Source of the DNA: Corallococcus carmarthensis
Lineage (GTDB): Bacteria; Myxococcota; Myxococcia; Myxococcales; Myxococcaceae
Assembly (NCBI RefSeq): GCF_003611695.1
Contig: NZ_RAWE01000040.1
Coordinates: 1 to 59,943, forward strand
Reading direction: 5' to 3'
Length of the DNA: 59,943 bases
Below are positions 1 through 59,943 of this stretch, in pieces; the first letter of the stretch is position 1, and every line of letters begins with the position of its first letter. A model generated the notes under the pieces. It was not told where the DNA came from and did not search any database. It was given only the letters and a program-made list of their open reading frames with translations. Made by a program: the position numbers and the translations under genes.

Positions 1-146
1 CTCCCAACCCCGAGTCCTCGACGCCCGTGGACTAAGCAAGGCGCATGCCTGAGCATTCAGAGGCACTTCAGGGCGAGGAAGCCGACAAGCCCCCGGGAAG
101 GACTGGAGTTTCTCCAGGGTGATCCGGAGGTGATCCGGTCAACGCT

Positions 147-2267
147 TCAGGGCGAGGCTTCGGAGGTGGGGAGCTGGGCGAGCAGGCGCTTCGCCAGTTC
201 GTGATTGGGGTTGAGCGCCAGCAGCTCGTTCAGCAGCGTCCGGGCCGTGTCCGGGTCGTTCTGCCGGAGCGCCAGGCGGGCCCCCAGCACATAGGCGCGC
301 CGGTAGGTGACATCCTGGCCGCGCAGCGTCCCCAGCTCGTCGGAGATGGTCTTGAGCGTGGTCGCGGGCGAGCCGGAGTTGAGGGCGAACTCGGCACGGG
401 CGAGGACGCTCCAGGACGGAGGGATCTCCACCTGGCGCAGGCGTTCCGCGAGGCCCAGGGCATCGGAGGCACCGGTCACCGCGGCGTAGAGGGCCTGGGC
501 CTTGAGGCGCGCGGCGACGGTGGCGGCGGGCTCCACGTCCGGAGCGACGCGGAGGGCTTCGATCAGCGTATCGAGCGCCTTGCGCCGCTCGGCGATGTCG
601 GTGCGCAGCGGCCGCATCTGGCCCTCGAGCTCGCCCATGTCCGAGCGGAGCGCACGCGCCTGGGCCATCCATTCCGGCGACGACTTCGCGGCGGTGACCT
701 CTTCAACCTGCCGCTTGAGCTGAGTCGCCTGGATTCGAAGCAGGTCGAGCTCCGCGTGCAGGTCCGCCAGTTGGAGGGTGTAGGCCACGGCCAGCTCGGC
801 CTGGGCCTCGGCGTACTTCGGGTGGGCGGTGGCCAGGTCCTTGAGGCTCTGGATGGCCTGTTCGCGCGTAGGAGCATCATCGCGGCGCAGGCTCATCACG
901 GCCGCTTCCTTCTTCGACACGGCCTCCACGGGCATGGCGGCGTTGCGGTCGCGGAAGGCGGGATACGCCAGGTACCCGGCCAGGGCGATGCCCGCGAGCA
1001 CCGCGAGCACGAGGAGCACCTGGCTCACCGCCGAGGAGCGCCGCGCGCCATCCTCGATGGTCAAGGAGCCGGTGCGGGAGGAGGCACCGAGCAGTTCTGG
1101 AGGCAGATCGCCGGAGGGCTTCCGGGGAGGAAGGGGCCGGTCCAGGCCGCCCCCGAGCAGCGACGCGCCGGAAGACGCCGCGGCGGGCTTGGAGGGCTCG
1201 GTGCGGGCGAAGGGCGCGTCGTCGTCAGAAAGGGAGACAGTCGCGGTCGGAGCGGAGGCCGCCCAGGGCACGTCGCTGTGGCCATCCGGAACGAGCTTGG
1301 GACGTGAGCCGCCAGCCGCCGACCAGGGAGGATCCGAGGGGTCGCCCGAAGGCGAGATGTTCTCGAAGGACCGGGGGGCCGCACGGAGCGCGGAGGGCTC
1401 AGAAGGGCCCGACACCGCACCGAACGCCTGCGTGGAACCACTGGCCTCGACCGGGCCCGGCACCGCGCCGAACGCGCGGGTGGAACCGACCGCTTCGGCC
1501 ACCGGCGAACCCGAAGGGCCCGGCACCGCGCCGAACGCTCGCGTCGCTCCACTGCCCGCATCGGCAGCACCAGGAGCCGCGGGGCCCGGCACCGCGCCGA
1601 ACGCACGCGTCGCTCCACTGCTCGCGTCGGCAGCACCGGGAGCCGCAGGGCCCGGCACCGCGCCGAACGCACGCGTCGCTCCCCCACCCTCTGCCGCGGG
1701 CCCGCGCGATGAAGAGCCAGGCTCCGAGAGACGGAACGAACCCGAGGACGACGCGTTGACAGCGCCGAACGCGCGCGTTGTCGCGCCAGGCGCAGGCACC
1801 TGGCCCGCTGACGCCACGGGAGGCCCCCCTACTCCAGGCCCCACTGCCCCGAAGGCACGCGTCGCGCCCATCGCCGCGGGAGGCTGTGCCCCAGACGCCG
1901 CGGGAGGCGGCGACGCGACCGGCGCGATGGACGGAGGCGGAGGAATCACGCCGGACGAAGACAAGGCTCCCGAAGCCGGCGTCGGCTGCGGAACGAAGGA
2001 CCCCGAAGCCGTGGTCGAACCCGCGAACAGGTTCGTGGACTTCAGGCCGGCGCTGCTGTCACCGCCGAAGATCTGCGTGGACGACTGCGTGCCCGTCCGG
2101 TCGCCGCCACCCGCGGGAGGAATCTTCGGCGCGGGAGCCATGACCCCGGTGGGCGAAGCCATGAACACGTGGCCACACCGCGTGCACTGCACCGAAGCGC
2201 CGCCAGGCGGCAGGAGTCGGGCATCCAGCACGTACTGCATCGAGCATTGCGGGCAGGCGATCTGCAC
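147..2267 (-). CDS. MJ0042 zinc-finger / TPR membrane protein
   Basis: A 706-residue protein of unknown exact function. Residues 1-36 form an MJ0042-type zinc ribbon with two CxxC pairs (CPQC and CTRC). Residues about 40-410 are low-complexity Pro/Ala/Gly/Ser sequence carrying seven copies of a TRAFGAV-type motif. One transmembrane helix follows at about 415-438 (QVLLVLAVLAGIALAGYLAY). The C-terminal 260 residues are alpha-helical and TPR-like, with a coiled-coil-like stretch near 510-560. The topology suggests a cytoplasmic zinc ribbon and linker with the TPR part across the inner membrane. The start ATG lies directly before the zinc ribbon. It is the last gene of lysC-comEA-this gene, 9 bases after the ComEA-like stop. 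Zinc ribbon plus TPR proteins of this kind are common in myxobacteria, where some serve as envelope or motility scaffolds; a specific role here is not supported. The 146 bases below it hold no gene I can support. Confidence 0.85.
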   Translation of the reverse strand: MQIACPQCSMQYVLDARLLPPGGASVQCTRCGHVFMASPTGVMAPAPKIPPAGGGDRTGTQSSTQIFGGDSSAGLKSTNLFAGSTTASGSFVPQPTPASGALSSSGVIPPPPSIAPVASPPPAASGAQPPAAMGATRAFGAVGPGVGGPPVASAGQVPAPGATTRAFGAVNASSSGSFRLSEPGSSSRGPAAEGGGATRAFGAVPGPAAPGAADASSGATRAFGAVPGPAAPGAADAGSGATRAFGAVPGPSGSPVAEAVGSTRAFGAVPGPVEASGSTQAFGAVSGPSEPSALRAAPRSFENISPSGDPSDPPWSAAGGSRPKLVPDGHSDVPWAASAPTATVSLSDDDAPFARTEPSKPAAASSGASLLGGGLDRPLPPRKPSGDLPPELLGASSRTGSLTIEDGARRSSAVSQVLLVLAVLAGIALAGYLAYPAFRDRNAAMPVEAVSKKEAAVMSLRRDDAPTREQAIQSLKDLATAHPKYAEAQAELAVAYTLQLADLHAELDLLRIQATQLKRQVEEVTAAKSSPEWMAQARALRSDMGELEGQMRPLRTDIAERRKALDTLIEALRVAPDVEPAATVAARLKAQALYAAVTGASDALGLAERLRQVEIPPSWSVLARAEFALNSGSPATTLKTISDELGTLRGQDVTYRRAYVLGARLALRQNDPDTARTLLNELLALNPNHELAKRLLAQLPTSEASP
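1411..1870 (-). repeat. TRAFGAV coding repeats
   Basis: Within the linker of the MJ0042/TPR protein, seven copies encode the motif G-A/S-T-R/Q-A-F-G-A-V followed by a variable Pro/Gly/Ala/Ser spacer. Three central copies are spaced exactly 66 bases apart (near 1524, 1590 and 1656) and are almost identical, which indicates recent tandem expansion; the outer copies are more diverged. The short aromatic motif embedded in a disordered linker looks like a repeated docking peptide (inference). Confidence 0.8.
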
Positions 2268-2276
2268 CGGCCGTGC

Positions 2277-2695
2277 TTACCACACGCTCCCAGTGGCCGC
2301 CGCCGCGTCCAGCACGGTGGCTGCCCGGAGGGTCTCCAACTTGGCAGCACCCACGCCGGGCACCGCGTCCACGTCTTCCCAGCTCGCGAACCGGCCCTGC
2401 TCCTCGCGGGCGGACACCAGCCGTTTGGCCAGATCGCGGCCCACACCGGGCAACAGGGCCAGCTCGGACTCGGAGGCCGCGTTCAGGTCCAGCTTGAGTC
2501 CCAGCGCGAGCGCCTGAGCCCCCGTGGGCACCGTCCCCGCGCCGCAGGTGGCCAAGCCCGACGGGTCCAGCCGCACGGCCTCCGGCGGGCAGTCGAGCGA
2601 GGGCCGCGAATCCGGCCACCGCGCCCGGGCCGTGAAGCCCAGGGCGAGCAGCCCCAGCGACAGCGCCGCGAGCGCGGACGTGCGCCCGAACCGCC

Positions 2696-2699
<4 letters not shown>
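2277..2699 (-). CDS. ComEA-like helix-hairpin-helix protein
   Basis: A small DNA-binding-type protein with two helix-hairpin-helix units in the C-terminal 65 residues ([20 protein letters not shown], then [15 protein letters not shown]), as in the ComEA family of competence and DNA-uptake proteins. The only conventional start in frame is GTG at 2576, which gives 99 residues and no export signal. The open frame continues upstream to a CTG at 2699. That extension adds a basic segment (RRFGRTS), a hydrophobic helix ([13 protein letters not shown]) and a CPPEAV stretch, which is the expected N-terminal membrane anchor of ComEA proteins, so I prefer the longer form. It would overlap the lysC stop by 4 bases, consistent with translational coupling. 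The start is uncertain; the HHH assignment is firm. Confidence 0.72.
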
Positions 2700-3982
<1,283 letters not shown>

Positions 3983-4117
3983 GACCTCCCTGCACGGACG
4001 GGCGCACGCTATATGGGCGCCGGGGCCCGGGTGTAAAGGGCCTCAACCCTCCCTGCCGCGAATCCGCTAGCGTTCGTGGCCCAACGACTTCAAGCCGCAT
4101 TCCCGGAGTACCCAGAC

Positions 4118-5644
4118 ATGTCCCGCCCCCGCCTCCTCATCGATGGTGACACCCTGAAGCTGGAGGAGATCCTCCAGGTCTCCCGCCACGAAGTCACGGT
4201 GGAGCTCGCCCCCGAAGCCGCGAAGCGGGTGCAGGCCTCCCGGACGTTGGTGGACCGGGTGGCCGCAGGGGACACGCCCTCGTACGGCATCAACACGGGT
4301 TTCGGCACGCTGGCGGAGGTGCGAATCGACCGGAAGGACCTGCGCGACCTGCAGCGCAACCTCATCCTGTCGCACGCATGTGGCGTGGGGAATCCCCTGC
4401 CCCTGCCGGAAGCGCGGGTGCTGCTGCTGCTGCGGTGCAACGTGCTGGCGAAGGGCTTCAGCGGCATCCGGATGGAGACGCTGGGGTTGGCCATCGACAT
4501 GCTGAACCGGGACGTGGTGCCGGTGGTCCCCGAGCGCGGAAGCGTGGGCGCCTCCGGAGACCTGGCCCCGCTGGCGCACCTGGCGCTGGTATTGATTGGC
4601 GAGGGCGAGGCGTTCTTTGAGGGCGTGCGGATGCCGTCGAAGCAGGCGCTGGAGAAGGCGGGCCTGAAGCCGGTGGTGCTGGAGGCGAAGGAAGGCCTGA
4701 CGCTGATCAACGGCACGCAGGCGATGTGCGCGGTGGGCACGCTGACGCAGCTGCGAGCGGAGCTGCTGGCGGACGTGGCGGACATCGCGGGAGCGATGAC
4801 AGTGGAGGGCCTGTTGGGCAGCCACAAGCCGTTCCTGCCGGAGATCCACGCGGTGCGTCCGCACGCGGGCCAGAAGGCGGTGGCGGACCACCTGCGCCGG
4901 ATTCTGAAGGGCAGCGAGCTGGTGGAGACGCACGTCAACTGCAGCAAGGTGCAGGATCCGTACAGCCTCCGGTGCATCCCGCAGGTGCACGGCTCCGCGC
5001 GAGAGGGATTGGCGTTCGCGCGTCGCATCCTGGAGGTGGAGGTGAACAGCGGGACGGACAACCCGCTGGTGTTCGCGGACACGGAGAGCATCATCTCCGG
5101 AGGCAACTTCCACGGTCAGCCCATCTCGCTGGCGATGGACGTGGTGGCCATGTCGCTGACGCAGCTGTCGAGCATCAGCGAGCGCCGGGTGGAGCAGATG
5201 GTGAACCCGAGCCTGTCGGGTCTGCCCGCGTTCCTGGCGAAGAACTCAGGGTTGAACTCCGGGTTCATGATTGCGCAGGTGACGGCGGCGGCCCTGGTGG
5301 CGGAGTCGCGCATCTTGAGCCACCCGGCCTCCGTGGACTCCATCCCCTCCTCCGCAGGCCGCGAGGACCACGTGTCCATGGGCATGACGGCGGCGCTGAA
5401 GGGCCGTCAGGTGTCGGAGTTCGCGCGTTCGTGTCTGGCGATTGAGGTGTTGGTCGCGGCGCAGGCGCTGGACTTCCGGCAGCCCGTGAAGCCCGGCAAG
5501 GGCGTCCTGGCGGCGTACGAACTGGTGCGCAGCAAGGTTCCGCACATGGACCGGGACCGCGAGCTACATCACGACATCACGGCGGTCACTGCGCTGGTGG
5601 AGTCCGGGGCAATTCGTGAGGCAGTGCGGTCCGCGACCGCCTAG
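4118..5644 (+). CDS. hutH: Histidine ammonia-lyase
   Basis: Non-oxidative deamination of L-histidine to trans-urocanate, the first step of histidine degradation. The active-site Ala-Ser-Gly that cyclises into the MIO cofactor is in [17 protein letters not shown], and other family landmarks follow ([25 protein letters not shown]). I chose ATG at 4118 ([13 protein letters not shown], 508 residues), because this matches where HAL proteins normally begin; the frame also contains an upstream GTG at 4076 that would add 14 unconserved residues. No other hut genes are adjacent, so it is a stand-alone gene here. It ends in an intrinsic terminator at 5700-5730. A related MIO enzyme (tyrosine or phenylalanine lyase) cannot be fully excluded, but the sequence reads as HAL throughout. 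Confidence 0.94.
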
Positions 5645-5699
5645 CTGTCGCTTTGTATGTCCACTCATCAGCGATGGTTTGGAATCGTTAATGAACTTG

Positions 5700-5730
5700 A
5701 AGGGCTGGCCATCCATGGACCAGCCCTTTT
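5700..5730 (+). terminator. Intrinsic terminator of hutH
   Basis: A perfect 9-bp stem (AAGGGCTGG / CCAGCCCTT) with an 11-base loop is followed by a short T run, 56 bases after the hutH stop. It also marks the last sequence of typical host composition before the AT-richer island. Confidence 0.85.
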
Positions 5731-6001
5731 CGCAGTGAGCAATCATACATCTGCAAACCAATTTGAACCCGATTTGCTCGGCCATGTCGTCTTGGCGGCC
5801 ACAATGACGGCCACCGAAGCGCCACCGCCAACCCTGCACTCAGTGGCAAGCGCCAACCATTTCACACGCACACCCAACCAACGCCGCTTTCACAATCAGC
5901 AAGCACACAACGCATCCCGGCGCGCCCAGCGCGCAAAATCCAAAACAAGCCACCGACAGCACGCAACAAGAAATGACACAAGCGCACCCGCCACCCAAAA
6001 C
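5731..6001. other. Gene-free leader of the island, AT-rich
   Basis: Together with the hutH tail this makes about 357 bases without a supported gene. An open frame runs through it in phase with the 6002 gene, but it encodes basic, low-complexity sequence rich in Asn, His, Gln and Arg with no recognisable domain. The promoter of the diadenylate-cyclase-like gene should lie here. Base composition shifts toward A and C compared with the flanking myxobacterial genes. Confidence 0.5.
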
Positions 6002-7219
6002 ATGAACAGCATCCTATATCCACGCGACCATCTACAGGAAGCCCTAAAACTGCGTGCTCCGACGTGGCTTAAGCAACCAGACCTAGTCAAAGCACTGGGT
6101 GACATTCTCGATCTCCTGTTCTTCGCAAGCCTCTCGACAGAAGAAGGTGAGTCTATTCGCGTTCAGGTAGCAATACCGACCGGACACACAATAGAAGACA
6201 TCTTCGACACTTCGGAATTTCGAGACCCTGGCGAACCACCCCAGCATGCATGGCTGCCGATTCCGATTATCCCACAGCCATTAAACATTGACACGCTCAT
6301 CAAATTATCAATGGCGACCTCTTTTGGACGCACATCGCTTGTCATCACTCCCGACGAGAGCGCAGGCCTACAGATAACAGGGATTGCCCGGCGCAATCCG
6401 AAAACCAATGGAGGGGACGCATTACGCATCTCAGCATCCGCTCCAGGCGCGCTCTCGCTAGTCTTTGGCGATACAGAAATAATGAGGTACGAACGTGGAC
6501 AGCTAGCCAACCCAGCCCCCAATATATTTTACACAGACGGACTCGTTCGCCAAGCGATCCGCAGCTCCCTAAAAAACCTACTTGCCGACGTAAAAGATCA
6601 AATTCTTATGCCTGGCTATATTGGAGATCGAGTATTCGATCGCTTGGTCCGAGGCATGAGCGCGACGGGCCGCGGAGGGCTTATTCTGGTGCACCCCCAG
6701 ACCGCATTAGACCATGACACAGAGCCACCTAAGTATGGACTTTCCGATCCGAATATTCTCGCCTCGAAGATCCATTCGTATTTTGGGACCAGCAAAACAT
6801 GGCTCAACACTGTCTTTCGCGAAGAAGACGAAGAATCCAGCGAAGAGAGAGCCCGAGCGCACAATGAACGCGTGCTGGCTGAATCCATTGTGGATGAAAT
6901 CACCGATGACGTCTCCCGCCTTACCGCAATGGATGGTGCCCTTCTCCTTGGTCCCGACTTGCAGATTTTCGGCGCCGGCTTCAAAGTTTCAAAATCCTAC
7001 ACATTTCCACTTTACGAGGTTTTTGACGTAACCGGCCAATCCGTCGCACCCGAGGCATATTCGCTAGACACACACGGAACGCGACACAGGGCAGCAGCAG
7101 CCTTTGTTACCGCAACAGGAGGCCTTGCCTTTATCGCGTCGCAGGATGGCCCTCTAAAGTGCCTCCTCAATGATGGCAATAGAATTCTCTTCTGGAAAAT
7201 TCGGTTCCCTGACGCGTAG
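6002..7219 (+). CDS. DACNV-type sensor / diadenylate cyclase-like protein
   Basis: A predicted cyclic-dinucleotide synthase with a sensor region. The C-terminal third resembles the DisA_N (DAC) domain that condenses two ATP to c-di-AMP. Both catalytic motifs are visible: DGA at residues 311-313 (AMDGALLLGPD) and RHR at 361-363 (HGTRHRAAAAF), followed by the beta-strand expected after RHR (GLAFIASQDGPL). The N-terminal ~270 residues match the architecture of proteins named for the 'DACNV' probable sensor domain, which by published comparative genomics is coupled to DAC domains (established family, my assignment). ATG 6002 begins MNSILYPRDHLQ (405 residues); the open frame extends upstream to 5657 but that part is unconserved-looking. 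It has no transmembrane segment. Base composition is low-GC compared with the host. It converges on the CBASS operon, which makes a nucleotide-second-messenger defence role plausible but unproven. Confidence 0.72.
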   Translation: MNSILYPRDHLQEALKLRAPTWLKQPDLVKALGDILDLLFFASLSTEEGESIRVQVAIPTGHTIEDIFDTSEFRDPGEPPQHAWLPIPIIPQPLNIDTLIKLSMATSFGRTSLVITPDESAGLQITGIARRNPKTNGGDALRISASAPGALSLVFGDTEIMRYERGQLANPAPNIFYTDGLVRQAIRSSLKNLLADVKDQILMPGYIGDRVFDRLVRGMSATGRGGLILVHPQTALDHDTEPPKYGLSDPNILASKIHSYFGTSKTWLNTVFREEDEESSEERARAHNERVLAESIVDEITDDVSRLTAMDGALLLGPDLQIFGAGFKVSKSYTFPLYEVFDVTGQSVAPEAYSLDTHGTRHRAAAAFVTATGGLAFIASQDGPLKCLLNDGNRILFWKIRFPDA

Positions 7220-7389
7220 CACATGCATTTGAATTTGTGAATACTGCTCACTAGAGCCGGTTTCAGATTTGAGCCAGCAGGCATGGAGCGAAGACCGGGC
7301 GGCAGATCGACCTGGAGAGGATGGCAATATTCGAAGCTGACCGGTAGCCCTGACGAATGAACAGTCCGACTGAGCCGACACATCCCGCG

Positions 7390-7588
7390 CGGAAGTTGAG
7401 GCGAGAGGATCGGCCTGGGCGCACGCCCACACCCTCTCGGCGGTTTGTGACGGCATTCTGTGGGTCCTGCGAACCGGTGCGCAGGGAAGCGAGCTGCTGC
7501 GGGAGAAGTAGCCGCCTTCCAAGACGGCCCACACTGACTCCAGTGCTGGGTGCGGGATGGCACCTTCGCGCGGTCCTGCGGGCCTTGT
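7390..7588 (+). pseudogene. IS5-family transposase orfA remnant
   Basis: Across three frames this stretch reads as the N-terminal (DUF4096-like) part of an IS5-family transposase: DGILWVLRTGAQ in one frame (about 7450-7485), then a stop and a frame change, then WVRDGTFAR (about 7545-7570) and VLRAL. It is broken by at least one in-frame stop and two shifts, and runs straight into the beta-lactamase relic. The stretch 7220-7389 before it holds nothing I can identify. Confidence 0.6.
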
Positions 7589-7765
7589 CAAAGGCAGCAC
7601 AGACTGTTGCGACGAACGACGGAACGAGCGGCGCATACTGCATTGCCTCCCCGCGCGTCTCGACGACACTTGTCGGCCATCCACTTGAGCAACCGGCGGA
7701 TAGAGGACGTAAAACCCTTCGCCTTCACCGACTCAATCTTGGGCCTTCCGATCAGCAACACAAAC
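7589..7765 (+). pseudogene. 3' remnant of a serine beta-lactamase-like gene
   Basis: The sequence encodes AAQTVATNDGTSGAY and then, after a frame change, FAFTDSILGLP. Both match the C-terminus of the intact gene at 15657-16748 (AAQTVATNDGTSGAY...FAFTESLLGLP), in the same order, spacing and strand. Only the last ~55 codons remain, they are frameshifted, and the 5' part has been replaced by the IS5 relic. It is therefore a dead paralogous fragment lying on the other side of the CBASS island from its intact relative. Confidence 0.82.
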
Positions 7766-7806
7766 ACAAACACGGCACCACCCCAAAGACCCGGCAACTA
7801 CACACT

Positions 7807-8292
7807 TCACACTGAAATCAACACTAATTGCCGAATAGCCACATGCTGGCGTTCAACCTCCCAAGCGCGCACGGAGACCCTACCAATAATTATAAAAACC
7901 AAAAAATCATGCTCGAACACAACCCTCAATGCAATCTGACGCCAGTTTTCAAGATCGACAGTCGAAGGGATGGGGTGATCTTCGGGGTGAGAGTGCCATT
8001 CACCCAAATAGTTCAGTGTACCATTGGAAGACGCCCACGCCTCATCGACTAGTCGCTGCGCAGGCAATTTGCTCCGCATGAACCTGAACCTAGCCTGAAC
8101 GTCACTACTGCTTGGCTCTCCTACTTGATCAACTATCACATTCTCCGAATCGACTATTCTTCGACCGAGTAAAATTCCTCCCGCCTCATGGTCGCGCTCT
8201 TTCATCTGCCGGTATCGGCTCAATAACTGAAAGGCGCGCTCCGCAATGGCAACTTGACCTCCATTCGGGCGGCGAAACACAAGCGATGTCAC
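7807..8292 (-). CDS. cap3: Cap3-like JAMM/Mov34 isopeptidase
   Basis: A metalloprotease of the JAB/MPN+ family that in type II CBASS removes Cap2-attached CD-NTase conjugates. All JAMM zinc-site elements are visible: Glu36 in HEAGGILLG, and the HxH-x7-SxxD motif with His100, His102, Ser110 and Asp113 (GEWHSHPEDHPIPSTVD). The length, 161 residues, is normal for stand-alone Cap3. The start is GTG at 8292, which overlaps the Cap2 stop in a GTGA junction, so its translation is coupled. It is the last gene of the operon. Downstream lies the beta-lactamase relic with a short AACAC-type repeat. The active site looks intact. Confidence 0.92.
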   Translation of the reverse strand: MTSLVFRRPNGGQVAIAERAFQLLSRYRQMKERDHEAGGILLGRRIVDSENVIVDQVGEPSSSDVQARFRFMRSKLPAQRLVDEAWASSNGTLNYLGEWHSHPEDHPIPSTVDLENWRQIALRVVFEHDFLVFIIIGRVSVRAWEVERQHVAIRQLVLISV

Positions 8293-9995
8293 CGTCTACA
8301 CCTCGGGCACCCAGCATGCTGAGTCACCTCGGCACGCCCGCCTGGGGACATCTGGCGTGCGCGCGAGGAGAGGACAAATTTAGCGGATTGCTGTTCCAAG
8401 TTTGGCTCAAACCAAGAAACCAAAATTGACCCACCCATCTCACCCGCAAGGACTCGAATTGAAACACGAGCAGCTTCAATAGCAGCACGCTGCGCATCCA
8501 GAGAACCAAAGGGCGTGAAAGTACCAGCACATCCCCCAATCGCGGCAGTGAAGCTTTGTCCTGGCTCATAAAGCGACGCCTTACAATGGAGCCCATAGGC
8601 GTCATCCTCGACATACAAGCACCCAAGACAGCCAGCCTTGGATTTTCCATCCACAAGCACGTGACCAGCCACCCCATGGGCCTCCAACCAAACATGAACA
8701 AGGCGAGTCTTTTGCCTCACCAACTCGCTCATCCGAAGCTCAAATGAATGGTCGCCAGTCGCAAAAATCACCACATCGTGCTGCTGAATAAGCTCAGGAT
8801 CTTTTTCAATGGCATCTTCGAAGCGGAACGCATGCGTTTCGATGGCGACATGCGGAAGCCGGGACTGAACAAATGCCTTGAGCGCTTCAACTTTTTGACG
8901 GCCGACATAGGCGAGTCCGAGGACATGGCGCATGGCATTTTCAGACCTCAAGTAATCATCATCCACAAGGGTCAAGTGGCCAATTCCAGAATCAACCAAG
9001 CACATCGCCAGGTAGCCACCAACTGCGCCACAACCCACAACAAGAACTCGCTTTTGCCTGTAGTTCGCCATTGAGCCGGTCCTGGCTGCCAAGAACTCAG
9101 CATCACCTCGTTGAACATCCAATCGCTCCGCCTTCTTCCTCCCATTACATCCAATTGCGATGCCGAGCGGCACCCTACCTAGCCTAAACCCATTAGACGA
9201 CAAACCCGACTTCAATCGCAGCGCAAAAACAGCATCACTTTGACCATCATTAAAAGAGAATGAAAACAAAAACGTCAACCGCGTCTGCCCGCCAATCAGC
9301 CAACGCTCAACCATGGCGCGAGTGGCCCCATCCAGATGTTCGCGAATCAACACACCAACATAGCGAAGATTCGTCTCCATTTCGAACGGAGGGGGTGTAA
9401 CGGGCGAATTCAGCCGAATAAACCAAGCTGGCTCTACAGCGCCAATCCGAAGCCCAATACGCTCAGCAGCACCACGCAACACGTCGGCCGACTCATCAAC
9501 CACAAATGCAATTCCAGCTCGCCTGTCTGTCAATTCCGCAACTGCGATCCTCCTGGAACTGCGTCTAGACTCACAGAACGCAAGAACGGTGCGACCAGCA
9601 GCTGAAGCCCAATACGCATTAAACTCTTGCTGAAGGTCTCCAGCATTCTCGCCCTGCAGACCTTCAATCAAAGTCCTTCGTGCACGACAGAGCGTTTCCC
9701 GCACAAGCGAAGCCGGACGCGTTGCATCGAGAAGCAATCCATTGCTCGCAGCAACACACACCTTTCCATCCCTTTCGACATGAGGGATTTGCTTTCTGAG
9801 CTTTGCTCGATCCACCCTTACTATTGGAAGAGCATAGGGAAATCCACGCGGCAAAGAAAGGCGGACTGCAGTAGCGGCACCGCCGATGTCGAGCCCGCCT
9901 TCCCACGTAAGCGACTGAGTCGTGGGTTGGAAACCCAACGTTTCCAACTCAGCCTCCGCCTCGGCAAAGGCTGAGTCCACATCAACTCGTCTCAT
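8289..9995 (-). CDS. cap2: Cap2-like E2/E1 (ThiF) fusion
   Basis: A 568-residue ubiquitin-transfer-like enzyme of type II CBASS, which attaches the C-terminus of the CD-NTase to a target and primes it. The N-terminal ~130 residues are an E2-like domain with the candidate catalytic Cys80 in HVERDGKVCVA. A linker and adenylation domain follow, with the nucleotide-binding GCGAVGG at 321-327 (RVLVVGCGAVGGYLA) and the acidic strand LTLVDDDYLRSENAMRHVLG. C-terminal Cys-rich segments (GCLGCLYVEDD, GGCAGTF, AGCPRCRR) contain the likely E1 cysteine and a metal site. It overlaps the CD-NTase stop by 4 bases (ATGA) and Cap3 by 4 bases. Length and domain order match canonical Cap2. Confidence 0.94.
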   Translation of the reverse strand: MRRVDVDSAFAEAEAELETLGFQPTTQSLTWEGGLDIGGAATAVRLSLPRGFPYALPIVRVDRAKLRKQIPHVERDGKVCVAASNGLLLDATRPASLVRETLCRARRTLIEGLQGENAGDLQQEFNAYWASAAGRTVLAFCESRRSSRRIAVAELTDRRAGIAFVVDESADVLRGAAERIGLRIGAVEPAWFIRLNSPVTPPPFEMETNLRYVGVLIREHLDGATRAMVERWLIGGQTRLTFLFSFSFNDGQSDAVFALRLKSGLSSNGFRLGRVPLGIAIGCNGRKKAERLDVQRGDAEFLAARTGSMANYRQKRVLVVGCGAVGGYLAMCLVDSGIGHLTLVDDDYLRSENAMRHVLGLAYVGRQKVEALKAFVQSRLPHVAIETHAFRFEDAIEKDPELIQQHDVVIFATGDHSFELRMSELVRQKTRLVHVWLEAHGVAGHVLVDGKSKAGCLGCLYVEDDAYGLHCKASLYEPGQSFTAAIGGCAGTFTPFGSLDAQRAAIEAARVSIRVLAGEMGGSILVSWFEPNLEQQSAKFVLSSRARQMSPGGRAEVTQHAGCPRCRR

Positions 9996-10975
9996 GCAGA
10001 TGAACTCGAGGTGATAATTGCCGGAGCCTGGGTCTTCTTGCCAGTCGCATCTGGTGGCGGCACCGGGAAATCGTCACCGAATATCGGAACCAGCAACTCA
10101 CAGGCTTTCGTTGGATCAACCTCTCGTTCCGATGCCTCAAGCGCATTCTTCATCACCCGAAAGCGCTCGATAAGCGCCTCCATATGCTCATCGCTCAACT
10201 TGGCAAACATGTCTTCATATTCAGGTGACGGCTTTTTCGCCACCACCCGTGTCTGCCCAGTTACAAATGAGGCAATCCCCATTAGGGCGGCTCGATCATC
10301 CGGCTTGCCATCCCAACTCATCGTCTTTGCGAGTTGAGCAATCGAGAGCAAAGTAAATGCAAGTCCCGAAGGCTTTGCCTCGGACTCCTCCGGCAATTGA
10401 ACATCATCCCAGCGTTTCAGACATCTAATCACTCGCCGAAGCTGAGTGGTTTGAGTACTTCCTTCGGTATCTACAAAAGTATCTTGGGCATCATCCACAT
10501 ATTTAAGGAGTTTCGGTGGGTCGGCGGCGATCCAACCCTTGGATGAGTGCGCGAGTCGAAACTGCTCAGCCTCGGCGTCGTCCGTCCACCACGCATACGG
10601 CACAAGATCAACGTGGAAGCCCTTAGCGTATCCAACGCGAATACATGGGCCTTTGGATTCGACGTTATCCGTATGGCTCTTGACTGCCTCAAAAACCCAT
10701 TCACGAACCGTAGTCGCATCATACTCTTCCGCATTGAATTTGAACCGCATCCCGACGTCGATGTCGTATTCCTTTTCTCCAATAGGCTTCACGCCAGTGC
10801 GCATGATGTAGCTACCCTGCATCAATCGCAGGAAAGAAGGCCGCTTTGCCTCAGAGAGCGACTTTTCAATTTTCCCAAGAATGATGTCGCGCTTGTCGCG
10901 GAGTTCTTTGTTGGTTTCATAATCAGTGCGAATGGTCTCGTGAAAGCCTTCAAATTGCTTTTGGATATTCGCCAT
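9992..10975 (-). CDS. CBASS CD-NTase (cGAS/DncV-like nucleotidyltransferase)
   Basis: Synthesises the cyclic (oligo)nucleotide alarm signal on phage infection. The nucleotidyltransferase core is plain: GS at 54-55 (LMQGSYIMRTG), the DxD pair Asp71/Asp73 (EKEYDIDVGM) and the third acidic residue Asp123 (HVDLVPYAWW). The 327 residues are typical. The C-terminus ends in small residues (PAIITSSSSA), a flexible tail of the kind Cap2 conjugates in type II systems; the last residue here is Ala rather than the Gly most often drawn. Its start codon is 2 bases after the capV stop and its stop overlaps Cap2, so all four genes form one transcription unit. I cannot assign the clade or the exact product; pairing with a patatin effector is usual for 3',3'-cGAMP-type systems. 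Confidence 0.92.
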   Translation of the reverse strand: MANIQKQFEGFHETIRTDYETNKELRDKRDIILGKIEKSLSEAKRPSFLRLMQGSYIMRTGVKPIGEKEYDIDVGMRFKFNAEEYDATTVREWVFEAVKSHTDNVESKGPCIRVGYAKGFHVDLVPYAWWTDDAEAEQFRLAHSSKGWIAADPPKLLKYVDDAQDTFVDTEGSTQTTQLRRVIRCLKRWDDVQLPEESEAKPSGLAFTLLSIAQLAKTMSWDGKPDDRAALMGIASFVTGQTRVVAKKPSPEYEDMFAKLSDEHMEALIERFRVMKNALEASEREVDPTKACELLVPIFGDDFPVPPPDATGKKTQAPAIITSSSSA

Positions 10976-10977
10976 GA

Positions 10978-12039
10978 CTATTGCCCTCGCGTACTCAATA
11001 AAAACTTCACTCGCCCCCGGAACTCGTTCTGCGAAGCTGCTGTCGTTCCGATTGAGATGAGATCCTGGGTTGCCCCAGCATCGGCAACATCCAGTCCAAG
11101 GTGTGGATAGGTTGGCAGGTCAGAACGAATGTATGCTCCGACCCTTTCGTCGCTGTCCCCTGCTCCGAGCCCTAGCATTACGCGTGTAACTGCCGAATGC
11201 GTAAGCTTCATAGCTGAACCAATAAACAACTCGGCCAAACTAGGTCCCCAACCAAAGATTCCTCGGCTCAACCTATAGCGCTCAAGACGACTGGGTGGCC
11301 TGGTGCGTTCTGCAGTGCTACGTGGGTCGCGGGGCGTAGAGATTGACAAAATCTGAAGCTCTGAAGGACGGCGCCCAAGGTATCCAACGCCCTCTGTGAA
11401 TGCGAGCAGAGTCGGATTGTTCGCATACACCCCTCCGTCAATAAACTGCTCAACGGCACCGGAAGTAGGTGATGCGATGGTAGCAATCGGGAGATACGTC
11501 GGCGCTGCGGAAGTTGCGAGAGCGATGTCACGAACACGGTAGCCGCTATCTCGCGTCAGTTCCGAGGAGTGGTCGGTTTTGAAAATACGCGGTGTTCCAC
11601 TGGTAAGACAGAAGGCGGGAACAACCACGTACTTTCCACGTGCTTTTATGTCCCCCAACGTTGCATCACCGAAAGCCCCCAAGAGGGCCTCTTTTAATTT
11701 AGCATTAGAGTAGCGAGCAAAGAGCAATCCACGCAAAGCACGTAGGGCGCGCGAACCAGGGAACTTATTGCTGAACACCTCTGTGCCCAAGCGCTTGTAG
11801 AGGTCGACGATTTCCGAAGCCGATTTTCCGTGAGCAAGAGCTAGAGCAATGATCCCACCTGTGCTCGTGCCGCAAAAGAGATCGAATTCGTCGGCGATCT
11901 TGATAGCGAAGTGGCGCTCAAGTTCGGCCAGGAAGCTGGCCGTAGCGAGCCCGAGGTAGCCACCTCCGTCAAGGCAGATTGTGCGTAGTGGTTTCGATGA
12001 CGGTACGTTTAACGCGCTGCCGTTGGAATTTAGCCCCAT
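10978..12039 (-). CDS. capV: CapV-like patatin phospholipase effector
   Basis: The cyclic-nucleotide-activated phospholipase that degrades the inner membrane and kills the infected cell. The patatin oxyanion loop DGGGYLG (residues 24-30), nucleophile elbow GTSTG (57-61, Ser59) and catalytic Asp201 in DGG (201-203) are all present. I start at ATG 12039 (353 residues, MGLNSNGSALNVPSS); the open frame extends to 12195, but that extension runs into IS-derived sequence read in another frame, so it is not conserved protein. It is the first gene of the capV-cdn-cap2-cap3 operon. Because an IS5 relic ends only about 70 bases upstream, the promoter is either squeezed into that gap or supplied by insertion-sequence DNA. 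Confidence 0.92.
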   Translation of the reverse strand: MGLNSNGSALNVPSSKPLRTICLDGGGYLGLATASFLAELERHFAIKIADEFDLFCGTSTGGIIALALAHGKSASEIVDLYKRLGTEVFSNKFPGSRALRALRGLLFARYSNAKLKEALLGAFGDATLGDIKARGKYVVVPAFCLTSGTPRIFKTDHSSELTRDSGYRVRDIALATSAAPTYLPIATIASPTSGAVEQFIDGGVYANNPTLLAFTEGVGYLGRRPSELQILSISTPRDPRSTAERTRPPSRLERYRLSRGIFGWGPSLAELFIGSAMKLTHSAVTRVMLGLGAGDSDERVGAYIRSDLPTYPHLGLDVADAGATQDLISIGTTAASQNEFRGRVKFLLSTRGQ

Positions 12040-12109
12040 TTCAGCGAAACAGTAGTGGAGCTGCTCGGCGTGATCAAGATCGAACGTTCGGGGAAAAAGG
12101 ACACCGTCG

Positions 12110-12245
12110 CATTGGGACCTGTGTCGTTTGAAGCGAATGTGGCCAGATGATGATGTCAAGCGCGAGCTGAAGGTTCGACTTGTGTGGGACTTCACGCCTC
12201 TCCCATCTGACCAGCGGTACCATCAGCAGTTGAGCCAGTAATATC
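12110..12245 (-). pseudogene. IS5-family transposase C-terminal remnant upstream of capV
   Basis: Minus-strand translation gives LVRWERREVPHKSNLQLALD then IIIWPHSLQ, which aligns with the end of the neighbouring IS5 transposase (LVRWEKREDTYVAMLHFALG then IITWFHSLL). Only ~35 codons remain. It is a separate, more diverged copy lying between the intact IS5 and capV. Confidence 0.75.
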
Positions 12246-12271
12246 TTCGATTGCCAACCCGTCGTAGCTAA

Positions 12272-13172
12272 GAGCTTATTTCGGTAGGAGCGAGTGGAAC
12301 CACGTGATGATGCCCAGCGCGAAGTGCAGCATCGCGACGTAGGTGTCCTCTCGCTTCTCCCAGCGCACCAGTAATCGGCGGAAGCGGTTGAGCCAGGAGT
12401 GGGTCCGCTCCACCATCCAGCGAGGCGAAGGACGTCGCCGCCGAGACAGCTTGGGGCTTCGCGGTCCGCCTCGTTTGGGAGCTTTGAGCGTGAGGCCATA
12501 CTCCTGGGCCAGTTCACGCACGGGCCTGAAGGCATACCCCAGGTCGACGCACAGCGTTTGCCTACGGCTCCGACTCGGCAAAGGACGTCGGACCGGAATG
12601 GACTCAAGCGTGGCTCGCGCCAGCTTGAAGTCGTTCGTGTTGGCGCCAGCGACCACGAGGCCGAGGGGGACGCCACGCGAGTCGGTCAGCAGGCTTCTCT
12701 TGGTGCCCCGCTTCGCTCTGTCCGTGGGGTTGGGGCCGGTTTTTTCCCCCACCCAGCGGCGCCTTGCCCTGGGTTCCATCCAACGCGAGCCATCTCCAAT
12801 CAATTCTGGCCAGGCCGTAGTAGGCCAGAAGCCCCTGGCGCCAGAATTCGCGGAAGACGCCCGCGGCCAACCACTCCCGGAAGCGTCGATAGGCGGACGA
12901 CGGATGGCACAAGCCGGTGGCCTTCAGCGCGCCCCACTGCATGCCCGTGCGCAACACCAGGAGGATTCCATCCAGGGCCTGCCTGTCGGGCACGCGGGGA
13001 TTGTGACAGCCCAGCGGGTGCTCCGGCCGAGCCGGCAGGAGCGGCTTGATGCGCCGCCACAACTCGTCTGGCACCCGCCAGCCGTCGTCCTTCTTCACGA
13101 CCCCCATGGGCTCGTCCTCCTGCCTCTTCAACCCAGCAGGTGGCCAGCCTTCTTCCCTACCGAAATAGGCTC
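12272..13172 (-). mobile_element. IS5-family insertion sequence (IS427-like)
   Basis: A ~0.9 kb element bounded by near-perfect inverted ends: GAGCTTATTTCGGTAGG starting at 12272, and on the opposite strand GAGCCTATTTCGGTAGG starting at 13172 (one mismatch in 17). Both ends are flanked by TAA (12269-12271 and 13173-13175), which fits the short TA-containing duplication made by this family. It holds a two-frame transposase. The right flank was later used as target by the IS701 element. Confidence 0.85.
12276..13107 (-). CDS. IS5-family transposase, two overlapping frames
   Basis: The upstream frame (ATG at 13107, MGVVKKDDGWRVPDELWRR) encodes the DUF4096-like N-terminal domain (IKPLLPARPEHPLG, LRTGMQWGALK) and reaches DGTQGKAPLGGGKN. 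The downstream frame (12803 to 12276) picks up at GEKTGPNPTDRAKRGTK and carries the DDE catalytic half to LLVRWEKRE and FHSLLPK. The switch point is GGGGGAAAAAAC (minus strand, plus positions 12739-12750), a slippery run. Joining the frames needs a net +1 shift, or loss of one base in the transcript. Such shifts are an established expression strategy in several IS5 groups, but an ordinary indel mutation would look the same. Product: transposition of the element. Confidence 0.8.
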
Positions 13173-13175
13173 TAA

Positions 13176-13193
13176 TCCTACAGCTGTAGTTTG
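13176..13193 (+). repeat. IS701 terminal inverted repeat, left
   Basis: TCCTACAGCTGTAGTTTG. The inner twelve bases CTACAGCTGTAG are themselves a perfect palindrome, so each end could bind a symmetric dimer. Confidence 0.92.
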
Positions 13194-13356
13194 AATCTCG
13201 TCTCCCGGGCTCTGTAATGGCACTGCATGGCGACGGCTTGGTGGTGGCGTCGCCAGCGACTCCACGCCAGGACATGCGCCAGTGGAGTCACCGCACGTTG
13301 CAGAAGCGCTACCAGGAGCCCCCGCACTTCCTGGACGGAGTAGCGGACAAGGGCAG

Positions 13357-14580
13357 TCAGTGAAGGCCGCGCCGGGCGAGAAACGCGCGCATGGGGTTTC
13401 TTCGCGACGGCAGGCCAAGGGATTTTGGGGGCAGGCCCTCCTGGGGTTGCAGGTTCGCCATGGCACGTGCGGCGGCCAGGAGGACATGGGCCACGAGGCA
13501 CAGCGTCATGTGCCGGTGCCAGGCCGTCCAGGTGCGTACCTCGTAGTCCGCCAGGCCCACTTCTCCCTTGGCAGATTCGAAGTCCTCCTCCACGGCCCAC
13601 CGACTGCCTGCGGCCTGCACCAGCGACGCCAGCGAGGCATTGCGCCGGGCATGAGCGATGTAGAAAGCCACCTTGCCGTCCGCGAGGCTTCGGCGAAAGA
13701 GTAGCCAGCGTGACAGTCCCAGGTGCCGGTTGAGCCGCATGCGAGCCCAGTCGTAGAGACGCAGGCCCTTGGTGCCTGTGCCTGCGGAGAGACGTACCCA
13801 GGCTTCCGGACGCACTTCTTCCACCATGTCGCCCGGCTTCACCTGGTAGAAGCCACGCCAGACGTGCGTGTTGGAAGCCACCGCCAGCACGTAGGGCTGG
13901 TGCAAGTCTTCGAGAAATCGCCGCAGCGTGGTGTCGCGGCCGTAGACTTCATCTCCCACCACCCACGCGGGCTTCAGTCCCGCGCCTAGCGCCCGTTGCA
14001 GCATGCCTTGCGCGAGGGCCGGTTTGGACTCGAAGCCCACCTCGTCCGGAATGCCTCCCGCTTCGCGACGAGCACTGTCCTCGGTCCACGGCTCTGGCAG
14101 GTACAGCTCCCGGTCCACCAGTGCATGCCCGCGAGGTGTCACATACGAGAGGAAGACGCCCACCTGCGCGTTCTCCACCTTGCCCGCGGTGCCCGTGTAC
14201 TGGCGCGCCACGCCCACGGACTTCTCTCCCTTCTTCAGGAAGCCCGTCTCGTCCACTGCGAGAATACCGCCTTCGCCCAGTGCCCTGCGTGCGTACTCCA
14301 GCACGTCGTCGCGCACCGCATCCGCGTCCCACTTCGCACGCAGCAGCAGGTGCTGGAAGGCATAGGGCGCTCGATGCCCCGCATCCTCCGAAAGGCCCCA
14401 CATATTCTTGCGCTGCGCCCGCCCCAGGAGTGCCTTCACGTACTCGACTGCGGTGGCATGCGCCTCGCGCCTGCGGAAGTGCGGCTGCAGCCAGGTGCCT
14501 ACCGCCTCCAGCTCCGTCACGAGACGGCCAACCAGCCGGACTTCCGGTGCCTGCGCTTCTGTGGCCGATGGCTGCTGCAT
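13357..14580 (-). CDS. IS701-family transposase
   Basis: A 407-residue DDE transposase with all parts in one frame. The first catalytic Asp is in AVDETGFLKKGEKSVGVARQ, the second in WVVGDEVYGRD, and the Glu region is SRWAVEEDFESAKGEVGL, followed by the helical tail HMTLCLVAHVLLAAARAMA. Length and motif order match IS701 transposases. It fills most of the element between the two perfect inverted repeats. No stop or frameshift is visible, so the element may still be active. Confidence 0.93.
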   Translation of the reverse strand: MQQPSATEAQAPEVRLVGRLVTELEAVGTWLQPHFRRREAHATAVEYVKALLGRAQRKNMWGLSEDAGHRAPYAFQHLLLRAKWDADAVRDDVLEYARRALGEGGILAVDETGFLKKGEKSVGVARQYTGTAGKVENAQVGVFLSYVTPRGHALVDRELYLPEPWTEDSARREAGGIPDEVGFESKPALAQGMLQRALGAGLKPAWVVGDEVYGRDTTLRRFLEDLHQPYVLAVASNTHVWRGFYQVKPGDMVEEVRPEAWVRLSAGTGTKGLRLYDWARMRLNRHLGLSRWLLFRRSLADGKVAFYIAHARRNASLASLVQAAGSRWAVEEDFESAKGEVGLADYEVRTWTAWHRHMTLCLVAHVLLAAARAMANLQPQEGLPPKSLGLPSRRNPMRAFLARRGLH

Positions 14581-14639
14581 GGGAAGTCTCGCTCCTCCCC
14601 CTCTTGTTTCTTCAACAGGAGGAGGACTGCGGGACCTTC

Positions 14640-14657
14640 CAAACTACAGCTGTAGGA
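14640..14657 (-). repeat. IS701 terminal inverted repeat, right
   Basis: Exact inverse complement of the left end (18 of 18), followed by the CTAA target duplication. Confidence 0.92.
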
Positions 14658-14659
14658 CT

Positions 14660-15540
14660 AACAGCTACTAACAAATGCGAGGACAGAGGCGGCGGAGGAG
14701 CATGACGCAGCAGCCGAGGACGAGGAAGCCGAAGTGAACGTCGTCCCTGCGCTCGTCGCGGACTCGAAGTCGGCGCAGCTGGATCTTCCAAGCCAGGTGC
14801 GCTCCACGCCCCCGCGGTAGTGTCCGAGCCTTTCCTTTGGACTCGACGCTCGGGCGCGCGATGCGGGCGGCAATGCCGCGCAGGCGAAGTCCACTGCGGT
14901 TCTTCCTGGAGGCTTAGGCCTTGTCACCGTGGAGTTTCCTCGGGCGAAAGCGGCGCTGCTCCGAAGGCATCCGCACCGAGGGCACGGAGTCGACGAGGGG
15001 GGAAGAGTTCGTGCGTGTCGTGCACGTTGGCTGCCGTCACCGACTCGGTCAGCGGCAGGCCGTGGGCCTCTACGAGAAGATGATGCTTGCTACCCGCCTT
15101 CGCTCTGTCCGTCGGGCTTGGGCCCGTGAGGGCCTCCTTTTTGACGCCCGCACGGACGAGGAGTCGATGGAGGCGCGGGAGAGGTCTACTTTGCCGCGCA
15201 GCCCGAACTCCTCCAGCAGTCGCTTCTGGAGCTTTTCCCACACACCTGCGCGGGTCCACTCCTCCAGCCTGCGCCAAGCCGTCATGCCCGACAAGCCGAA
15301 CTGCTTGCGAGGCAGCACCTCCCACGGGATGCCGCTTCGGAGCACGAAGACGATGGCCTCCAGCGCCGCCGGTCATCCGCCCGAGGACGGCCCAGCTTCC
15401 TCTTGGGCCGAGGTGGAGGAAGCAGCGGCGCCACGCGCTGCCAAAAAGGCGTCGGGAACGAGCTCGCGGACCATGCCACTCGAGCTGGAGACGGCCCTTG
15501 CTACTGGCCAGTCCGGTCCGCACTTTCGTTAGGCGTTGTT
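14660..15540 (-). pseudogene. Decayed IS5-family element
   Basis: Minus-strand fragments in several frames spell an IS5-family transposase in order: VAPLLPPPRPKRKLGRPRADD (about 15420), MLRSGIPWEVLPRKQFGLSG and WRRLEEWTRAGVWEKLQKRL (about 15340-15230), VDLSRASIDSSSVRASK (about 15190), PTDRAKAGSKHHLLVEAHGL (about 15110), TAANVHDTHEL (about 15040), ERLGHYRGGVERT (about 14830), then RVRDERRDDVHFGFLVLGCC (about 14730). At least three frame changes make it non-functional. Its ends look like degenerate inverted repeats: AACAGCTACTAACAAATGCG at 14660 against AACAACGCCTAACGAAAGTG read from 15540. It is a different subtype from the element at 12272. Confidence 0.8.
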
Positions 15541-15656
15541 GACCCGCGTGGCTCTCCACTCGGGACTCCGATTTCATGCAATCGGCGTCGCCACCAGACG
15601 TACGCGGGATTCGACTGACCGTCAGCAGCTCCCATTCATCGAGGCACTTCTTGTCC

Positions 15657-16748
15657 GTGACCCACTTCAACGTGACTTGCCTGGGGCTGCTTGTCAGCCT
15701 CTTCGTCGCTCTTCCTGCGAATGCGGAGGACCGGCCCAGGGAGCAGGTCCATCAGTTCGTAGCCGACTCGCACTTCAATGGCGTCGTCCTGGTCGGGAAA
15801 GGCGGGCGTGCGGAATACGTCGAAGCGTTCGGCGGCATGGACGCGGATGCGAAGAAGCCGCTCCAGCGCACCAGCCGCTTCTTCGTGGGCTCCGTGAGCA
15901 AGTGGCTCACGTCCATCGCCGTTCTGCGCTTGGTCGACGAAGGAAAGCTGGCGCTCGACGAGCCCATCCTCACGTATCTGCCGGAGTACCGCGCGGACAC
16001 AGGGAAGCAGCTCACCCTGCGCCACCTGATCAGCCATGGCAGCGGCCTGCCCAATGGCCTCATTGACGCGGCCAAGAAGGACCCCAGCATCGAAAGTGAA
16101 ACGCGTCCCCAGGCTGAAGCCGTGACGCGGTATGCGAGCGGCGACTTGGCGTTCACGCCTGGCACCCGCTTTGACTACAACCTCTCGAATTGGATTCTCG
16201 TGCAGGCCATCCTGGAGCGCGTCTCCGGGCAGTCCTACGCACAGCTCGTCCAGCGGCTCGTGTTCAAGCCCTTGCGCATGACTGACAGCGGCATCGCGGC
16301 GGGCGAAGCAGGGACCATTCCGAACCTCGCCCTGGGATACCGGTCGCTGGAGCCGAAGGTCGAGCGTCGAGTCTACACCCTGCCGAACTACCTCGTGACC
16401 GCCGGCGGCTTCTACAGCACTGCCGATGACATGCTGCGACTGAACCACGGTGTGCTCTCGGGGAAGCTTCTGTCGCCCGCGTCCAGGAAGGCACTGCTGA
16501 CCATCGAGCGTCCCGAGTCCGCCTACGCCCTGGGCGGCCGCGTCCGGACCTTCGAAGCCAAGGGACTGGCCGCCCAGACCGTCGCGACGAATGACGGGAC
16601 GAGCGGTGCCTATCGCACCGTCTCCTGGCGCGTACTCGACGACGGCCGCACCGTCATCCTCCTGAGCAACCTGCGGCCAGATGACGCGAAGCTCTTCGCC
16701 TTCACGGAATCGCTCCTGGGCCTTCCGAGCGGACAGCGCGAGAACTAA
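15657..16748 (+). CDS. Serine beta-lactamase-like hydrolase
   Basis: A secreted or periplasmic member of the class C beta-lactamase / DD-peptidase fold, acting on a peptide or ester substrate that cannot be named from sequence. The nucleophile motif SxxK is SVSK (FFVGSVSKWLTS) and the Tyr-x-Asn motif is in FDYNLSNW. GTG at 15657 gives a compact signal peptide (THFNVTCLGLLVSLFVALPANA, cleaved before ED); the open frame reaches back to ATG 15576, but that gives an over-long, signal-unlike leader beginning close to the IS5 relic, so the native 5' end may have been disturbed. It is followed 2 bases later by a second gene of the same family. A dead copy of its 3' end lies at 7589-7765. Confidence 0.88.
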   Translation: MTHFNVTCLGLLVSLFVALPANAEDRPREQVHQFVADSHFNGVVLVGKGGRAEYVEAFGGMDADAKKPLQRTSRFFVGSVSKWLTSIAVLRLVDEGKLALDEPILTYLPEYRADTGKQLTLRHLISHGSGLPNGLIDAAKKDPSIESETRPQAEAVTRYASGDLAFTPGTRFDYNLSNWILVQAILERVSGQSYAQLVQRLVFKPLRMTDSGIAAGEAGTIPNLALGYRSLEPKVERRVYTLPNYLVTAGGFYSTADDMLRLNHGVLSGKLLSPASRKALLTIERPESAYALGGRVRTFEAKGLAAQTVATNDGTSGAYRTVSWRVLDDGRTVILLSNLRPDDAKLFAFTESLLGLPSGQREN

Positions 16749-16750
16749 TC

Positions 16751-18136
16751 ATGAACATTCAACGATGGGGCCTGCTGGTTCTCCTGGGATGGACGCAGCT
16801 GGCCTGGGGCGCGCCCGACAAGGTGGATGCGTTCCTTCGCGCGGAGATGGCTCGCAATCACATCCCTGGTGCCGCGGTCGCGGTGGTTCGTGATGGCAAG
16901 GTCATCAAGCTCGCGTCCTACGGCACGGCGAACCTGGAATGGAAAGCTCCCGCGAGTCCTCGCACGGCGTTCCAAATTGCCTCTGGAACCAAGATGTTCA
17001 CGGCGGTGCTGCTGATGGACCTCGTGGGCCAGGGCAAGCTCAAGCTCGATGACCGCATCTGCCAATACCTCGCGGACTGTCCTGCTGCATGGAAGGACAT
17101 CACGGTCCTTCAGCTCGCGAGCCACACCTCAGGGATGAAGCCCGGGCCAGTGAACGCCGACGTCTCCAGCGTCGCGGTCGCCGTCGACGCGGCGAAGAAG
17201 GTCCCGCTCGCCGCAGCACCAGGCGAGAAAGCCGCTTATGGGTCTGACGACTTCGTCCTCCTCACCCACATCCTGGAGAAGGTGGGCGGTGCGCCCTACC
17301 AACAGCTCCTGCGCGACCACATCTTCACGCCCCTGGGCATGCCGAACAGCGGCTTCGACCAGGCCACTCTCACTGAGGAGGACATTGTCCTGACCAGTGA
17401 CGTGGTCCCTGAACGGTCGGCGACCTATCAGTGGCGCACCGACCACCAGCAGCAATACTGGTTCGTGTACCCGCATTACACGCTGGCGGCCGGTGGCCTG
17501 TTCTCCACTGTGACGGACATGTCCAGGTTCGTTGCCGCAATGATGAGCGACAAGCTTCTGAAGCCAGAACTGCGCTCCGCCATGTGGACGCCGCCCGTGC
17601 TCAAGAACGGCAAGCCCAGCAGCTTCGCGGTGGGCTGGACCGTGGGCCGTTATCGGGGACGCCCCGAAGTGGGCCACAGCGGCGGTCCGGCACTCTCCGA
17701 CACGGTCTACTACCCGGATGACAAGCTGGCCGTGGTGGTGCTGACGAATCAGCGGAAGCTGGTCCCTACCCTCGCCCACGGTGTGGCGAATTTCTACCTG
17801 TCGCCCCCGCCCTTCCTGAACGAGCCCGGCATCCCCGACGCTACGCCCGAGCGGACGCAGTCCTTGAAACAGCTCCTGCCCGCACTGATCCAGGGCAAGG
17901 CGGAAGCCCGTCACTTCACCGGGACCGCGAAGGACGAGCTCGCGGACTTGAACGAGTGGTTCCGCATGAAGCTCGGCGGAATGCCTCCGCTGAGCCGCTG
18001 GATTCTCCTGGAGGACTCCACGGACCACCTGTCACGGACCTACCGTGCCGTGTTCGGCAAGGACGTGACGCAGCGATGGAAGGTCCGCTTCGATTCGGCG
18101 GGGTTGCTCTCGGAACTCGACGTGGCGGACGAATAG
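16751..18136 (+). CDS. Serine beta-lactamase-like hydrolase, tandem paralogue
   Basis: A second exported beta-lactamase-fold hydrolase. It has a clear signal peptide (MNIQRWGLLVLLGWTQLAWG, cleaved before APDK), SxxK as SGTK (FQIASGTKMFTAVL), a Tyr-containing second motif in EKAAYGSDDFVLL where the usual Asn is replaced, and a late HSGGPALSDTVYY segment in the position of the KTG/HxG motif. After about residue 345 it has an additional ~115-residue C-terminal domain that the first gene lacks. Start ATG 16751 is 2 bases after the preceding stop, so the two are co-transcribed. Family members include esterases, amidases and peptidases, and antibiotic resistance should not be assumed. Confidence 0.88.
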   Translation: MNIQRWGLLVLLGWTQLAWGAPDKVDAFLRAEMARNHIPGAAVAVVRDGKVIKLASYGTANLEWKAPASPRTAFQIASGTKMFTAVLLMDLVGQGKLKLDDRICQYLADCPAAWKDITVLQLASHTSGMKPGPVNADVSSVAVAVDAAKKVPLAAAPGEKAAYGSDDFVLLTHILEKVGGAPYQQLLRDHIFTPLGMPNSGFDQATLTEEDIVLTSDVVPERSATYQWRTDHQQQYWFVYPHYTLAAGGLFSTVTDMSRFVAAMMSDKLLKPELRSAMWTPPVLKNGKPSSFAVGWTVGRYRGRPEVGHSGGPALSDTVYYPDDKLAVVVLTNQRKLVPTLAHGVANFYLSPPPFLNEPGIPDATPERTQSLKQLLPALIQGKAEARHFTGTAKDELADLNEWFRMKLGGMPPLSRWILLEDSTDHLSRTYRAVFGKDVTQRWKVRFDSAGLLSELDVADE

Positions 18137-18170
18137 GCCGCGCCCGACCACTCCCCGCCCCACCCATGCC

Positions 18171-19241
18171 TTATCGCGCCGAAGCCTCGTCCGCGCTCAC
18201 CCAGACGTGATGTTCGACCTTGGACCAGTTCTTCTGGGCCGCGGGTGACAGCGTCGCGTACCCCGGCCTCGAGCTCTCCTTCAGGTAGTGCTGGTACGCC
18301 TCCTGCGCCGTCGCTCCGTAGCCCAGGACGTACGCGTACATGAACATGTCGGTGGAGAAGTTGTACTGATCCGCGTTGTCTGGGTGCTCGTACATGGTCG
18401 CGAGCAGCACACCGCCGCCCTTCGGGATGTGCGGTTCCACGCGCGGGAGGATCTTGTCCAGCGCCTCCTCCATCCGCTTGGAATTGACGGCGGTGACCAA
18501 CCCGCTCATCACCCACCCCACCACGGCTCCGCTCCACTCGTAGGACTTCGGCCCGGTGAACACGCGGACACCCGTCCCTGCCGGTTGGATCGTCACGGAT
18601 GTCACCCGCAGCTTCCGCTGCGGCACCAGCGGCTTCACCGCCACTTCGTTACGGGGCTGCGTCAGGGGCACTGGCTGGGCCAACGGGGGCAGGGGCTTCG
18701 TGACTCCCACCAGCCGCGAACCGCCCAGGATGGCCTGCCCCGGCTTCTGGCGCTCCGCGTACCCCTGTGACGGCTTGAAGGACACGTGCCGCAGCTTCCG
18801 CTCCTGCACGTCGTCCGCGTAGCGGATCTCCGGCGGCTGCATCGCGTACCCGGCCTTCACGTTCTCCTGGTGCACCTGCCCCATCAGCTTCTCCACCGTG
18901 CCGCTGCCCTTGTTGATGCTCCCGTCCACCAACGCCAACCGCACGTACCCGTAGCCGTACCGCGTGCCTCGATCCTTCGAGTACACGTGGTCCACGTCGT
19001 ACCCCGTGGGCACCGTGCCGAACGCGCTCACCCAGGCAGTGCGGTAGTTCGAATAGGACGGGTTCACCCACAGCTGCAGGTCCCCTCCGTAGCCTCGCAC
19101 CACGAGCACGTCCTTGGCCTGGTAGCGGCCCAGCGACTCGCAGTGGCCGATGTACTTCGCCAGGGCCGCCTGATCCTTCGCGGCGATGGGGATTCGGGGG
19201 TCGGTCTGGGGTGGACTCACTGGGAGTGAAGAGCCAAACAC
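18171..19241 (-). CDS. Uncharacterised protein with a DxDH motif
   Basis: I do not recognise this 356-residue protein with certainty. The N-terminal half contains GYDVDHVYSKDRGTRYGYGY followed by VRLALVDGSINKGSG and an EK pair. A G-x-DVDH-x..R..GY.YVRL..V...N..G pattern occurs in some HNH-like nuclease or polymorphic-toxin domains, so a nuclease-like fold is possible (weak inference). The middle is basic and proline-rich; the C-terminal part has a long helix (WVMSGLVTAVNSKRMEEALD) and GGGVLLATMYEHPDNADQYN. There is no signal peptide or membrane helix. The start is GTG at 19241. It converges on the beta-lactamase pair and is divergent from the large TPR gene. No neighbouring immunity or secretion gene is evident. 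Confidence 0.6.
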   Translation of the reverse strand: MFGSSLPVSPPQTDPRIPIAAKDQAALAKYIGHCESLGRYQAKDVLVVRGYGGDLQLWVNPSYSNYRTAWVSAFGTVPTGYDVDHVYSKDRGTRYGYGYVRLALVDGSINKGSGTVEKLMGQVHQENVKAGYAMQPPEIRYADDVQERKLRHVSFKPSQGYAERQKPGQAILGGSRLVGVTKPLPPLAQPVPLTQPRNEVAVKPLVPQRKLRVTSVTIQPAGTGVRVFTGPKSYEWSGAVVGWVMSGLVTAVNSKRMEEALDKILPRVEPHIPKGGGVLLATMYEHPDNADQYNFSTDMFMYAYVLGYGATAQEAYQHYLKESSRPGYATLSPAAQKNWSKVEHHVWVSADEASAR

Positions 19242-19428
19242 AGCCCTCCGCGCCGGGGCAACACGGCGTCCGGTGAATCTTCGACAAGCAAGCCATCCGC
19301 CCGTCCGCCTGCCTCCCCTGCACTCAAATCGCCAGGAAAGACGGGAAGTTGAGGGGCCAGCCGAGCGCGTGGTACGAACTCCCGTTCAGTCTCCCCCCTC
19401 AAATCCAAAGTGCCTGGAGCCGGCTTCC

Positions 19429-22400
19429 ATGAGCGAGCGCAATGACGTCACGCGGCCTTCGTCCCCCGCATCGGTGCCTCCCCCCGGGGCCCCGGAGGCT
19501 GGCGCGGTCCAGGCACTCGCACAGAACGTGACCACCCTGCCCGCCGCCGTTCCCCAGGCCAGCGCCGAGGACGATGCCCGCGAGCGCATCGCTTCCATGG
19601 AGCGCGAGGCCAAGGCGCTCGCCACCACCGAGCCCCAGACGGCCGCCCTCCTCTTCCATGAGGTCGGTCTGCTCTGGGAAGAACCGCTCAAGAATCCTCG
19701 CAACGCCGCCGTCGCGTTCCAGAACGCGTACAAGCTGGCGCCTCGATTCCTCGCGAACATCCGCGCCGCTCGCCGCCTCTTCGCCGACGTCGGCAACTGG
19801 CAGATGGTCGTGCAGCTCATCGACGCGGAGCTCATCGCCTCCGACGACGCTCGCCAGCAGGCCTCCCTCCTCTTCGAGAAGGGGCAGATCCTCGAGGAGC
19901 GCCTGTCCCGCGACAACGACGCCGCGGATGCCCTGCGCCAGGCCCTGGACCGCAAGCCCACCGACGTCACCCTCCTCACCCAGCTCGAGTCCGTCTACGC
20001 CTCGCGCAACGACGCGGGCGCGCTGGTGGAGATCTACCGGCTGCTCGCCGCCGCCGTCGTCCCTCCGTCCCTTCGCGCCCACTACCTCACCTCCGCGGGC
20101 ATGGTCCTGGAGGAGCGCCTCAAGCAGAAGGAGGCCGCCGCCGCGGCGTTCCGCGAGGCCTTCGCGCTCGACCGCTCCGACCCGCTGCTCCAGGCCGCCG
20201 TCAAGCGCGTCGCCGAGCGCGAGGGCCGCACCGACGAGCTCCTCTCCGCCCTCCTCTCCGAGGCCGAGGGCCAGGGCTCCCAGGGCGCTCCCGCCTACCT
20301 CCACATCGCCAAGGTCCATGACCGCCTGGGCCGCAAGGACGATGCCCTGTCCGCGCTGCTCGCCGCTCGCCGCGTGAGCCCGCATGAGCCGCTCGTCCTC
20401 AGCGCGCTCGCCGGCATCTACGAGACCCAAGGGCGCTTCGAGGAGCTGGCCGACGTGCTGCTCGCGTGGGTGGGCTCCATCAACGACGAGAGCGAACTCG
20501 TCGCCATCAACCTGCGCCTCGCCGCGCTGTACGAGGACGACCTCAAGCGCGACCAGGAGGCCGCCGCCCGCTACCAGGCCATCCTCGCCCGCATCCCCAG
20601 CCATGCCGCCGCGCTCGCGGGCCTGGGCAAGCTGTCGTACCGGATGAAGAACTGGGAAGGCCTCGTCGCCGTCTTCGACGCGGAGGTCACCGCCGCCGAG
20701 GACGCCAAGGGCAAGGCCGCGCGCATGTACAAGGCGGCTGAGATTCTGGAAGAGCGCCTGGGCCGCCAGGAGGACGCCATCGCGCGCTACAACGCGTGCC
20801 TCCAGCTCCAGCCCGGCTACCTCCCCGCGCAGAAGGCCCTCACCCGCCTCTACGAGCGCCAGGGCCGCTTCGCCGAGCTCGTGTCGATGTTCGAGCAGGA
20901 CCTGCTCCAGACGTCCGACCGTGATCAGGTCATCACCACGCTCAACAAGATGGCGGTCATCTACGAGGACCGCCTGGGTGACCTGGACCACGCCATCGAG
21001 TGCATGAAGCGCATCCTCGACCTGGCGTCGGATCACCTGCCCACGCTGCGCAACCTGGCCCGCCTCTACGAGCGCGCCGGTCGCTATCGTGAGCTGCTGG
21101 AGACCAACGACCTGGAGGCGTCGTTCGCCGGGGACACCAAGCAGGTCCTGTCGCTGCTCCACCGCAACGCGGAGATCCTCGACGAGCACCTGAAGGACCG
21201 CGTGGGCGCCATCACCGCGTATGAGCGTGTGCTCGCGCTGTCGCCGTCGTACCTGCCCGCGCTCAAGGCCCTGGGCCGGCTGTACGCGCAGGACAGCCGC
21301 TGGGAGAAGCTCATCGACATGTACCGCGCGGAGTCGGAGATCTCTCCCTCCACCGACGCGGCCGCCGCGCTCATCTACAAGATTGGCGAGCTGTACGAGC
21401 ACCGCCTCAAGCAGGAGAACGAGGCGCTGGCGTCGTACCAGGAGGCGCTGATGCTGGCGCCCAGCTACTTCCCGGCGCTGCGCGCGCTGGCCCGCATCCA
21501 CCGGGCCCACGAGGCGTGGGAGCCCCTGGTGGAGGTGCTGCGCGCGGACGCCGCCAACCGCACCGACCCGCTGGAGCGCGCCAACGCGCTCTACCAGGCC
21601 GCCGCCATCTGGGAGGACCAGCTGGGCCGCCCGGAGCTGGCCATCGACGGCTATCAGGAAGTGCTGCGCCTCACGCCGGGCCACGCCGCCACGCTGCGCG
21701 CGCTGGAGCGCCTGTACGTCGCGCAGGACAACGTGAAGGAGCTGGTCTCCATCCTCGACCGCGAGACGCAGGTGGGCCAGACGCCCGCGGCCAAGGTGAC
21801 CGCGTACCTCAAGCTCGCGCGGCTGTACCTGGACCGCTTCCAGGAGCCGTCCCGCGCCGCGCAGTGCTGCGAGTCCGTGCTGGGCCTGGAGCCCGGCAAC
21901 CTCTCCGCCCTCACGATGCTGGAGCGCATCCGCGTGTCGGACCGCCCCCGCCGCGCGGAGCTGCGCGCCCGCATCGCCGAGCGCGTCACCGACCCGCGCC
22001 TGTCCAGCGCCCTGCGCCTCTTGGCCGCAGCGGATCAGGAGAAGGGCCCGCCCACCGAGCGCACCCTGGAGGTCTACCAGCGCGCGTTCGACGCGGACCC
22101 CTCCGACGCGCGCCTCGCCTTCGGCCTGGAGCGCGTGCTGCGCCAGATTGGTGACACCGCCGGCCTGTCGCGCATGTACGCCATGCGGCTGGCCATCACC
22201 ACCGACGCCACGGAGGCGCTGGAGCTGCTCCTGCGCGCCGCCGAGCTGGCGGAGAAGAACCCCGACCTGGAGCCCGCCGCCGCCCTCTACCGGCAGGCGC
22301 TGGAGCTCCAGTCGCAGTGCCTCCCCGCGCTCCAGGGCGCGCGCCGCGTGGCCCTGCGCCGGGGCGACTTCGCCACCGCCCGCGCCATGATGGAGACCGA

Positions 22401-24495
22401 GGCCCGCGCGAGCCGCGACACCAAGAGCGCCATCGAAGGCTTCGTCGCCGCCGCGAAGCTCGCGGCCCAGAAGCTCAATGATCCGGACGGCGCCTCGGCC
22501 CTCTACCGGCTGGCGCTGGAGCGCGACCCGCTGCACCCGGGCGCGGCCACCGGCCTGGAGGAGCTGCTCGCGCAGCGCGGCGGCTCCTCCGACCTCGCGG
22601 CCCTGCACGAGCGGCGCGCGGAGGCACGGCTCGCGCAGCGTGATGTGGAGGCCGCCGCGGCGGCGTATGTCACCGCGGCCCGGCTGCACAACGTGGCCCT
22701 GGGGGACAGGGCCCGCGCGCTCGCGGTGCTGGAGAAGGCCCTGGCGGCCCGGCCCGGCTTCCCCGACGCGCTGGAGACTCGCGGCCTGCTCCTCCTGGAG
22801 GCGCAGCAGTACGCGGAGGCCGCGCAGATGCTCGGCCAGCGCGTGCAGCAGGGCGGCGACCCTCGCGTGCTCGCGCAGCACCACCTGACGCTGGGCGCGC
22901 TCTACCAGCAGCACCTCAACGACCCGGGCCGCGCGGCCGCGCACCTCCAGACGGCGCTGGCCACCCTGCCCCGCCACCCGGAGGCGCTGGAGCGGCTGGC
23001 CACGGTGTACGCGCAGGGCCGCAACTTCGGCGGCGCGGTGGACTGCCTGCGGCGGCTGTTGGATCAGGACCTGCCCAACGACGCCCGCGCGCGCTTCACC
23101 GTGGAGCTGGCGCGCATCCACGACGAGGGCCTGGGCGACGTCGCCTCCGCCACGGCGCTCTACAAGAAGGCGCTGGAGCTGACGCCGGGCGAGCCCGCGC
23201 TGGTGGACCGGCTGGTGGTCCTCTACGAGCGCCAGCGCAACCTGCCGGAGCTGGCGCAGATGCTGGAGGCCCAGGCTGCCGCCACGGCGTCCACGGACGT
23301 CAAGCGCGCCGTGGCCCTGCGCATCCGCGTGGCGGGCTTCTACGCGGGCCCGCTGGCGGAGCCTGCTCGCGCCACCGTCATCTACCGGCAGATCGTGGAG
23401 CAGGACTCGCAGAACCTCCAGGCCCGCGCCGCGCTGGCGGAGCTGTATGGCCGCGACATGGCCAGCTACCCGCTCGCCATCGAGGAGCACCGGCAGCTGC
23501 TGCGCCTGGACCCCGCGCGCCTGGAGAGCCTGCATGCGCTGTTCAAGCTCTGGGATGCCCAGAAGCAGCAGGACAAGGCATTCGCCGTCGCCGCGGTGCT
23601 GACGTTCCTGCGCGCCACCAACGAGGTGGAGCAGGCCTTCTACTCGGAGGCCCGCGTCCGGCAGCCGCAGGAGCCGCGTGAAGCCCTGACTCCCAATGAC
23701 GTGGACACCGTCCTCCTGCACCCGGCCGCGCGCGGCCCGCTGACGGAGCTCCTGCGCGCCATGGGCGAGCACCTGGGCAAGGTCTACCCGCCGCAGTTCG
23801 AGATGCTCGGCGTCAACCCGAAGACGGACAAGCTCAAGCCGGACTCGGCCGTGTTCAAGGCCGTGCGCGCGGTGGCGCAGACCTTCGGCGTGGAGGAGTT
23901 CGAGGTCTACCTCGCCCGGCGCGGCATGCTGCAGTTGGAGACGACGGAGCCCCTGTCCCTGTGCGTGGGCCAGGACGTCGTGCGCCGCTTCAATGCCCGC
24001 GAGCAGAAGTTCCTCATCGGCAAGGCGGTGCTGGGCCTGCTCAACAAGACGGCCGTCCTCGCCAAGACGTCCCAGGGCGAGACGGTGGACCTGTTCGGCA
24101 ACGCCATCCGCGTCCACGTGCAGCAGTTCAACGGCCTGGGCCGGCGCAACGACGAGACGACCAAGCAGCTCAAGAAGGCCTTCAACCGCAAGGCGATGAA
24201 GGCCTCGGAAGGCCCCGCGCAGACGCTGTCCGAGCAGCCGAAGATCGACGTGGCCTCGGTGGTGGACGCGCTCGGCTTCTCCGCGGACCGCGCGGGTCTG
24301 CTGGTGTGCGGAGACCCGTCCGTGGGCCTCACCATGGTGCTGCGCGAGGATCCGAACGTGGTGGCCAACAAGCAGGAGAGCACCGACACCCTCCTCCAGG
24401 CGGTGCGCGAGCGCGCGGACCTGAAGGCCCTGCTGACGTGGCTGCTCACGGACGACTTCTTCCGGCTGCGCCAGCGGCTGGGCCTGTCGCTGTAG
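19429..24495 (+). CDS. Giant tetratricopeptide-repeat protein
   Basis: A 1688-residue protein built almost wholly of TPR-type helical pairs. From about residue 60 to 1400 the pattern recurs every 34-40 residues, with recurring LYERQGRF, AAxxYQxALxLxPxYLPAL and WExLVxVLxxD phrases. The last ~280 residues depart from TPR: NDVDTVLLHPAARGPLTELL, FEMLGVNPKTDKLKPDSAVF and FGVEEFEVYLARRGMLQLET suggest a globular C-terminal domain. There is no signal peptide or transmembrane helix, so it is probably a cytoplasmic scaffold. ATG 19429 (MSERNDVTRPSSP) is preferred over an upstream in-frame ATG at 19186 that lies inside the divergent gene. A 1.8 kb-codon antisense frame here is a codon-bias artefact. The specific function is unknown. 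Confidence 0.88.
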   Translation: MSERNDVTRPSSPASVPPPGAPEAGAVQALAQNVTTLPAAVPQASAEDDARERIASMEREAKALATTEPQTAALLFHEVGLLWEEPLKNPRNAAVAFQNAYKLAPRFLANIRAARRLFADVGNWQMVVQLIDAELIASDDARQQASLLFEKGQILEERLSRDNDAADALRQALDRKPTDVTLLTQLESVYASRNDAGALVEIYRLLAAAVVPPSLRAHYLTSAGMVLEERLKQKEAAAAAFREAFALDRSDPLLQAAVKRVAEREGRTDELLSALLSEAEGQGSQGAPAYLHIAKVHDRLGRKDDALSALLAARRVSPHEPLVLSALAGIYETQGRFEELADVLLAWVGSINDESELVAINLRLAALYEDDLKRDQEAAARYQAILARIPSHAAALAGLGKLSYRMKNWEGLVAVFDAEVTAAEDAKGKAARMYKAAEILEERLGRQEDAIARYNACLQLQPGYLPAQKALTRLYERQGRFAELVSMFEQDLLQTSDRDQVITTLNKMAVIYEDRLGDLDHAIECMKRILDLASDHLPTLRNLARLYERAGRYRELLETNDLEASFAGDTKQVLSLLHRNAEILDEHLKDRVGAITAYERVLALSPSYLPALKALGRLYAQDSRWEKLIDMYRAESEISPSTDAAAALIYKIGELYEHRLKQENEALASYQEALMLAPSYFPALRALARIHRAHEAWEPLVEVLRADAANRTDPLERANALYQAAAIWEDQLGRPELAIDGYQEVLRLTPGHAATLRALERLYVAQDNVKELVSILDRETQVGQTPAAKVTAYLKLARLYLDRFQEPSRAAQCCESVLGLEPGNLSALTMLERIRVSDRPRRAELRARIAERVTDPRLSSALRLLAAADQEKGPPTERTLEVYQRAFDADPSDARLAFGLERVLRQIGDTAGLSRMYAMRLAITTDATEALELLLRAAELAEKNPDLEPAAALYRQALELQSQCLPALQGARRVALRRGDFATARAMMETEARASRDTKSAIEGFVAAAKLAAQKLNDPDGASALYRLALERDPLHPGAATGLEELLAQRGGSSDLAALHERRAEARLAQRDVEAAAAAYVTAARLHNVALGDRARALAVLEKALAARPGFPDALETRGLLLLEAQQYAEAAQMLGQRVQQGGDPRVLAQHHLTLGALYQQHLNDPGRAAAHLQTALATLPRHPEALERLATVYAQGRNFGGAVDCLRRLLDQDLPNDARARFTVELARIHDEGLGDVASATALYKKALELTPGEPALVDRLVVLYERQRNLPELAQMLEAQAAATASTDVKRAVALRIRVAGFYAGPLAEPARATVIYRQIVEQDSQNLQARAALAELYGRDMASYPLAIEEHRQLLRLDPARLESLHALFKLWDAQKQQDKAFAVAAVLTFLRATNEVEQAFYSEARVRQPQEPREALTPNDVDTVLLHPAARGPLTELLRAMGEHLGKVYPPQFEMLGVNPKTDKLKPDSAVFKAVRAVAQTFGVEEFEVYLARRGMLQLETTEPLSLCVGQDVVRRFNAREQKFLIGKAVLGLLNKTAVLAKTSQGETVDLFGNAIRVHVQQFNGLGRRNDETTKQLKKAFNRKAMKASEGPAQTLSEQPKIDVASVVDALGFSADRAGLLVCGDPSVGLTMVLREDPNVVANKQESTDTLLQAVRERADLKALLTWLLTDDFFRLRQRLGLSL

Positions 24496-24500
24496 CCGCG

Positions 24501-25238
24501 CTACTCCCGGCGGACCAGCGCGTCCGCCGGGAACCCCGCGAGCAGGCGGCCCACGGCGTCGTCCACGTGGGCCCGCTCCGGAGCCTCCACCGTCACCTTC
24601 ACGCGGTAGTCCATGGCCGCGTCGAACACGGGATACGAGCCGATGGCCACGTGGGGCATGTCCAGCGCCACGCGGTCCAGCACGGCGGCCAGGGCGCTCT
24701 CGCCCAGGTTGAAGTAGAGGTTGACCAGGTGCACCGGCGTGCCGCTCAGCCGTGAGAGCACCGTCTCCAGTTGCAGCCGGAAGAGCTGCGGCACCCCCGG
24801 CAGCAGGAAGAGGTCTCCCACCGTCAGCACGGGGAACCACATGCCCGGCTGGGCCAGGAGCACCGCGCCCTCTGGAGCGTCCGCCAGGCGCAGGGACTCC
24901 GGCGTCACCGGCGACGTGCCCGCGCGGGCCTGGATGGCCGACACCATCTCCGGCAGGCGCACCACGGGCCGGCCCAGCGCGAGCGCCACCGCGCGCACCG
25001 TGACGTCGTCGTGGGTGGGGCCAATGCCTCCGCTGGTGAAGACGTAGCGGGCCTTGCGCCGGGCGCGGGCGACCGCGTCCACGATGGCGTCCACGTCGTC
25101 CAGGATGGTCTCCACCGAGACGAGCGGAATGCCCAACTCCCGCAGCCGCTGGATGAGGTGGGGGCCGTTCTCGTCCTTCACCTTCGCGGTGAGGACCTCG
25201 TTGCCAATGATGATCGCCGCCGCGCCGGTGCGCTCCAT
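24501..25238 (-). CDS. CinA/MoaB-type molybdopterin-binding domain protein
   Basis: A 245-residue protein of the competence/damage-inducible protein A N-terminal (MoCF_biosynth) family. Landmarks are AAIIIGNEVLTAKVKDENG at the N-terminus, VFTSGGIGPTHDDVTVRAVA in the centre and LFLLPGVPQLFRLQLE. CinA-type proteins act in pyridine-nucleotide repair (nicotinamide mononucleotide deamidase is the C-terminal CinA domain, absent here) or bind molybdopterin; ADP-ribose pyrophosphatase activity is reported for the N-terminal domain in some members. ATG 25238 (MERTGAAAIIIGNE) is chosen because it starts directly at the first strand; the frame extends upstream without conservation. It is divergent from the acyl-CoA dehydrogenase. 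Confidence 0.88.
   Translation of the reverse strand: MERTGAAAIIIGNEVLTAKVKDENGPHLIQRLRELGIPLVSVETILDDVDAIVDAVARARRKARYVFTSGGIGPTHDDVTVRAVALALGRPVVRLPEMVSAIQARAGTSPVTPESLRLADAPEGAVLLAQPGMWFPVLTVGDLFLLPGVPQLFRLQLETVLSRLSGTPVHLVNLYFNLGESALAAVLDRVALDMPHVAIGSYPVFDAAMDYRVKVTVEAPERAHVDDAVGRLLAGFPADALVRRE
24505..24532. terminator. Bidirectional hairpin between convergent genes
   Basis: A perfect 11-bp stem (TCCCGGCGGAC / GTCCGCCGGGA) with a 6-base loop, placed 10 bases after the TPR gene stop and inside the last codons of the convergent CinA-like gene. There is no T run, so it is a likely but not certain terminator. Confidence 0.55.
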
Positions 25239-25347
25239 GGGATCGCGGACTCTACTCCAACGGACCCCGGGGGTGGACTCGCGCGATGCACTGGCGCGGA
25301 CCCGCCCTGTCCTGGAGTCAGCAGGTGGGGACGGACATCCTTCGCGC

Positions 25348-26502
25348 ATGGACTCCCATGAGACCCGGGACGCGATCCGCGCGTCCGTGCGTGCCCTCTG
25401 CAACCGCTTCCCTCCGAAGTACTGGCGCACCCTCGACGCGGAGCGTGAATACCCTCACGACTTCGTCAAGGCCCTCACCGAGGCCGGCCTGCTGGCGGCC
25501 CTCATCCCGGCCGAGTACGGCGGCGCGGGGCTGGGCCTGCGCGAGGCGGCCGTGGTGCTGGGGGAGATCAACCACTTCGGCGGGAACGCGTCCGCGTGTC
25601 ATGCGCAGATGTATGTGATGAACGTGCTGCTGCGGCACGGCTCCGCGGAGCAGAAGCAGCGGTACCTGCCGGAGATCGCCGCGGGCCTGCTGCGGCTCCA
25701 GGCGTTCGCCGTGACGGAGCCGAACTCGGGCTCGGACACCACCGCCATCGAGACGACGGCGGTCCGGCGGGGGGACCGCTACGTCGTGAACGGCCAGAAG
25801 ATCTTCATCTCGCGCGTCCTCCAGTCCGACCTGATGCTTTTGCTCGCACGGACGACACCCCGGGCGGAGGTGCGCAAGAAGACGGAGGGGATGAGCGTGT
25901 TCCTGCTCGACCTGCGCAAGACGCAGGGACTGGAGGTGCGGCCCATCCGAACCATGCTCAACCACGCGACGAACGCGCTGTTCTTCGAGGACGTCGAAGT
26001 GCCCGCCGAGGGGCTGATTGGCGAAGAGGGCAAGGGCTTCTCGTACATCCTGGACGGCATGAACGCGGAGCGGGTGCTCGTCGCCTCGGAGGCGATCGGG
26101 GATGGCCGCTGGTTCATCGAGAAGGCCGTCACCTATGCGCAGGAGCGCGTGGTGTTCGGCAAGCCGATTGGCGCGAACCAGGGCGTGCAGTTCCCCATCG
26201 CGAAGGCGCACACGGCGCTCACGGCCGCGTCCCTGCTGACGGAGCAGGCCGCGACGCTCTTCGACAGCCACCAGTCCTGCGCGGCCGAAGCGAACATGGC
26301 GAAGTACCTGGCCGCCGAAGCCGCCTGGGAGGCCGCCAACGCCTGCATGGACACCTACGGCGGCTATGGCTTCGCGGAGGAGTACGACGTCGAGCGCAAG
26401 TTCCGCGAGGTGCGCCTGTTCATCAACGCCCCCGTGAGCCGGAACATGGCGCTGTCGTACATCAGCCAGCACGTGCTCGGGCTGCCCCGCTCGTTCACGT
26501 AA
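25348..26502 (+). CDS. Acyl-CoA dehydrogenase family protein
   Basis: A flavin-dependent dehydrogenase that introduces an alpha-beta double bond into an acyl thioester. The 384 residues are standard length. Signatures are IPAEYGGAGLG (N-terminal helical domain), LQAFAVTEPNSGSDTTAIET (FAD/substrate signature 1), GDRYVVNGQKIFISR, and near the C-terminus CMDTYGGYGFAEEYDVER (signature 2 region). The usual catalytic Glu position falls in the YGGYGFAEEY helix-loop, but the substrate cannot be assigned. ATG 25348 starts MDSHETRDAIRASV. It converges with the quinone-oxidoreductase gene, with an 8-base overlap of 3' ends. It may supply desaturated acyl chains to the adjacent ketosynthase/FAAL locus, but that is only positional inference. 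Confidence 0.92.
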   Translation: MDSHETRDAIRASVRALCNRFPPKYWRTLDAEREYPHDFVKALTEAGLLAALIPAEYGGAGLGLREAAVVLGEINHFGGNASACHAQMYVMNVLLRHGSAEQKQRYLPEIAAGLLRLQAFAVTEPNSGSDTTAIETTAVRRGDRYVVNGQKIFISRVLQSDLMLLLARTTPRAEVRKKTEGMSVFLLDLRKTQGLEVRPIRTMLNHATNALFFEDVEVPAEGLIGEEGKGFSYILDGMNAERVLVASEAIGDGRWFIEKAVTYAQERVVFGKPIGANQGVQFPIAKAHTALTAASLLTEQAATLFDSHQSCAAEANMAKYLAAEAAWEAANACMDTYGGYGFAEEYDVERKFREVRLFINAPVSRNMALSYISQHVLGLPRSFT

Positions 26503-27499
26503 CGCCGGGCGGCGCGTCCCGGCCCTCGCGGACGTGGATCACGACCTTGCCGATGGCGCGTCGCTCCGCGAGGGTGCGCAGGCCGTCGGCGGTCTGATCC
26601 AGGGGGAGCCGAAGGGTGATGCGCGGAGTGATGCGGCCCTGCGCGTACCAGGAGAAGAGCTGGTCCATGGTTTCGCGGAGCGCGGCCGGGTCGTGGTAGC
26701 GGAAGTAGCGCAGCGACGACCCCAGCACCGCGCGGTGCTTCACGAGCAGCCGGTGGGCGGGGATGTTCGGCGCCTGGCCCGCGGCGAAGCCCACGAGCAC
26801 GTAGCGGCCTCCCCAGCCCAGCGTTGACAGCGCCGGATCGAAGAGCGGGCCTCCGACGGGATCGAAACAGACGCTCACGCCGGAGGACCCCGCGACGGCG
26901 AGGACCTGCTCCTTCCAGTTGGCATCGGCGTGGCTGATGACGTGGTCCGCGCCTGCTGCTCGCGCGACGGCCAGCTTGTCCGGTGTGCTCGCGACCGCGA
27001 TGACGGTGGCGCCCAGCGCCTTGCCCAACTGCACCGCCGCGAGCCCCACGCCGCCGCTGGCTCCAAGCACGAGGAGCACCTCCGACGGTTTCAGGTGGGC
27101 GACGCGTGTCAGCGCCAGGGCGGTGCTCACGTAGGCGCTGGTCAGCGCGGCGCCGACGTCGAAGGAGACGCCCGCTGGCAGCAGGAAGGTCTCCCGTGCC
27201 GAAGCCACCGCCTGCTCTGCGTAGCCCCCGTGCCACAGGATGGCTACGACCCGGTCTCCGGGTTGGAAGCCCGAGCCTTCGGGGGCGCTGGCGATCGTGC
27301 CCGCTGCCTCCAATCCGGGGACGAAGGGCAGCGCGGGACGGGTCTGATAGGTCCCGCCAATCATGAGGAGGTCGGCGAAGTTCACGCTGCAGGCGTGCAC
27401 GTCGATCTTCACCTCATCGGACTTGGGGACAGGCTCCGGGAACTCCGTGAGGGTGAGCTGCTCGGGGCCGCCCCACGTCCCGCAGACAATCGCTCGCAC
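26495..27499 (-). CDS. Quinone oxidoreductase-like zinc-independent MDR
   Basis: A medium-chain dehydrogenase/reductase of the NADPH:quinone oxidoreductase / enoyl-reductase type, 334 residues. The GroES-like N-terminal domain (VHACSVNFADLLMIGGTYQ, FVPGLEAAG) lacks the catalytic-zinc cysteine and histidine pattern of alcohol dehydrogenases. The Rossmann fold is LGASGGVGLAAVQLGKALGA. It reduces a quinone or an activated C=C bond with NADPH. The start is GTG at 27499. It follows the aldo-keto reductase stop by 1 base, so it is the last gene of the KS-thioesterase-AKR-QOR operon and could act as a tailoring enoyl reductase. Confidence 0.9.
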   Translation of the reverse strand: MRAIVCGTWGGPEQLTLTEFPEPVPKSDEVKIDVHACSVNFADLLMIGGTYQTRPALPFVPGLEAAGTIASAPEGSGFQPGDRVVAILWHGGYAEQAVASARETFLLPAGVSFDVGAALTSAYVSTALALTRVAHLKPSEVLLVLGASGGVGLAAVQLGKALGATVIAVASTPDKLAVARAAGADHVISHADANWKEQVLAVAGSSGVSVCFDPVGGPLFDPALSTLGWGGRYVLVGFAAGQAPNIPAHRLLVKHRAVLGSSLRYFRYHDPAALRETMDQLFSWYAQGRITPRITLRLPLDQTADGLRTLAERRAIGKVVIHVREGRDAPPGVT

Positions 27500-27500
27500 G

Positions 27501-28472
27501 TCATCGCTCCTGGGTGGAAGGGGCCGCGAGGCTTCGCCAGAGGTCGTCGTTCGCGGGCAGGCCCGACGCCTCGGTCACCATTTGCTCGAGTTGCTCCGGG
27601 CTGCGCGCGCCGACGAGGATCGACGTCACGAAGGGACAGTGCACCAACCACCAGGTGGCAAGACCCGACGGTGACAGCGAGTGGGCGGCGGCCTGCGACT
27701 TCAGGTGTTCGACGCGCGCCGCGTTCTCCGGGGTCCAGGCCTTCGCGTAGAGGTCCCGGCGCTGCCCGATGCGCGTGCCTTCTGGAATCTCACCTGCGAT
27801 GGCGTACCTGCCGCTCAGCAGGCCGCCCGCCAACGGCGAATAGGGCGTGTACTGGAGCCCCAGCTTCGCGCAGGCCTCCAGCACGCCGTTGTGGGCGTCG
27901 TCCCGTTCGAGCAGGTTGAAGCGGTTCTGGACCCAGCCGAACCCCACGGGTCCACCCGAGCGTGGAGCGGCACAGCGCCAGAGGTCGCTCGCGGCCACGT
28001 TCGACAGGCCGAAGCGGCGGACCTTGCCCGCCCTCACGAGGGCCTGGAAGGTGTCGAGCACTTCGTCCCAAGGTGTGGCGGGGTCGGGCACGTGCGACAG
28101 GTAGAAGTCGAGCGCGTCGATGTGAAGACGCGCGAGCGAGCGGTCCACCTCCGCGAACACGTGCTTCCGCCCGAGCCCGCCGCGAAGGCCGACCTTGGAG
28201 GAGATGAGCACGCGGTCTCGCATCGCGGCACCGCGCGATGCCAGCCAGGCCCCGATGATGGATTCGCTGGCTCCGTCCGCGTAGGTGCCCGCCGTGTCGA
28301 TGAGGTTGATCCCCAACGCCACCGCGCGGTCCAGGAGCGCATGAGCTTCTGCTTCGGTCTCTCCCTGGCCCAGCAGCTTCCGGGAGCTTCCAATGCCTCC
28401 GAAGTTGGCCGCCCCCAGGGCGAAGACTGACACGTCGATGCCGCCAAGCTTGCGGTAGATCACGTCCGCCAC
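27501..28472 (-). CDS. Aldo/keto reductase
   Basis: An NADPH-dependent carbonyl reductase of the TIM-barrel AKR superfamily, 323 residues. The catalytic tetrad is visible: Asp and Tyr in INLIDTAGTYADGASE, Lys in RVLISSKVGLRG and His in DFYLSHVPDP. The coenzyme-binding C-terminal part contains YTPYSPLAGGLLSGRY and LVGARSPEQLEQ. Its start overlaps the thioesterase 3' end by 13 bases, placing it in the same minus-strand operon. It is a plausible ketoreductase for the beta-keto product of the upstream ketosynthase protein (inference). Confidence 0.92.
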   Translation of the reverse strand: MADVIYRKLGGIDVSVFALGAANFGGIGSSRKLLGQGETEAEAHALLDRAVALGINLIDTAGTYADGASESIIGAWLASRGAAMRDRVLISSKVGLRGGLGRKHVFAEVDRSLARLHIDALDFYLSHVPDPATPWDEVLDTFQALVRAGKVRRFGLSNVAASDLWRCAAPRSGGPVGFGWVQNRFNLLERDDAHNGVLEACAKLGLQYTPYSPLAGGLLSGRYAIAGEIPEGTRIGQRRDLYAKAWTPENAARVEHLKSQAAAHSLSPSGLATWWLVHCPFVTSILVGARSPEQLEQMVTEASGLPANDDLWRSLAAPSTQER

Positions 28473-28987
28473 GCCTCCGGAAAGGGCAACGCCAGGTCCC
28501 CCTCCCCTGCACCGGAGGCAGCGGGCTGGCCAAGCAACGTGAAGTGCGCCGTGTAGGTCGCGGCGGGCGCGCCGTCGTCGATGAAGACCTGTGACGTGGC
28601 CGTGAGCCGCACCTTGCCGCCCTGACGAAGCATGTCGGCGTCCAGCGTGGGCAACGCGCCACAGCGGGCCCGGTAGTCGCAGGTGATGGGCCGGTGGATG
28701 GCGAACTCACAGCGGCGCAGGAGGATCTGCACGGAGAGCCGCTCCGCCCACGCCGCCCGCACGAGCAACAACCAGGGCGCGAGCCCCGCCGAGGTGAACA
28801 CCCCCGGACCGAAGGCCGTCCCCCGGTGGTTCAACGATGGGCCCAGCGGCGCCTCGATCACGATGCGCCCGGGTTCGAACTCCACGAAGTGGATGCCCAG
28901 GAACTTCGTCATCGGGATCCGCTCATGGAGCTCTCGCGCGAGTCGGGCCAGGACCGCTCCCTGTTCCTCGTCCAGGTGGAGGCTCAT
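28460..28987 (-). CDS. YiiD_C-type hotdog thioesterase
   Basis: A predicted acyl-thioesterase of the hotdog fold (YiiD C-terminal / putative thioesterase family), 175 residues. Evidence: FLGIHFVEFEPGRIVIEAPL then NHRGTAFGPGVFTSAGLAPW, the central hotdog helix region, and alternating strands to the end (VRLTATSQVFIDDGAPAATY). ATG 28987 (MSLHLDEEQGAVLA) is supported by the ATGA overlap with the preceding duplicated mini-frame and by the copy of the same N-terminus found upstream. In the operon it lies between the tandem ketosynthase and the aldo-keto reductase, which suggests hydrolytic release of an acyl intermediate. Confidence 0.83.
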   Translation of the reverse strand: MSLHLDEEQGAVLARLARELHERIPMTKFLGIHFVEFEPGRIVIEAPLGPSLNHRGTAFGPGVFTSAGLAPWLLLVRAAWAERLSVQILLRRCEFAIHRPITCDYRARCGALPTLDADMLRQGGKVRLTATSQVFIDDGAPAATYTAHFTLLGQPAASGAGEGDLALPFPEAWRT

Positions 28988-29143
28988 GATCCGGACACCT
29001 GGGGGGCCGGCCCGGCTTCGAGCACGATCGGGATCCACGCATGGAGTTCCCGCGCCAGCCACGCCATGACGTCCTCCTGCTCTTCGTTCAGGTGAAGGCT
29101 CATGCTCCGCGCACCTGGAGGTCGGGCCCGGCTTCGAGCACGA
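28912..29143 (-). repeat. 116-bp diverged tandem duplication
   Basis: Two adjacent units, 29028-29143 and 28912-29027, each contain the tail of the ketosynthase gene (..VLEAGP..QV.G. stop) and the head of the thioesterase gene (MSLHL.EEQ....LARELH.WIPI or ERIPM). The offset is exactly 116 bases. The units have diverged at many positions, so the event is not recent. Confidence 0.8.
28984..29103 (-). pseudogene. Chimeric 39-codon mini-frame from a tandem duplication
   Basis: This frame begins as a copy of the thioesterase N-terminus (MSLHLNEEQEDVMAWLAREL) and ends as a copy of the ketosynthase C-terminus (VLEAGPAPQVSGS). It starts in an ATGA overlap with the ketosynthase stop and stops in an ATGA overlap with the thioesterase start. 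It is the product of a duplication across the gene junction, and is probably translated only as a coupling peptide, if at all. Confidence 0.75.
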
Positions 29144-31892
29144 CGTGGTAGTGGGTGCCTCCGCCTGCGGCCGCGTTCACTCCCGCGAAGCGCGCCTCCT
29201 TCAGCTCTTCGCGGCCCGTGATGACTCGAAGGTTGTCGGCCGCGCCGACGAGTGGGGTCGTTACCCCCACTGTTGGTGGGACCCGCTTCGCGGCCAGCGC
29301 GAACAGCGCCTTCATCAGGCTCGCGGCTCCCGAGGCCGCACCGGTGTGACCGATGTTCGGCATGACCGCACCAATGGGCAGCGGCCTGGCTCGCGCGGTG
29401 GCGAGCGTCCGCCCCAGGGCAGCAAGCTCCGCCCGATCGCTGGAGGGATGACCGCTGCCTGAGCACTCCACGAAGGCGAGCGCGTCCGCCGACACATCAC
29501 ACCGTCCATAGGCACGCCGGATGGCCAGGCTCATCGCGGGCTCGGAGACGAGGCCGAGGTCGTCTGGCGTCCCGAACGCGCTGCCCATCGCCCGGATGAT
29601 CCCGAGCACCGGTTCCCCTCGCTCCTGCGCGTCCGACAAGCGGCGCAGCAGGCACACCGTGGCGCCTTCACCGGGCAGGTACCCGTCTGACGCTGTGTCG
29701 AACGCGGTCGGTGTGTCCCGGCGGGACAGGAGCCCCAGCGCGTCTTCGTCGGCCAGGCGCGTGACTCCGAGCCGCATGTCCGCCGTCGCCCAGAAGACCG
29801 CGTCCGCCTCACGGGATGCCAGCCGGCCGCATGCGACCTCCAGGCCTCCCATGGACGCCGCCGCGCCTCCGGCCTCGATGGCGCAGGTCGGTCCGGTCAG
29901 GTCGAACGCCCGGGCGATCCTCGCCGCCATGAAGCTGGGCGACAGGTTGAACAGGCTGCCGGCCCACAGCTCCGGCAGGTCGCTCGACAGGCGCTTCGTC
30001 GCCGCGCGCACCGTCCGGGCCACCCCCTTGGAGTCCTTGCCCGTCTCACGCAACACGCGCTGGAGGTGCTCCTCGATCTCCGGCAGACGTGCCGCGGCGA
30101 CCTGGCGCAGGCCGTACCCGGTGCAGTGCTCCGCGGAGACGACCACCGGGATGTTGCTTCCCCGTTCGATGGAGACCTTCGTGGCCGCGCTTCGCGCAAG
30201 GTCCACCAGCAGGTAGTGGAGCGGATCATGCCGGAGGATGTCGGCGGGACGTTCGTCGTACTGGCTGGCGCTGCCGGTAAACCGGTTTGCATCCAGGTCC
30301 AGCGGCGCACCGAGCCCGAACGGCAACCTCCGGAATGCACGGCGACCGTGGAGCAGGTTCGTCCACAGCGTGGCGAGGTCGGGGGCGTCCGCGAACGCTC
30401 CCGCCATGCCCACGATGGCGATGGGCTCGTCACTCCTCGCGGGGCTTCTTCGTGTGCCTCGCAGCAGCGCCTGGGCTCGCGCGGGTGAAGGCCGGTCCTC
30501 CACCACCGCGTGGTAGTTCTGGCCTCCGCTCGCGATGGCGCTGACGCCCCCGATGCGCGGCTGCTCGCCCGCCGGCCAGGAGCGGGCGGTCCGCTCGACC
30601 TCGATGAGCCCTCCGGGTTCGAGCAGGCTCCGGGGCTTGTCCCCGTGGACCGGTCCCGGGATGCCCCCGGACTCGAACAGGGCGAGCAGCGCGACCAGGT
30701 TCGCCAGGCCCGAGGCCTCCTTCGCATGCCCCAGGTTCCCCTTGATGGACATCACGGGCACCGGCGACGCGGGCTGGGCTGCCTCCCCATGCGCCTTCAA
30801 GGCCCGATCAAAGACCTTCGCCTCCACGGCATCCCCAGCCCGCGTGCCCGTGCCGTGCGCGAGGATCACGCCCAGTTCCCGTGGCGCCACGCCTGCCTGG
30901 TCGAGCGCACGCCGGACCGCCAGCGCATGTCCGCGCGGGTTCGGGACCAACATGTACGCTTCAGCGGCGCCGTCGTTCGCCCCCCCGACGCCACGGATCA
31001 CGCCGTGGATGGGAAGCCGCTCCCGCGAGGCCCGCTCCAGGCTCGTGAGCACCAGCAGCACCACGCCGTCGGAGATGACGGTGCCATTCCCCTTCTGGGC
31101 GAACGGGAAGCAGCCCTCGGACGACAGCAGACGTGAGTTCGAATAGAGGACCTGGTTGACCGTGTCGACGTAGGACAGCGCGCCCGCGATGGCCCACGGC
31201 GCGCCCTTCGCGAGCTCTCGCGCCGCCAGCTCAACCGCGGCCAGACCGCCGGTGCAGTTCCCGTCCACGAGCAGCGCCTTCTCCGTGGTCCCCAGCGCCT
31301 CCGCGATGGCGCTCGCCAGCCGGTGCGTGGCGCGCTCCCTCGGGTCCTCCACGAAGTCCGGCCCGAACGACTCCCGGAGTGACTGGCGCACCTTCCGGGT
31401 GAGGTCCGTCAGCTCCTGATGGGAGAACTCGTTCGGATGCGCGCCGTGAACGAGGTACGGCTGGAGCTGTCCCGCCACGGCCAGCACCGCGGCGTCGTAG
31501 AGGCCATGACCGCCCCCGCGCGAGTGCGCGAGGAACACCGGAACCGGCTGCCCACCGAGCGACCCAGGAGCCAGCCCCGCCGAGGCCAGGGCCCGGTGCG
31601 CCGTCTCCACGACCCACCGGTGCGGCACCTTCGACGGACCCGATGCGTCCTCGGGAAGCTCGCGCGAACCCACCACCCCACCCAGCAGCGTGGAGATCCG
31701 GGCCGCGCCCACGGCCGCCGAGGGGTCCAGATACAGGGCCCGGGGAATGCGCTCCTCCGGCCACTGGCCATACGTCGTCTTCCCCCCGTGTAGCACTTCC
31801 GCCAGTTCATCGAGTGTGCGAGCGCCCGGCAAGGCGAACGCAAAACCAGAGATCGCAACCGGCGCGATCCCATCCAGATGTCCCTTCAGCAT
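29100..31892 (-). CDS. Tandem ketosynthase protein, second KS degenerate
   Basis: A 930-residue protein made of two thiolase-fold beta-ketoacyl synthases. KS1 (about 10-490) has the active-site triad: Cys213 in LLVDGNCTGGLAAV, His346 in AHGTGTRAGD and His389 in IKGNLGHAKEASGL. KS2 (about 510-925) begins PIAIVGMAGAFADAP, but has EAGGAAASMGG where TACSSS is expected and SGSGHPSSDRAE where HGTGT is expected; only NIGHTGAASG remains. KS2 is therefore predicted to be catalytically dead, like the chain-length-factor partner of type II or PUFA synthases, here fused. There is no AT or ACP domain, so it must use acyl groups on a separate carrier. ATG 31892 starts MLKGHLDGIAPVAISGFAF. It is the first gene of the minus-strand operon and is divergent from the plus-strand biosynthetic genes. 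Confidence 0.88.
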   Translation of the reverse strand: MLKGHLDGIAPVAISGFAFALPGARTLDELAEVLHGGKTTYGQWPEERIPRALYLDPSAAVGAARISTLLGGVVGSRELPEDASGPSKVPHRWVVETAHRALASAGLAPGSLGGQPVPVFLAHSRGGGHGLYDAAVLAVAGQLQPYLVHGAHPNEFSHQELTDLTRKVRQSLRESFGPDFVEDPRERATHRLASAIAEALGTTEKALLVDGNCTGGLAAVELAARELAKGAPWAIAGALSYVDTVNQVLYSNSRLLSSEGCFPFAQKGNGTVISDGVVLLVLTSLERASRERLPIHGVIRGVGGANDGAAEAYMLVPNPRGHALAVRRALDQAGVAPRELGVILAHGTGTRAGDAVEAKVFDRALKAHGEAAQPASPVPVMSIKGNLGHAKEASGLANLVALLALFESGGIPGPVHGDKPRSLLEPGGLIEVERTARSWPAGEQPRIGGVSAIASGGQNYHAVVEDRPSPARAQALLRGTRRSPARSDEPIAIVGMAGAFADAPDLATLWTNLLHGRRAFRRLPFGLGAPLDLDANRFTGSASQYDERPADILRHDPLHYLLVDLARSAATKVSIERGSNIPVVVSAEHCTGYGLRQVAAARLPEIEEHLQRVLRETGKDSKGVARTVRAATKRLSSDLPELWAGSLFNLSPSFMAARIARAFDLTGPTCAIEAGGAAASMGGLEVACGRLASREADAVFWATADMRLGVTRLADEDALGLLSRRDTPTAFDTASDGYLPGEGATVCLLRRLSDAQERGEPVLGIIRAMGSAFGTPDDLGLVSEPAMSLAIRRAYGRCDVSADALAFVECSGSGHPSSDRAELAALGRTLATARARPLPIGAVMPNIGHTGAASGAASLMKALFALAAKRVPPTVGVTTPLVGAADNLRVITGREELKEARFAGVNAAAGGGTHYHVVLEAGPDLQVRGA

Positions 31893-32246
31893 TGCCAGAC
31901 AATGTAAGGACCCGATCCGGATGCGTCCACGACCAGCCAAATCACATACAAAAAGACCAACACGTGACGGCGTCGCCGGGATCCTACCCGACGCATGCAA
32001 GGGGTTGCGCTCCCGGATCGGCATCGCCCTCCTGGGAGCGTCGTTCCCGAGCCCGTGGGCGGGTGATAGGGTTTCAAGCCGCGCGTTCCATCCAGGCCCT
32101 ATCAAAGGCTGTCTTTTTCGAGTGAGCCTGTTCAAGCCATGGGTGGATTGACGCCGGACTTTCGCATCAGTATATCAAGTCAGACATCGCGGCCCATTTC
32201 CTATCAGTTGGCTGCCGCTCCCTTCCCCTCATCCCCTGGACAGCCC
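31893..32246. promoter_or_regulatory. Divergent promoter region of the biosynthetic locus
   Basis: 354 bases with no gene. It separates the ketosynthase operon (minus) from the seven-gene plus-strand operon, so both promoters must be here. It contains AT-rich patches against the GC-rich background, near 31938-31962 (AAATCACATACAAAAAGACC) and near 32160-32205 (CATCAGTATATCAAGT). I find no copy of the palindrome seen upstream of the GntR gene. Confidence 0.55.
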
Positions 32247-33161
32247 ATGAAAAGACTCGATCCGAGCCGTCTCAAGGATTCGTTCATCAATGTCTCCACC
32301 TTTCCGGCGGACCTGGGTGAAGGCCGCTCGGCGGCTCCGGCTCCCGCGCTGCTCGACGCCATCGTCGAAGCCGTGGAGAAGAAGAACGGGTTCGCGGTGG
32401 TGTTCGGCGTGAACAAGCTGCTCGCGGAGCGCGGGCTGGACCTCCACACCGAGTCCGGCGCCGCGCTGGCCCGCGACTTCCTGGAGGGCGTCTTCCGGGC
32501 GATCGCGCCTCGCTTCGATCTGTCGCGCTACAGCCCCACGCCCATCACGTACGACCGCGTCGCCAAGATGGACGTGGACGGCTTCAACAAGAACCGGAAC
32601 TTCACGCCCAACAGCGACCACACGGAGAGCCGCGAGTTCGTCACCACGAAGTGCGTCCACTTCGATTCGGCGACGCCGTTCATCGCGAACCTCTACGGGC
32701 CCAACCAGAACATCAGCGGCGGCATGCCGATGATCTGCGACACGCGCCGGTTCTGCCAGGACAAGGGCCTGGATCCGCGGGCGCTCATCGAGAACATCCC
32801 CAACAACTACAACGTCGCGGTGAAGGCGGAGTTCTCCGAGGAGATCCTGCGCGACTACTCGTTCGCGCTGAAGCTGGACCTGGAGAACGACATCGTGATG
32901 ATCGTCCTCCACAACGAGGTGGTGGGCGGGCTCGCCCACGCGGCCACCCAGCCGTCCCTCACCGACGCGAGCAAGGCCGCGAAGCGCCCCATCCGGCACG
33001 TCGAGTACCAGGTCGCGGACTCCAACGACCTCAAGCGCTGGTACGACTACTACGGCCTGTCGCTGGAGAAGGCGACGAACCACAAGGAGGACGCCAACAT
33101 CACCCGCTTCGTCAGCGGCGAGCTCAACCCCTACCCGAACGTCATCGAGGTGCGGGCATGA
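32247..33161 (+). CDS. Uncharacterised protein, possible Fe(II) oxygenase
   Basis: I do not recognise this 304-residue family firmly. A His-x-Asp pair sits in KCVHFDSATPFIANLYGPNQ followed by NISGGMPMICDTRRF, a layout seen at the iron site of 2-oxoglutarate-type oxygenases, and a later histidine (IVLHNEVVGGLAH) could be the distal ligand. The N-terminal part is helical. No signal peptide. ATG 32247 (MKRLDPSRLKDSFINV) is chosen; the frame is open upstream but without conserved-looking sequence. Its stop overlaps the next start (ATGA), so it is the first gene of a tightly coupled plus-strand operon. The oxygenase role is inference only. Confidence 0.6.
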   Translation: MKRLDPSRLKDSFINVSTFPADLGEGRSAAPAPALLDAIVEAVEKKNGFAVVFGVNKLLAERGLDLHTESGAALARDFLEGVFRAIAPRFDLSRYSPTPITYDRVAKMDVDGFNKNRNFTPNSDHTESREFVTTKCVHFDSATPFIANLYGPNQNISGGMPMICDTRRFCQDKGLDPRALIENIPNNYNVAVKAEFSEEILRDYSFALKLDLENDIVMIVLHNEVVGGLAHAATQPSLTDASKAAKRPIRHVEYQVADSNDLKRWYDYYGLSLEKATNHKEDANITRFVSGELNPYPNVIEVRA

Positions 33162-34069
33162 CCACGCGACAGCACGCGGAGCGCAACGCGGCGGAGATGA
33201 AGGAGCTGCTGGCCTACCTGGACGCCCGGCCCTGGCCGGACGGCTACGAGGCCGCGCGGGTCCACTACGATTCGCTCGGGCTGCCCATCGCCGCGGACAT
33301 CGGCGTGGAGCCCGTGGACGTGAACGGCGTCCGCGCCCAGTGGCTCACGCCGCCGGTGTGCGAGCAGGACCGCGCCCTCCTCTTCCTGCACGGTGGCGGC
33401 TTCGTCTTCGGCTCGCTGGTAAGCCATGGCCACATGGCCGCGGAGATGGCGCGGCAGGCGCGCTGCCGGGTGCTCCAGCTCGACTACCGCCGGGCTCCGG
33501 AGCACCCCTACCCGGCCGCCCTGGACGACGCGACCACCGCGTACCGCTGGCTGCTGGAGCGTGGGTTCGCTCCGGGCCACATCTCCATCGCTGGGGACTC
33601 CGCGGGCGGTGGCCTGGTGGTGTCCATGCAGGTCAACGCCCGGGCCAAGGGCCTGCCGCTCGCGGGCGCCCTGGTGTGCATCTCCTCGTGGTTCGACCTG
33701 GGCATCCAGGGCGACAGCTATACATCGCGCGAGAAGGCCGACGCGCTCGTGCAACGCAAGGTGGTGGAGGAGGTCGCGCGGCACTACCTGAACGGGCAGG
33801 ACGCCCGGCAGCCCACGATTTCGCCCATCCACGCGGACCTCACCGGCTTGCCTCCCCTGCTCATCCAGGTGGGCGAGCGGGAGCTGCTCTTCAGCGACTC
33901 GCAGGCGATGGCCAGGAAGGCCCAGGCCCAGGGCGTGGACGTCACGTTCGAGGAATGGCCCGACATGGTCCACGTCTGGCACCTGCACTTCAACCGGCTC
34001 AGCAGCGGCCGTGAGGCCTTGCAGCGCATTGGCCAGTTCGTGATCGACAAGACAGGAGCGCGGAAGTGA
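33158..34069 (+). CDS. Alpha/beta hydrolase, HSL family
   Basis: A 303-residue carboxylesterase-type hydrolase of the hormone-sensitive-lipase family. The oxyanion-hole motif HGGG is in LLFLHGGGFVFGS, the nucleophile elbow is GDSAGG (SIAGDSAGGGLVV), and the acid and histidine are in the C-terminal third (HADLTGLPPLLIQVGERELL; DMVHVWHLHF). It may release an acyl intermediate, or hydrolyse or transfer an ester in the pathway. Start ATG overlaps the previous stop (ATGA) and its stop overlaps the next start (GTGA), so translation of the three genes is coupled. Confidence 0.9.
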   Translation: MTTRQHAERNAAEMKELLAYLDARPWPDGYEAARVHYDSLGLPIAADIGVEPVDVNGVRAQWLTPPVCEQDRALLFLHGGGFVFGSLVSHGHMAAEMARQARCRVLQLDYRRAPEHPYPAALDDATTAYRWLLERGFAPGHISIAGDSAGGGLVVSMQVNARAKGLPLAGALVCISSWFDLGIQGDSYTSREKADALVQRKVVEEVARHYLNGQDARQPTISPIHADLTGLPPLLIQVGERELLFSDSQAMARKAQAQGVDVTFEEWPDMVHVWHLHFNRLSSGREALQRIGQFVIDKTGARK

Positions 34070-35295
34070 CGACGTCCAGCGACGCGGTCATGGGTCCCCA
34101 CCTGCACCGCAACAACCAGAAGATGATCCCCACCAGCGAGAGCGCCTGGGCCGTGGCCCGCGAATCGCACATGCTCGACATCCGCGTGGAGGCGGTGGGC
34201 GGGCAGAACCACCTGCGCGAGGTGGACACCGGGCACGAGTTCGCCAACCTGTGCTCCTGCTCCTACCTGGGGCTCAACAGCCACCCGGACGTCATCCAGG
34301 GCGGCATCGACGCGCTGAAGCGCGCTGGCATCACCGGCCTGTCGATGGCGGAGTTCCGCATCCGGCTGGGTCTGATGGAGGAGCTGGAAGTGCAGCTGGC
34401 GGACCTCTTCGGAGGGCCCGTGCTGCCCGCCGTCACCTCCAGCGCGCTCACGGCGGCCATCCTCCCGGTGCTGGGGTCCGGCCACCTGACCGACAGCGAG
34501 CCCCTGGTGATGGTGTTCGACAAGTTCGCGCACTTCTCCATGGCGTTCGTGAAGCCCATCGTCGCCGACGAGACGCGGGTGCTGAACTGCCCGCACAACG
34601 ACATGAACTACCTGGAGGACGTCTGCCGGAAGTACCCGCGCGTGGCGTACGTCTGCGACGGCGTCTACTCCACGGGCGGCGTCACGGACCTCCAGGCGCT
34701 GCTCACGCTCCAGGAGAAGTACGGCCTCTTCCTCTACATCGATGACTCGCACTCGCTCTCCACGCAGGGGAAGAACGGCGAGGGCTACATCCGTTCCCGG
34801 CTGCGTGAGCTGAACGACCGCACGCTGATCATCGCCTCCATCGCCAAGGCGTTCGGCAGCACGGGCGGCATCGCGATGCTCGGCTCTCGCAAGCACTACG
34901 ACTTCCTCTACCGGACGGGCCCCATGGGCTGGTCCCAGAGCCTGCGGACGGCGGCCATCGGCACGTCCATGGGCAGCATCCAGGTGCACCGCAGCCCGGA
35001 GCTGGCGAAGCGGCAGGAGCAGCTGCGCCGGAACATCGCCCTGTTCGACGAGCACATCCAGACCGCGCAGCGTGGCGACGGGCTGCACATCAAGGTCGTG
35101 GAGGTGGGCGAGCAGGACAAGGCCGTGAAGCTCTCACGCGAGCTCTACAAACGCGGCTTCTACTGCTCCGCGGTCTTCTTCCCCATCGTGCCCGTGGGGA
35201 AGGCGGGCATCCGGCTCATGCTGCGTGGCGACCTGCCCACGGAGATGGTCCAGGCGTTCATCGGCCACCTGAAGGAAGTCCTCGCGACGCTGTAG
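34066..35295 (+). CDS. PLP-dependent alpha-oxoamine synthase-like enzyme
   Basis: A fold-type I PLP enzyme of the BioF/KBL/serine-palmitoyltransferase group, which condenses an amino acid with an acyl thioester, with decarboxylation, to an alpha-amino ketone. Family features are ANLCSCSYLGLNSHPDV at the N-terminus, VCDGVYSTGGVTDLQ and LYIDDSHSLSTQGKNGEG (Asp and His around the cofactor), and the Schiff-base Lys in IIASIAKAFGSTGG. It is 409 residues. The start is GTG at 34066. Here an acyl-ACP or acyl-CoA from the KS/FAAL part could be the acyl donor (inference). A plain aminotransferase is less likely given the AONS-like sequence. Confidence 0.87.
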   Translation: MTTSSDAVMGPHLHRNNQKMIPTSESAWAVARESHMLDIRVEAVGGQNHLREVDTGHEFANLCSCSYLGLNSHPDVIQGGIDALKRAGITGLSMAEFRIRLGLMEELEVQLADLFGGPVLPAVTSSALTAAILPVLGSGHLTDSEPLVMVFDKFAHFSMAFVKPIVADETRVLNCPHNDMNYLEDVCRKYPRVAYVCDGVYSTGGVTDLQALLTLQEKYGLFLYIDDSHSLSTQGKNGEGYIRSRLRELNDRTLIIASIAKAFGSTGGIAMLGSRKHYDFLYRTGPMGWSQSLRTAAIGTSMGSIQVHRSPELAKRQEQLRRNIALFDEHIQTAQRGDGLHIKVVEVGEQDKAVKLSRELYKRGFYCSAVFFPIVPVGKAGIRLMLRGDLPTEMVQAFIGHLKEVLATL

Positions 35296-35310
35296 GCAAA
35301 GGAGCGCGCG

Positions 35311-36252
35311 ATGGCTGCCTTCCTTCCCCACGATGTCGTCTCCGCGCACGGGAACCTGCCCCGGCTCGTGCACGAGCTGGAGGCGGCGCTCACGGAGGGC
35401 CTGCATGAGCGCGTGCAGGTCCCGCTGCGCGTCGCGGTCCCGTCCGCCACCCGGCACGCCGCGTTCGTGTCGATGCCGGCCGTGTCGGAGCACCTGGGTC
35501 TCTACATCAACAAGGTGGCGACCCTCGTCGAACGCGCCGCCACGGACCCGCTGCCCACCATGAACGGGGTGGTGGCGGCGTTCTCAACGCGCACGGGGGA
35601 GCTGCTCGCGTTGCTCGACGGTGCCGCGGTCACGGAGCTCAAGTGCGCCGCCGTGTCCGCGCTGGTCACGGACCTGTGCGCACGCACGGATGCCCGGACG
35701 CTGGCGGTGGCGGGGACCGGCGCGCAGGCGCGGCAGCAGGTGGCGGCGGTCCGCGCGGTCCGCCCCATCCAGGAGGTGCGGCTCTGGGCGCGGAACCCGG
35801 CCCGAGGCAACGCGTTCGCGGCGGAGCTGCGCGCGTCCCTGGGCGAAGCGGTGCACGTCGTCGCGTGTGCGTCGCTCGACGAGGCCCTCCGGGGCGCGGA
35901 TGTGATTGGCACCGCGACATCGTCGAAGACGCCGCTGGGGGCCTTCGAGGGCCTCTCCCCCAGCGTGCACATCAACTGCATGGGCGGGCACACGGTGGAG
36001 GCCCGGGAGGTACCGCTCGAACTGCTGCGAACATCGACGGTGATCGTCGAGGACCTGGTCACGGCGCTCGCTGAGGCCGGACCGGTCCACGCCAGCGCCA
36101 TCACCCTGGGGCAGCTCGTGCGGAGGGACAGCGGTCCCCTGCGCGCGGGCCGCACCGTCTTCAGCTCGACGGGCCACGCCTTCCTCGACGTCCTCACGGT
36201 CGCGCACCTGTTGCGAGAGCTCGAAGGACGCCACCGGCCCGCGAGCCCCTGA
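35311..36252 (+). CDS. Ornithine cyclodeaminase / mu-crystallin family protein
   Basis: A NAD(P)-binding protein of 313 residues. The dinucleotide site is TLAVAGTGAQARQQVAAV, after the family's substrate-binding N-terminal half (LYINKVATLVE, TMNGVVAAFSTRTGELLALL). C-terminal HINCMGGHTVEAREV and SSTGHAFLDVLTVAHLL fit the family. Members act as ornithine cyclodeaminase, imine or ketimine reductases, or amino-acid dehydrogenases, often supplying unusual amino acids such as 2,3-diaminopropionate to biosynthetic clusters. I cannot choose among these. It sits 15 bases after the AONS-like gene in the same operon. Confidence 0.87.
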   Translation: MAAFLPHDVVSAHGNLPRLVHELEAALTEGLHERVQVPLRVAVPSATRHAAFVSMPAVSEHLGLYINKVATLVERAATDPLPTMNGVVAAFSTRTGELLALLDGAAVTELKCAAVSALVTDLCARTDARTLAVAGTGAQARQQVAAVRAVRPIQEVRLWARNPARGNAFAAELRASLGEAVHVVACASLDEALRGADVIGTATSSKTPLGAFEGLSPSVHINCMGGHTVEAREVPLELLRTSTVIVEDLVTALAEAGPVHASAITLGQLVRRDSGPLRAGRTVFSSTGHAFLDVLTVAHLLRELEGRHRPASP

Positions 36253-36274
36253 GCCATTGAACCTGGAGGAGCAC

Positions 36275-37243
36275 ATGATGAAGGAGTTGCCCCGAATCGA
36301 TTTGACGTCCGCGACGCCAGGGTCGGAAGCCGAGCGCCGGGCGGCGTTCGAGATCGACCGGGCCTGCAAGCAGGTGGGCTTCTTCACCCTGAGCGGCCAC
36401 GGCATCGCGCCAGCGGTCTTCGAGGAGGCCTATGCCCTCTCACGGGCGTTCTTCCGCCAGCCGTTGGATGCGAAGAACCGCTGCCGGCTGCAGTCCGGCT
36501 TCACCATGGCCGCGGACGACTACACGCCCTACGGCTACAGCGGCATGCTGGAGGAGAACGCCTACGCGTACATGGGCCGCAAGGGGCTGCCCAGCGACTA
36601 CGTGGAGAAGTTCAGCGTGGGCCGGCTCATCGAGGACGACGGCGCGAGGCTGCCGTTCAGCACGGACGCGGAAGGCCAGCGGCTGCGCGCGGCCCTCAAG
36701 GCGTACTTCCGCGAGTGCGAGGCGCTGACGGCCCGGCTCACGGAGCTGTTCAGCATCGCGCTGGACCTGCCCCGGGACTTCTTCGCGAAGAAGACCTCCG
36801 CCTCCACCGACTCGCTCCGCTCCCTGCTCTATCCACAGCTCAGTACTGAACTGGTCAACGACCAGGGCATGGGTGAGCACACGGACGGCACGCTGCTGAC
36901 GATGCTGGCGCAGACGGGCCCGGGCATCCAGGTGAAGGAGCGCGGAGGTTCCTGGATCACGCCCACGCTGGAGCGGCGCGACCACCTCATCGTCAACATT
37001 GGCGACCTGATGGCCCGCTGGTCCAACGACGAATACGTCTCCACTCCGCACCGGGTCGTGCTGTCCGGCGGCGAGCGGCAGTCCCTGGCGTTCTTCAAGC
37101 TCGCCAACGACGACGCGCTCATCGAGTGCTTCCCCAAGTTCTGCAAGGACACGCCCGCGAAGTACGAGCCCGTTGTCTACAAGGCCTTCTCCCTCCAGAA
37201 GATGAACGCGCTGTTCGGTGTCGGCGACGCCGGACGCGCCTGA
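36275..37243 (+). CDS. Isopenicillin N synthase-family Fe(II)/2OG oxygenase
   Basis: A 322-residue non-haem iron oxygenase. The DIOX_N region is KELPRIDLTS through CKQVGFFTLSGHGI. The iron ligands are His and Asp in GEHTDGTLLTML and His in STPHRVVLSG, and the 2-oxoglutarate (or substrate carboxylate) Arg-x-Ser is RQS (GERQSLAFF). It would hydroxylate, desaturate or cyclise an intermediate. The start is ATG 36275, or ATG 36278 immediately after; GGAGGA at 36265-36270 is well placed for either. A TTG at 36257 is in frame but less likely. It continues the plus-strand operon. Confidence 0.92.
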   Translation: MMKELPRIDLTSATPGSEAERRAAFEIDRACKQVGFFTLSGHGIAPAVFEEAYALSRAFFRQPLDAKNRCRLQSGFTMAADDYTPYGYSGMLEENAYAYMGRKGLPSDYVEKFSVGRLIEDDGARLPFSTDAEGQRLRAALKAYFRECEALTARLTELFSIALDLPRDFFAKKTSASTDSLRSLLYPQLSTELVNDQGMGEHTDGTLLTMLAQTGPGIQVKERGGSWITPTLERRDHLIVNIGDLMARWSNDEYVSTPHRVVLSGGERQSLAFFKLANDDALIECFPKFCKDTPAKYEPVVYKAFSLQKMNALFGVGDAGRA

Positions 37244-37252
37244 GGCCCAACC

Positions 37253-38608
37253 ATGATCGGCGAATTCAACGAAGCATTCCTCGCAGCGCTGGAGGAGGGC
37301 TGGACTCCCGCGCGTGACGCCACGGCATACGCGAGCACGGTGGCAGCCATCCGCGACCTGGACTCTCCCATGTACGAGCAGAGCCAGTTCTCGCATCCGC
37401 TTCTCTTCAGCGAGGCGGAGTTCCAGGAGCTGAGCCGGGCGTGCCGCGCCCTGCTCTCCGCGCAGCTGAAGCTCATCGGCCACCTCATCGACACGCACTC
37501 GCGGGAAGGCCTGCTCGACCTGCTGCGGATGCCCCGGCGGCTCGCCGCGTTCATCCACTGGGACAACCTGCGCCACGGTGACGCGTCGATTGGCCGCATG
37601 GACGTGGTGCCGACGCGGCAGGGCTACTTCTTCTGCGAGTTCAACATCTTCCCCGGCGTGGGCGGAGGCGAGGCCTACGAGGGCTCCCGCGCGGCCACCG
37701 AGGCGCTCGGCTTTCCACGGGCCAAGCTGATGGGCAGTCCGCTGCGGGACCTCGCCGTGCTGTACGCGGAGGAGTGCCGGAAGCGGGATCTTCGACGGGT
37801 GGTGATCCTCGACTCCACCGGGCACTCGAACCTCGGGTACCCGAGACAGGAGTATCTGAAGCGCTACCTCGAGGAGCTGAACCCAGGGGTTCCGGTCCAT
37901 ATCCTCGATGAGGTGCGATACCCCGAGGCGTGGCTGAAGCGGGAGGAGGCGGAGCGAACGCTCATCCACCGCATGTTCACCTACGAGGAGGTCACCGACG
38001 GCTTCGAGTTCCTAAAGAAGCTCTGGGCGAGCGGCGCGGTGCTCACCAACGGTTTCGAACCGGAGTTGCGGATGAGCAAGCGGTTCCTCGCGCTGCTGTG
38101 CGAGCCAGGCCACCAGTCGCTGTTCAGCGACGAAGAGGTCGCCACCATCCAGAAGTACCTGCCCCCCGCCTTTTCGCTGTCGGAGGAGAACCTGTCGGCC
38201 GCGCTGCGCGACAAGGCCGGCCTGGTGTTCAAGATCGACGACAGCAGTTCCTACGGCGGCAGTGGCGTGCTGATGGGAACGGACTGGCCCGCGGACGAGC
38301 TGGAACAGAAGCTGCGCGAGGCGGGCGTCGAGCGGTGGATCTGCCAGCGCGTCGTGGAAGCGGAGACCGTCCGTCTGCGAGCGGCCGGCGACACGGCCGC
38401 GGAGGAGTACCGGCTGGTGCTGGGCTTCTACTCGTACGGAGGAAAGGCGAACGGCTTCCTGGTGCGAGGCAGCCGCACTTCCAAGGTGGTGAACATCACC
38501 AGTGGAGGCAAGCTGGGGTGGGCGTTCGTCGTTTCCGAGGAAGGACGCCAGGCCTTCATCCGTCACGCGCGAGGCCGCGCGGAGGACGTCACATCAAGGA
38601 GCGCATGA
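37253..38608 (+). CDS. Circularly permuted ATP-grasp-like protein
   Basis: A 451-residue protein that resembles glutathionylspermidine-synthase-like / circularly permuted ATP-grasp enzymes. Pointers are FCEFNIFPGVGGGEAYEGSR (a pre-ATP-grasp region), the acceptor-like DSTGHSNLGYPRQEYL, and GLVFKIDDSSSYGGSGVLMG followed by EAETVRL and NITSGGKLGWAF, which look like the nucleotide-binding lid and metal-binding strands. It would form an amide from a carboxylate and an amine at ATP cost. The assignment rests on motif style rather than a full signature. It is 9 bases after the oxygenase and 3 bases before the second ligase. Confidence 0.68.
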   Translation: MIGEFNEAFLAALEEGWTPARDATAYASTVAAIRDLDSPMYEQSQFSHPLLFSEAEFQELSRACRALLSAQLKLIGHLIDTHSREGLLDLLRMPRRLAAFIHWDNLRHGDASIGRMDVVPTRQGYFFCEFNIFPGVGGGEAYEGSRAATEALGFPRAKLMGSPLRDLAVLYAEECRKRDLRRVVILDSTGHSNLGYPRQEYLKRYLEELNPGVPVHILDEVRYPEAWLKREEAERTLIHRMFTYEEVTDGFEFLKKLWASGAVLTNGFEPELRMSKRFLALLCEPGHQSLFSDEEVATIQKYLPPAFSLSEENLSAALRDKAGLVFKIDDSSSYGGSGVLMGTDWPADELEQKLREAGVERWICQRVVEAETVRLRAAGDTAAEEYRLVLGFYSYGGKANGFLVRGSRTSKVVNITSGGKLGWAFVVSEEGRQAFIRHARGRAEDVTSRSA

Positions 38609-38611
38609 ACC

Positions 38612-39793
38612 ATGGCGGCGAACCTCATCCTTCTGGGCGCGAGGCAGTTCATCACGGAGCGGGCGTGGCAGCTGGGCCTGCGGCCGCTGATCATCCAGCA
38701 GCCGGGGCTGTCCGATGATCACGTGAACCGGCAGTCCGACCGGGTCCTCCTCATGAGCTACGACGACCCGGCGCTCATCCCCATGCTGAAGGCCGCGCAC
38801 GCCGTCACCCCCTTCGTGAGCGCCATCACCGTCGCGGAGGAGGCACTGATTCCCTGCGCGCGCATCAACGAGGCGCTGGGGCTGCGGGGGACTCCTCTGG
38901 AGTTGGTGGAGAAGACGCGCGACAAGCCGGCCATGCGGCGGGTGCTCGACTCCGGCGGGTTCTCGCCCGTGCAGTGGGCGGCGGTGAAGACGCGGGAGGA
39001 CGCCGTCGCGTTCGCCGAGCGACAGGGTTACCCGTTCATCCTCAAGCCCGTGGACGGAGTGGGCAGCATCGACGTGAGGCTCGTCCGTTCCGCGGCGGAC
39101 CTGGAGGGCGTGCTGAACGGCCGCGCGTCGTGGATCGCCGAGGAGTACCTGGACGGCCCTGAGTACTCCGTGGAGTGTTTCTCCTTCGCGGGACGCCACG
39201 TCATCCTGGGCATCAACGAGGAGACGAAGAGCACGGACCCCAACGGCAGCGCGTTCCTGGAGGTTGCCCACCAGGTCCCCGCGCCGATGAGCCCGGAGCG
39301 TGACCGCGAGGTACGGAACTTCATCCGGAGCTTCCTGGACGTGCTCGGCATCCAGGACGGGCCTTCGCACACGGAACTGAAGTACACGTCGCGCGGTCCC
39401 CGCATCGTGGAGACGCACACGCGGTTGGGCGGAGACCGGCTCTGGGATCTGGTCCGGCTGACCACGGGGCATGACCTGCTCGACATGACGCTTCAGTGGG
39501 CCATGGGGACGCTCAAACCCCTGGAGGCGGATCCCGTGCCCCGAGGCGGCGCGGCCATCCAGTACTTCACGCCGCCGCCCGGCAAGCTCAAGCGAATCAA
39601 CGGTGCGCTGGCACTGCGGCGGCTTCCCGGCGTGGTGGACATCTCGCTCGCGGTGGAACTGGGCACCACCATCCGTCAGGCACTGAAGTCGGAGGACCGC
39701 GCGGGCTACGTGCTCGCCTACGCGGACACCGTGGAGCAGGCGCAGGCCGTGTGCAGGGAAGTCAGTCAGCGGCTCGTGTTGGAGACCGCCTGA
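38612..39793 (+). CDS. ATP-grasp carboxylate-amine ligase
   Basis: A 393-residue ATP-grasp ligase. An N-terminal Rossmann-like domain (ANLILLGARQFITERAWQLG) leads to the ATP-grasp core: FILKPVDGVGSIDVRLVRS (nucleotide-binding Lys and Gly-rich loop), IAEEYLDGPEYSVECFSF (hinge Glu) and HTELKYTSRGPRIVETHTRL (Mg-binding Glu and Asn/Thr strand). It activates a carboxylate as acyl phosphate and couples it to an amine. It is the last gene of the seven-gene operon. Together with the permuted ATP-grasp gene it implies one or two amide bonds made outside the NRPS. Confidence 0.9.
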   Translation: MAANLILLGARQFITERAWQLGLRPLIIQQPGLSDDHVNRQSDRVLLMSYDDPALIPMLKAAHAVTPFVSAITVAEEALIPCARINEALGLRGTPLELVEKTRDKPAMRRVLDSGGFSPVQWAAVKTREDAVAFAERQGYPFILKPVDGVGSIDVRLVRSAADLEGVLNGRASWIAEEYLDGPEYSVECFSFAGRHVILGINEETKSTDPNGSAFLEVAHQVPAPMSPERDREVRNFIRSFLDVLGIQDGPSHTELKYTSRGPRIVETHTRLGGDRLWDLVRLTTGHDLLDMTLQWAMGTLKPLEADPVPRGGAAIQYFTPPPGKLKRINGALALRRLPGVVDISLAVELGTTIRQALKSEDRAGYVLAYADTVEQAQAVCREVSQRLVLETA

Positions 39794-39949
39794 GGGGTCG
39801 CCAGAAGTTGGTCGCCAGATCCTGCGCTCCAAAGTCCTCCGCGAGGACACGCGCCTCGCGGAGTGTGGTGGTGGGCCGCACCGGCGTGCTGAAGCGGATG
39901 CCAAGGCGAATCCGCGGACAGAGGCGCCCTGCCGGGAGCGCCGACTCCC

Positions 39950-39974
39950 AACTGGTCCGACAGTCGGACCAGTT
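39950..39974. promoter_or_regulatory. Perfect palindromic operator upstream of the GntR gene
   Basis: A 25-base perfect dyad: AACTGGTCCGAC, a central A, then the exact complement. It lies 95 bases before the GntR-type start in a 276-base gap. The TGGTCCGAC core resembles the FadR/GntR class of operators (ACTGGTCnGAC), so autoregulation by the downstream gene is a reasonable inference. No T run follows, which argues against a terminator. Confidence 0.72.
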
Positions 39975-40069
39975 CGCGCCGCATCAGGCCCAGGGCCGCG
40001 CCCGCTTTCGCGTCCATGTCAGACCCCTGTGGTCTGGTGCGAGAGGCTTGGACGAGGAGGGGGACGGGG

Positions 40070-41290
40070 ATGGTGCGGGTGGGGCTCGTGGCGTACGTGG
40101 AGGAGCAGCTCGAGCGCGATATTTCGCTGGGGAGGCTGCCGAGAAGCGGGGAGTTGGGCTCGGAAAGGATGCTGGCGCGCATCTACGGGGTGAGTCGGGG
40201 CACGGTGCGCGAGGCACTGCGGCGGCTGGCGGCGCGAGGGCTGGTGGTGCAGCGCTCCGCGCGCAGGGCGCGCGCGGTGGCGCTGGATGAGTCGCTGACG
40301 CTGGAGAACCTGGGACTGGCGCTGCATGACGAGCGCCGCCCGGAGTGCCGGCGGCTGCTGGAGGGCTTCTTCAGCCTCAAGCGGCAGGTGCTGGTGGAGT
40401 TGCTGGCCGACTGCTGCGCGAGGGCCTCCGGGGCGGACCTGCGCCCGTTGGAGGATGCCTGCTTCAGGCTTTGGGACGCGGCGCGATGGCACCCAGGGGT
40501 CCGCTGCGCGCAGTTGGAATTCGAGCTGCTGAGGCTGGCGGCCCGGATTGCGGAGCGCCCAGGGCACCTGCTCCTCATCCAGTCGCTGCAGTGGGCCTTG
40601 CGAGGCAAGGCGTCCCGGCTGCTGTCCCTCATGGGCGGCGAGCCGCTGCGCCAGTGGACCACCTGCGCGATGGGGGCCCTGGACACTCGCGACGTGCAGC
40701 GACTCCAGCACGAGCTGCCGGCGCTGCTGAAGGCGTGCGATGAGCGCGTGCTGGACGACTTCGCCCCCGCCCCCCAGGCGCAGGAGTCCCCTCAAGCCCA
40801 GGACGCCCAGGAGTGCTTCGTCGGCGCTCCTGAGTCAGTCACCGAGCAGGACGATGCGCCCGCGGCACGCCCCTTCGTTGAAGAGCTTGGCCTCGACCGC
40901 CCCGCGCCGGCCAACGAGGCCAACGAGGTGCTCGGAGTTGCCTCCTGCCCCCAGGTGCAGGCTCCTCCCTTGGAGGCAGACAGCGGGGCGCTGCCGTTTC
41001 CATCCGTCCCTGAGCCCACTCCCCGTGAGCCCGGTGGGGAGTGCACAGAGGCGGACGGGACGAACGCAGCCTTGGGCAATCTGCCCGACTGTCGGACAGG
41101 GTGGGCCGCTTCGTCTCCAGAGGGGACCCTCCAGGTCGAACCTCCACCGGCCGACTCCCTCGGCCCCACCCGCGTGACGGTTCGCAAGGAGGACGAAGCT
41201 CTTCGCGGCACTCAGAGGAACCCTCTGAGCCGGTGGGCAGCACGCCTCTGGCGCTTCATTGCCCATTTTTTGGGGTCACCTGCTTCGTGA
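40070..41290 (+). CDS. GntR-type transcriptional regulator with long C-terminal tail
   Basis: A 406-residue regulator. Residues about 3-70 form a GntR winged helix (VAYVEEQLERDISLGRLPRS, ERMLARIYGVSRGTVREALRR, LAARGLVVQRSARRARAV). Residues about 85-215 are helical and FCD-like (FadR C-terminal type), which often binds an acyl-CoA or carboxylate. After residue ~225 the protein is a long acidic, proline-rich, presumably disordered tail ending in a hydrophobic helix (WAARLWRFIAHFLGS) that may be membrane-associated, an odd addition for a GntR protein. ATG 40070 has a good ribosome site (GAGGAGGGGGACGGGG). A perfect FadR-like palindrome lies 95 bases upstream and a second, imperfect one inside its own 3' end. 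Confidence 0.82.
   Translation: MVRVGLVAYVEEQLERDISLGRLPRSGELGSERMLARIYGVSRGTVREALRRLAARGLVVQRSARRARAVALDESLTLENLGLALHDERRPECRRLLEGFFSLKRQVLVELLADCCARASGADLRPLEDACFRLWDAARWHPGVRCAQLEFELLRLAARIAERPGHLLLIQSLQWALRGKASRLLSLMGGEPLRQWTTCAMGALDTRDVQRLQHELPALLKACDERVLDDFAPAPQAQESPQAQDAQECFVGAPESVTEQDDAPAARPFVEELGLDRPAPANEANEVLGVASCPQVQAPPLEADSGALPFPSVPEPTPREPGGECTEADGTNAALGNLPDCRTGWAASSPEGTLQVEPPPADSLGPTRVTVRKEDEALRGTQRNPLSRWAARLWRFIAHFLGSPAS
41081..41100. promoter_or_regulatory. Second operator-like site before the NRPS gene
   Basis: CTGCCCGACTGTCGGACAGG is an imperfect dyad (8 of 9 arm positions pair) that shares the CCGAC-n-GTCGG centre with the palindrome at 39950. It is inside the 3' coding part of the regulator, about 490 bases before the megasynthase start, so its role is uncertain. 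Confidence 0.4.
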
Positions 41291-41585
41291 GCGGCGACAG
41301 CCCTTCGCGTCCTCTCTCGCCCATGAAGCCGACGTATGTCCCCTTGCGGGGGAGAACCTGCGGCGATTGACCGCGCACGCATCCGCCCGATACCGCGCCT
41401 CCACGCCGGATGGGGCAACGAGCTTCTGGCCAACCCTTCAGGCGATGCGTCTTCCGGCGCAGCGGTGAGTCGGAACCCGCCGCATCGGACGCATGCGCGC
41501 CTCCGTCCCTCCTCGCGGAGGTGGAAGTCAGACCTCTGGTCCATGGTCCGGGTTCCTCGCACCTTTCTCGTTAAGGGACTTGTTC

Positions 41586-44500
41586 ATGGATGCAGTGAGG
41601 AACGGCGAAGACCTCTTCCATTCAGCCACCAATCTCGTGGACCTGCTCTGCCTGCGCGCGGAGCAGTTGGGAGAAGCGCGGCTCTACCGCTTCCTGGAAA
41701 CCGGAGACGTGGAGGGCTCTTCGGAGGAGTGGAGTTTCGCCCACCTGGACACGCTGGCGCGGGCGCTGGGCGCGTGGCTGCGGACGCTGAACGCAACCGG
41801 TGAGCGGGCGCTGCTCCTGTACCCGCCGGGCCTGGAGTTCGTCGCGGGGTTCATGGGCTGCCTGTACGCAGGGGCCATCGCCGTGCCGTGCTACCCGCCG
41901 GATCCCTCGCGCATGGACCGCACGCTGCCCCGTCTGCGCGCCATCGCACGGGACTGCGGTGCGCGCTTCGTGCTGACGACGAGCGGCATCCTGGAGATGT
42001 CCGAGTTCCTCACGCCTCAGGCGCCGGAGCTGGGTGAGCTCCAATGGGTGGCCACGGACATGGTGCCGATGTCGCTCGCGGCGGCCTGGAAGCGGCCGGA
42101 GCTGGCGCCGGACATGCTGGCGTTCCTCCAGTACACGTCCGGATCCACGGGCAACCCCAAGGGCGTGAAGGTGAGCCACGCCAACATCCTGCACAACGAG
42201 AAGCTCATCACGCGCGCGTTCGGCTTGAAGCCAGGCCGCTCGCACGGCGTGGGTTGGCTGCCGATGTTCCATGACATGGGGCTCATCGGGAAGGTGCTCC
42301 AGCCGCTCGCGCTGGGCTTCGAGTGCACGCTGATGTCGCCCATCGCCTTCCTGCAGCGCCCGCTGCGCTGGCTGGAGGCCATCTCTCATTTCCGCGGCAC
42401 GGCCAGCGGGGGACCCAACTTCGCGTTCGAGCTGTGCGTGCGCGAGGCGAAGGACGCGGACCTGACGCGGCTGGACCTGAGCAGTTGGAACCTGGCGTTC
42501 AACGGCGCGGAGCCCGTGCGCCACGAGACGATGGAGCGGTTCGTCCAGGTGTTCGAGCCGTGTGGCTTCCGCCGTGAGGCGCTCTATCCCTGCTACGGGC
42601 TCGCGGAGACGACGCTGATCGTCACCGGCGGCACCAGGGGCACGCGCTACGTGCACGGACACTACGATGCGGCCTCGCTGGAGCGCGGCACGGCGCTGCC
42701 CGCGAGCGAAGGAGCGGGGACGCGGGGACTGGTGTCGTCGGGTCGCGGCTCGCCGGATCAGCGGCTGCTCATCGTGGACCCGGAGTCTCGCCAGGAACGT
42801 GCGCCGGGCGCGGTGGGTGAAATCTGGGTCGCTGGGCCGAGCGTGGCGGGCGGCTATTGGAACCGTCCCGAGGAGACGGCCCACGCCTTCGACGGGCGGC
42901 TGGCCAACGGCGAGGGGCCGTACCTGCGCACCGGTGATCTGGGCTTCGTGTCCGGGGACGGAGAGCTGTTCGTCACCGGCCGGCTCAAGGACCTGCTGAT
43001 CATCCGGGGCCGCAACCTGTATCCGAACGACCTGGAGTTGACGGTGGAGCAGGCGCACCGGGCCGTGCGTCCGGGCTGCACCGCCGCGTTCCGCGTGGAG
43101 GTGGACGGCGAGGAGCGCCTGGCCCTCGCCGCCGAAGTGGATGTGCGCGAGGACTTCGACGCGAACGCGGTCGTCTCCGCGTTGCGCGCGGCGCTCGCGC
43201 AGGAGCACGAGGTGAACGCGCACGCGGTGCTGCTGCTCCAGGCGCGCAGCATTCCGAAGACGTCCAGCGGGAAGATCCAGCGGCACGCCACCCGGGAGGC
43301 GTACCTCGCGGGCGAGCTTGAGATCATCGGTTCCTCCGTCGCGCAGGAAGTACCGGCGGTGGAACCGGTGGCCTCCGTCCCCGTGCTCGAGCGCCTGGAG
43401 GCCGCGTCCGAAGCTGAGCGGCCCGCCGTCCTCACCGGGTTCCTGCGCGAGACGCTGGCCCGTGCGCTGCGCGTGGCGCCTGGGGCTCTTGCCGATGATG
43501 TCTCGCTCGCGGGGCTGGGGCTGGACTCGCTGATGGCGATCGAGCTGCACGGTGAACTGGAGACGGCGCTGGGCGTGTCCCTGTCGCCCGCGTTCCTCTG
43601 GCAGCACCCCACCCTCGCCTCCGCCGCGCTGGGGATGTTGGAGGCGTGGCGCGGGGCCTCGGGTGCCGTGCTGCCTCCGCTGACGCGCGGGCACCTGGAT
43701 GGGGATTTGCCGCTGTCCTCGGGCCAGCAGCGGCTGTGGTTCCTGGATCGGCTGGTTCCCGACAGCGCCCTCTACAACGTCCACTTCCAGCTGCACCTGA
43801 CCGGAAAGCTGGATGAGGCCGCGCTGCGGAGTGCGCTCGATGGGTTGTTGCTGCGTCACCCCGTGCTTCGCGCCTCCTTCCCCGAAGTGGAAGGCCAGCC
43901 GCGCCAGGTCGTGGCCCCTGTCGCGTCGCTGGAACTGCCGCGCATCAACCTGCGTGCGCTCCCTCTGGACGAACGTGAAGCGGCGCTGCGGCGGCATGCG
44001 CTCGCGCACGGACAGCCGCCCTTCCGGCTGGCGGAAGGGCCACTCGTGCGTGCCGCGCTCGTGGCCCTGGATGACTCCGAGCACGTCCTGCTCATGACCC
44101 AGCATCACATCGTCACCGATGGCTGGACCCTGGGCCTGCTCGCGCGCGAACTGGCGGTGCTCTACGGCGAGGCCCTGGCGGGTGGCTCCAGCACCCTGCC
44201 GCTGCCCTCCTTCCTGCCGGTGGACCATGCGCGGTGGCAGCGTGGCCTGGGCCCCCTGCTGGATGATTCGCGGGCGTGGTGGGGACGGCGCCTGGAGCAC
44301 CTGCCCCGGCTGGAACTACCCACGGACTTCCCGCGTCCACGCGAGCCGAAGTTCCACGGCGCGCTGCACCGGCTGTCGCTGCCGCGCCCGCTGGTGGACT
44401 CCCTGAAGGCGCTGGGACGCGAGGAGGGCTGCACCCTCTTCATCACGCTGGCGGCGGCGTGGACGGCGCTCCTGCACCGCTACAGCGCGCAGGAGGACTT

Positions 44501-47500
44501 CGGCCTGGGCACCCTCGTGGCCAACCGCGAGCGGCCCGGCTTGCGCGACATGGTGGGCTTCCTCGCGAGCACGCTGGTGCTGCGGATGGACGTGTCAGGC
44601 GCACCGGCCTTTCGTGAGCTGCTGGGCCGCGTGCGCCGCACCTTCCATGAAGCCCTGGCCCATGCGGACGTGCCCTTCGAGGACGTCGTGGGCGCGGCTC
44701 GCGCGAACCGTGGCGCGGAGAACCCGCTGTTCCAGGTGAACCTCCTGCTGGAGACCCTGCCCCCCGTGTCCATGGACGTGCCCGGCATGACGTGGCGGCC
44801 GGTGCTGCCCACGCCCGACGGCGCAGTGGAGGGCACCGCGAAGTTCGACCTCCAGCTCGCGCTGGTGGAGACGCCCGAGGGCCTGGACGGCGCGCTGGAG
44901 TATCGAACCGACCTCTTCACTCCCGACACTGCGGCGAGGCTGGCCCGGCACTTCCGGACGCTGCTGGAGGGCGTGGTCGCCTCTCCCGGGATGTCAGTGG
45001 CGGACGTGCCGCTCCTCAATGAGACGGAGCGGAACACGCTGCTCCACGAGTGGAACGACCTGACGCTACCGTCCCTGCCGGATGACTCGCGTTGCCTGCC
45101 CGCGCAGTTCCGCGCGCAGGTGGCTCGCACTCCGGACGCGGTGGCGGTGGTGGCGGATGATGAAACGCTCACCTACACGCAGCTGGATGCGGCCAGTGAC
45201 GCGCTGGCGTGGCACCTGCGCGAACACGGTGTCGCGCGCGACGTGCGCGTGGGTCTGTGCGTGGAGCGCTCCGCCAGCATGGTGGTGGCGATGCTCGGCA
45301 TCCTCAAGGCGGGCGGCGCCTACGTCCCGCTGGATCCGGACTCCCCGCGCGAGCGGCTGGCGGCGATGCTGGAGGACTCGCAGGCGCGGGTGCTCGTCAC
45401 GCAGTCGCACCTGGTCCAGGCCCTGCCGGCGGACGGCGTGCGCACCGTCCTCCTGGACTCGGAGGATGCCTTCGAGCTGGAGGTGCTGGGACCTCCTCGC
45501 GCGGGCACGACGCCGGATGACCTGGCCTACGTCATCTACACTTCCGGCTCCACCGGCAAGCCCAAGGGCGTGATGGTGCCGCACGGGAGCGTGGCGAACT
45601 TCTTCAGCGCCATGGACTCGCGCGTGGGCGCGGCTCCCGTGGGCACGTGGCTCGCCGTCACCAGCATCTCCTTCGACATCTCCGTGCTGGAGCTGCTGTG
45701 GACGCTCGTGCGTGGCTTCCGCGTCGTGGTGCAGGGCGATGGCGCGGCGATGAAGACGCCCGCTCGCCGCGCTCCGGCCGTTTGGCGGAAGCCGCTGGAC
45801 TTCAGCCTCTTCTACTTCGCGGATGACGCGGAGGCGGCCGGGGGCGACCGCTACCAGCTGCTGCTGGAGGGCGCGAAGTACGCGGACGCCCATGGCTTCG
45901 CCGCCGTGTGGACGCCCGAGCGGCACTTCCATGCCTTCGGCGGCCTCTACCCCAGCCCCGCCGTCGCGAGCGCCGCCATCGCCGCCGTGACGAAGCACAT
46001 CGCCATCCGCGCGGGCAGCGTCGTGCTGCCCCTCCACCACCCGGTGCGAGTGGCCGAGGAGTGGGCGCTCGTGGACAACCTCTCCGGAGGCCGGGTGGGC
46101 ATCTCCGTCGCCTCCGGGTGGCATTCGAACGACTTCGTCTTCGCACCCGAACACTACGAACAGCGGCGCGAACGGATGCTGGAGGGCGTGGAGACACTGC
46201 GCCGGCTGTGGGCGGGAGAGACGGTGCGGTTCCCCGGCGGCGCGTGCGCGAAGGTGGACGTGACGCTGCGGCCCCGCCCCGTGCAGCGGGCGCTCCCCCT
46301 GTGGCTCACCGCCGCGGGCAATCCGGACACGTTCGTCAGCGCCGGCCGCATGGGCTGCCACGTCCTCACCCACCTGCTGGGCCAGACGTGGGAGGACCTG
46401 GAGCGGAAGGTGTCGCTCTACCGCCGGGCCTGGCGCGACGCGGGCCATGAGGGGGACGGCCACGTCACGCTCATGCTGCACACGTACATTGGCGAGGACG
46501 AGGCCCAGGTGCGCTCCGTGGTGGAGGGCCCCTTCCGCGACTCCCTCAAGAGCTCCGCGGACCTGATGCGGGGCCTGGGGCGCACGCTGGGCATGGACAT
46601 GGACGCGGCCACAACAGCGGACCTGGACCGGCTCGCGGGCCATGCCTTCGAGCGCTACTTCGAGACGAGCGGCCTGTTCGGCACACCCCGCTCGGTGCGA
46701 GAGCGCGTGGAGCAGCTCCAGGGGCTCGGCGTGGACGAGGTGGGCTGCCTCATCGACTTCGGCATCCCCACGCAGACGGTGCTCGACAGCCTGCCGCGCC
46801 TGCGCGAGGTGAAGGACCGTCACGCGCGGGACCACCGCCGCATCGGACGGGGCCGCTCCATCCCCGAACACCTGCGCGAGTCCGGCATCACGCACCTGCA
46901 GGGCACGCCGTCGCTGGCGCGCACGCTGCTGGCGGACGACCGCGCGGCGCAGTCGCTGACAGGCCTGCGCCGCTTGATGGTGGGCGGAGAAGCCCTGCCC
47001 GGAGCCCTGGCAGTGGCCCTGCGGCAACACCTGTCCAAAGACGCCGAGCTGCTCAACATGTACGGTCCCACGGAGACCACCATCTGGTCCGCCACGCACT
47101 GCGTGGATCCGGATACGGGTGAAGGCGTGGTGCCCCTGGGCACACCCATCCTGCGCACGCAGCTCTACGTGTTGGACGCGCGCATGGCACCGGTGCCGGT
47201 GGGCGTGCCCGGCGAGCTTTACATCGGCGGAGAGGGAGTCGTGCGCGGCTATCTGTTCCGCCCCGCGCTCACGGCGGAGCGCTTCGTACCGGATCCGTTC
47301 AGCGAGCTGCCAGGCTCACGGCTGTACCGCACGGGCGACCGGGCCCGCTGGAGGCCGGACGGCACGGTGGAGTTCCTGGGCCGCATGGACCACCAGCTCA
47401 AGGTGCGAGGCTTCCGCATCGAGGCCGGTGAAATCGAAGCGGCGCTGACGGCGCAACCCTCCGTGCGCGAAGCCGTGGTCGTGGCACGCGAGGACGTCCC

Positions 47501-48041
47501 GGGAGACGTGCGGCTCATCGCCTACGTCGTGGCCCGTCCAGGCATGACCGTGGAGGGCAACGCCCTACGCGAGGCCGTGGCGCGGCGGCTGCCCGAGTAC
47601 ATGGTGCCGTCGGTGGTGATGGAGCTTCAGGTCCTGCCGCTCACGCCCAACGGCAAGGTGGACCGCAAGGCCCTGCCCGCGCCCACCGCGGCGCGGGCCA
47701 CCCGCGCCGCGTACGTGGCCCCCGAGGGCCAGGTGGAGGAGCGCATCGCGGAGGTGTGGCGCAACGTGCTGCGCGTCGAACAGGTGGGCGTGCACGACCA
47801 CTTCTTCGACCTGGGCGGGCACTCACTGCTGATGGTGCAGGCCCATGCGCAGCTGAAGACCGTGCTGGGCCAGGACCTGCCCCTGCTCAAGCTGCTGGAG
47901 CACCCCACCATCCGCGCGCTGGCGAAACTCGCCCGGCAGGAGCCCGCCACCGCGCAGGCCTCCGTGGACGCGGCCCAGGACCGCGCGAAGCGGCAGCTGG
48001 AGAGCCTCAAGCGCCAGCGTCAGCGGACGGGCCGCGAGTAA
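41586..48041 (+). CDS. FAAL-ACP-C-A(monooxygenase)-PCP megasynthase
   Basis: A 2151-residue hybrid NRPS. Order: fatty acyl-AMP ligase (about 1-585; FLQYTSGSTGNPKGV, then FAAL-type RLKDLLIIRGRNLYPNDLEL); ACP (about 610-695, GLGLDSL); condensation domain (about 710-1140, active HHIVTDG near 839); adenylation N-part (about 1175-1400; VIYTSGSTGKPKGVM, A4 FDISVLELLWTL); embedded FMN-dependent luciferase-like monooxygenase of the MupA/Atu3671 type (about 1402-1751; FSLFYFADDAEAAGGDRYQL, WTPERHFHAFGG); adenylation C-part (GTPSLARTLL, NMYGPTETTIW, YRTGDRARW, PNGKVDRKAL); PCP (about 2060-2130, DLGGHSL). My reading of the specificity code is D-I-L-Q-M-G-M-I-W-K, close to the glycine code DILQLGLIWK. 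There is no thioesterase or reductase domain. Start ATG 41586 follows AAGGGA; the 295-base gap before it holds no gene. Confidence 0.94.
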   Translation: MDAVRNGEDLFHSATNLVDLLCLRAEQLGEARLYRFLETGDVEGSSEEWSFAHLDTLARALGAWLRTLNATGERALLLYPPGLEFVAGFMGCLYAGAIAVPCYPPDPSRMDRTLPRLRAIARDCGARFVLTTSGILEMSEFLTPQAPELGELQWVATDMVPMSLAAAWKRPELAPDMLAFLQYTSGSTGNPKGVKVSHANILHNEKLITRAFGLKPGRSHGVGWLPMFHDMGLIGKVLQPLALGFECTLMSPIAFLQRPLRWLEAISHFRGTASGGPNFAFELCVREAKDADLTRLDLSSWNLAFNGAEPVRHETMERFVQVFEPCGFRREALYPCYGLAETTLIVTGGTRGTRYVHGHYDAASLERGTALPASEGAGTRGLVSSGRGSPDQRLLIVDPESRQERAPGAVGEIWVAGPSVAGGYWNRPEETAHAFDGRLANGEGPYLRTGDLGFVSGDGELFVTGRLKDLLIIRGRNLYPNDLELTVEQAHRAVRPGCTAAFRVEVDGEERLALAAEVDVREDFDANAVVSALRAALAQEHEVNAHAVLLLQARSIPKTSSGKIQRHATREAYLAGELEIIGSSVAQEVPAVEPVASVPVLERLEAASEAERPAVLTGFLRETLARALRVAPGALADDVSLAGLGLDSLMAIELHGELETALGVSLSPAFLWQHPTLASAALGMLEAWRGASGAVLPPLTRGHLDGDLPLSSGQQRLWFLDRLVPDSALYNVHFQLHLTGKLDEAALRSALDGLLLRHPVLRASFPEVEGQPRQVVAPVASLELPRINLRALPLDEREAALRRHALAHGQPPFRLAEGPLVRAALVALDDSEHVLLMTQHHIVTDGWTLGLLARELAVLYGEALAGGSSTLPLPSFLPVDHARWQRGLGPLLDDSRAWWGRRLEHLPRLELPTDFPRPREPKFHGALHRLSLPRPLVDSLKALGREEGCTLFITLAAAWTALLHRYSAQEDFGLGTLVANRERPGLRDMVGFLASTLVLRMDVSGAPAFRELLGRVRRTFHEALAHADVPFEDVVGAARANRGAENPLFQVNLLLETLPPVSMDVPGMTWRPVLPTPDGAVEGTAKFDLQLALVETPEGLDGALEYRTDLFTPDTAARLARHFRTLLEGVVASPGMSVADVPLLNETERNTLLHEWNDLTLPSLPDDSRCLPAQFRAQVARTPDAVAVVADDETLTYTQLDAASDALAWHLREHGVARDVRVGLCVERSASMVVAMLGILKAGGAYVPLDPDSPRERLAAMLEDSQARVLVTQSHLVQALPADGVRTVLLDSEDAFELEVLGPPRAGTTPDDLAYVIYTSGSTGKPKGVMVPHGSVANFFSAMDSRVGAAPVGTWLAVTSISFDISVLELLWTLVRGFRVVVQGDGAAMKTPARRAPAVWRKPLDFSLFYFADDAEAAGGDRYQLLLEGAKYADAHGFAAVWTPERHFHAFGGLYPSPAVASAAIAAVTKHIAIRAGSVVLPLHHPVRVAEEWALVDNLSGGRVGISVASGWHSNDFVFAPEHYEQRRERMLEGVETLRRLWAGETVRFPGGACAKVDVTLRPRPVQRALPLWLTAAGNPDTFVSAGRMGCHVLTHLLGQTWEDLERKVSLYRRAWRDAGHEGDGHVTLMLHTYIGEDEAQVRSVVEGPFRDSLKSSADLMRGLGRTLGMDMDAATTADLDRLAGHAFERYFETSGLFGTPRSVRERVEQLQGLGVDEVGCLIDFGIPTQTVLDSLPRLREVKDRHARDHRRIGRGRSIPEHLRESGITHLQGTPSLARTLLADDRAAQSLTGLRRLMVGGEALPGALAVALRQHLSKDAELLNMYGPTETTIWSATHCVDPDTGEGVVPLGTPILRTQLYVLDARMAPVPVGVPGELYIGGEGVVRGYLFRPALTAERFVPDPFSELPGSRLYRTGDRARWRPDGTVEFLGRMDHQLKVRGFRIEAGEIEAALTAQPSVREAVVVAREDVPGDVRLIAYVVARPGMTVEGNALREAVARRLPEYMVPSVVMELQVLPLTPNGKVDRKALPAPTAARATRAAYVAPEGQVEERIAEVWRNVLRVEQVGVHDHFFDLGGHSLLMVQAHAQLKTVLGQDLPLLKLLEHPTIRALAKLARQEPATAQASVDAAQDRAKRQLESLKRQRQRTGRE

Positions 48042-48051
48042 CGGCCCCAGG

Positions 48052-48084
48052 TCCGCCCCGGGAGGTCCATGCGCCCGGGGCGGA
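48052..48084. terminator. Hairpin between convergent NRPS and tmk
   Basis: A perfect 11-bp GC-rich stem (TCCGCCCCGGG / CCCGGGGCGGA) with an 11-base loop lies in the 70-base gap between the two convergent genes. There is no clear T run on either strand. Confidence 0.6.
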
Positions 48085-48111
48085 TGAAGTCCCAAGGCCC
48101 GCGGCCGGACC

Positions 48112-48768
48112 TCAGCGCTTGCGCGCGAGCACCCGCCGCACTTCCACCAGGCACGCGTCCGTCACGGCCTCCACGGACAGCTCACCGTCGATGTGCACGA
48201 TGCGCTCGCGCTTCTCCCGCAGCGTGATGGCCTTGAGGTACTGCTTCGCGATCCGCCGCTGGGCCTCGTCCGCCTCGAACAGCTCCGCGGGGCCTCCGCG
48301 CACGGCCCGGCGCTTCGCCGCGACCTTGGGGTCCACGCCCACGAACAGCGTCAGGTCCGGCGACACCGCGTGCGCGTTCACCGTGTCCACCCACGCCATG
48401 GGCAGGCTCGCCCCCTGGTACGCCAGCGAGGACAGCACGTAGCGGTCGCACAGCACCACCTTGCCCTCCTCCAGCGCCGGCAACACCCTCGCCTGCAGGT
48501 GGTCCATCCGGTCCGCCGCGAACAGGAGCGCCAGCGTCTCCTGCGCCAGCGGCCCCCGGCCCTGCGGCAGGCCCAGGCGGCCCGTGAGCGCCTGGCGCAG
48601 CATCGTGCCGACCGGGCCATCCGAAGGCTCGCGCGTCGTCACCACCGCGCGCCCTTCCGCCCTCAGCGCGGACGCCAGCCGCTCCGTCTGCGTGGTGGTG
48701 CCCGCACCGTCCAGGCCCTCCAGCACGATGAACCGCCCCGGAAGGGCGACCTTCCTGGCGGCGCTCAC
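48112..48768 (-). CDS. tmk: Thymidylate kinase
   Basis: Phosphorylates dTMP to dTDP for DNA synthesis. The P-loop is GLDGAGTTTQTERLASAL, the DR-containing substrate loop is VLCDRYVLSSLAYQG, and the N-terminal strand FIVLEGLDG is typical. The 218 residues are normal length. The start is GTG at 48768, overlapping the stop of the upstream small membrane protein (GTGA). It converges with the NRPS gene. No unusual features. Confidence 0.95.
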   Translation of the reverse strand: MSAARKVALPGRFIVLEGLDGAGTTTQTERLASALRAEGRAVVTTREPSDGPVGTMLRQALTGRLGLPQGRGPLAQETLALLFAADRMDHLQARVLPALEEGKVVLCDRYVLSSLAYQGASLPMAWVDTVNAHAVSPDLTLFVGVDPKVAAKRRAVRGGPAELFEADEAQRRIAKQYLKAITLREKRERIVHIDGELSVEAVTDACLVEVRRVLARKR

Positions 48769-49115
48769 CGGGGAAGGAGCGCCGCGGGGTTGTCCAGGTG
48801 CAGCTCGCGGCGCAGCGCGAGCAGCGCCTCGTAGCGCTGGAGCTCGTCCACCAGCACCACGCGGCCCTTGCGGTAGCTACGGAAGCCGTACACCAGCAGC
48901 CCCAGCGCCAGGAGCGTCGCTCCCCAGGCCAGCAGCGGCGCGCGCAGCGAGTCGTAGAACAACTTCCCCGCCGCCCCCGAAATCAGCATGAAGGCGATGA
49001 CGGAAACGCCCGCGTGGGTGAAGTGGGTGGTGCTCTGCCGGGTCGCCAGACTCTCCTGCAGCTGATCGAACCGGGCCCGCTTGTCCTGGATATCTGCGCT
49101 CACGGAGCCGGGCAT
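48765..49115 (-). CDS. Small two-helix membrane protein
   Basis: A 116-residue protein of unknown function. A charged N-terminal segment (about 1-32) precedes two closely spaced transmembrane helices (about 34-52, HAGVSVIAFMLISGAAGKLF; about 61-77, LLAWGATLLALGLLVYGF). A basic hinge and a cytoplasmic-type amphipathic C-terminal helix follow (VDELQRYEALLALRRELHLD). ATG 49115. It is translationally coupled to tmk. I do not recognise the family. Confidence 0.8.
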   Translation of the reverse strand: MPGSVSADIQDKRARFDQLQESLATRQSTTHFTHAGVSVIAFMLISGAAGKLFYDSLRAPLLAWGATLLALGLLVYGFRSYRKGRVVLVDELQRYEALLALRRELHLDNPAALLPR

Positions 49116-49317
49116 CCTACATCACATGCCCCAGCCCGTCGAGTCGCCCGCCGGGCGGCGCCCACCTATACGGACGCGCAGTCACAGGTTCCCCTCATCC
49201 CAGCCATCGAACGGACGCACGCTCGCTCCCCGGGCATGGCTTGCCACCCCACCCCCCTCGCGTTACATGCCGCGCACCATGCCCCTCCACGTCGTCAGCA
49301 GGGCGAGCACCCCCGAC

Positions 49318-50445
49318 ATGAGCCGAGACTCCGAGTTGAACACCATCGAGGAGGCCATCCGGGACATCCAGGCCGGCAAGTGCGTCATCGTCGCCGACGA
49401 CGAGGACCGCGAGAACGAAGGCGACCTCATCATGGCCGCCGAACTGGCCACCCCCGAGCAGCTGGCCTTCATGGTCCGCCACACCAGCGGCATCATCTGC
49501 CAGCCCATGCTCGCCGAGCGGCTGGACGCGCTGCGCCTGCCCCAGATGGTGGCGGAGAACACCGAGTCCCACCGCACCGCCTTCACCGTCTCCGTGGACT
49601 TCCGTCACGGCACCACCACCGGCGTCTCCGCCAGCGACCGCATGAAGACCATCCGCGCGCTCGCCGACCCGAACAGCACCGCGGACGACTTCCTGCGCCC
49701 CGGCCACATCTTCCCGCTGCGCTACCGCGAAGGCGGCGTGCTGCGCCGCGCGGGCCACACCGAGGCGGCCGTGGACCTGGCGCGCCTCGCGGGCCTGCAG
49801 CCCTCCGGCATCCTCTGCGAGCTGGTGAAGGACGACGGCACCATGCAGCGCATGCCGGACCTCAAGCTGTTCGCGCGCGAGCACCAGCTGAAGCTCATCA
49901 CCATCGCGGACCTCATCGAGTACCGCAGCCGCAAGGACCGGCTGGTGCGCCGCGAGGCCGGCCAGAGCGTCGTGCGCACCCGCCACGGCGAGTTCACCGC
50001 CTTCACCTATACGTGGACGCCCGACGGCGCGAAGTCCCTGGTCCTGGTGAAGGGCGACCCCGCGAAGGCCCAGCCCGCCCCGCTGGTGCGCCTGCACGGC
50101 GCCTGCGCCCTGGGCGACGTGTTCGGGTCACCGGATTGCAAGTGCAACCTGCTGCTGGACCGCGCCCTGGAGCACGTGGCGCGCGAGGGCAACGGCGTCA
50201 TCGTCTACCTGCCCGGCATGCACGGCAACGACTTCGGCATCCACCACAAGCGCGCGGGCGACGGCAGCAACGCATCCTCCAGCCGCACGCCCAATGAGTC
50301 GCGAGACGTGGGCATGGGCTGCCAGATCCTCACCGACCTGGGCGTGAGCGCCATGCGCCTGATGTCCAACACGGACATGACCTACCGGGGCCTTTCTGGC
50401 TTCGGTCTCACCATCGAGTCGCGCCAGCCGCTCGTGGTGGAGTAG
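49318..50445 (+). CDS. ribBA: RibBA-type protein: DHBP synthase with degenerate GTP cyclohydrolase II domain
   Basis: The N-terminal ~205 residues are an apparently complete 3,4-dihydroxy-2-butanone-4-phosphate synthase (riboflavin pathway, from ribulose 5-phosphate): DDEDRENEGDLIMAAE, RHTSGIICQPM, RHGTTTGVSASDR, RPGHIFPLR and GHTEAAVDLARLAGL. The C-terminal ~165 residues align with GTP cyclohydrolase II and keep the three zinc cysteines (HGACALGDVFGSPDCKC). The catalytic QEGRGIGL loop, however, is replaced by GMHGNDFGIHHKRAGDGS, so this half is probably inactive on GTP, as in known monofunctional RibBA proteins. ATG 49318 starts next to the conserved NTIEEAI; ATG 49267 and 49279 are alternatives. 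A separate GTP cyclohydrolase II would be needed elsewhere in the genome. Confidence 0.88.
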   Translation: MSRDSELNTIEEAIRDIQAGKCVIVADDEDRENEGDLIMAAELATPEQLAFMVRHTSGIICQPMLAERLDALRLPQMVAENTESHRTAFTVSVDFRHGTTTGVSASDRMKTIRALADPNSTADDFLRPGHIFPLRYREGGVLRRAGHTEAAVDLARLAGLQPSGILCELVKDDGTMQRMPDLKLFAREHQLKLITIADLIEYRSRKDRLVRREAGQSVVRTRHGEFTAFTYTWTPDGAKSLVLVKGDPAKAQPAPLVRLHGACALGDVFGSPDCKCNLLLDRALEHVAREGNGVIVYLPGMHGNDFGIHHKRAGDGSNASSSRTPNESRDVGMGCQILTDLGVSAMRLMSNTDMTYRGLSGFGLTIESRQPLVVE

Positions 50446-50484
50446 CGAAACCCGGGAGGTTCGCCGGACGCCCCGTGTCAGACC

Positions 50485-50510
50485 GGAATGGGAGGGTACG
50501 CCCCCATTCC
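50485..50510. terminator. Hairpin between ribBA and the MFS gene
   Basis: GGAATGGG and CCCATTCC form an 8-bp stem with a 10-base loop, 40 bases after the ribBA stop and 15 bases before the MFS start. There is no T run; it may be a weak terminator or a regulatory stem for the MFS gene. Confidence 0.35.
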
Positions 50511-50524
50511 AGCACGACCAGGGC

Positions 50525-51919
50525 ATGCAAACGGAATCGCGCCACGGCATCGACGACGACCCGGAGCGGCTCCAGCGCGCCGCCCCCGGGCCCGGGCCCT
50601 TCTCCCGGTTCGTGCTGCTGTGGATGGGGCAGACGGTGTCGGGCATGGGCTCGCACCTGAACGGCTTCGGCCTGGCCGTGTGGATGTACGAGCACACGCG
50701 GTCCACCTCGCTCTACTCGCTCATCGCCCTGGCCAGCTTCGCGCCCGGCGTGCTGGTGGCTCCGCTGCTGGGCGGCGTGGTGGACCGGCACGACCTGCGC
50801 AAGGTGATGATGCTCGGCCATGCGGGCGGGGCGGTCTGCACCGTGCTCATCGCGGTGCTGCTCTTGCTGGGGCACTTGAGCGTGGCCGCCCTCCTCGCGC
50901 TCGTCGCGGGCGGCGCCGCGTTCAACAGCGTCCAGCGGCCCGCCTTCACCAAGGCCACCACGTTGATGGTGGCTCCGGAACGGCTTCCACGCGCCAATGG
51001 CCTCATGCAGTTGGGCCTGGCGCTGGGCTACATCGTCGCGCCGCTGCTGTCGGGCACCCTGCTGCCACGGATTGGCGTCACCGGACTGCTGGCCCTTGAC
51101 GTCATCGCGGCGGCGCTCTCGCTGGGGGTGCTGCAGCCCCTGCGCATCCCCGCCGCGCCACCGAAGGAGTCCGCGCCGGCGAAGGCGTCCATGGGAGGCC
51201 GCGCGCTCCAGGACGCCGCGGTGGGCTGGCGCTATATCCGCGAGCGGCCGGGCCTGTTGGGACTCCAGGTTCTCATCACGCTGATGAGCTTCAACCTGGG
51301 CATCCTCCAGGTGCTGGTGACGCCCCTGGTCATGTCCTTCACCGACGCGCCCACGCTGGGCGCGGTGATGACCGCGGGGGGGCTGGGCATGCTCGCCGGA
51401 AGCCTGCTGCTGCTCGCCTGGGGCGGTGCGCGCAGCCGCGTCTGGGCCGTGCTCGGTTTCGTGTTGCTGCAGGGCCTGTTCATGGGGCTGGGCGCGTCAC
51501 GTGCGTCCGCATGGACGGTGGGTGCGGGCGCGTTTGGCGTCCTGTTCACCGTCCCCGTCATCCTGAGTTGCAACCAGACCCTGTGGCAGCGCAAGGTCCC
51601 CACCGGCTTGCAGGGCCGCGTCTTCGCCGTGCATGCCGCGCTGTCCGGAGGCGCGATCCCTGTCGCCTACCTGCTCTCCGGGCCGCTCGCGGATCACGTC
51701 TTCGAACCGATGATGGCCGTGGGCAGGCCCCTGGCCCCGGCGCTGAGCCCCTGGGTGGGCGGCATGGGGCCGGGCCGGGGGATCGCCCTGTTCTTCCTGC
51801 TCCTCGGCATCGCCACCGTGTTGCTCGTGGTGGCCTGCGCCCTGCTGCCGAGCATCCGGCGCGTCGAACAGGTCCTGCCCGACGCGCCCGCGGAACCCCT
51901 TCCCGGCGTCTCGACCTGA
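50525..51919 (+). CDS. MFS transporter
   Basis: A 464-residue major facilitator with about 12 hydrophobic helices. The loop motif between helices 2 and 3 is GGVVDRHDLRKVMMLGH, the typical MFS motif A variant (G-x-x-x-D-R-x-x-R/K). The fold and the central PAKASMGGRALQDAAVGWRY loop fit the DHA3/MefA-like group of drug exporters. The substrate is unknown; macrolide-type efflux is only a family expectation. ATG 50525. It converges with thrC with 1 base between the stops. Confidence 0.9.
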   Translation: MQTESRHGIDDDPERLQRAAPGPGPFSRFVLLWMGQTVSGMGSHLNGFGLAVWMYEHTRSTSLYSLIALASFAPGVLVAPLLGGVVDRHDLRKVMMLGHAGGAVCTVLIAVLLLLGHLSVAALLALVAGGAAFNSVQRPAFTKATTLMVAPERLPRANGLMQLGLALGYIVAPLLSGTLLPRIGVTGLLALDVIAAALSLGVLQPLRIPAAPPKESAPAKASMGGRALQDAAVGWRYIRERPGLLGLQVLITLMSFNLGILQVLVTPLVMSFTDAPTLGAVMTAGGLGMLAGSLLLLAWGGARSRVWAVLGFVLLQGLFMGLGASRASAWTVGAGAFGVLFTVPVILSCNQTLWQRKVPTGLQGRVFAVHAALSGGAIPVAYLLSGPLADHVFEPMMAVGRPLAPALSPWVGGMGPGRGIALFFLLLGIATVLLVVACALLPSIRRVEQVLPDAPAEPLPGVST

Positions 51920-51920
51920 C

Positions 51921-53252
51921 TCAGCCCAGGTCCTTCAGGGCCGCGCGCACGGCGGACAGGTCCGCGGGCAGCTCCACCGGCGGGTTCGCGTATGCGGACT
52001 TCACGTCCGCCAGCGTCTCCCGGTGGTAGCCCACCTTGAAGTCCGCGAACTTCAACCCGTGCGCGGTGGCCACCACCGCGACGCTGGCGCCCTTCGCCAT
52101 CACGCCCGACGCGACCAGCTTCTCCACCGCCGCCAGCGCGACGCCCGTCTGCGGACAGGCGAAGGTGCCTTCACGGTCCGCCCGGGCCGCCGCGTTGGCC
52201 AGCTCCGACTCCGACGCCTCCTCCACCACGCCGTCGAACGCGCGCAGCATCCGCACCGCGCGGCGGAAGGACACCGGGTTGCCAATCTGGATGGCGGACG
52301 CGAGCGTCGCTTCCGCCTGCATGGGCACCAGGTCCTGGAAGCCGCCCCGGAAGGAGCGCGCCAGGGGGTTCGCACGCTGCGCCTGCGCCACCGCGATGCG
52401 CGGCCGGCGGGTGATGAGCCCCAGGTTGAACAGCAGGTCCAGGCCACGGCCCAGCGCGCTCGCGTTGCCCAGGTTGCCGCCCGGGATGACGATCCAATCC
52501 GGCGGCTCCCAGCCCAGGTCCTGGCACAGCTCGACGGCGATCATCTTCTGGCCCTCGATGCGCAGCGAGTTCATCGAGTTCGCCAGGTACAGCCCCGTGT
52601 CCGCCGTCACCGCCTGCACCAGCTTCATGCAGCCGTCGAAGTCCGTGTCCAACGACAACACGCGCGCCCCGTTGGCGATGGGCTGCACCAACTGCGCGAG
52701 CGACACCTTGTTCTTCGGCAGGAACACCACCGCCGGGATGCCCGCCGCCGCGGCGTACGCGGACAGCGCCGCGGACGTGTCGCCGGTGGACGCGCACGCC
52801 ACCGCGCGGATGGGCGTGCCTCGCGAGCGCAGGTGCTTCACCGCGGACACCAGGACGGTCATCCCCCAGTCCTTGAAGCTGCCCGTCGGGGAGACGCCGC
52901 ACTCCTTCAACATCAGCGAGCCCAACCCCAGCTCCGCCGCCATGCGGGGCAGCGGCTTGAGCGGCACGCGCCCCTCGCCCAGCGAGACGATGTCCTCCAG
53001 CGGCAGCTCCGGCAGCGCCCACTCGCGCTTGCCCCAGACGCCGGAGCCGTCCGGCAGCCGGGACGTCGCGAAGCGGGATTCGAAGCGGCGCTTCCACTCC
53101 GCCGCGGGGATGGCGCGCAGGGCGGCCTCGTCGTGGGCCACCTCCAGCAGGCCTTCGCAGCGCGGGCAGCGGTAGACGACCTCCCATAGCGAGGCGGTGA
53201 AGCCACAGCCCTCGCTGCACGCGTAGCCCGCCTTCAACGCCGGAGCCGTCAT
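51921..53252 (-). CDS. thrC: Threonine synthase
   Basis: PLP-dependent conversion of O-phosphohomoserine to threonine. The cofactor Lys is in VSPTGSFKDWGM, and further fold-type II landmarks are ACASTGDTSAALSAYAAAAG, VFLPKNKVSLAQ, NSMNSLRIEGQK and the phosphate-binding IPGGNLGNASALGRG. An N-terminal zinc-ribbon-like segment (YACSEGCG, YRCPRCEGLLEV) precedes the enzyme, as in several bacterial ThrC proteins. ATG 53252 (MTAPALKAGYACSEG, 443 residues) overlaps the stop of the upstream zinc-ribbon gene (ATGA). It uses the same aspartate-derived pathway as lysC in this window. Confidence 0.95.
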   Translation of the reverse strand: MTAPALKAGYACSEGCGFTASLWEVVYRCPRCEGLLEVAHDEAALRAIPAAEWKRRFESRFATSRLPDGSGVWGKREWALPELPLEDIVSLGEGRVPLKPLPRMAAELGLGSLMLKECGVSPTGSFKDWGMTVLVSAVKHLRSRGTPIRAVACASTGDTSAALSAYAAAAGIPAVVFLPKNKVSLAQLVQPIANGARVLSLDTDFDGCMKLVQAVTADTGLYLANSMNSLRIEGQKMIAVELCQDLGWEPPDWIVIPGGNLGNASALGRGLDLLFNLGLITRRPRIAVAQAQRANPLARSFRGGFQDLVPMQAEATLASAIQIGNPVSFRRAVRMLRAFDGVVEEASESELANAAARADREGTFACPQTGVALAAVEKLVASGVMAKGASVAVVATAHGLKFADFKVGYHRETLADVKSAYANPPVELPADLSAVRAALKDLG

Positions 53253-53815
53253 CCCTCCGCCTCCACCTTCGTGCCGCACGCCACGCACGGGCGGCCCGGC
53301 CAGCCCGGCACGTGGCAGGAGGGACAGGGCACGCGCTCGCCATCATCCGCGCCCTTGCGCTTCGCCGTCGCGGCCGCCGCCACACGGACGCGGGGCAGCC
53401 GCATGCCGCAGCCGTCACACAGCAGGCCTTCCGCCTGGACATGGCGGCAGTAGCGGCACGTCACCGCGCCCACGGGAGCGGCGGTGCGCACGCCGTCGTC
53501 CTGTGCGCGGCCCGTGTCCAGGTCCGTCATCTGCGCCACGGGCACCTCGCCCGTGACGCCTGAACGGGTCAGCTCCAGGTCGGGCACGGACATGGCCGGC
53601 AGGTCCGGCCCCGAGCGCAGCCGCGTCAGGTCCAGCTCCGGCATCACGGGCGCGTCCACCGGCACGCGTCCGCCCGCGTGGTGCGTCAGCTCCAGCTCCG
53701 GCAGTGGGGTCACGACTGGGGCCGGGGGGGTCGCGAGGCCGGGAAAGCGCTTGCCACAGCCTTCGCACTCTTCGCCTTCCGACTGCACGTGGTCGCAGAC
53801 CGGGCAGATGATCAT
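53249..53815 (-). CDS. Multi-zinc-ribbon protein
   Basis: A 188-residue protein with three predicted zinc ribbons: IICPVCDHVQSEGEECEGCG at the N-terminus, TCRYCRHVQAEGLLCDGCG near 120-140 and VPCPSCHVPGWPGRPCVACG at the C-terminus. The two outer blocks are joined by an acidic linker with recurrent PxLxLT phrases (LPELELT, MPELDLT, VPDLELT). No catalytic domain is visible; it may be an adaptor. ATG 53815. It is translationally coupled to thrC, whose own N-terminus is also zinc-ribbon-like. The function is unknown. Confidence 0.85.
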   Translation of the reverse strand: MIICPVCDHVQSEGEECEGCGKRFPGLATPPAPVVTPLPELELTHHAGGRVPVDAPVMPELDLTRLRSGPDLPAMSVPDLELTRSGVTGEVPVAQMTDLDTGRAQDDGVRTAAPVGAVTCRYCRHVQAEGLLCDGCGMRLPRVRVAAAATAKRKGADDGERVPCPSCHVPGWPGRPCVACGTKVEAEG

Positions 53816-53922
53816 GGGCGGGACGTTACCGGTCCCCTCTCCCGTCGGCAACGCGACCCGGGACCCAGGGAGTGGGCGTGCAGGCGTGCGTCCTTCCGCA
53901 CCCGCCAGCTCCCTCCGCTCCC

Positions 53923-54558
53923 TCAGCCCGGCGACAGGCCCTGCCCTGTCATGGGCACGAAGCGCACCGGCAGCAGGCGCTCCACCTGGGGCAGCGTCCC
54001 CGGCTGTCCCCGGCGGATGCGCAGCAACTCCTGCGTCTCGTTCACCGCGCCCACGGGGATGACCATCCGCCCCCCGGGCTTCAGCTGGCTCAGCAGCGGA
54101 CGGGGAATATCCTCTGGCGCGGCCGTCGCGATGATGGCGTCGAAGGGCGCCGCCTCGGGCCAGCCCAGGGAGCCGTCACCCTCCCGGAAGAAGACGTTGG
54201 TGAAGCCCAGCCGGTGCAGCAGCCTCCGGGCGGGCCGGGCCAGTTCGCGGACGATCTCCACCGTGAAGACCTCGCGGGCCAGCAGCGCGAGCACCGCCGT
54301 CTGGTAGCCGGAGCCGGTGCCAATCTCGAGCACGCGCTCACAGCCTCGCAGGCGCATGGCCTCGGTCATCAGGGCGACCACATAGGGTTGGCTGATGGTC
54401 TGCCCGTGGCCGATGGGCAGGGGGGCGTCCTGATAGGCCGCGTCCCGCTCACCGGCGGGCACGAAGTCCGCACGGCTCAGGTTGGCGATCGCCGCGAGCA
54501 CCCGCCGGTCCCGGATGCCCTGCCGCGCCAGATACTCCGCTCGGCCCCAGTCTCCCAT
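53923..54558 (-). CDS. pcm: Protein-L-isoaspartate O-methyltransferase
   Basis: Methylates isoaspartyl residues of damaged proteins with S-adenosylmethionine, starting their repair. The PIMT signature is clear: PIGHGQTISQPYVVALMTEA before the SAM-binding VLEIGTGSGYQTAVLALLA, then TVEIVRELARPAR and DAIIATAAPEDIP. ATG 54558 (MGDWGRAEYLARQGI, 211 residues) gives the usual length; the frame is open upstream to 54618. The gap to recG downstream of its start is 90 bases. No unusual residues in the active region. Confidence 0.94.
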   Translation of the reverse strand: MGDWGRAEYLARQGIRDRRVLAAIANLSRADFVPAGERDAAYQDAPLPIGHGQTISQPYVVALMTEAMRLRGCERVLEIGTGSGYQTAVLALLAREVFTVEIVRELARPARRLLHRLGFTNVFFREGDGSLGWPEAAPFDAIIATAAPEDIPRPLLSQLKPGGRMVIPVGAVNETQELLRIRRGQPGTLPQVERLLPVRFVPMTGQGLSPG

Positions 54559-54648
54559 CGCGTACGCCCCCCATGCGTCTCCAGCCGGAAAAGTAAGCAC
54601 GCCGACAGTCCGGGACAATCCTTGGAGGGGGCGCAGGCCTCCCCGGGC

Positions 54649-57678
<3,030 letters not shown>

Positions 57679-57725
57679 GCGGATTTTCCAGCCTCCATCC
57701 TACGAAGCGCACCTGACGCCGCAGG

Positions 57726-57766
57726 GAAAACGAAACCGGGGGAGCGAGCCCAGGCCCGCCCCCCCG
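57726..57766 (-). terminator. Intrinsic terminator after greA
   Basis: On the minus strand a 14-bp stem (CGGGGGGGCGGGCC paired with GGCTCGCTCCCCCG, two G-T wobbles) is followed by the T-rich GTTTCGTTTTC. It begins 30 bases after the greA stop and lies upstream of recG, so it separates the two transcription units. Confidence 0.75.
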
Positions 57767-57795
57767 AAGGACACCCGGCCAGCCGGGCTGCAGCG

Positions 57796-58302
57796 CTAGC
57801 TGGCCGTCTCTTCCTGCGGATCCTCGAAGCTGATGGACACGACCTCCAGCTCGCGCACGCCGCCGGGGCTCTGCACCGTGGCGACGTCGCCCACCTTCTT
57901 GCCGATGAGCGCGCGCGCCACCGGCGAGGTGACGGCGATCCACCGCTTCTTCAGGTCGGCCTCGGTCTCACCCACCAGCCGGTAGCTGATGGTCTTGTCG
58001 TTCTCCGTGTCCACCAGCTCCACGGTGGCGCCGAAGATGACCTTGTCGCCGCCCAGCTTCGACGGGTCGATGACCTCCGAGCGGGCGATCCAGTCGCCGA
58101 GGGTCAGGATGCGCCCCTCGATGTGCGACTGCTTCTCCTTGGCCGCGTGGTACTCGGCGTTCTCACGCAGGTCGCCGTGCGCCCGCGCGACCTCGATCTC
58201 ACGCGAAATCTTGCCCCGCTCCACGGACTGGAGGTGCTTCAGCTCGTCCTTGAGCTTCTGCAGACCGTGGGGGGTCATCGGGATGTTGTCGCTCCCGCTC
58301 AT
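57796..58302 (-). CDS. greA: Transcription elongation factor GreA
   Basis: Rescues backtracked RNA polymerase by stimulating transcript cleavage. The 168 residues have the N-terminal coiled-coil hairpin with the tip acidic region (ISREIEVARAHGDLRENAEY then HAAKEKQ) and the C-terminal FKBP-like domain (VTSPVARALIGKKVGDVATV). ATG 58302. The gene has its own terminator downstream and is divergent from the FHA gene across 185 bases, which contains no gene. Length and motifs are typical; the extra C-terminal acidic tail (FEDPQEETAS) is slightly longer than in E. coli. Confidence 0.95.
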   Translation of the reverse strand: MSGSDNIPMTPHGLQKLKDELKHLQSVERGKISREIEVARAHGDLRENAEYHAAKEKQSHIEGRILTLGDWIARSEVIDPSKLGGDKVIFGATVELVDTENDKTISYRLVGETEADLKKRWIAVTSPVARALIGKKVGDVATVQSPGGVRELEVVSISFEDPQEETAS

Positions 58303-58487
58303 CGAACCACCGCTCCTTCCATCACCTGGCTGCCAGCATCGGAGGTCCGGCGCTCCCTCCTGGAACCCGGCCCGCGACTCGAAAGGGTCAATGTAGGGAA
58401 CGAGTGACTAGCGGGTCAACGAAAGCCTCACCATGACCGTCAGGTAGTGGCTGGGCGCCCGACGGCCGACCCGTTAGGCTGCCCCCC

Positions 58488-59018
58488 GTGCTGTCCGTCC
58501 AGGAATTGCGCGCGCTCGCCTCCGCCCTCCCCGTGGGTTCCTTCCAACATCAGCTGGGCCCCTTCGCGCTGGTGCAGCGTCCGCCGTCGGAGCTGTCCGC
58601 CGCCGCGCTCGCGCCCACCCGCATGGCGGACCCCGGCGACGTCGAACAGGGCATGCTCACCCTGCTCTTCGAATTCGACGACCTGCTCGTCGCCACCCTC
58701 CCCACCCTCCGGGACTCCGAGGTGCTGCGGATTGGCCGCCGGCTGGACTGCGAGCTGGTGCTGGACGATGCGTCCGTGTCCAAGCAGCACGCGGAGCTCA
58801 GGTGGAGCCGCGCGGAGGGCCGCTGCACCGTGCGCGACCTGGGCTCCACCAACGGCACCTTCGTCAATGCCAGCACCATCGGGCAGCGCGAGGTGCCGCT
58901 CCGGGGCGGCGACATCCTCAGCTTCGGCAACGTCCAGTTCTGGTACCTGCTCACCGACGCGCTGCATGAACGGCTGCGCGCGGGCGCGGCCTCCGGCCTG
59001 GGCTCCCACTCCGGCTGA
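58488..59018 (+). CDS. FHA domain protein
   Basis: A 176-residue protein whose C-terminal half is a forkhead-associated domain that binds phosphothreonine: EVLRIGRRLDCELVLDDASV, SKQHAELRW, then VRDLGSTNGTFVNASTI and the closing strand GDILSFGNVQFWYL. The conserved Arg, Ser, His and Asn of the binding loops are present. The N-terminal ~75 residues are helical and unassigned. The start is GTG at 58488. FHA proteins are abundant in myxobacteria, where they read out Ser/Thr-kinase signalling. No kinase gene is adjacent in this window. Confidence 0.9.
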   Translation: MLSVQELRALASALPVGSFQHQLGPFALVQRPPSELSAAALAPTRMADPGDVEQGMLTLLFEFDDLLVATLPTLRDSEVLRIGRRLDCELVLDDASVSKQHAELRWSRAEGRCTVRDLGSTNGTFVNASTIGQREVPLRGGDILSFGNVQFWYLLTDALHERLRAGAASGLGSHSG

Positions 59019-59036
59019 AGGCCGCCCCGCTCCGCC

Positions 59037-59943
59037 TCAAGGACAGGCGCCGCAGTCCGCCGCGCACGCGTCGTAGGTGTTGGACGCCCCGCAGGACTCC
59101 GTCACCTGGCAGGTGCCATCCCCGCACACGGCCAGGTCCACATCGCGCACGCGCGTGGTGAGCGGCTGGAACGTCACGCCCCCCGCGGTGCAGCTCGCGA
59201 AGGCCACCCCCGCCGTCCCATCCGGCGCGCACGCCGCCGAGCAGCTCCCCACGTAGACCACCGGCGCGCACGTCATGCGCGGCATCCCGGAGCCATCCAC
59301 CACCGCGCACGCACGCGTGGTGCTCTGGGTCGCGTCCAGGGGCGGATTCTGGCTGCCCGCGTAGAGGCCCTGCCCCTGGAAGAGGTTGCCGAAGAAGCAC
59401 GACTCCGGCCGGGCGAACGAGGCCAGCTCCTCCGGGGAGGAGGGAATCTCCTGCCCCTGCGCGTCCCGGCCCTGCACGGAGATGGGCACGCTCACGCCGA
59501 ACGGATTGGCGTGCGCCGCGAGACACGCGGAGACGACCTGCTGCTCGGTCACCGTCGCGGGGGCCCCGCCGGACCAGCCCGGCGCCAGGCCCAGCAGCCC
59601 CGTCCAGGTGTGCACCGTGTTCGCCGGGGCCTCCGTAAACGTGCGCGTCTGCCCCGCGGGGACGGCGCAGCGCACGACGTAGCGCATGACCTCATCCGCG
59701 AGCACCGGATTCGCGCCGAACCACGACGCGAAGGCAGCCGATGACAAGCCATTGAAGGACAGCCCGTTGAAGGACAGCCCATTGAATGACAAGCCATTGA
59801 ACGACAGCCCATTGGCGGACAGCCGGTTGTAGCTGAGCGCCGCCTGCTCCTGCGTGGCCAGCGGATCCGCTGACTCGGGTTCCTTCGCGCCTGGACTACA
59901 GCCCGCCCCCAGCACCGCCAACGTCAGCCCCCACACCCACGAC
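59037..59943 (-). CDS. Secreted lipoprotein with NGLSF repeats and Cys-rich C-terminus (5' end cut)
   Basis: The protein runs off the window: the GTG at 59936 would give an n-region without positive charge, and the frame stays open to the edge, so the true start probably lies beyond. It has a lipobox (AVLGAGCS) for lipid attachment, then NRLSANGLSF and four tandem NGLSF units followed by NGLSS. A long Cys-containing body (~200 residues) follows, and a C-terminal CGDGTCQVTESC...CAADCGAC motif of the myxobacterial Cys-rich surface type. It is predicted to be exported and anchored to a membrane. Function unknown. Confidence 0.8.
   Translation of the reverse strand, partial: SWVWGLTLAVLGAGCSPGAKEPESADPLATQEQAALSYNRLSANGLSFNGLSFNGLSFNGLSFNGLSSAAFASWFGANPVLADEVMRYVVRCAVPAGQTRTFTEAPANTVHTWTGLLGLAPGWSGGAPATVTEQQVVSACLAAHANPFGVSVPISVQGRDAQGQEIPSSPEELASFARPESCFFGNLFQGQGLYAGSQNPPLDATQSTTRACAVVDGSGMPRMTCAPVVYVGSCSAACAPDGTAGVAFASCTAGGVTFQPLTTRVRDVDLAVCGDGTCQVTESCGASNTYDACAADCGACP
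59742..59815 (-). repeat. 15-bp tandem repeats encoding NGLSF
   Basis: Four to five near-identical 15-base units (for example AAGGACAGCCCGTTG on the plus strand) encode NGLSFNGLSFNGLSFNGLSF. Small changes are at synonymous positions, so the repeat is expanding or being selected at protein level. Confidence 0.85.

Follow-up and report, generated by a model that had tools for sequence, protein, structure and literature searches.

Ketomethylene pseudopeptides made by α-oxoamine synthases (AOS) are peptide mimics that have been studied as protease inhibitors, and to our knowledge few pathways to such compounds are known. Ketomemicin biosynthesis (ktmA–F) is a precedent for pseudopeptides produced by an AOS in concert with an ATP-grasp enzyme. 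In this pathway, a PLP-dependent C-acyltransferase of the AOS type (ktmB) generates a C–C isostere of the peptide bond, an ATP-grasp ligase forms an amide, a dehydrogenase (ktmF) is present, and no NRPS is involved (PMC11943689). A further described AOS is Alb29 of the albogrisin pathway (structure 8XHA), whose substrates are L-glutamate and acyl-CoAs (PMC11906848). Ketosynthases (KS) that are fused to or paired with a Cys-less KS occur in PUFA synthase (KS–CLF didomain of PfaC, 6RIW) and in the cispentacin system (KS–CYF pair AmcF–AmcG).

The window analysed here is a stretch of 59,943 nucleotides from Corallococcus carmarthensis. It contains a core of 11 genes (A–K; 26,495–39,793), whose order and orientation are kept in 10 of 16 Corallococcus genomes. 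Orthologues of the core genes were defined by hits with at least 65% identity; for the comparison of core-locus proteins, hits with at least 50% identity were considered, and for that of nucleotide sequences, pieces of at least 60 or at least 100 bases. An acyl-CoA dehydrogenase (ACAD) gene accompanies the core as a twelfth gene in all ten genomes. The features are compiled in the table below. The core set is known from Corallococcus only, a genus of soil predators. Each of the 11 core genes is under purifying selection (dN/dS of 0.07–0.43 in three genome pairs). In 10/10 core genomes, C, F, G, I, K and the first KS of D retain their catalytic motifs; one row of the alignment is a gapped fragment of a split K. 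The two operons are separated in all ten genomes by a divergent intergenic region of 197–354 bases. The initial annotation had proposed a shared divergent promoter region for them and suggested that synteny in other Corallococcus genomes be inspected; this comparison identified them as one conserved unit. The gene content that it had listed agrees largely with our Pfam and NCBIfam assignments. Unit boundaries differ, however, a second oxygenase and a thioesterase label did not stand, and both the ACAD gene, for which Pfam and tblastn provide support, and a monooxygenase domain within the neighbouring NRPS had been missed.

Features of the locus and its surroundings (positions refer to the window)
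Feature	Position	Strand	Basis
Acyl-CoA dehydrogenase (ACAD), 384 aa	25348..26502	+	Pfam PF00441/PF02771/PF02770; convergent with A
A, MDR-family oxidoreductase (enoyl-reductase-like)	26495..27499	-	PF00107/PF08240
B, aldo/keto reductase (AKR)	27501..28472	-	PF00248
C, YiiD_C hotdog, Mad (malonyl-ACP decarboxylase) family	28460..28987	-	PF09500
D, fused KS-KS0 (KS-CLF-like) didomain	29100..31892	-	Pfam; 6RIW alignment
Divergent promoter region	31893..32246	.	conserved block containing GTCGTTCC in 10/10 genomes, MAFFT alignment
E, orphan protein, 304 aa	32247..33161	+	matches no family
F, hormone-sensitive-lipase-type α/β hydrolase	33158..34069	+	PF07859; motifs HGGG, GDSAG
G, α-oxoamine synthase (AONS-type PLP enzyme; PRK07505 subfamily)	34066..35295	+	NF005697
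H, OCD/mu-crystallin family, ketimine-reductase-like	35311..36252	+	PF02423; 4BV8 E 5.8e-30
I, 2OG-Fe(II) oxygenase	36275..37243	+	PF03171/PF14226; 9OVH E 2.4e-31; HxD...H...R present
J, circularly permuted ATP-grasp-type ligase, remote CP_ATPgrasp relative	37253..38608	+	hhalign
K, ATP-grasp L-amino acid ligase (LAL_C2)	38612..39793	+	PF18603/PF13535; BL00235 3VOT E 1.1e-26
GntR-type regulator, outside core	40016..41290	+	PF00392
FAAL-ACP-C-A(embedded FMN monooxygenase)-PCP NRPS, outside core	41493..48041	+	Pfam/NCBIfam

Protein D aligns across both domains to 6RIW. Its first KS contains Cys213, His346 and His389, and its second KS lacks the catalytic Cys, in all ten genomes. D thus shares with PfaC and AmcF–AmcG the combination of an active and a Cys-less KS; it differs from these systems in that no ACP, AT or DH was recognised beside it. 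Matching of regular expressions across 24–41.4 kb, together with Pfam scans of the larger ORFs, yielded no ACP gene; one antisense hit inside I was dismissed. D would therefore need a borrowed carrier or CoA substrates. An assignment of D to the cispentacin type was rejected, as the AmcF NCBIfam model scored 191.7 bits against a cut-off of 325, in two stretches.

C had been labelled a thioesterase. It belongs, however, to PF09500 (68.4 bits, cut-off 27), a family in which the Mad proteins studied so far decarboxylate malonyl-ACP. With MadA and MadB it has in common the fold family and the equivalent of Asn45, which is retained in 10/10 genomes in alignments to 8AYV and 1T82. In contrast, two conserved loop residues deviate, namely Asn43, replaced by Ser, and His47, replaced by Arg, and C is encoded in a biosynthetic operon. 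In MadB, alanine at these loop positions lowers activity 10-fold (PMC8666670). A scored 235.8 bits with TIGR02824, under the cut-off of that model. Among the ten core genomes, tblastn placed ACAD next to A in eight and approximately 3 kb from A in two (G060 and G062); it found no match in the corresponding stretches of the six genomes without the core. Substitutions in ACAD are concentrated at one codon position.

G matches NF005697 with 485.9 bits (cut-off 342), and its PLP-binding Lys lies in the motif ASxAKAFGSTGG in 10/10 genomes. Its closest solved chain is Alb29; the best solved relatives reach 290 bits and the next group 87. In the loop described as determining amino acid selectivity, Alb29 has L and R, whereas G, as read by eye, has M and E. 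Use of L-Glu by G is therefore not implied.

For the orphan E, profile searches gave no family match, single-sequence and profile searches of the PDB were empty, and no plasmid match was found. E is present in 10 of 195 genomes of the phylum, all of them Corallococcus, and an alignment revealed the invariant residues H138, D140, H222, H231, R247 and R250. An assignment to 2OG-Fe_Oxy_2 (PF10014), suggested by eye from a similar succession of motifs (HxD…GG…H…R), was rejected: hhalign and BLASTP with a Rhodococcus member were negative, and unfiltered hmmsearch gave a score of -3.2, which 99 of 264 scored shuffles (500 run) equalled or surpassed. Of the two oxygenase-type proteins claimed previously, only I is therefore supported. 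AF2 models calculated from 7-sequence alignments were too poor for use (mean pLDDT of 40.2 for E and 45.2 for J).

Of the two ATP-grasp-type ligases, K was confirmed by Pfam, and profile–profile comparison indicates that J is a remote relative of circularly permuted ATP-grasp proteins. J alone gave no Pfam match, and single-sequence and profile searches of the PDB were empty. Its profile matched CP_ATPgrasp in hhalign with a probability of 95.3 (E 2.2e-8, 249 columns), and the match is colinear and includes the Lys, the Gly-rich loop and the Gln hinge. With a profile of Corallococcus J sequences only, the probability was 2.0, and control pairs were uninformative, too. A contig scan with exact peptide patterns, which distant relatives would escape, detected J at six Corallococcus loci. 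A tblastn search of plasmids with J yielded 33 records, two of them at E < 1e-3. The other 31 comprise 30 from Rhizobium and one from Selenomonas; the 18 listed of these have E 0.6, lie under dioxygenase genes and were treated as chance matches.

Relatives of J were found on plasmids of Rhizobium lusitanum and Streptomyces. The former encodes an AOS (47%), an OCD protein (33%) and a J relative (35%) within 15.2 kb, together with HpcH/HpaI aldolase and MaoC genes. A distance of 12.7 kb separates its J gene from the AOS gene; the former is encoded on the opposite strand, in a separate gene group beside an acyltransferase. OCD proteins form a common family, and 33% identity to the Rhizobium protein is unremarkable. 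On the Streptomyces plasmid, distant relatives of J (22%) and K (26%) are approximately 6 kb apart. A Rhodococcus plasmid contains an AOS (40%), a 2OG-Fe dioxygenase, a PGM1-related ligase and an ACAD; it is the only one of six annotated plasmid AOS neighbourhoods with such a cluster. Judged by these predicted gene functions, the combination of AOS and ATP-grasp enzymes recurs outside Corallococcus.

The logic of the core resembles that of ketomemicin biosynthesis; the core, however, is not a ktm cluster. Like ktm, it combines an AOS (G) and ATP-grasp ligation without an NRPS; the dehydrogenase-like OCD protein H may be a counterpart of the ktm dehydrogenase (ktmF). Of the other ktm enzymes, the aldolase (ktmA), the dehydratase (ktmC) and the amidinotransferase (ktmE) have no corresponding Pfam match among the core ORFs. 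The ktm ligase is presumably of the pheganomycin PGM1 type, whereas K is of the LAL_C2 type and J is CP-ATP-grasp-like, and neither matches PGM1_C. Furthermore, the locus has an additional oxygenase, the orphan E, an esterase and ACAD, and the acyl donor apparently originates from the KS–CLF.

The initial annotation had combined the operons and the FAAL-NRPS into one pathway. The two are adjacent in the window and in G061, where the start of the NRPS gene is followed by the contig end, and their adjacency is probably ancestral, since NRPS relics occupy the same place in other genomes. Beside an intact core, however, only NRPS fragments remain in G058 and G060. In G057 and G059, at most 60 bases after the last core gene, sequence follows that in the window is downstream of the NRPS gene, and G062 has a different filler of 1.3 kb at this site. 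Conversely, 25 of 96 genomes of the family contain the monooxygenase domain of the NRPS (identity of at least 78%) but lack the core. None of the other core loci compared contained a match to the GntR gene. NRPS and GntR gene are thus not co-conserved with the operons; for the NRPS, this outcome had been named beforehand as a refutation. We therefore reject the NRPS as part of the pathway and regard a joint pathway as highly improbable.

Two other readings retain the core and assign it a different product. In one of them, the KS–CLF would synthesize a long acyl chain, and G would convert this chain and an amino acid to an amino ketone of the sphingoid kind. The reductases would tailor the product, and the ATP-grasp ligases would attach amino acids to its head group. 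The similarity of D to the PUFA synthase didomain fits such an aminolipid, sphingolipid synthesis also uses AOS chemistry, and PKS-derived sphingolipids have been reported (PMC12134224). G, however, reached at most 77 bits with serine palmitoyltransferase models compared to 486 for PRK07505. Lipid synthesis would not be expected to involve an OCD protein and two peptide ligases, and the core is restricted to one genus. We regard this route as doubtful. Alternatively, H may be a true cyclodeaminase that, with I and E, would supply an amino acid of the proline or pipecolate type with an added hydroxyl group, which K and J would join to others; the KS–CLF chain would cap the peptide and G would be a side branch. 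The 2OG oxygenase I suits this option, as does the occurrence of lysine cyclodeaminase and P2C reductase among the solved relatives of H. The best solved match of H is nevertheless the ketimine reductase 4BV8, and in all ten genomes a conserved GGH is found at the position at which cyclodeaminases have an Asp. We consider this option unlikely, even slightly more so than the aminolipid. With a ketimine reductase as the closest solved relative of H, the unusual amino acid that the initial annotation had expected from the gene set is not a necessary product of the OCD gene.

The reading that we prefer, with a probability of roughly 0.4, is that the core and the nearby ACAD constitute a free-standing, NRPS-independent natural-product pathway, in which the KS–CLF and the α-oxoamine synthase would build the skeleton and the two ATP-grasp ligases form the amides. 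C may decarboxylate a malonyl thioester to provide the starter, which D would elongate with malonyl units bound to a carrier that another system of the cell supplies. B and A would reduce the chain and ACAD adjust its unsaturation. In a decarboxylative condensation, G would then join the acyl thioester and an amino acid to form an α-amino ketone, a dipeptide isostere. H may reduce a (cyclic) imine or a related unsaturation, I and perhaps E would oxidise, K and J would add amino acids, and F would hydrolyse a late or protected intermediate. The sequence would lead us to expect a small product, either a pseudopeptide with an amino ketone or a heterocycle formed from such a compound. No publication on this pathway was found in literature listings, and an uncharacterised pathway, as proposed at the outset, is still the best reading. 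If it is correct, the locus joins polyketide chemistry to pseudopeptide logic in a predatory genus.

A more far-reaching version, which we regard as speculative and rather improbable, is a class of polyketide–amino acid hybrids that dispenses with an NRPS and a dedicated carrier. Here, a stand-alone KS–CLF would feed the α-oxoamine synthase, two unlike ATP-grasp ligases would finish a peptidyl ketone, and E would represent a new family of metal-dependent oxygenases with an H138/D140 motif. Given the presence of ACAD and an oxygenase, the peptidyl ketone might be unsaturated or oxidised and carry an enzyme-inhibiting warhead. Under the preferred reading, the core offers a limited number of enzymes, most of them with one domain, that are amenable to expression and testing; J, which has no Pfam match of its own, and the orphan E are worth structural work.

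The neighbouring NRPS is a separate point of interest. Its A domain holds an embedded LLM/FMN monooxygenase (TIGR04020, 514.7 bits, residues 1437–1774), an arrangement that also occurs in the MOx glycine modules of myxothiazol and melithiazol biosynthesis. At the GrsA positions, the code reads by eye DILHLVMIW(K), which resembles a Gly code. In contrast to those modules, the NRPS consists of one protein that brings its own FAAL-ACP loader and lacks a TE, and a fatty primary amide is the expected product. This candidate for a one-protein fatty-amide synthetase occurs in many genomes of the family.

In six of the 16 genomes of the genus, the same flanking genes enclose no core. The distance from cinA to ribBA is 1.8–5.5 kb in all six, compared to 23.7 kb in the window. 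A cinA-like gene shares a contig with the core in 10/10 core genomes, and the ribBA side of the site is kept in six of these ten. In G070 and G064, ribBA is found on a different contig despite at least 21 kb of sequence beyond K. In G069, which lacks the core, the end of J, with a stop in it, and a frameshifted K remain beside cinA. The degraded state of these remnants suggests that leftover ligases decay once the rest of the core is gone.

The genes A–K form two divergent operons (26,495–39,793), within which adjacent genes overlap or lie no more than 112 bases apart in the window, a contig of 59,943 bases. A search with G, the α-oxoamine synthase (AOS), in 145 genomes of the order yielded orthologues (89–97%) in nine further genomes, and E occurs in 10 of 195 phylum genomes, which are the same ten that possess the core. 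When the window proteins were searched against the fetched loci, the order A–K was identical in all nine (in G061 and G066, the two fetched halves each contain part of K), which upholds the initial annotation in its view of the two operons as a unit. The eleven core genes gave dN/dS values of 0.07–0.43 in three comparisons. Most of the initial gene calls were likewise supported by Pfam and NCBIfam; the locus boundaries were wrong. All ten core genomes have an acyl-CoA dehydrogenase gene (ACAD), which had been overlooked; it adjoins A in eight of them and lies about 3 kb off in G060 and G062. The stretches fetched from the six core-less genomes contained no match to it. Substitutions in this gene between the window and stretch L043 are concentrated at one codon position (124/28/18).

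Features of the core, its neighbours and the NRPS relics
Feature	Assignment	Strand	Position	Source
A	MDR oxidoreductase	minus		Pfam/NCBIfam
B	aldo/keto reductase	minus		Pfam/NCBIfam
C	YiiD_C hotdog protein	minus		Pfam/NCBIfam
D	KS-KS didomain	minus		Pfam/NCBIfam
E	no family	plus		Pfam/NCBIfam
F	HSL-type hydrolase	plus		Pfam/NCBIfam
G	α-oxoamine synthase	plus		Pfam/NCBIfam
H	OCD protein	plus		Pfam/NCBIfam
I	2OG oxygenase	plus		Pfam/NCBIfam
J	no Pfam hit	plus		
K	L-amino-acid-ligase ATP-grasp	plus		Pfam/NCBIfam
ACAD	acyl-CoA dehydrogenase	plus	25,348–26,502, between cinA-like gene and A	
GntR	GntR regulator		after K	Pfam/NCBIfam
NRPS	FAAL-ACP-C-A-PCP, 2,182 aa	plus	41493-48041, after GntR regulator	Pfam/NCBIfam
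NRPS relics	seven genomes		L033 18331-19694, L037 16983-18284, L114 3563-4859; smaller in L116-L119	

The sequence of about 3 kb between ACAD and A is found only in G060 and G062 (L122 5949-8000 with L037 1-980; L123 6119-8000 with L041 1-1190). A block with GTCGTTCC in the divergent intergenic region 31893-32246 is kept in all ten core genomes and is possibly a regulator site.

The core is missing from six of the 16 genomes of the genus. In these six, cinA and ribBA are separated by 1.8–5.5 kb, compared to 23.7 kb in the window. The cinA gene is located on the core contig in each of the ten core genomes, and ribBA in six (window, G057–G060, G062). In G070 and G064, ribBA lies on a different contig, although at least 21 kb past K are available; the G066 contig stops 3.1 kb past K, and the ribBA search in G061 gave no match. 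In G069 (L115 1362-2948) the core is deleted, and the cinA side is directly followed by the C-terminal part of J, interrupted by a stop codon, and then by a frameshifted K; the core was therefore once present and is now being lost. We conclude that the core is a real, conserved and apparently uncharacterised biosynthetic unit. No paper on the locus was found by title or abstract start in searches of open-access PMC text for AOS plus OCD clusters, for Corallococcus with these enzymes and for Corallococcus cluster surveys.

The assignment of the FAAL-NRPS to the pathway of the operons was not borne out, as core and NRPS occur independently across genomes. In G057 and G059, sequence matching the window from 48,111 and 48,102 onwards, respectively, begins within 60 bases of K, and in G062 K is followed by 1.3 kb of other sequence. 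G058 and G060 contain an intact core beside two NRPS fragments (window 41.5–42.1 and 45.0–45.7 kb); both pieces also occur in G068, and smaller ones in G063, G065, G067 and G071, five genomes that lack the core. In G061 the first part of the NRPS lies at a contig end and the remainder (88% over 1,731 aa) is found on another contig. No NRPS orthologue adjoins K in the fetched stretches of G064, G066 (a short stretch) and G070; the G070 stretch contains other NRPS genes, 36–52% alike in parts. Of 96 family genomes, 28 have the FMN monooxygenase domain (MOx) of the NRPS with at least 78% identity; the core is present in three of these (the window genome, G061, and G057 with MOx on another contig) and absent from the other 25. 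Five full-length NRPS, four of them from core-less genomes, align with 69–80% over 2,133–2,171 aa. Since the core is intact without the NRPS and the NRPS exists without the core, the two systems are adjacent but mutually dispensable. Their neighbourhood is probably long-standing. Three relics have nearly identical breaks (window about 42,106/45,002) and the four shorter ones break at about 41,781/45,078; this pattern suggests one old internal deletion.

The A domain of the NRPS is interrupted by MOx (TIGR04020, 514.7 bits), and the protein has no TE. Its A code, read by eye at the GrsA positions, is DILHLVMIW(K), which resembles a glycine code. According to PMC11342130, myxothiazol and melithiazol biosynthesis use a monooxygenase embedded in a glycine A domain; its hydroxylation of Cα is followed by cleavage of the N–C bond. 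Because of the embedded MOx and the glycine-like code, a fatty primary amide would by analogy be expected as product, which makes FAAL-ACP-C-A(MOx)-PCP a candidate one-protein fatty primary-amide synthetase.

For the core itself, our best-supported guess is an NRPS-independent mechanism based on KS–CLF, AOS and ATP-grasp enzymes. The first KS of D contains Cys213, His346 and His389 in all ten genomes, the second KS has no Cys, and one PDB alignment covers both domains, namely that to 6RIW, which PMC9138089 gives as the KS–CLF didomain from the PUFA synthase of Moritella marina. A regular-expression scan of 24–41.4 kb detected no ACP except for one antisense match inside I. C belongs to PF09500, the family of the Mad malonyl-ACP decarboxylases described in PMC8666670; of the Mad residues, Asn45, Thr49 and Phe51 are retained, Asn43 and His47 are not. 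The solved chains closest to G are 8XHA, 8XHD, 8XHK and 8I7U (290 bits; next 87 bits), with 8XHA being Alb29, which uses L-glutamate (PMC11906848). H is closest to ketimine reductase/mu-crystallin, followed by lysine cyclodeaminase and P2C reductase; K is related to BL00235 and BacD, and I is closest to a chain named ethylene/succinate-forming enzyme. E displays an invariant HFD motif with further invariant His and Arg residues downstream in the alignment. By eye it looked similar to 2OG-Fe_Oxy_2, but three tests of this assignment failed, which leaves E without a family.

Pfam and PDB searches with J yielded nothing. Among 72,556 plasmid records, a tblastn search with J detected related proteins from Rhizobium lusitanum (34.9%) and from Streptomyces (22%), and an alignment of seven sequences revealed that Arg115, Asp117, Glu129, Asn131, Lys327, Gly336, Gln365, Arg405 and Asn414 are kept. 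The profile of these seven sequences matched three CP_ATPgrasp_2 proteins of the genus with a probability of 95.3 (E 2.2e-8, 249 columns); a Corallococcus-only profile reached a probability of 2.0 in the CP_ATPgrasp comparison. The Rhizobium relative alone gave sub-threshold Pfam matches to GSP_synth and CP_ATPgrasp. On these profile comparisons, J is assigned to the circularly permuted ATP-grasp ligases.

Ketomemicin clusters, as described in PMC11943689, comprise an aldolase, an AOS, a dehydratase, an ATP-grasp ligase, an amidinotransferase and a dehydrogenase. The core shares their AOS plus ATP-grasp logic, but has no aldolase, dehydratase or amidinotransferase and is therefore not a ketomemicin cluster. 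Cispentacin-type clusters have been reported in Corallococcus (PMC10698177); this assignment was ruled out for the core by the AmcF score. Among 166 matching plasmid records, six annotated AOS neighbourhoods were examined and the AOS plus ATP-grasp logic was found in one. This Rhodococcus sp. AQ5-07 plasmid locus (L091 8986-19197) has in a row the genes for AOS, 2OG-Fe dioxygenase, PGM1-related ligase, ACP, ACAD, AMP-binding protein and NRPS, besides that for a second class I/II enzyme; it is another AOS plus ATP-grasp locus. The other five AOS genes adjoin conjugation, regulator, transporter, acetolactate-synthase or fatty-acid genes.

A Rhizobium lusitanum plasmid (L084 5811-17914) shows ketomemicin-like logic (AOS, aldolase, MaoC, OCD, carbamoyltransferase) in an alphaproteobacterium. 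Its gene run encodes FemAB-like, MFS, aldolase, acetaldehyde-dehydrogenase-like, carbamoyltransferase, AOS, HpcH/HpaI aldolase, MaoC, OCD, SDR and serine acetyltransferase proteins; the J relative lies on the opposite strand, 12.7 kb from the AOS gene. A second AOS relative (55-58%) adjoining an MDR gene occurs in stretches L011-L028 from genera g3 and g19 and from the window's genus, with and without the core; this is a different cluster. Finally, window positions 6001-12000 have a GC content of 0.53-0.54 versus 0.64-0.74 elsewhere in the window, and this stretch is possibly a mobile element.
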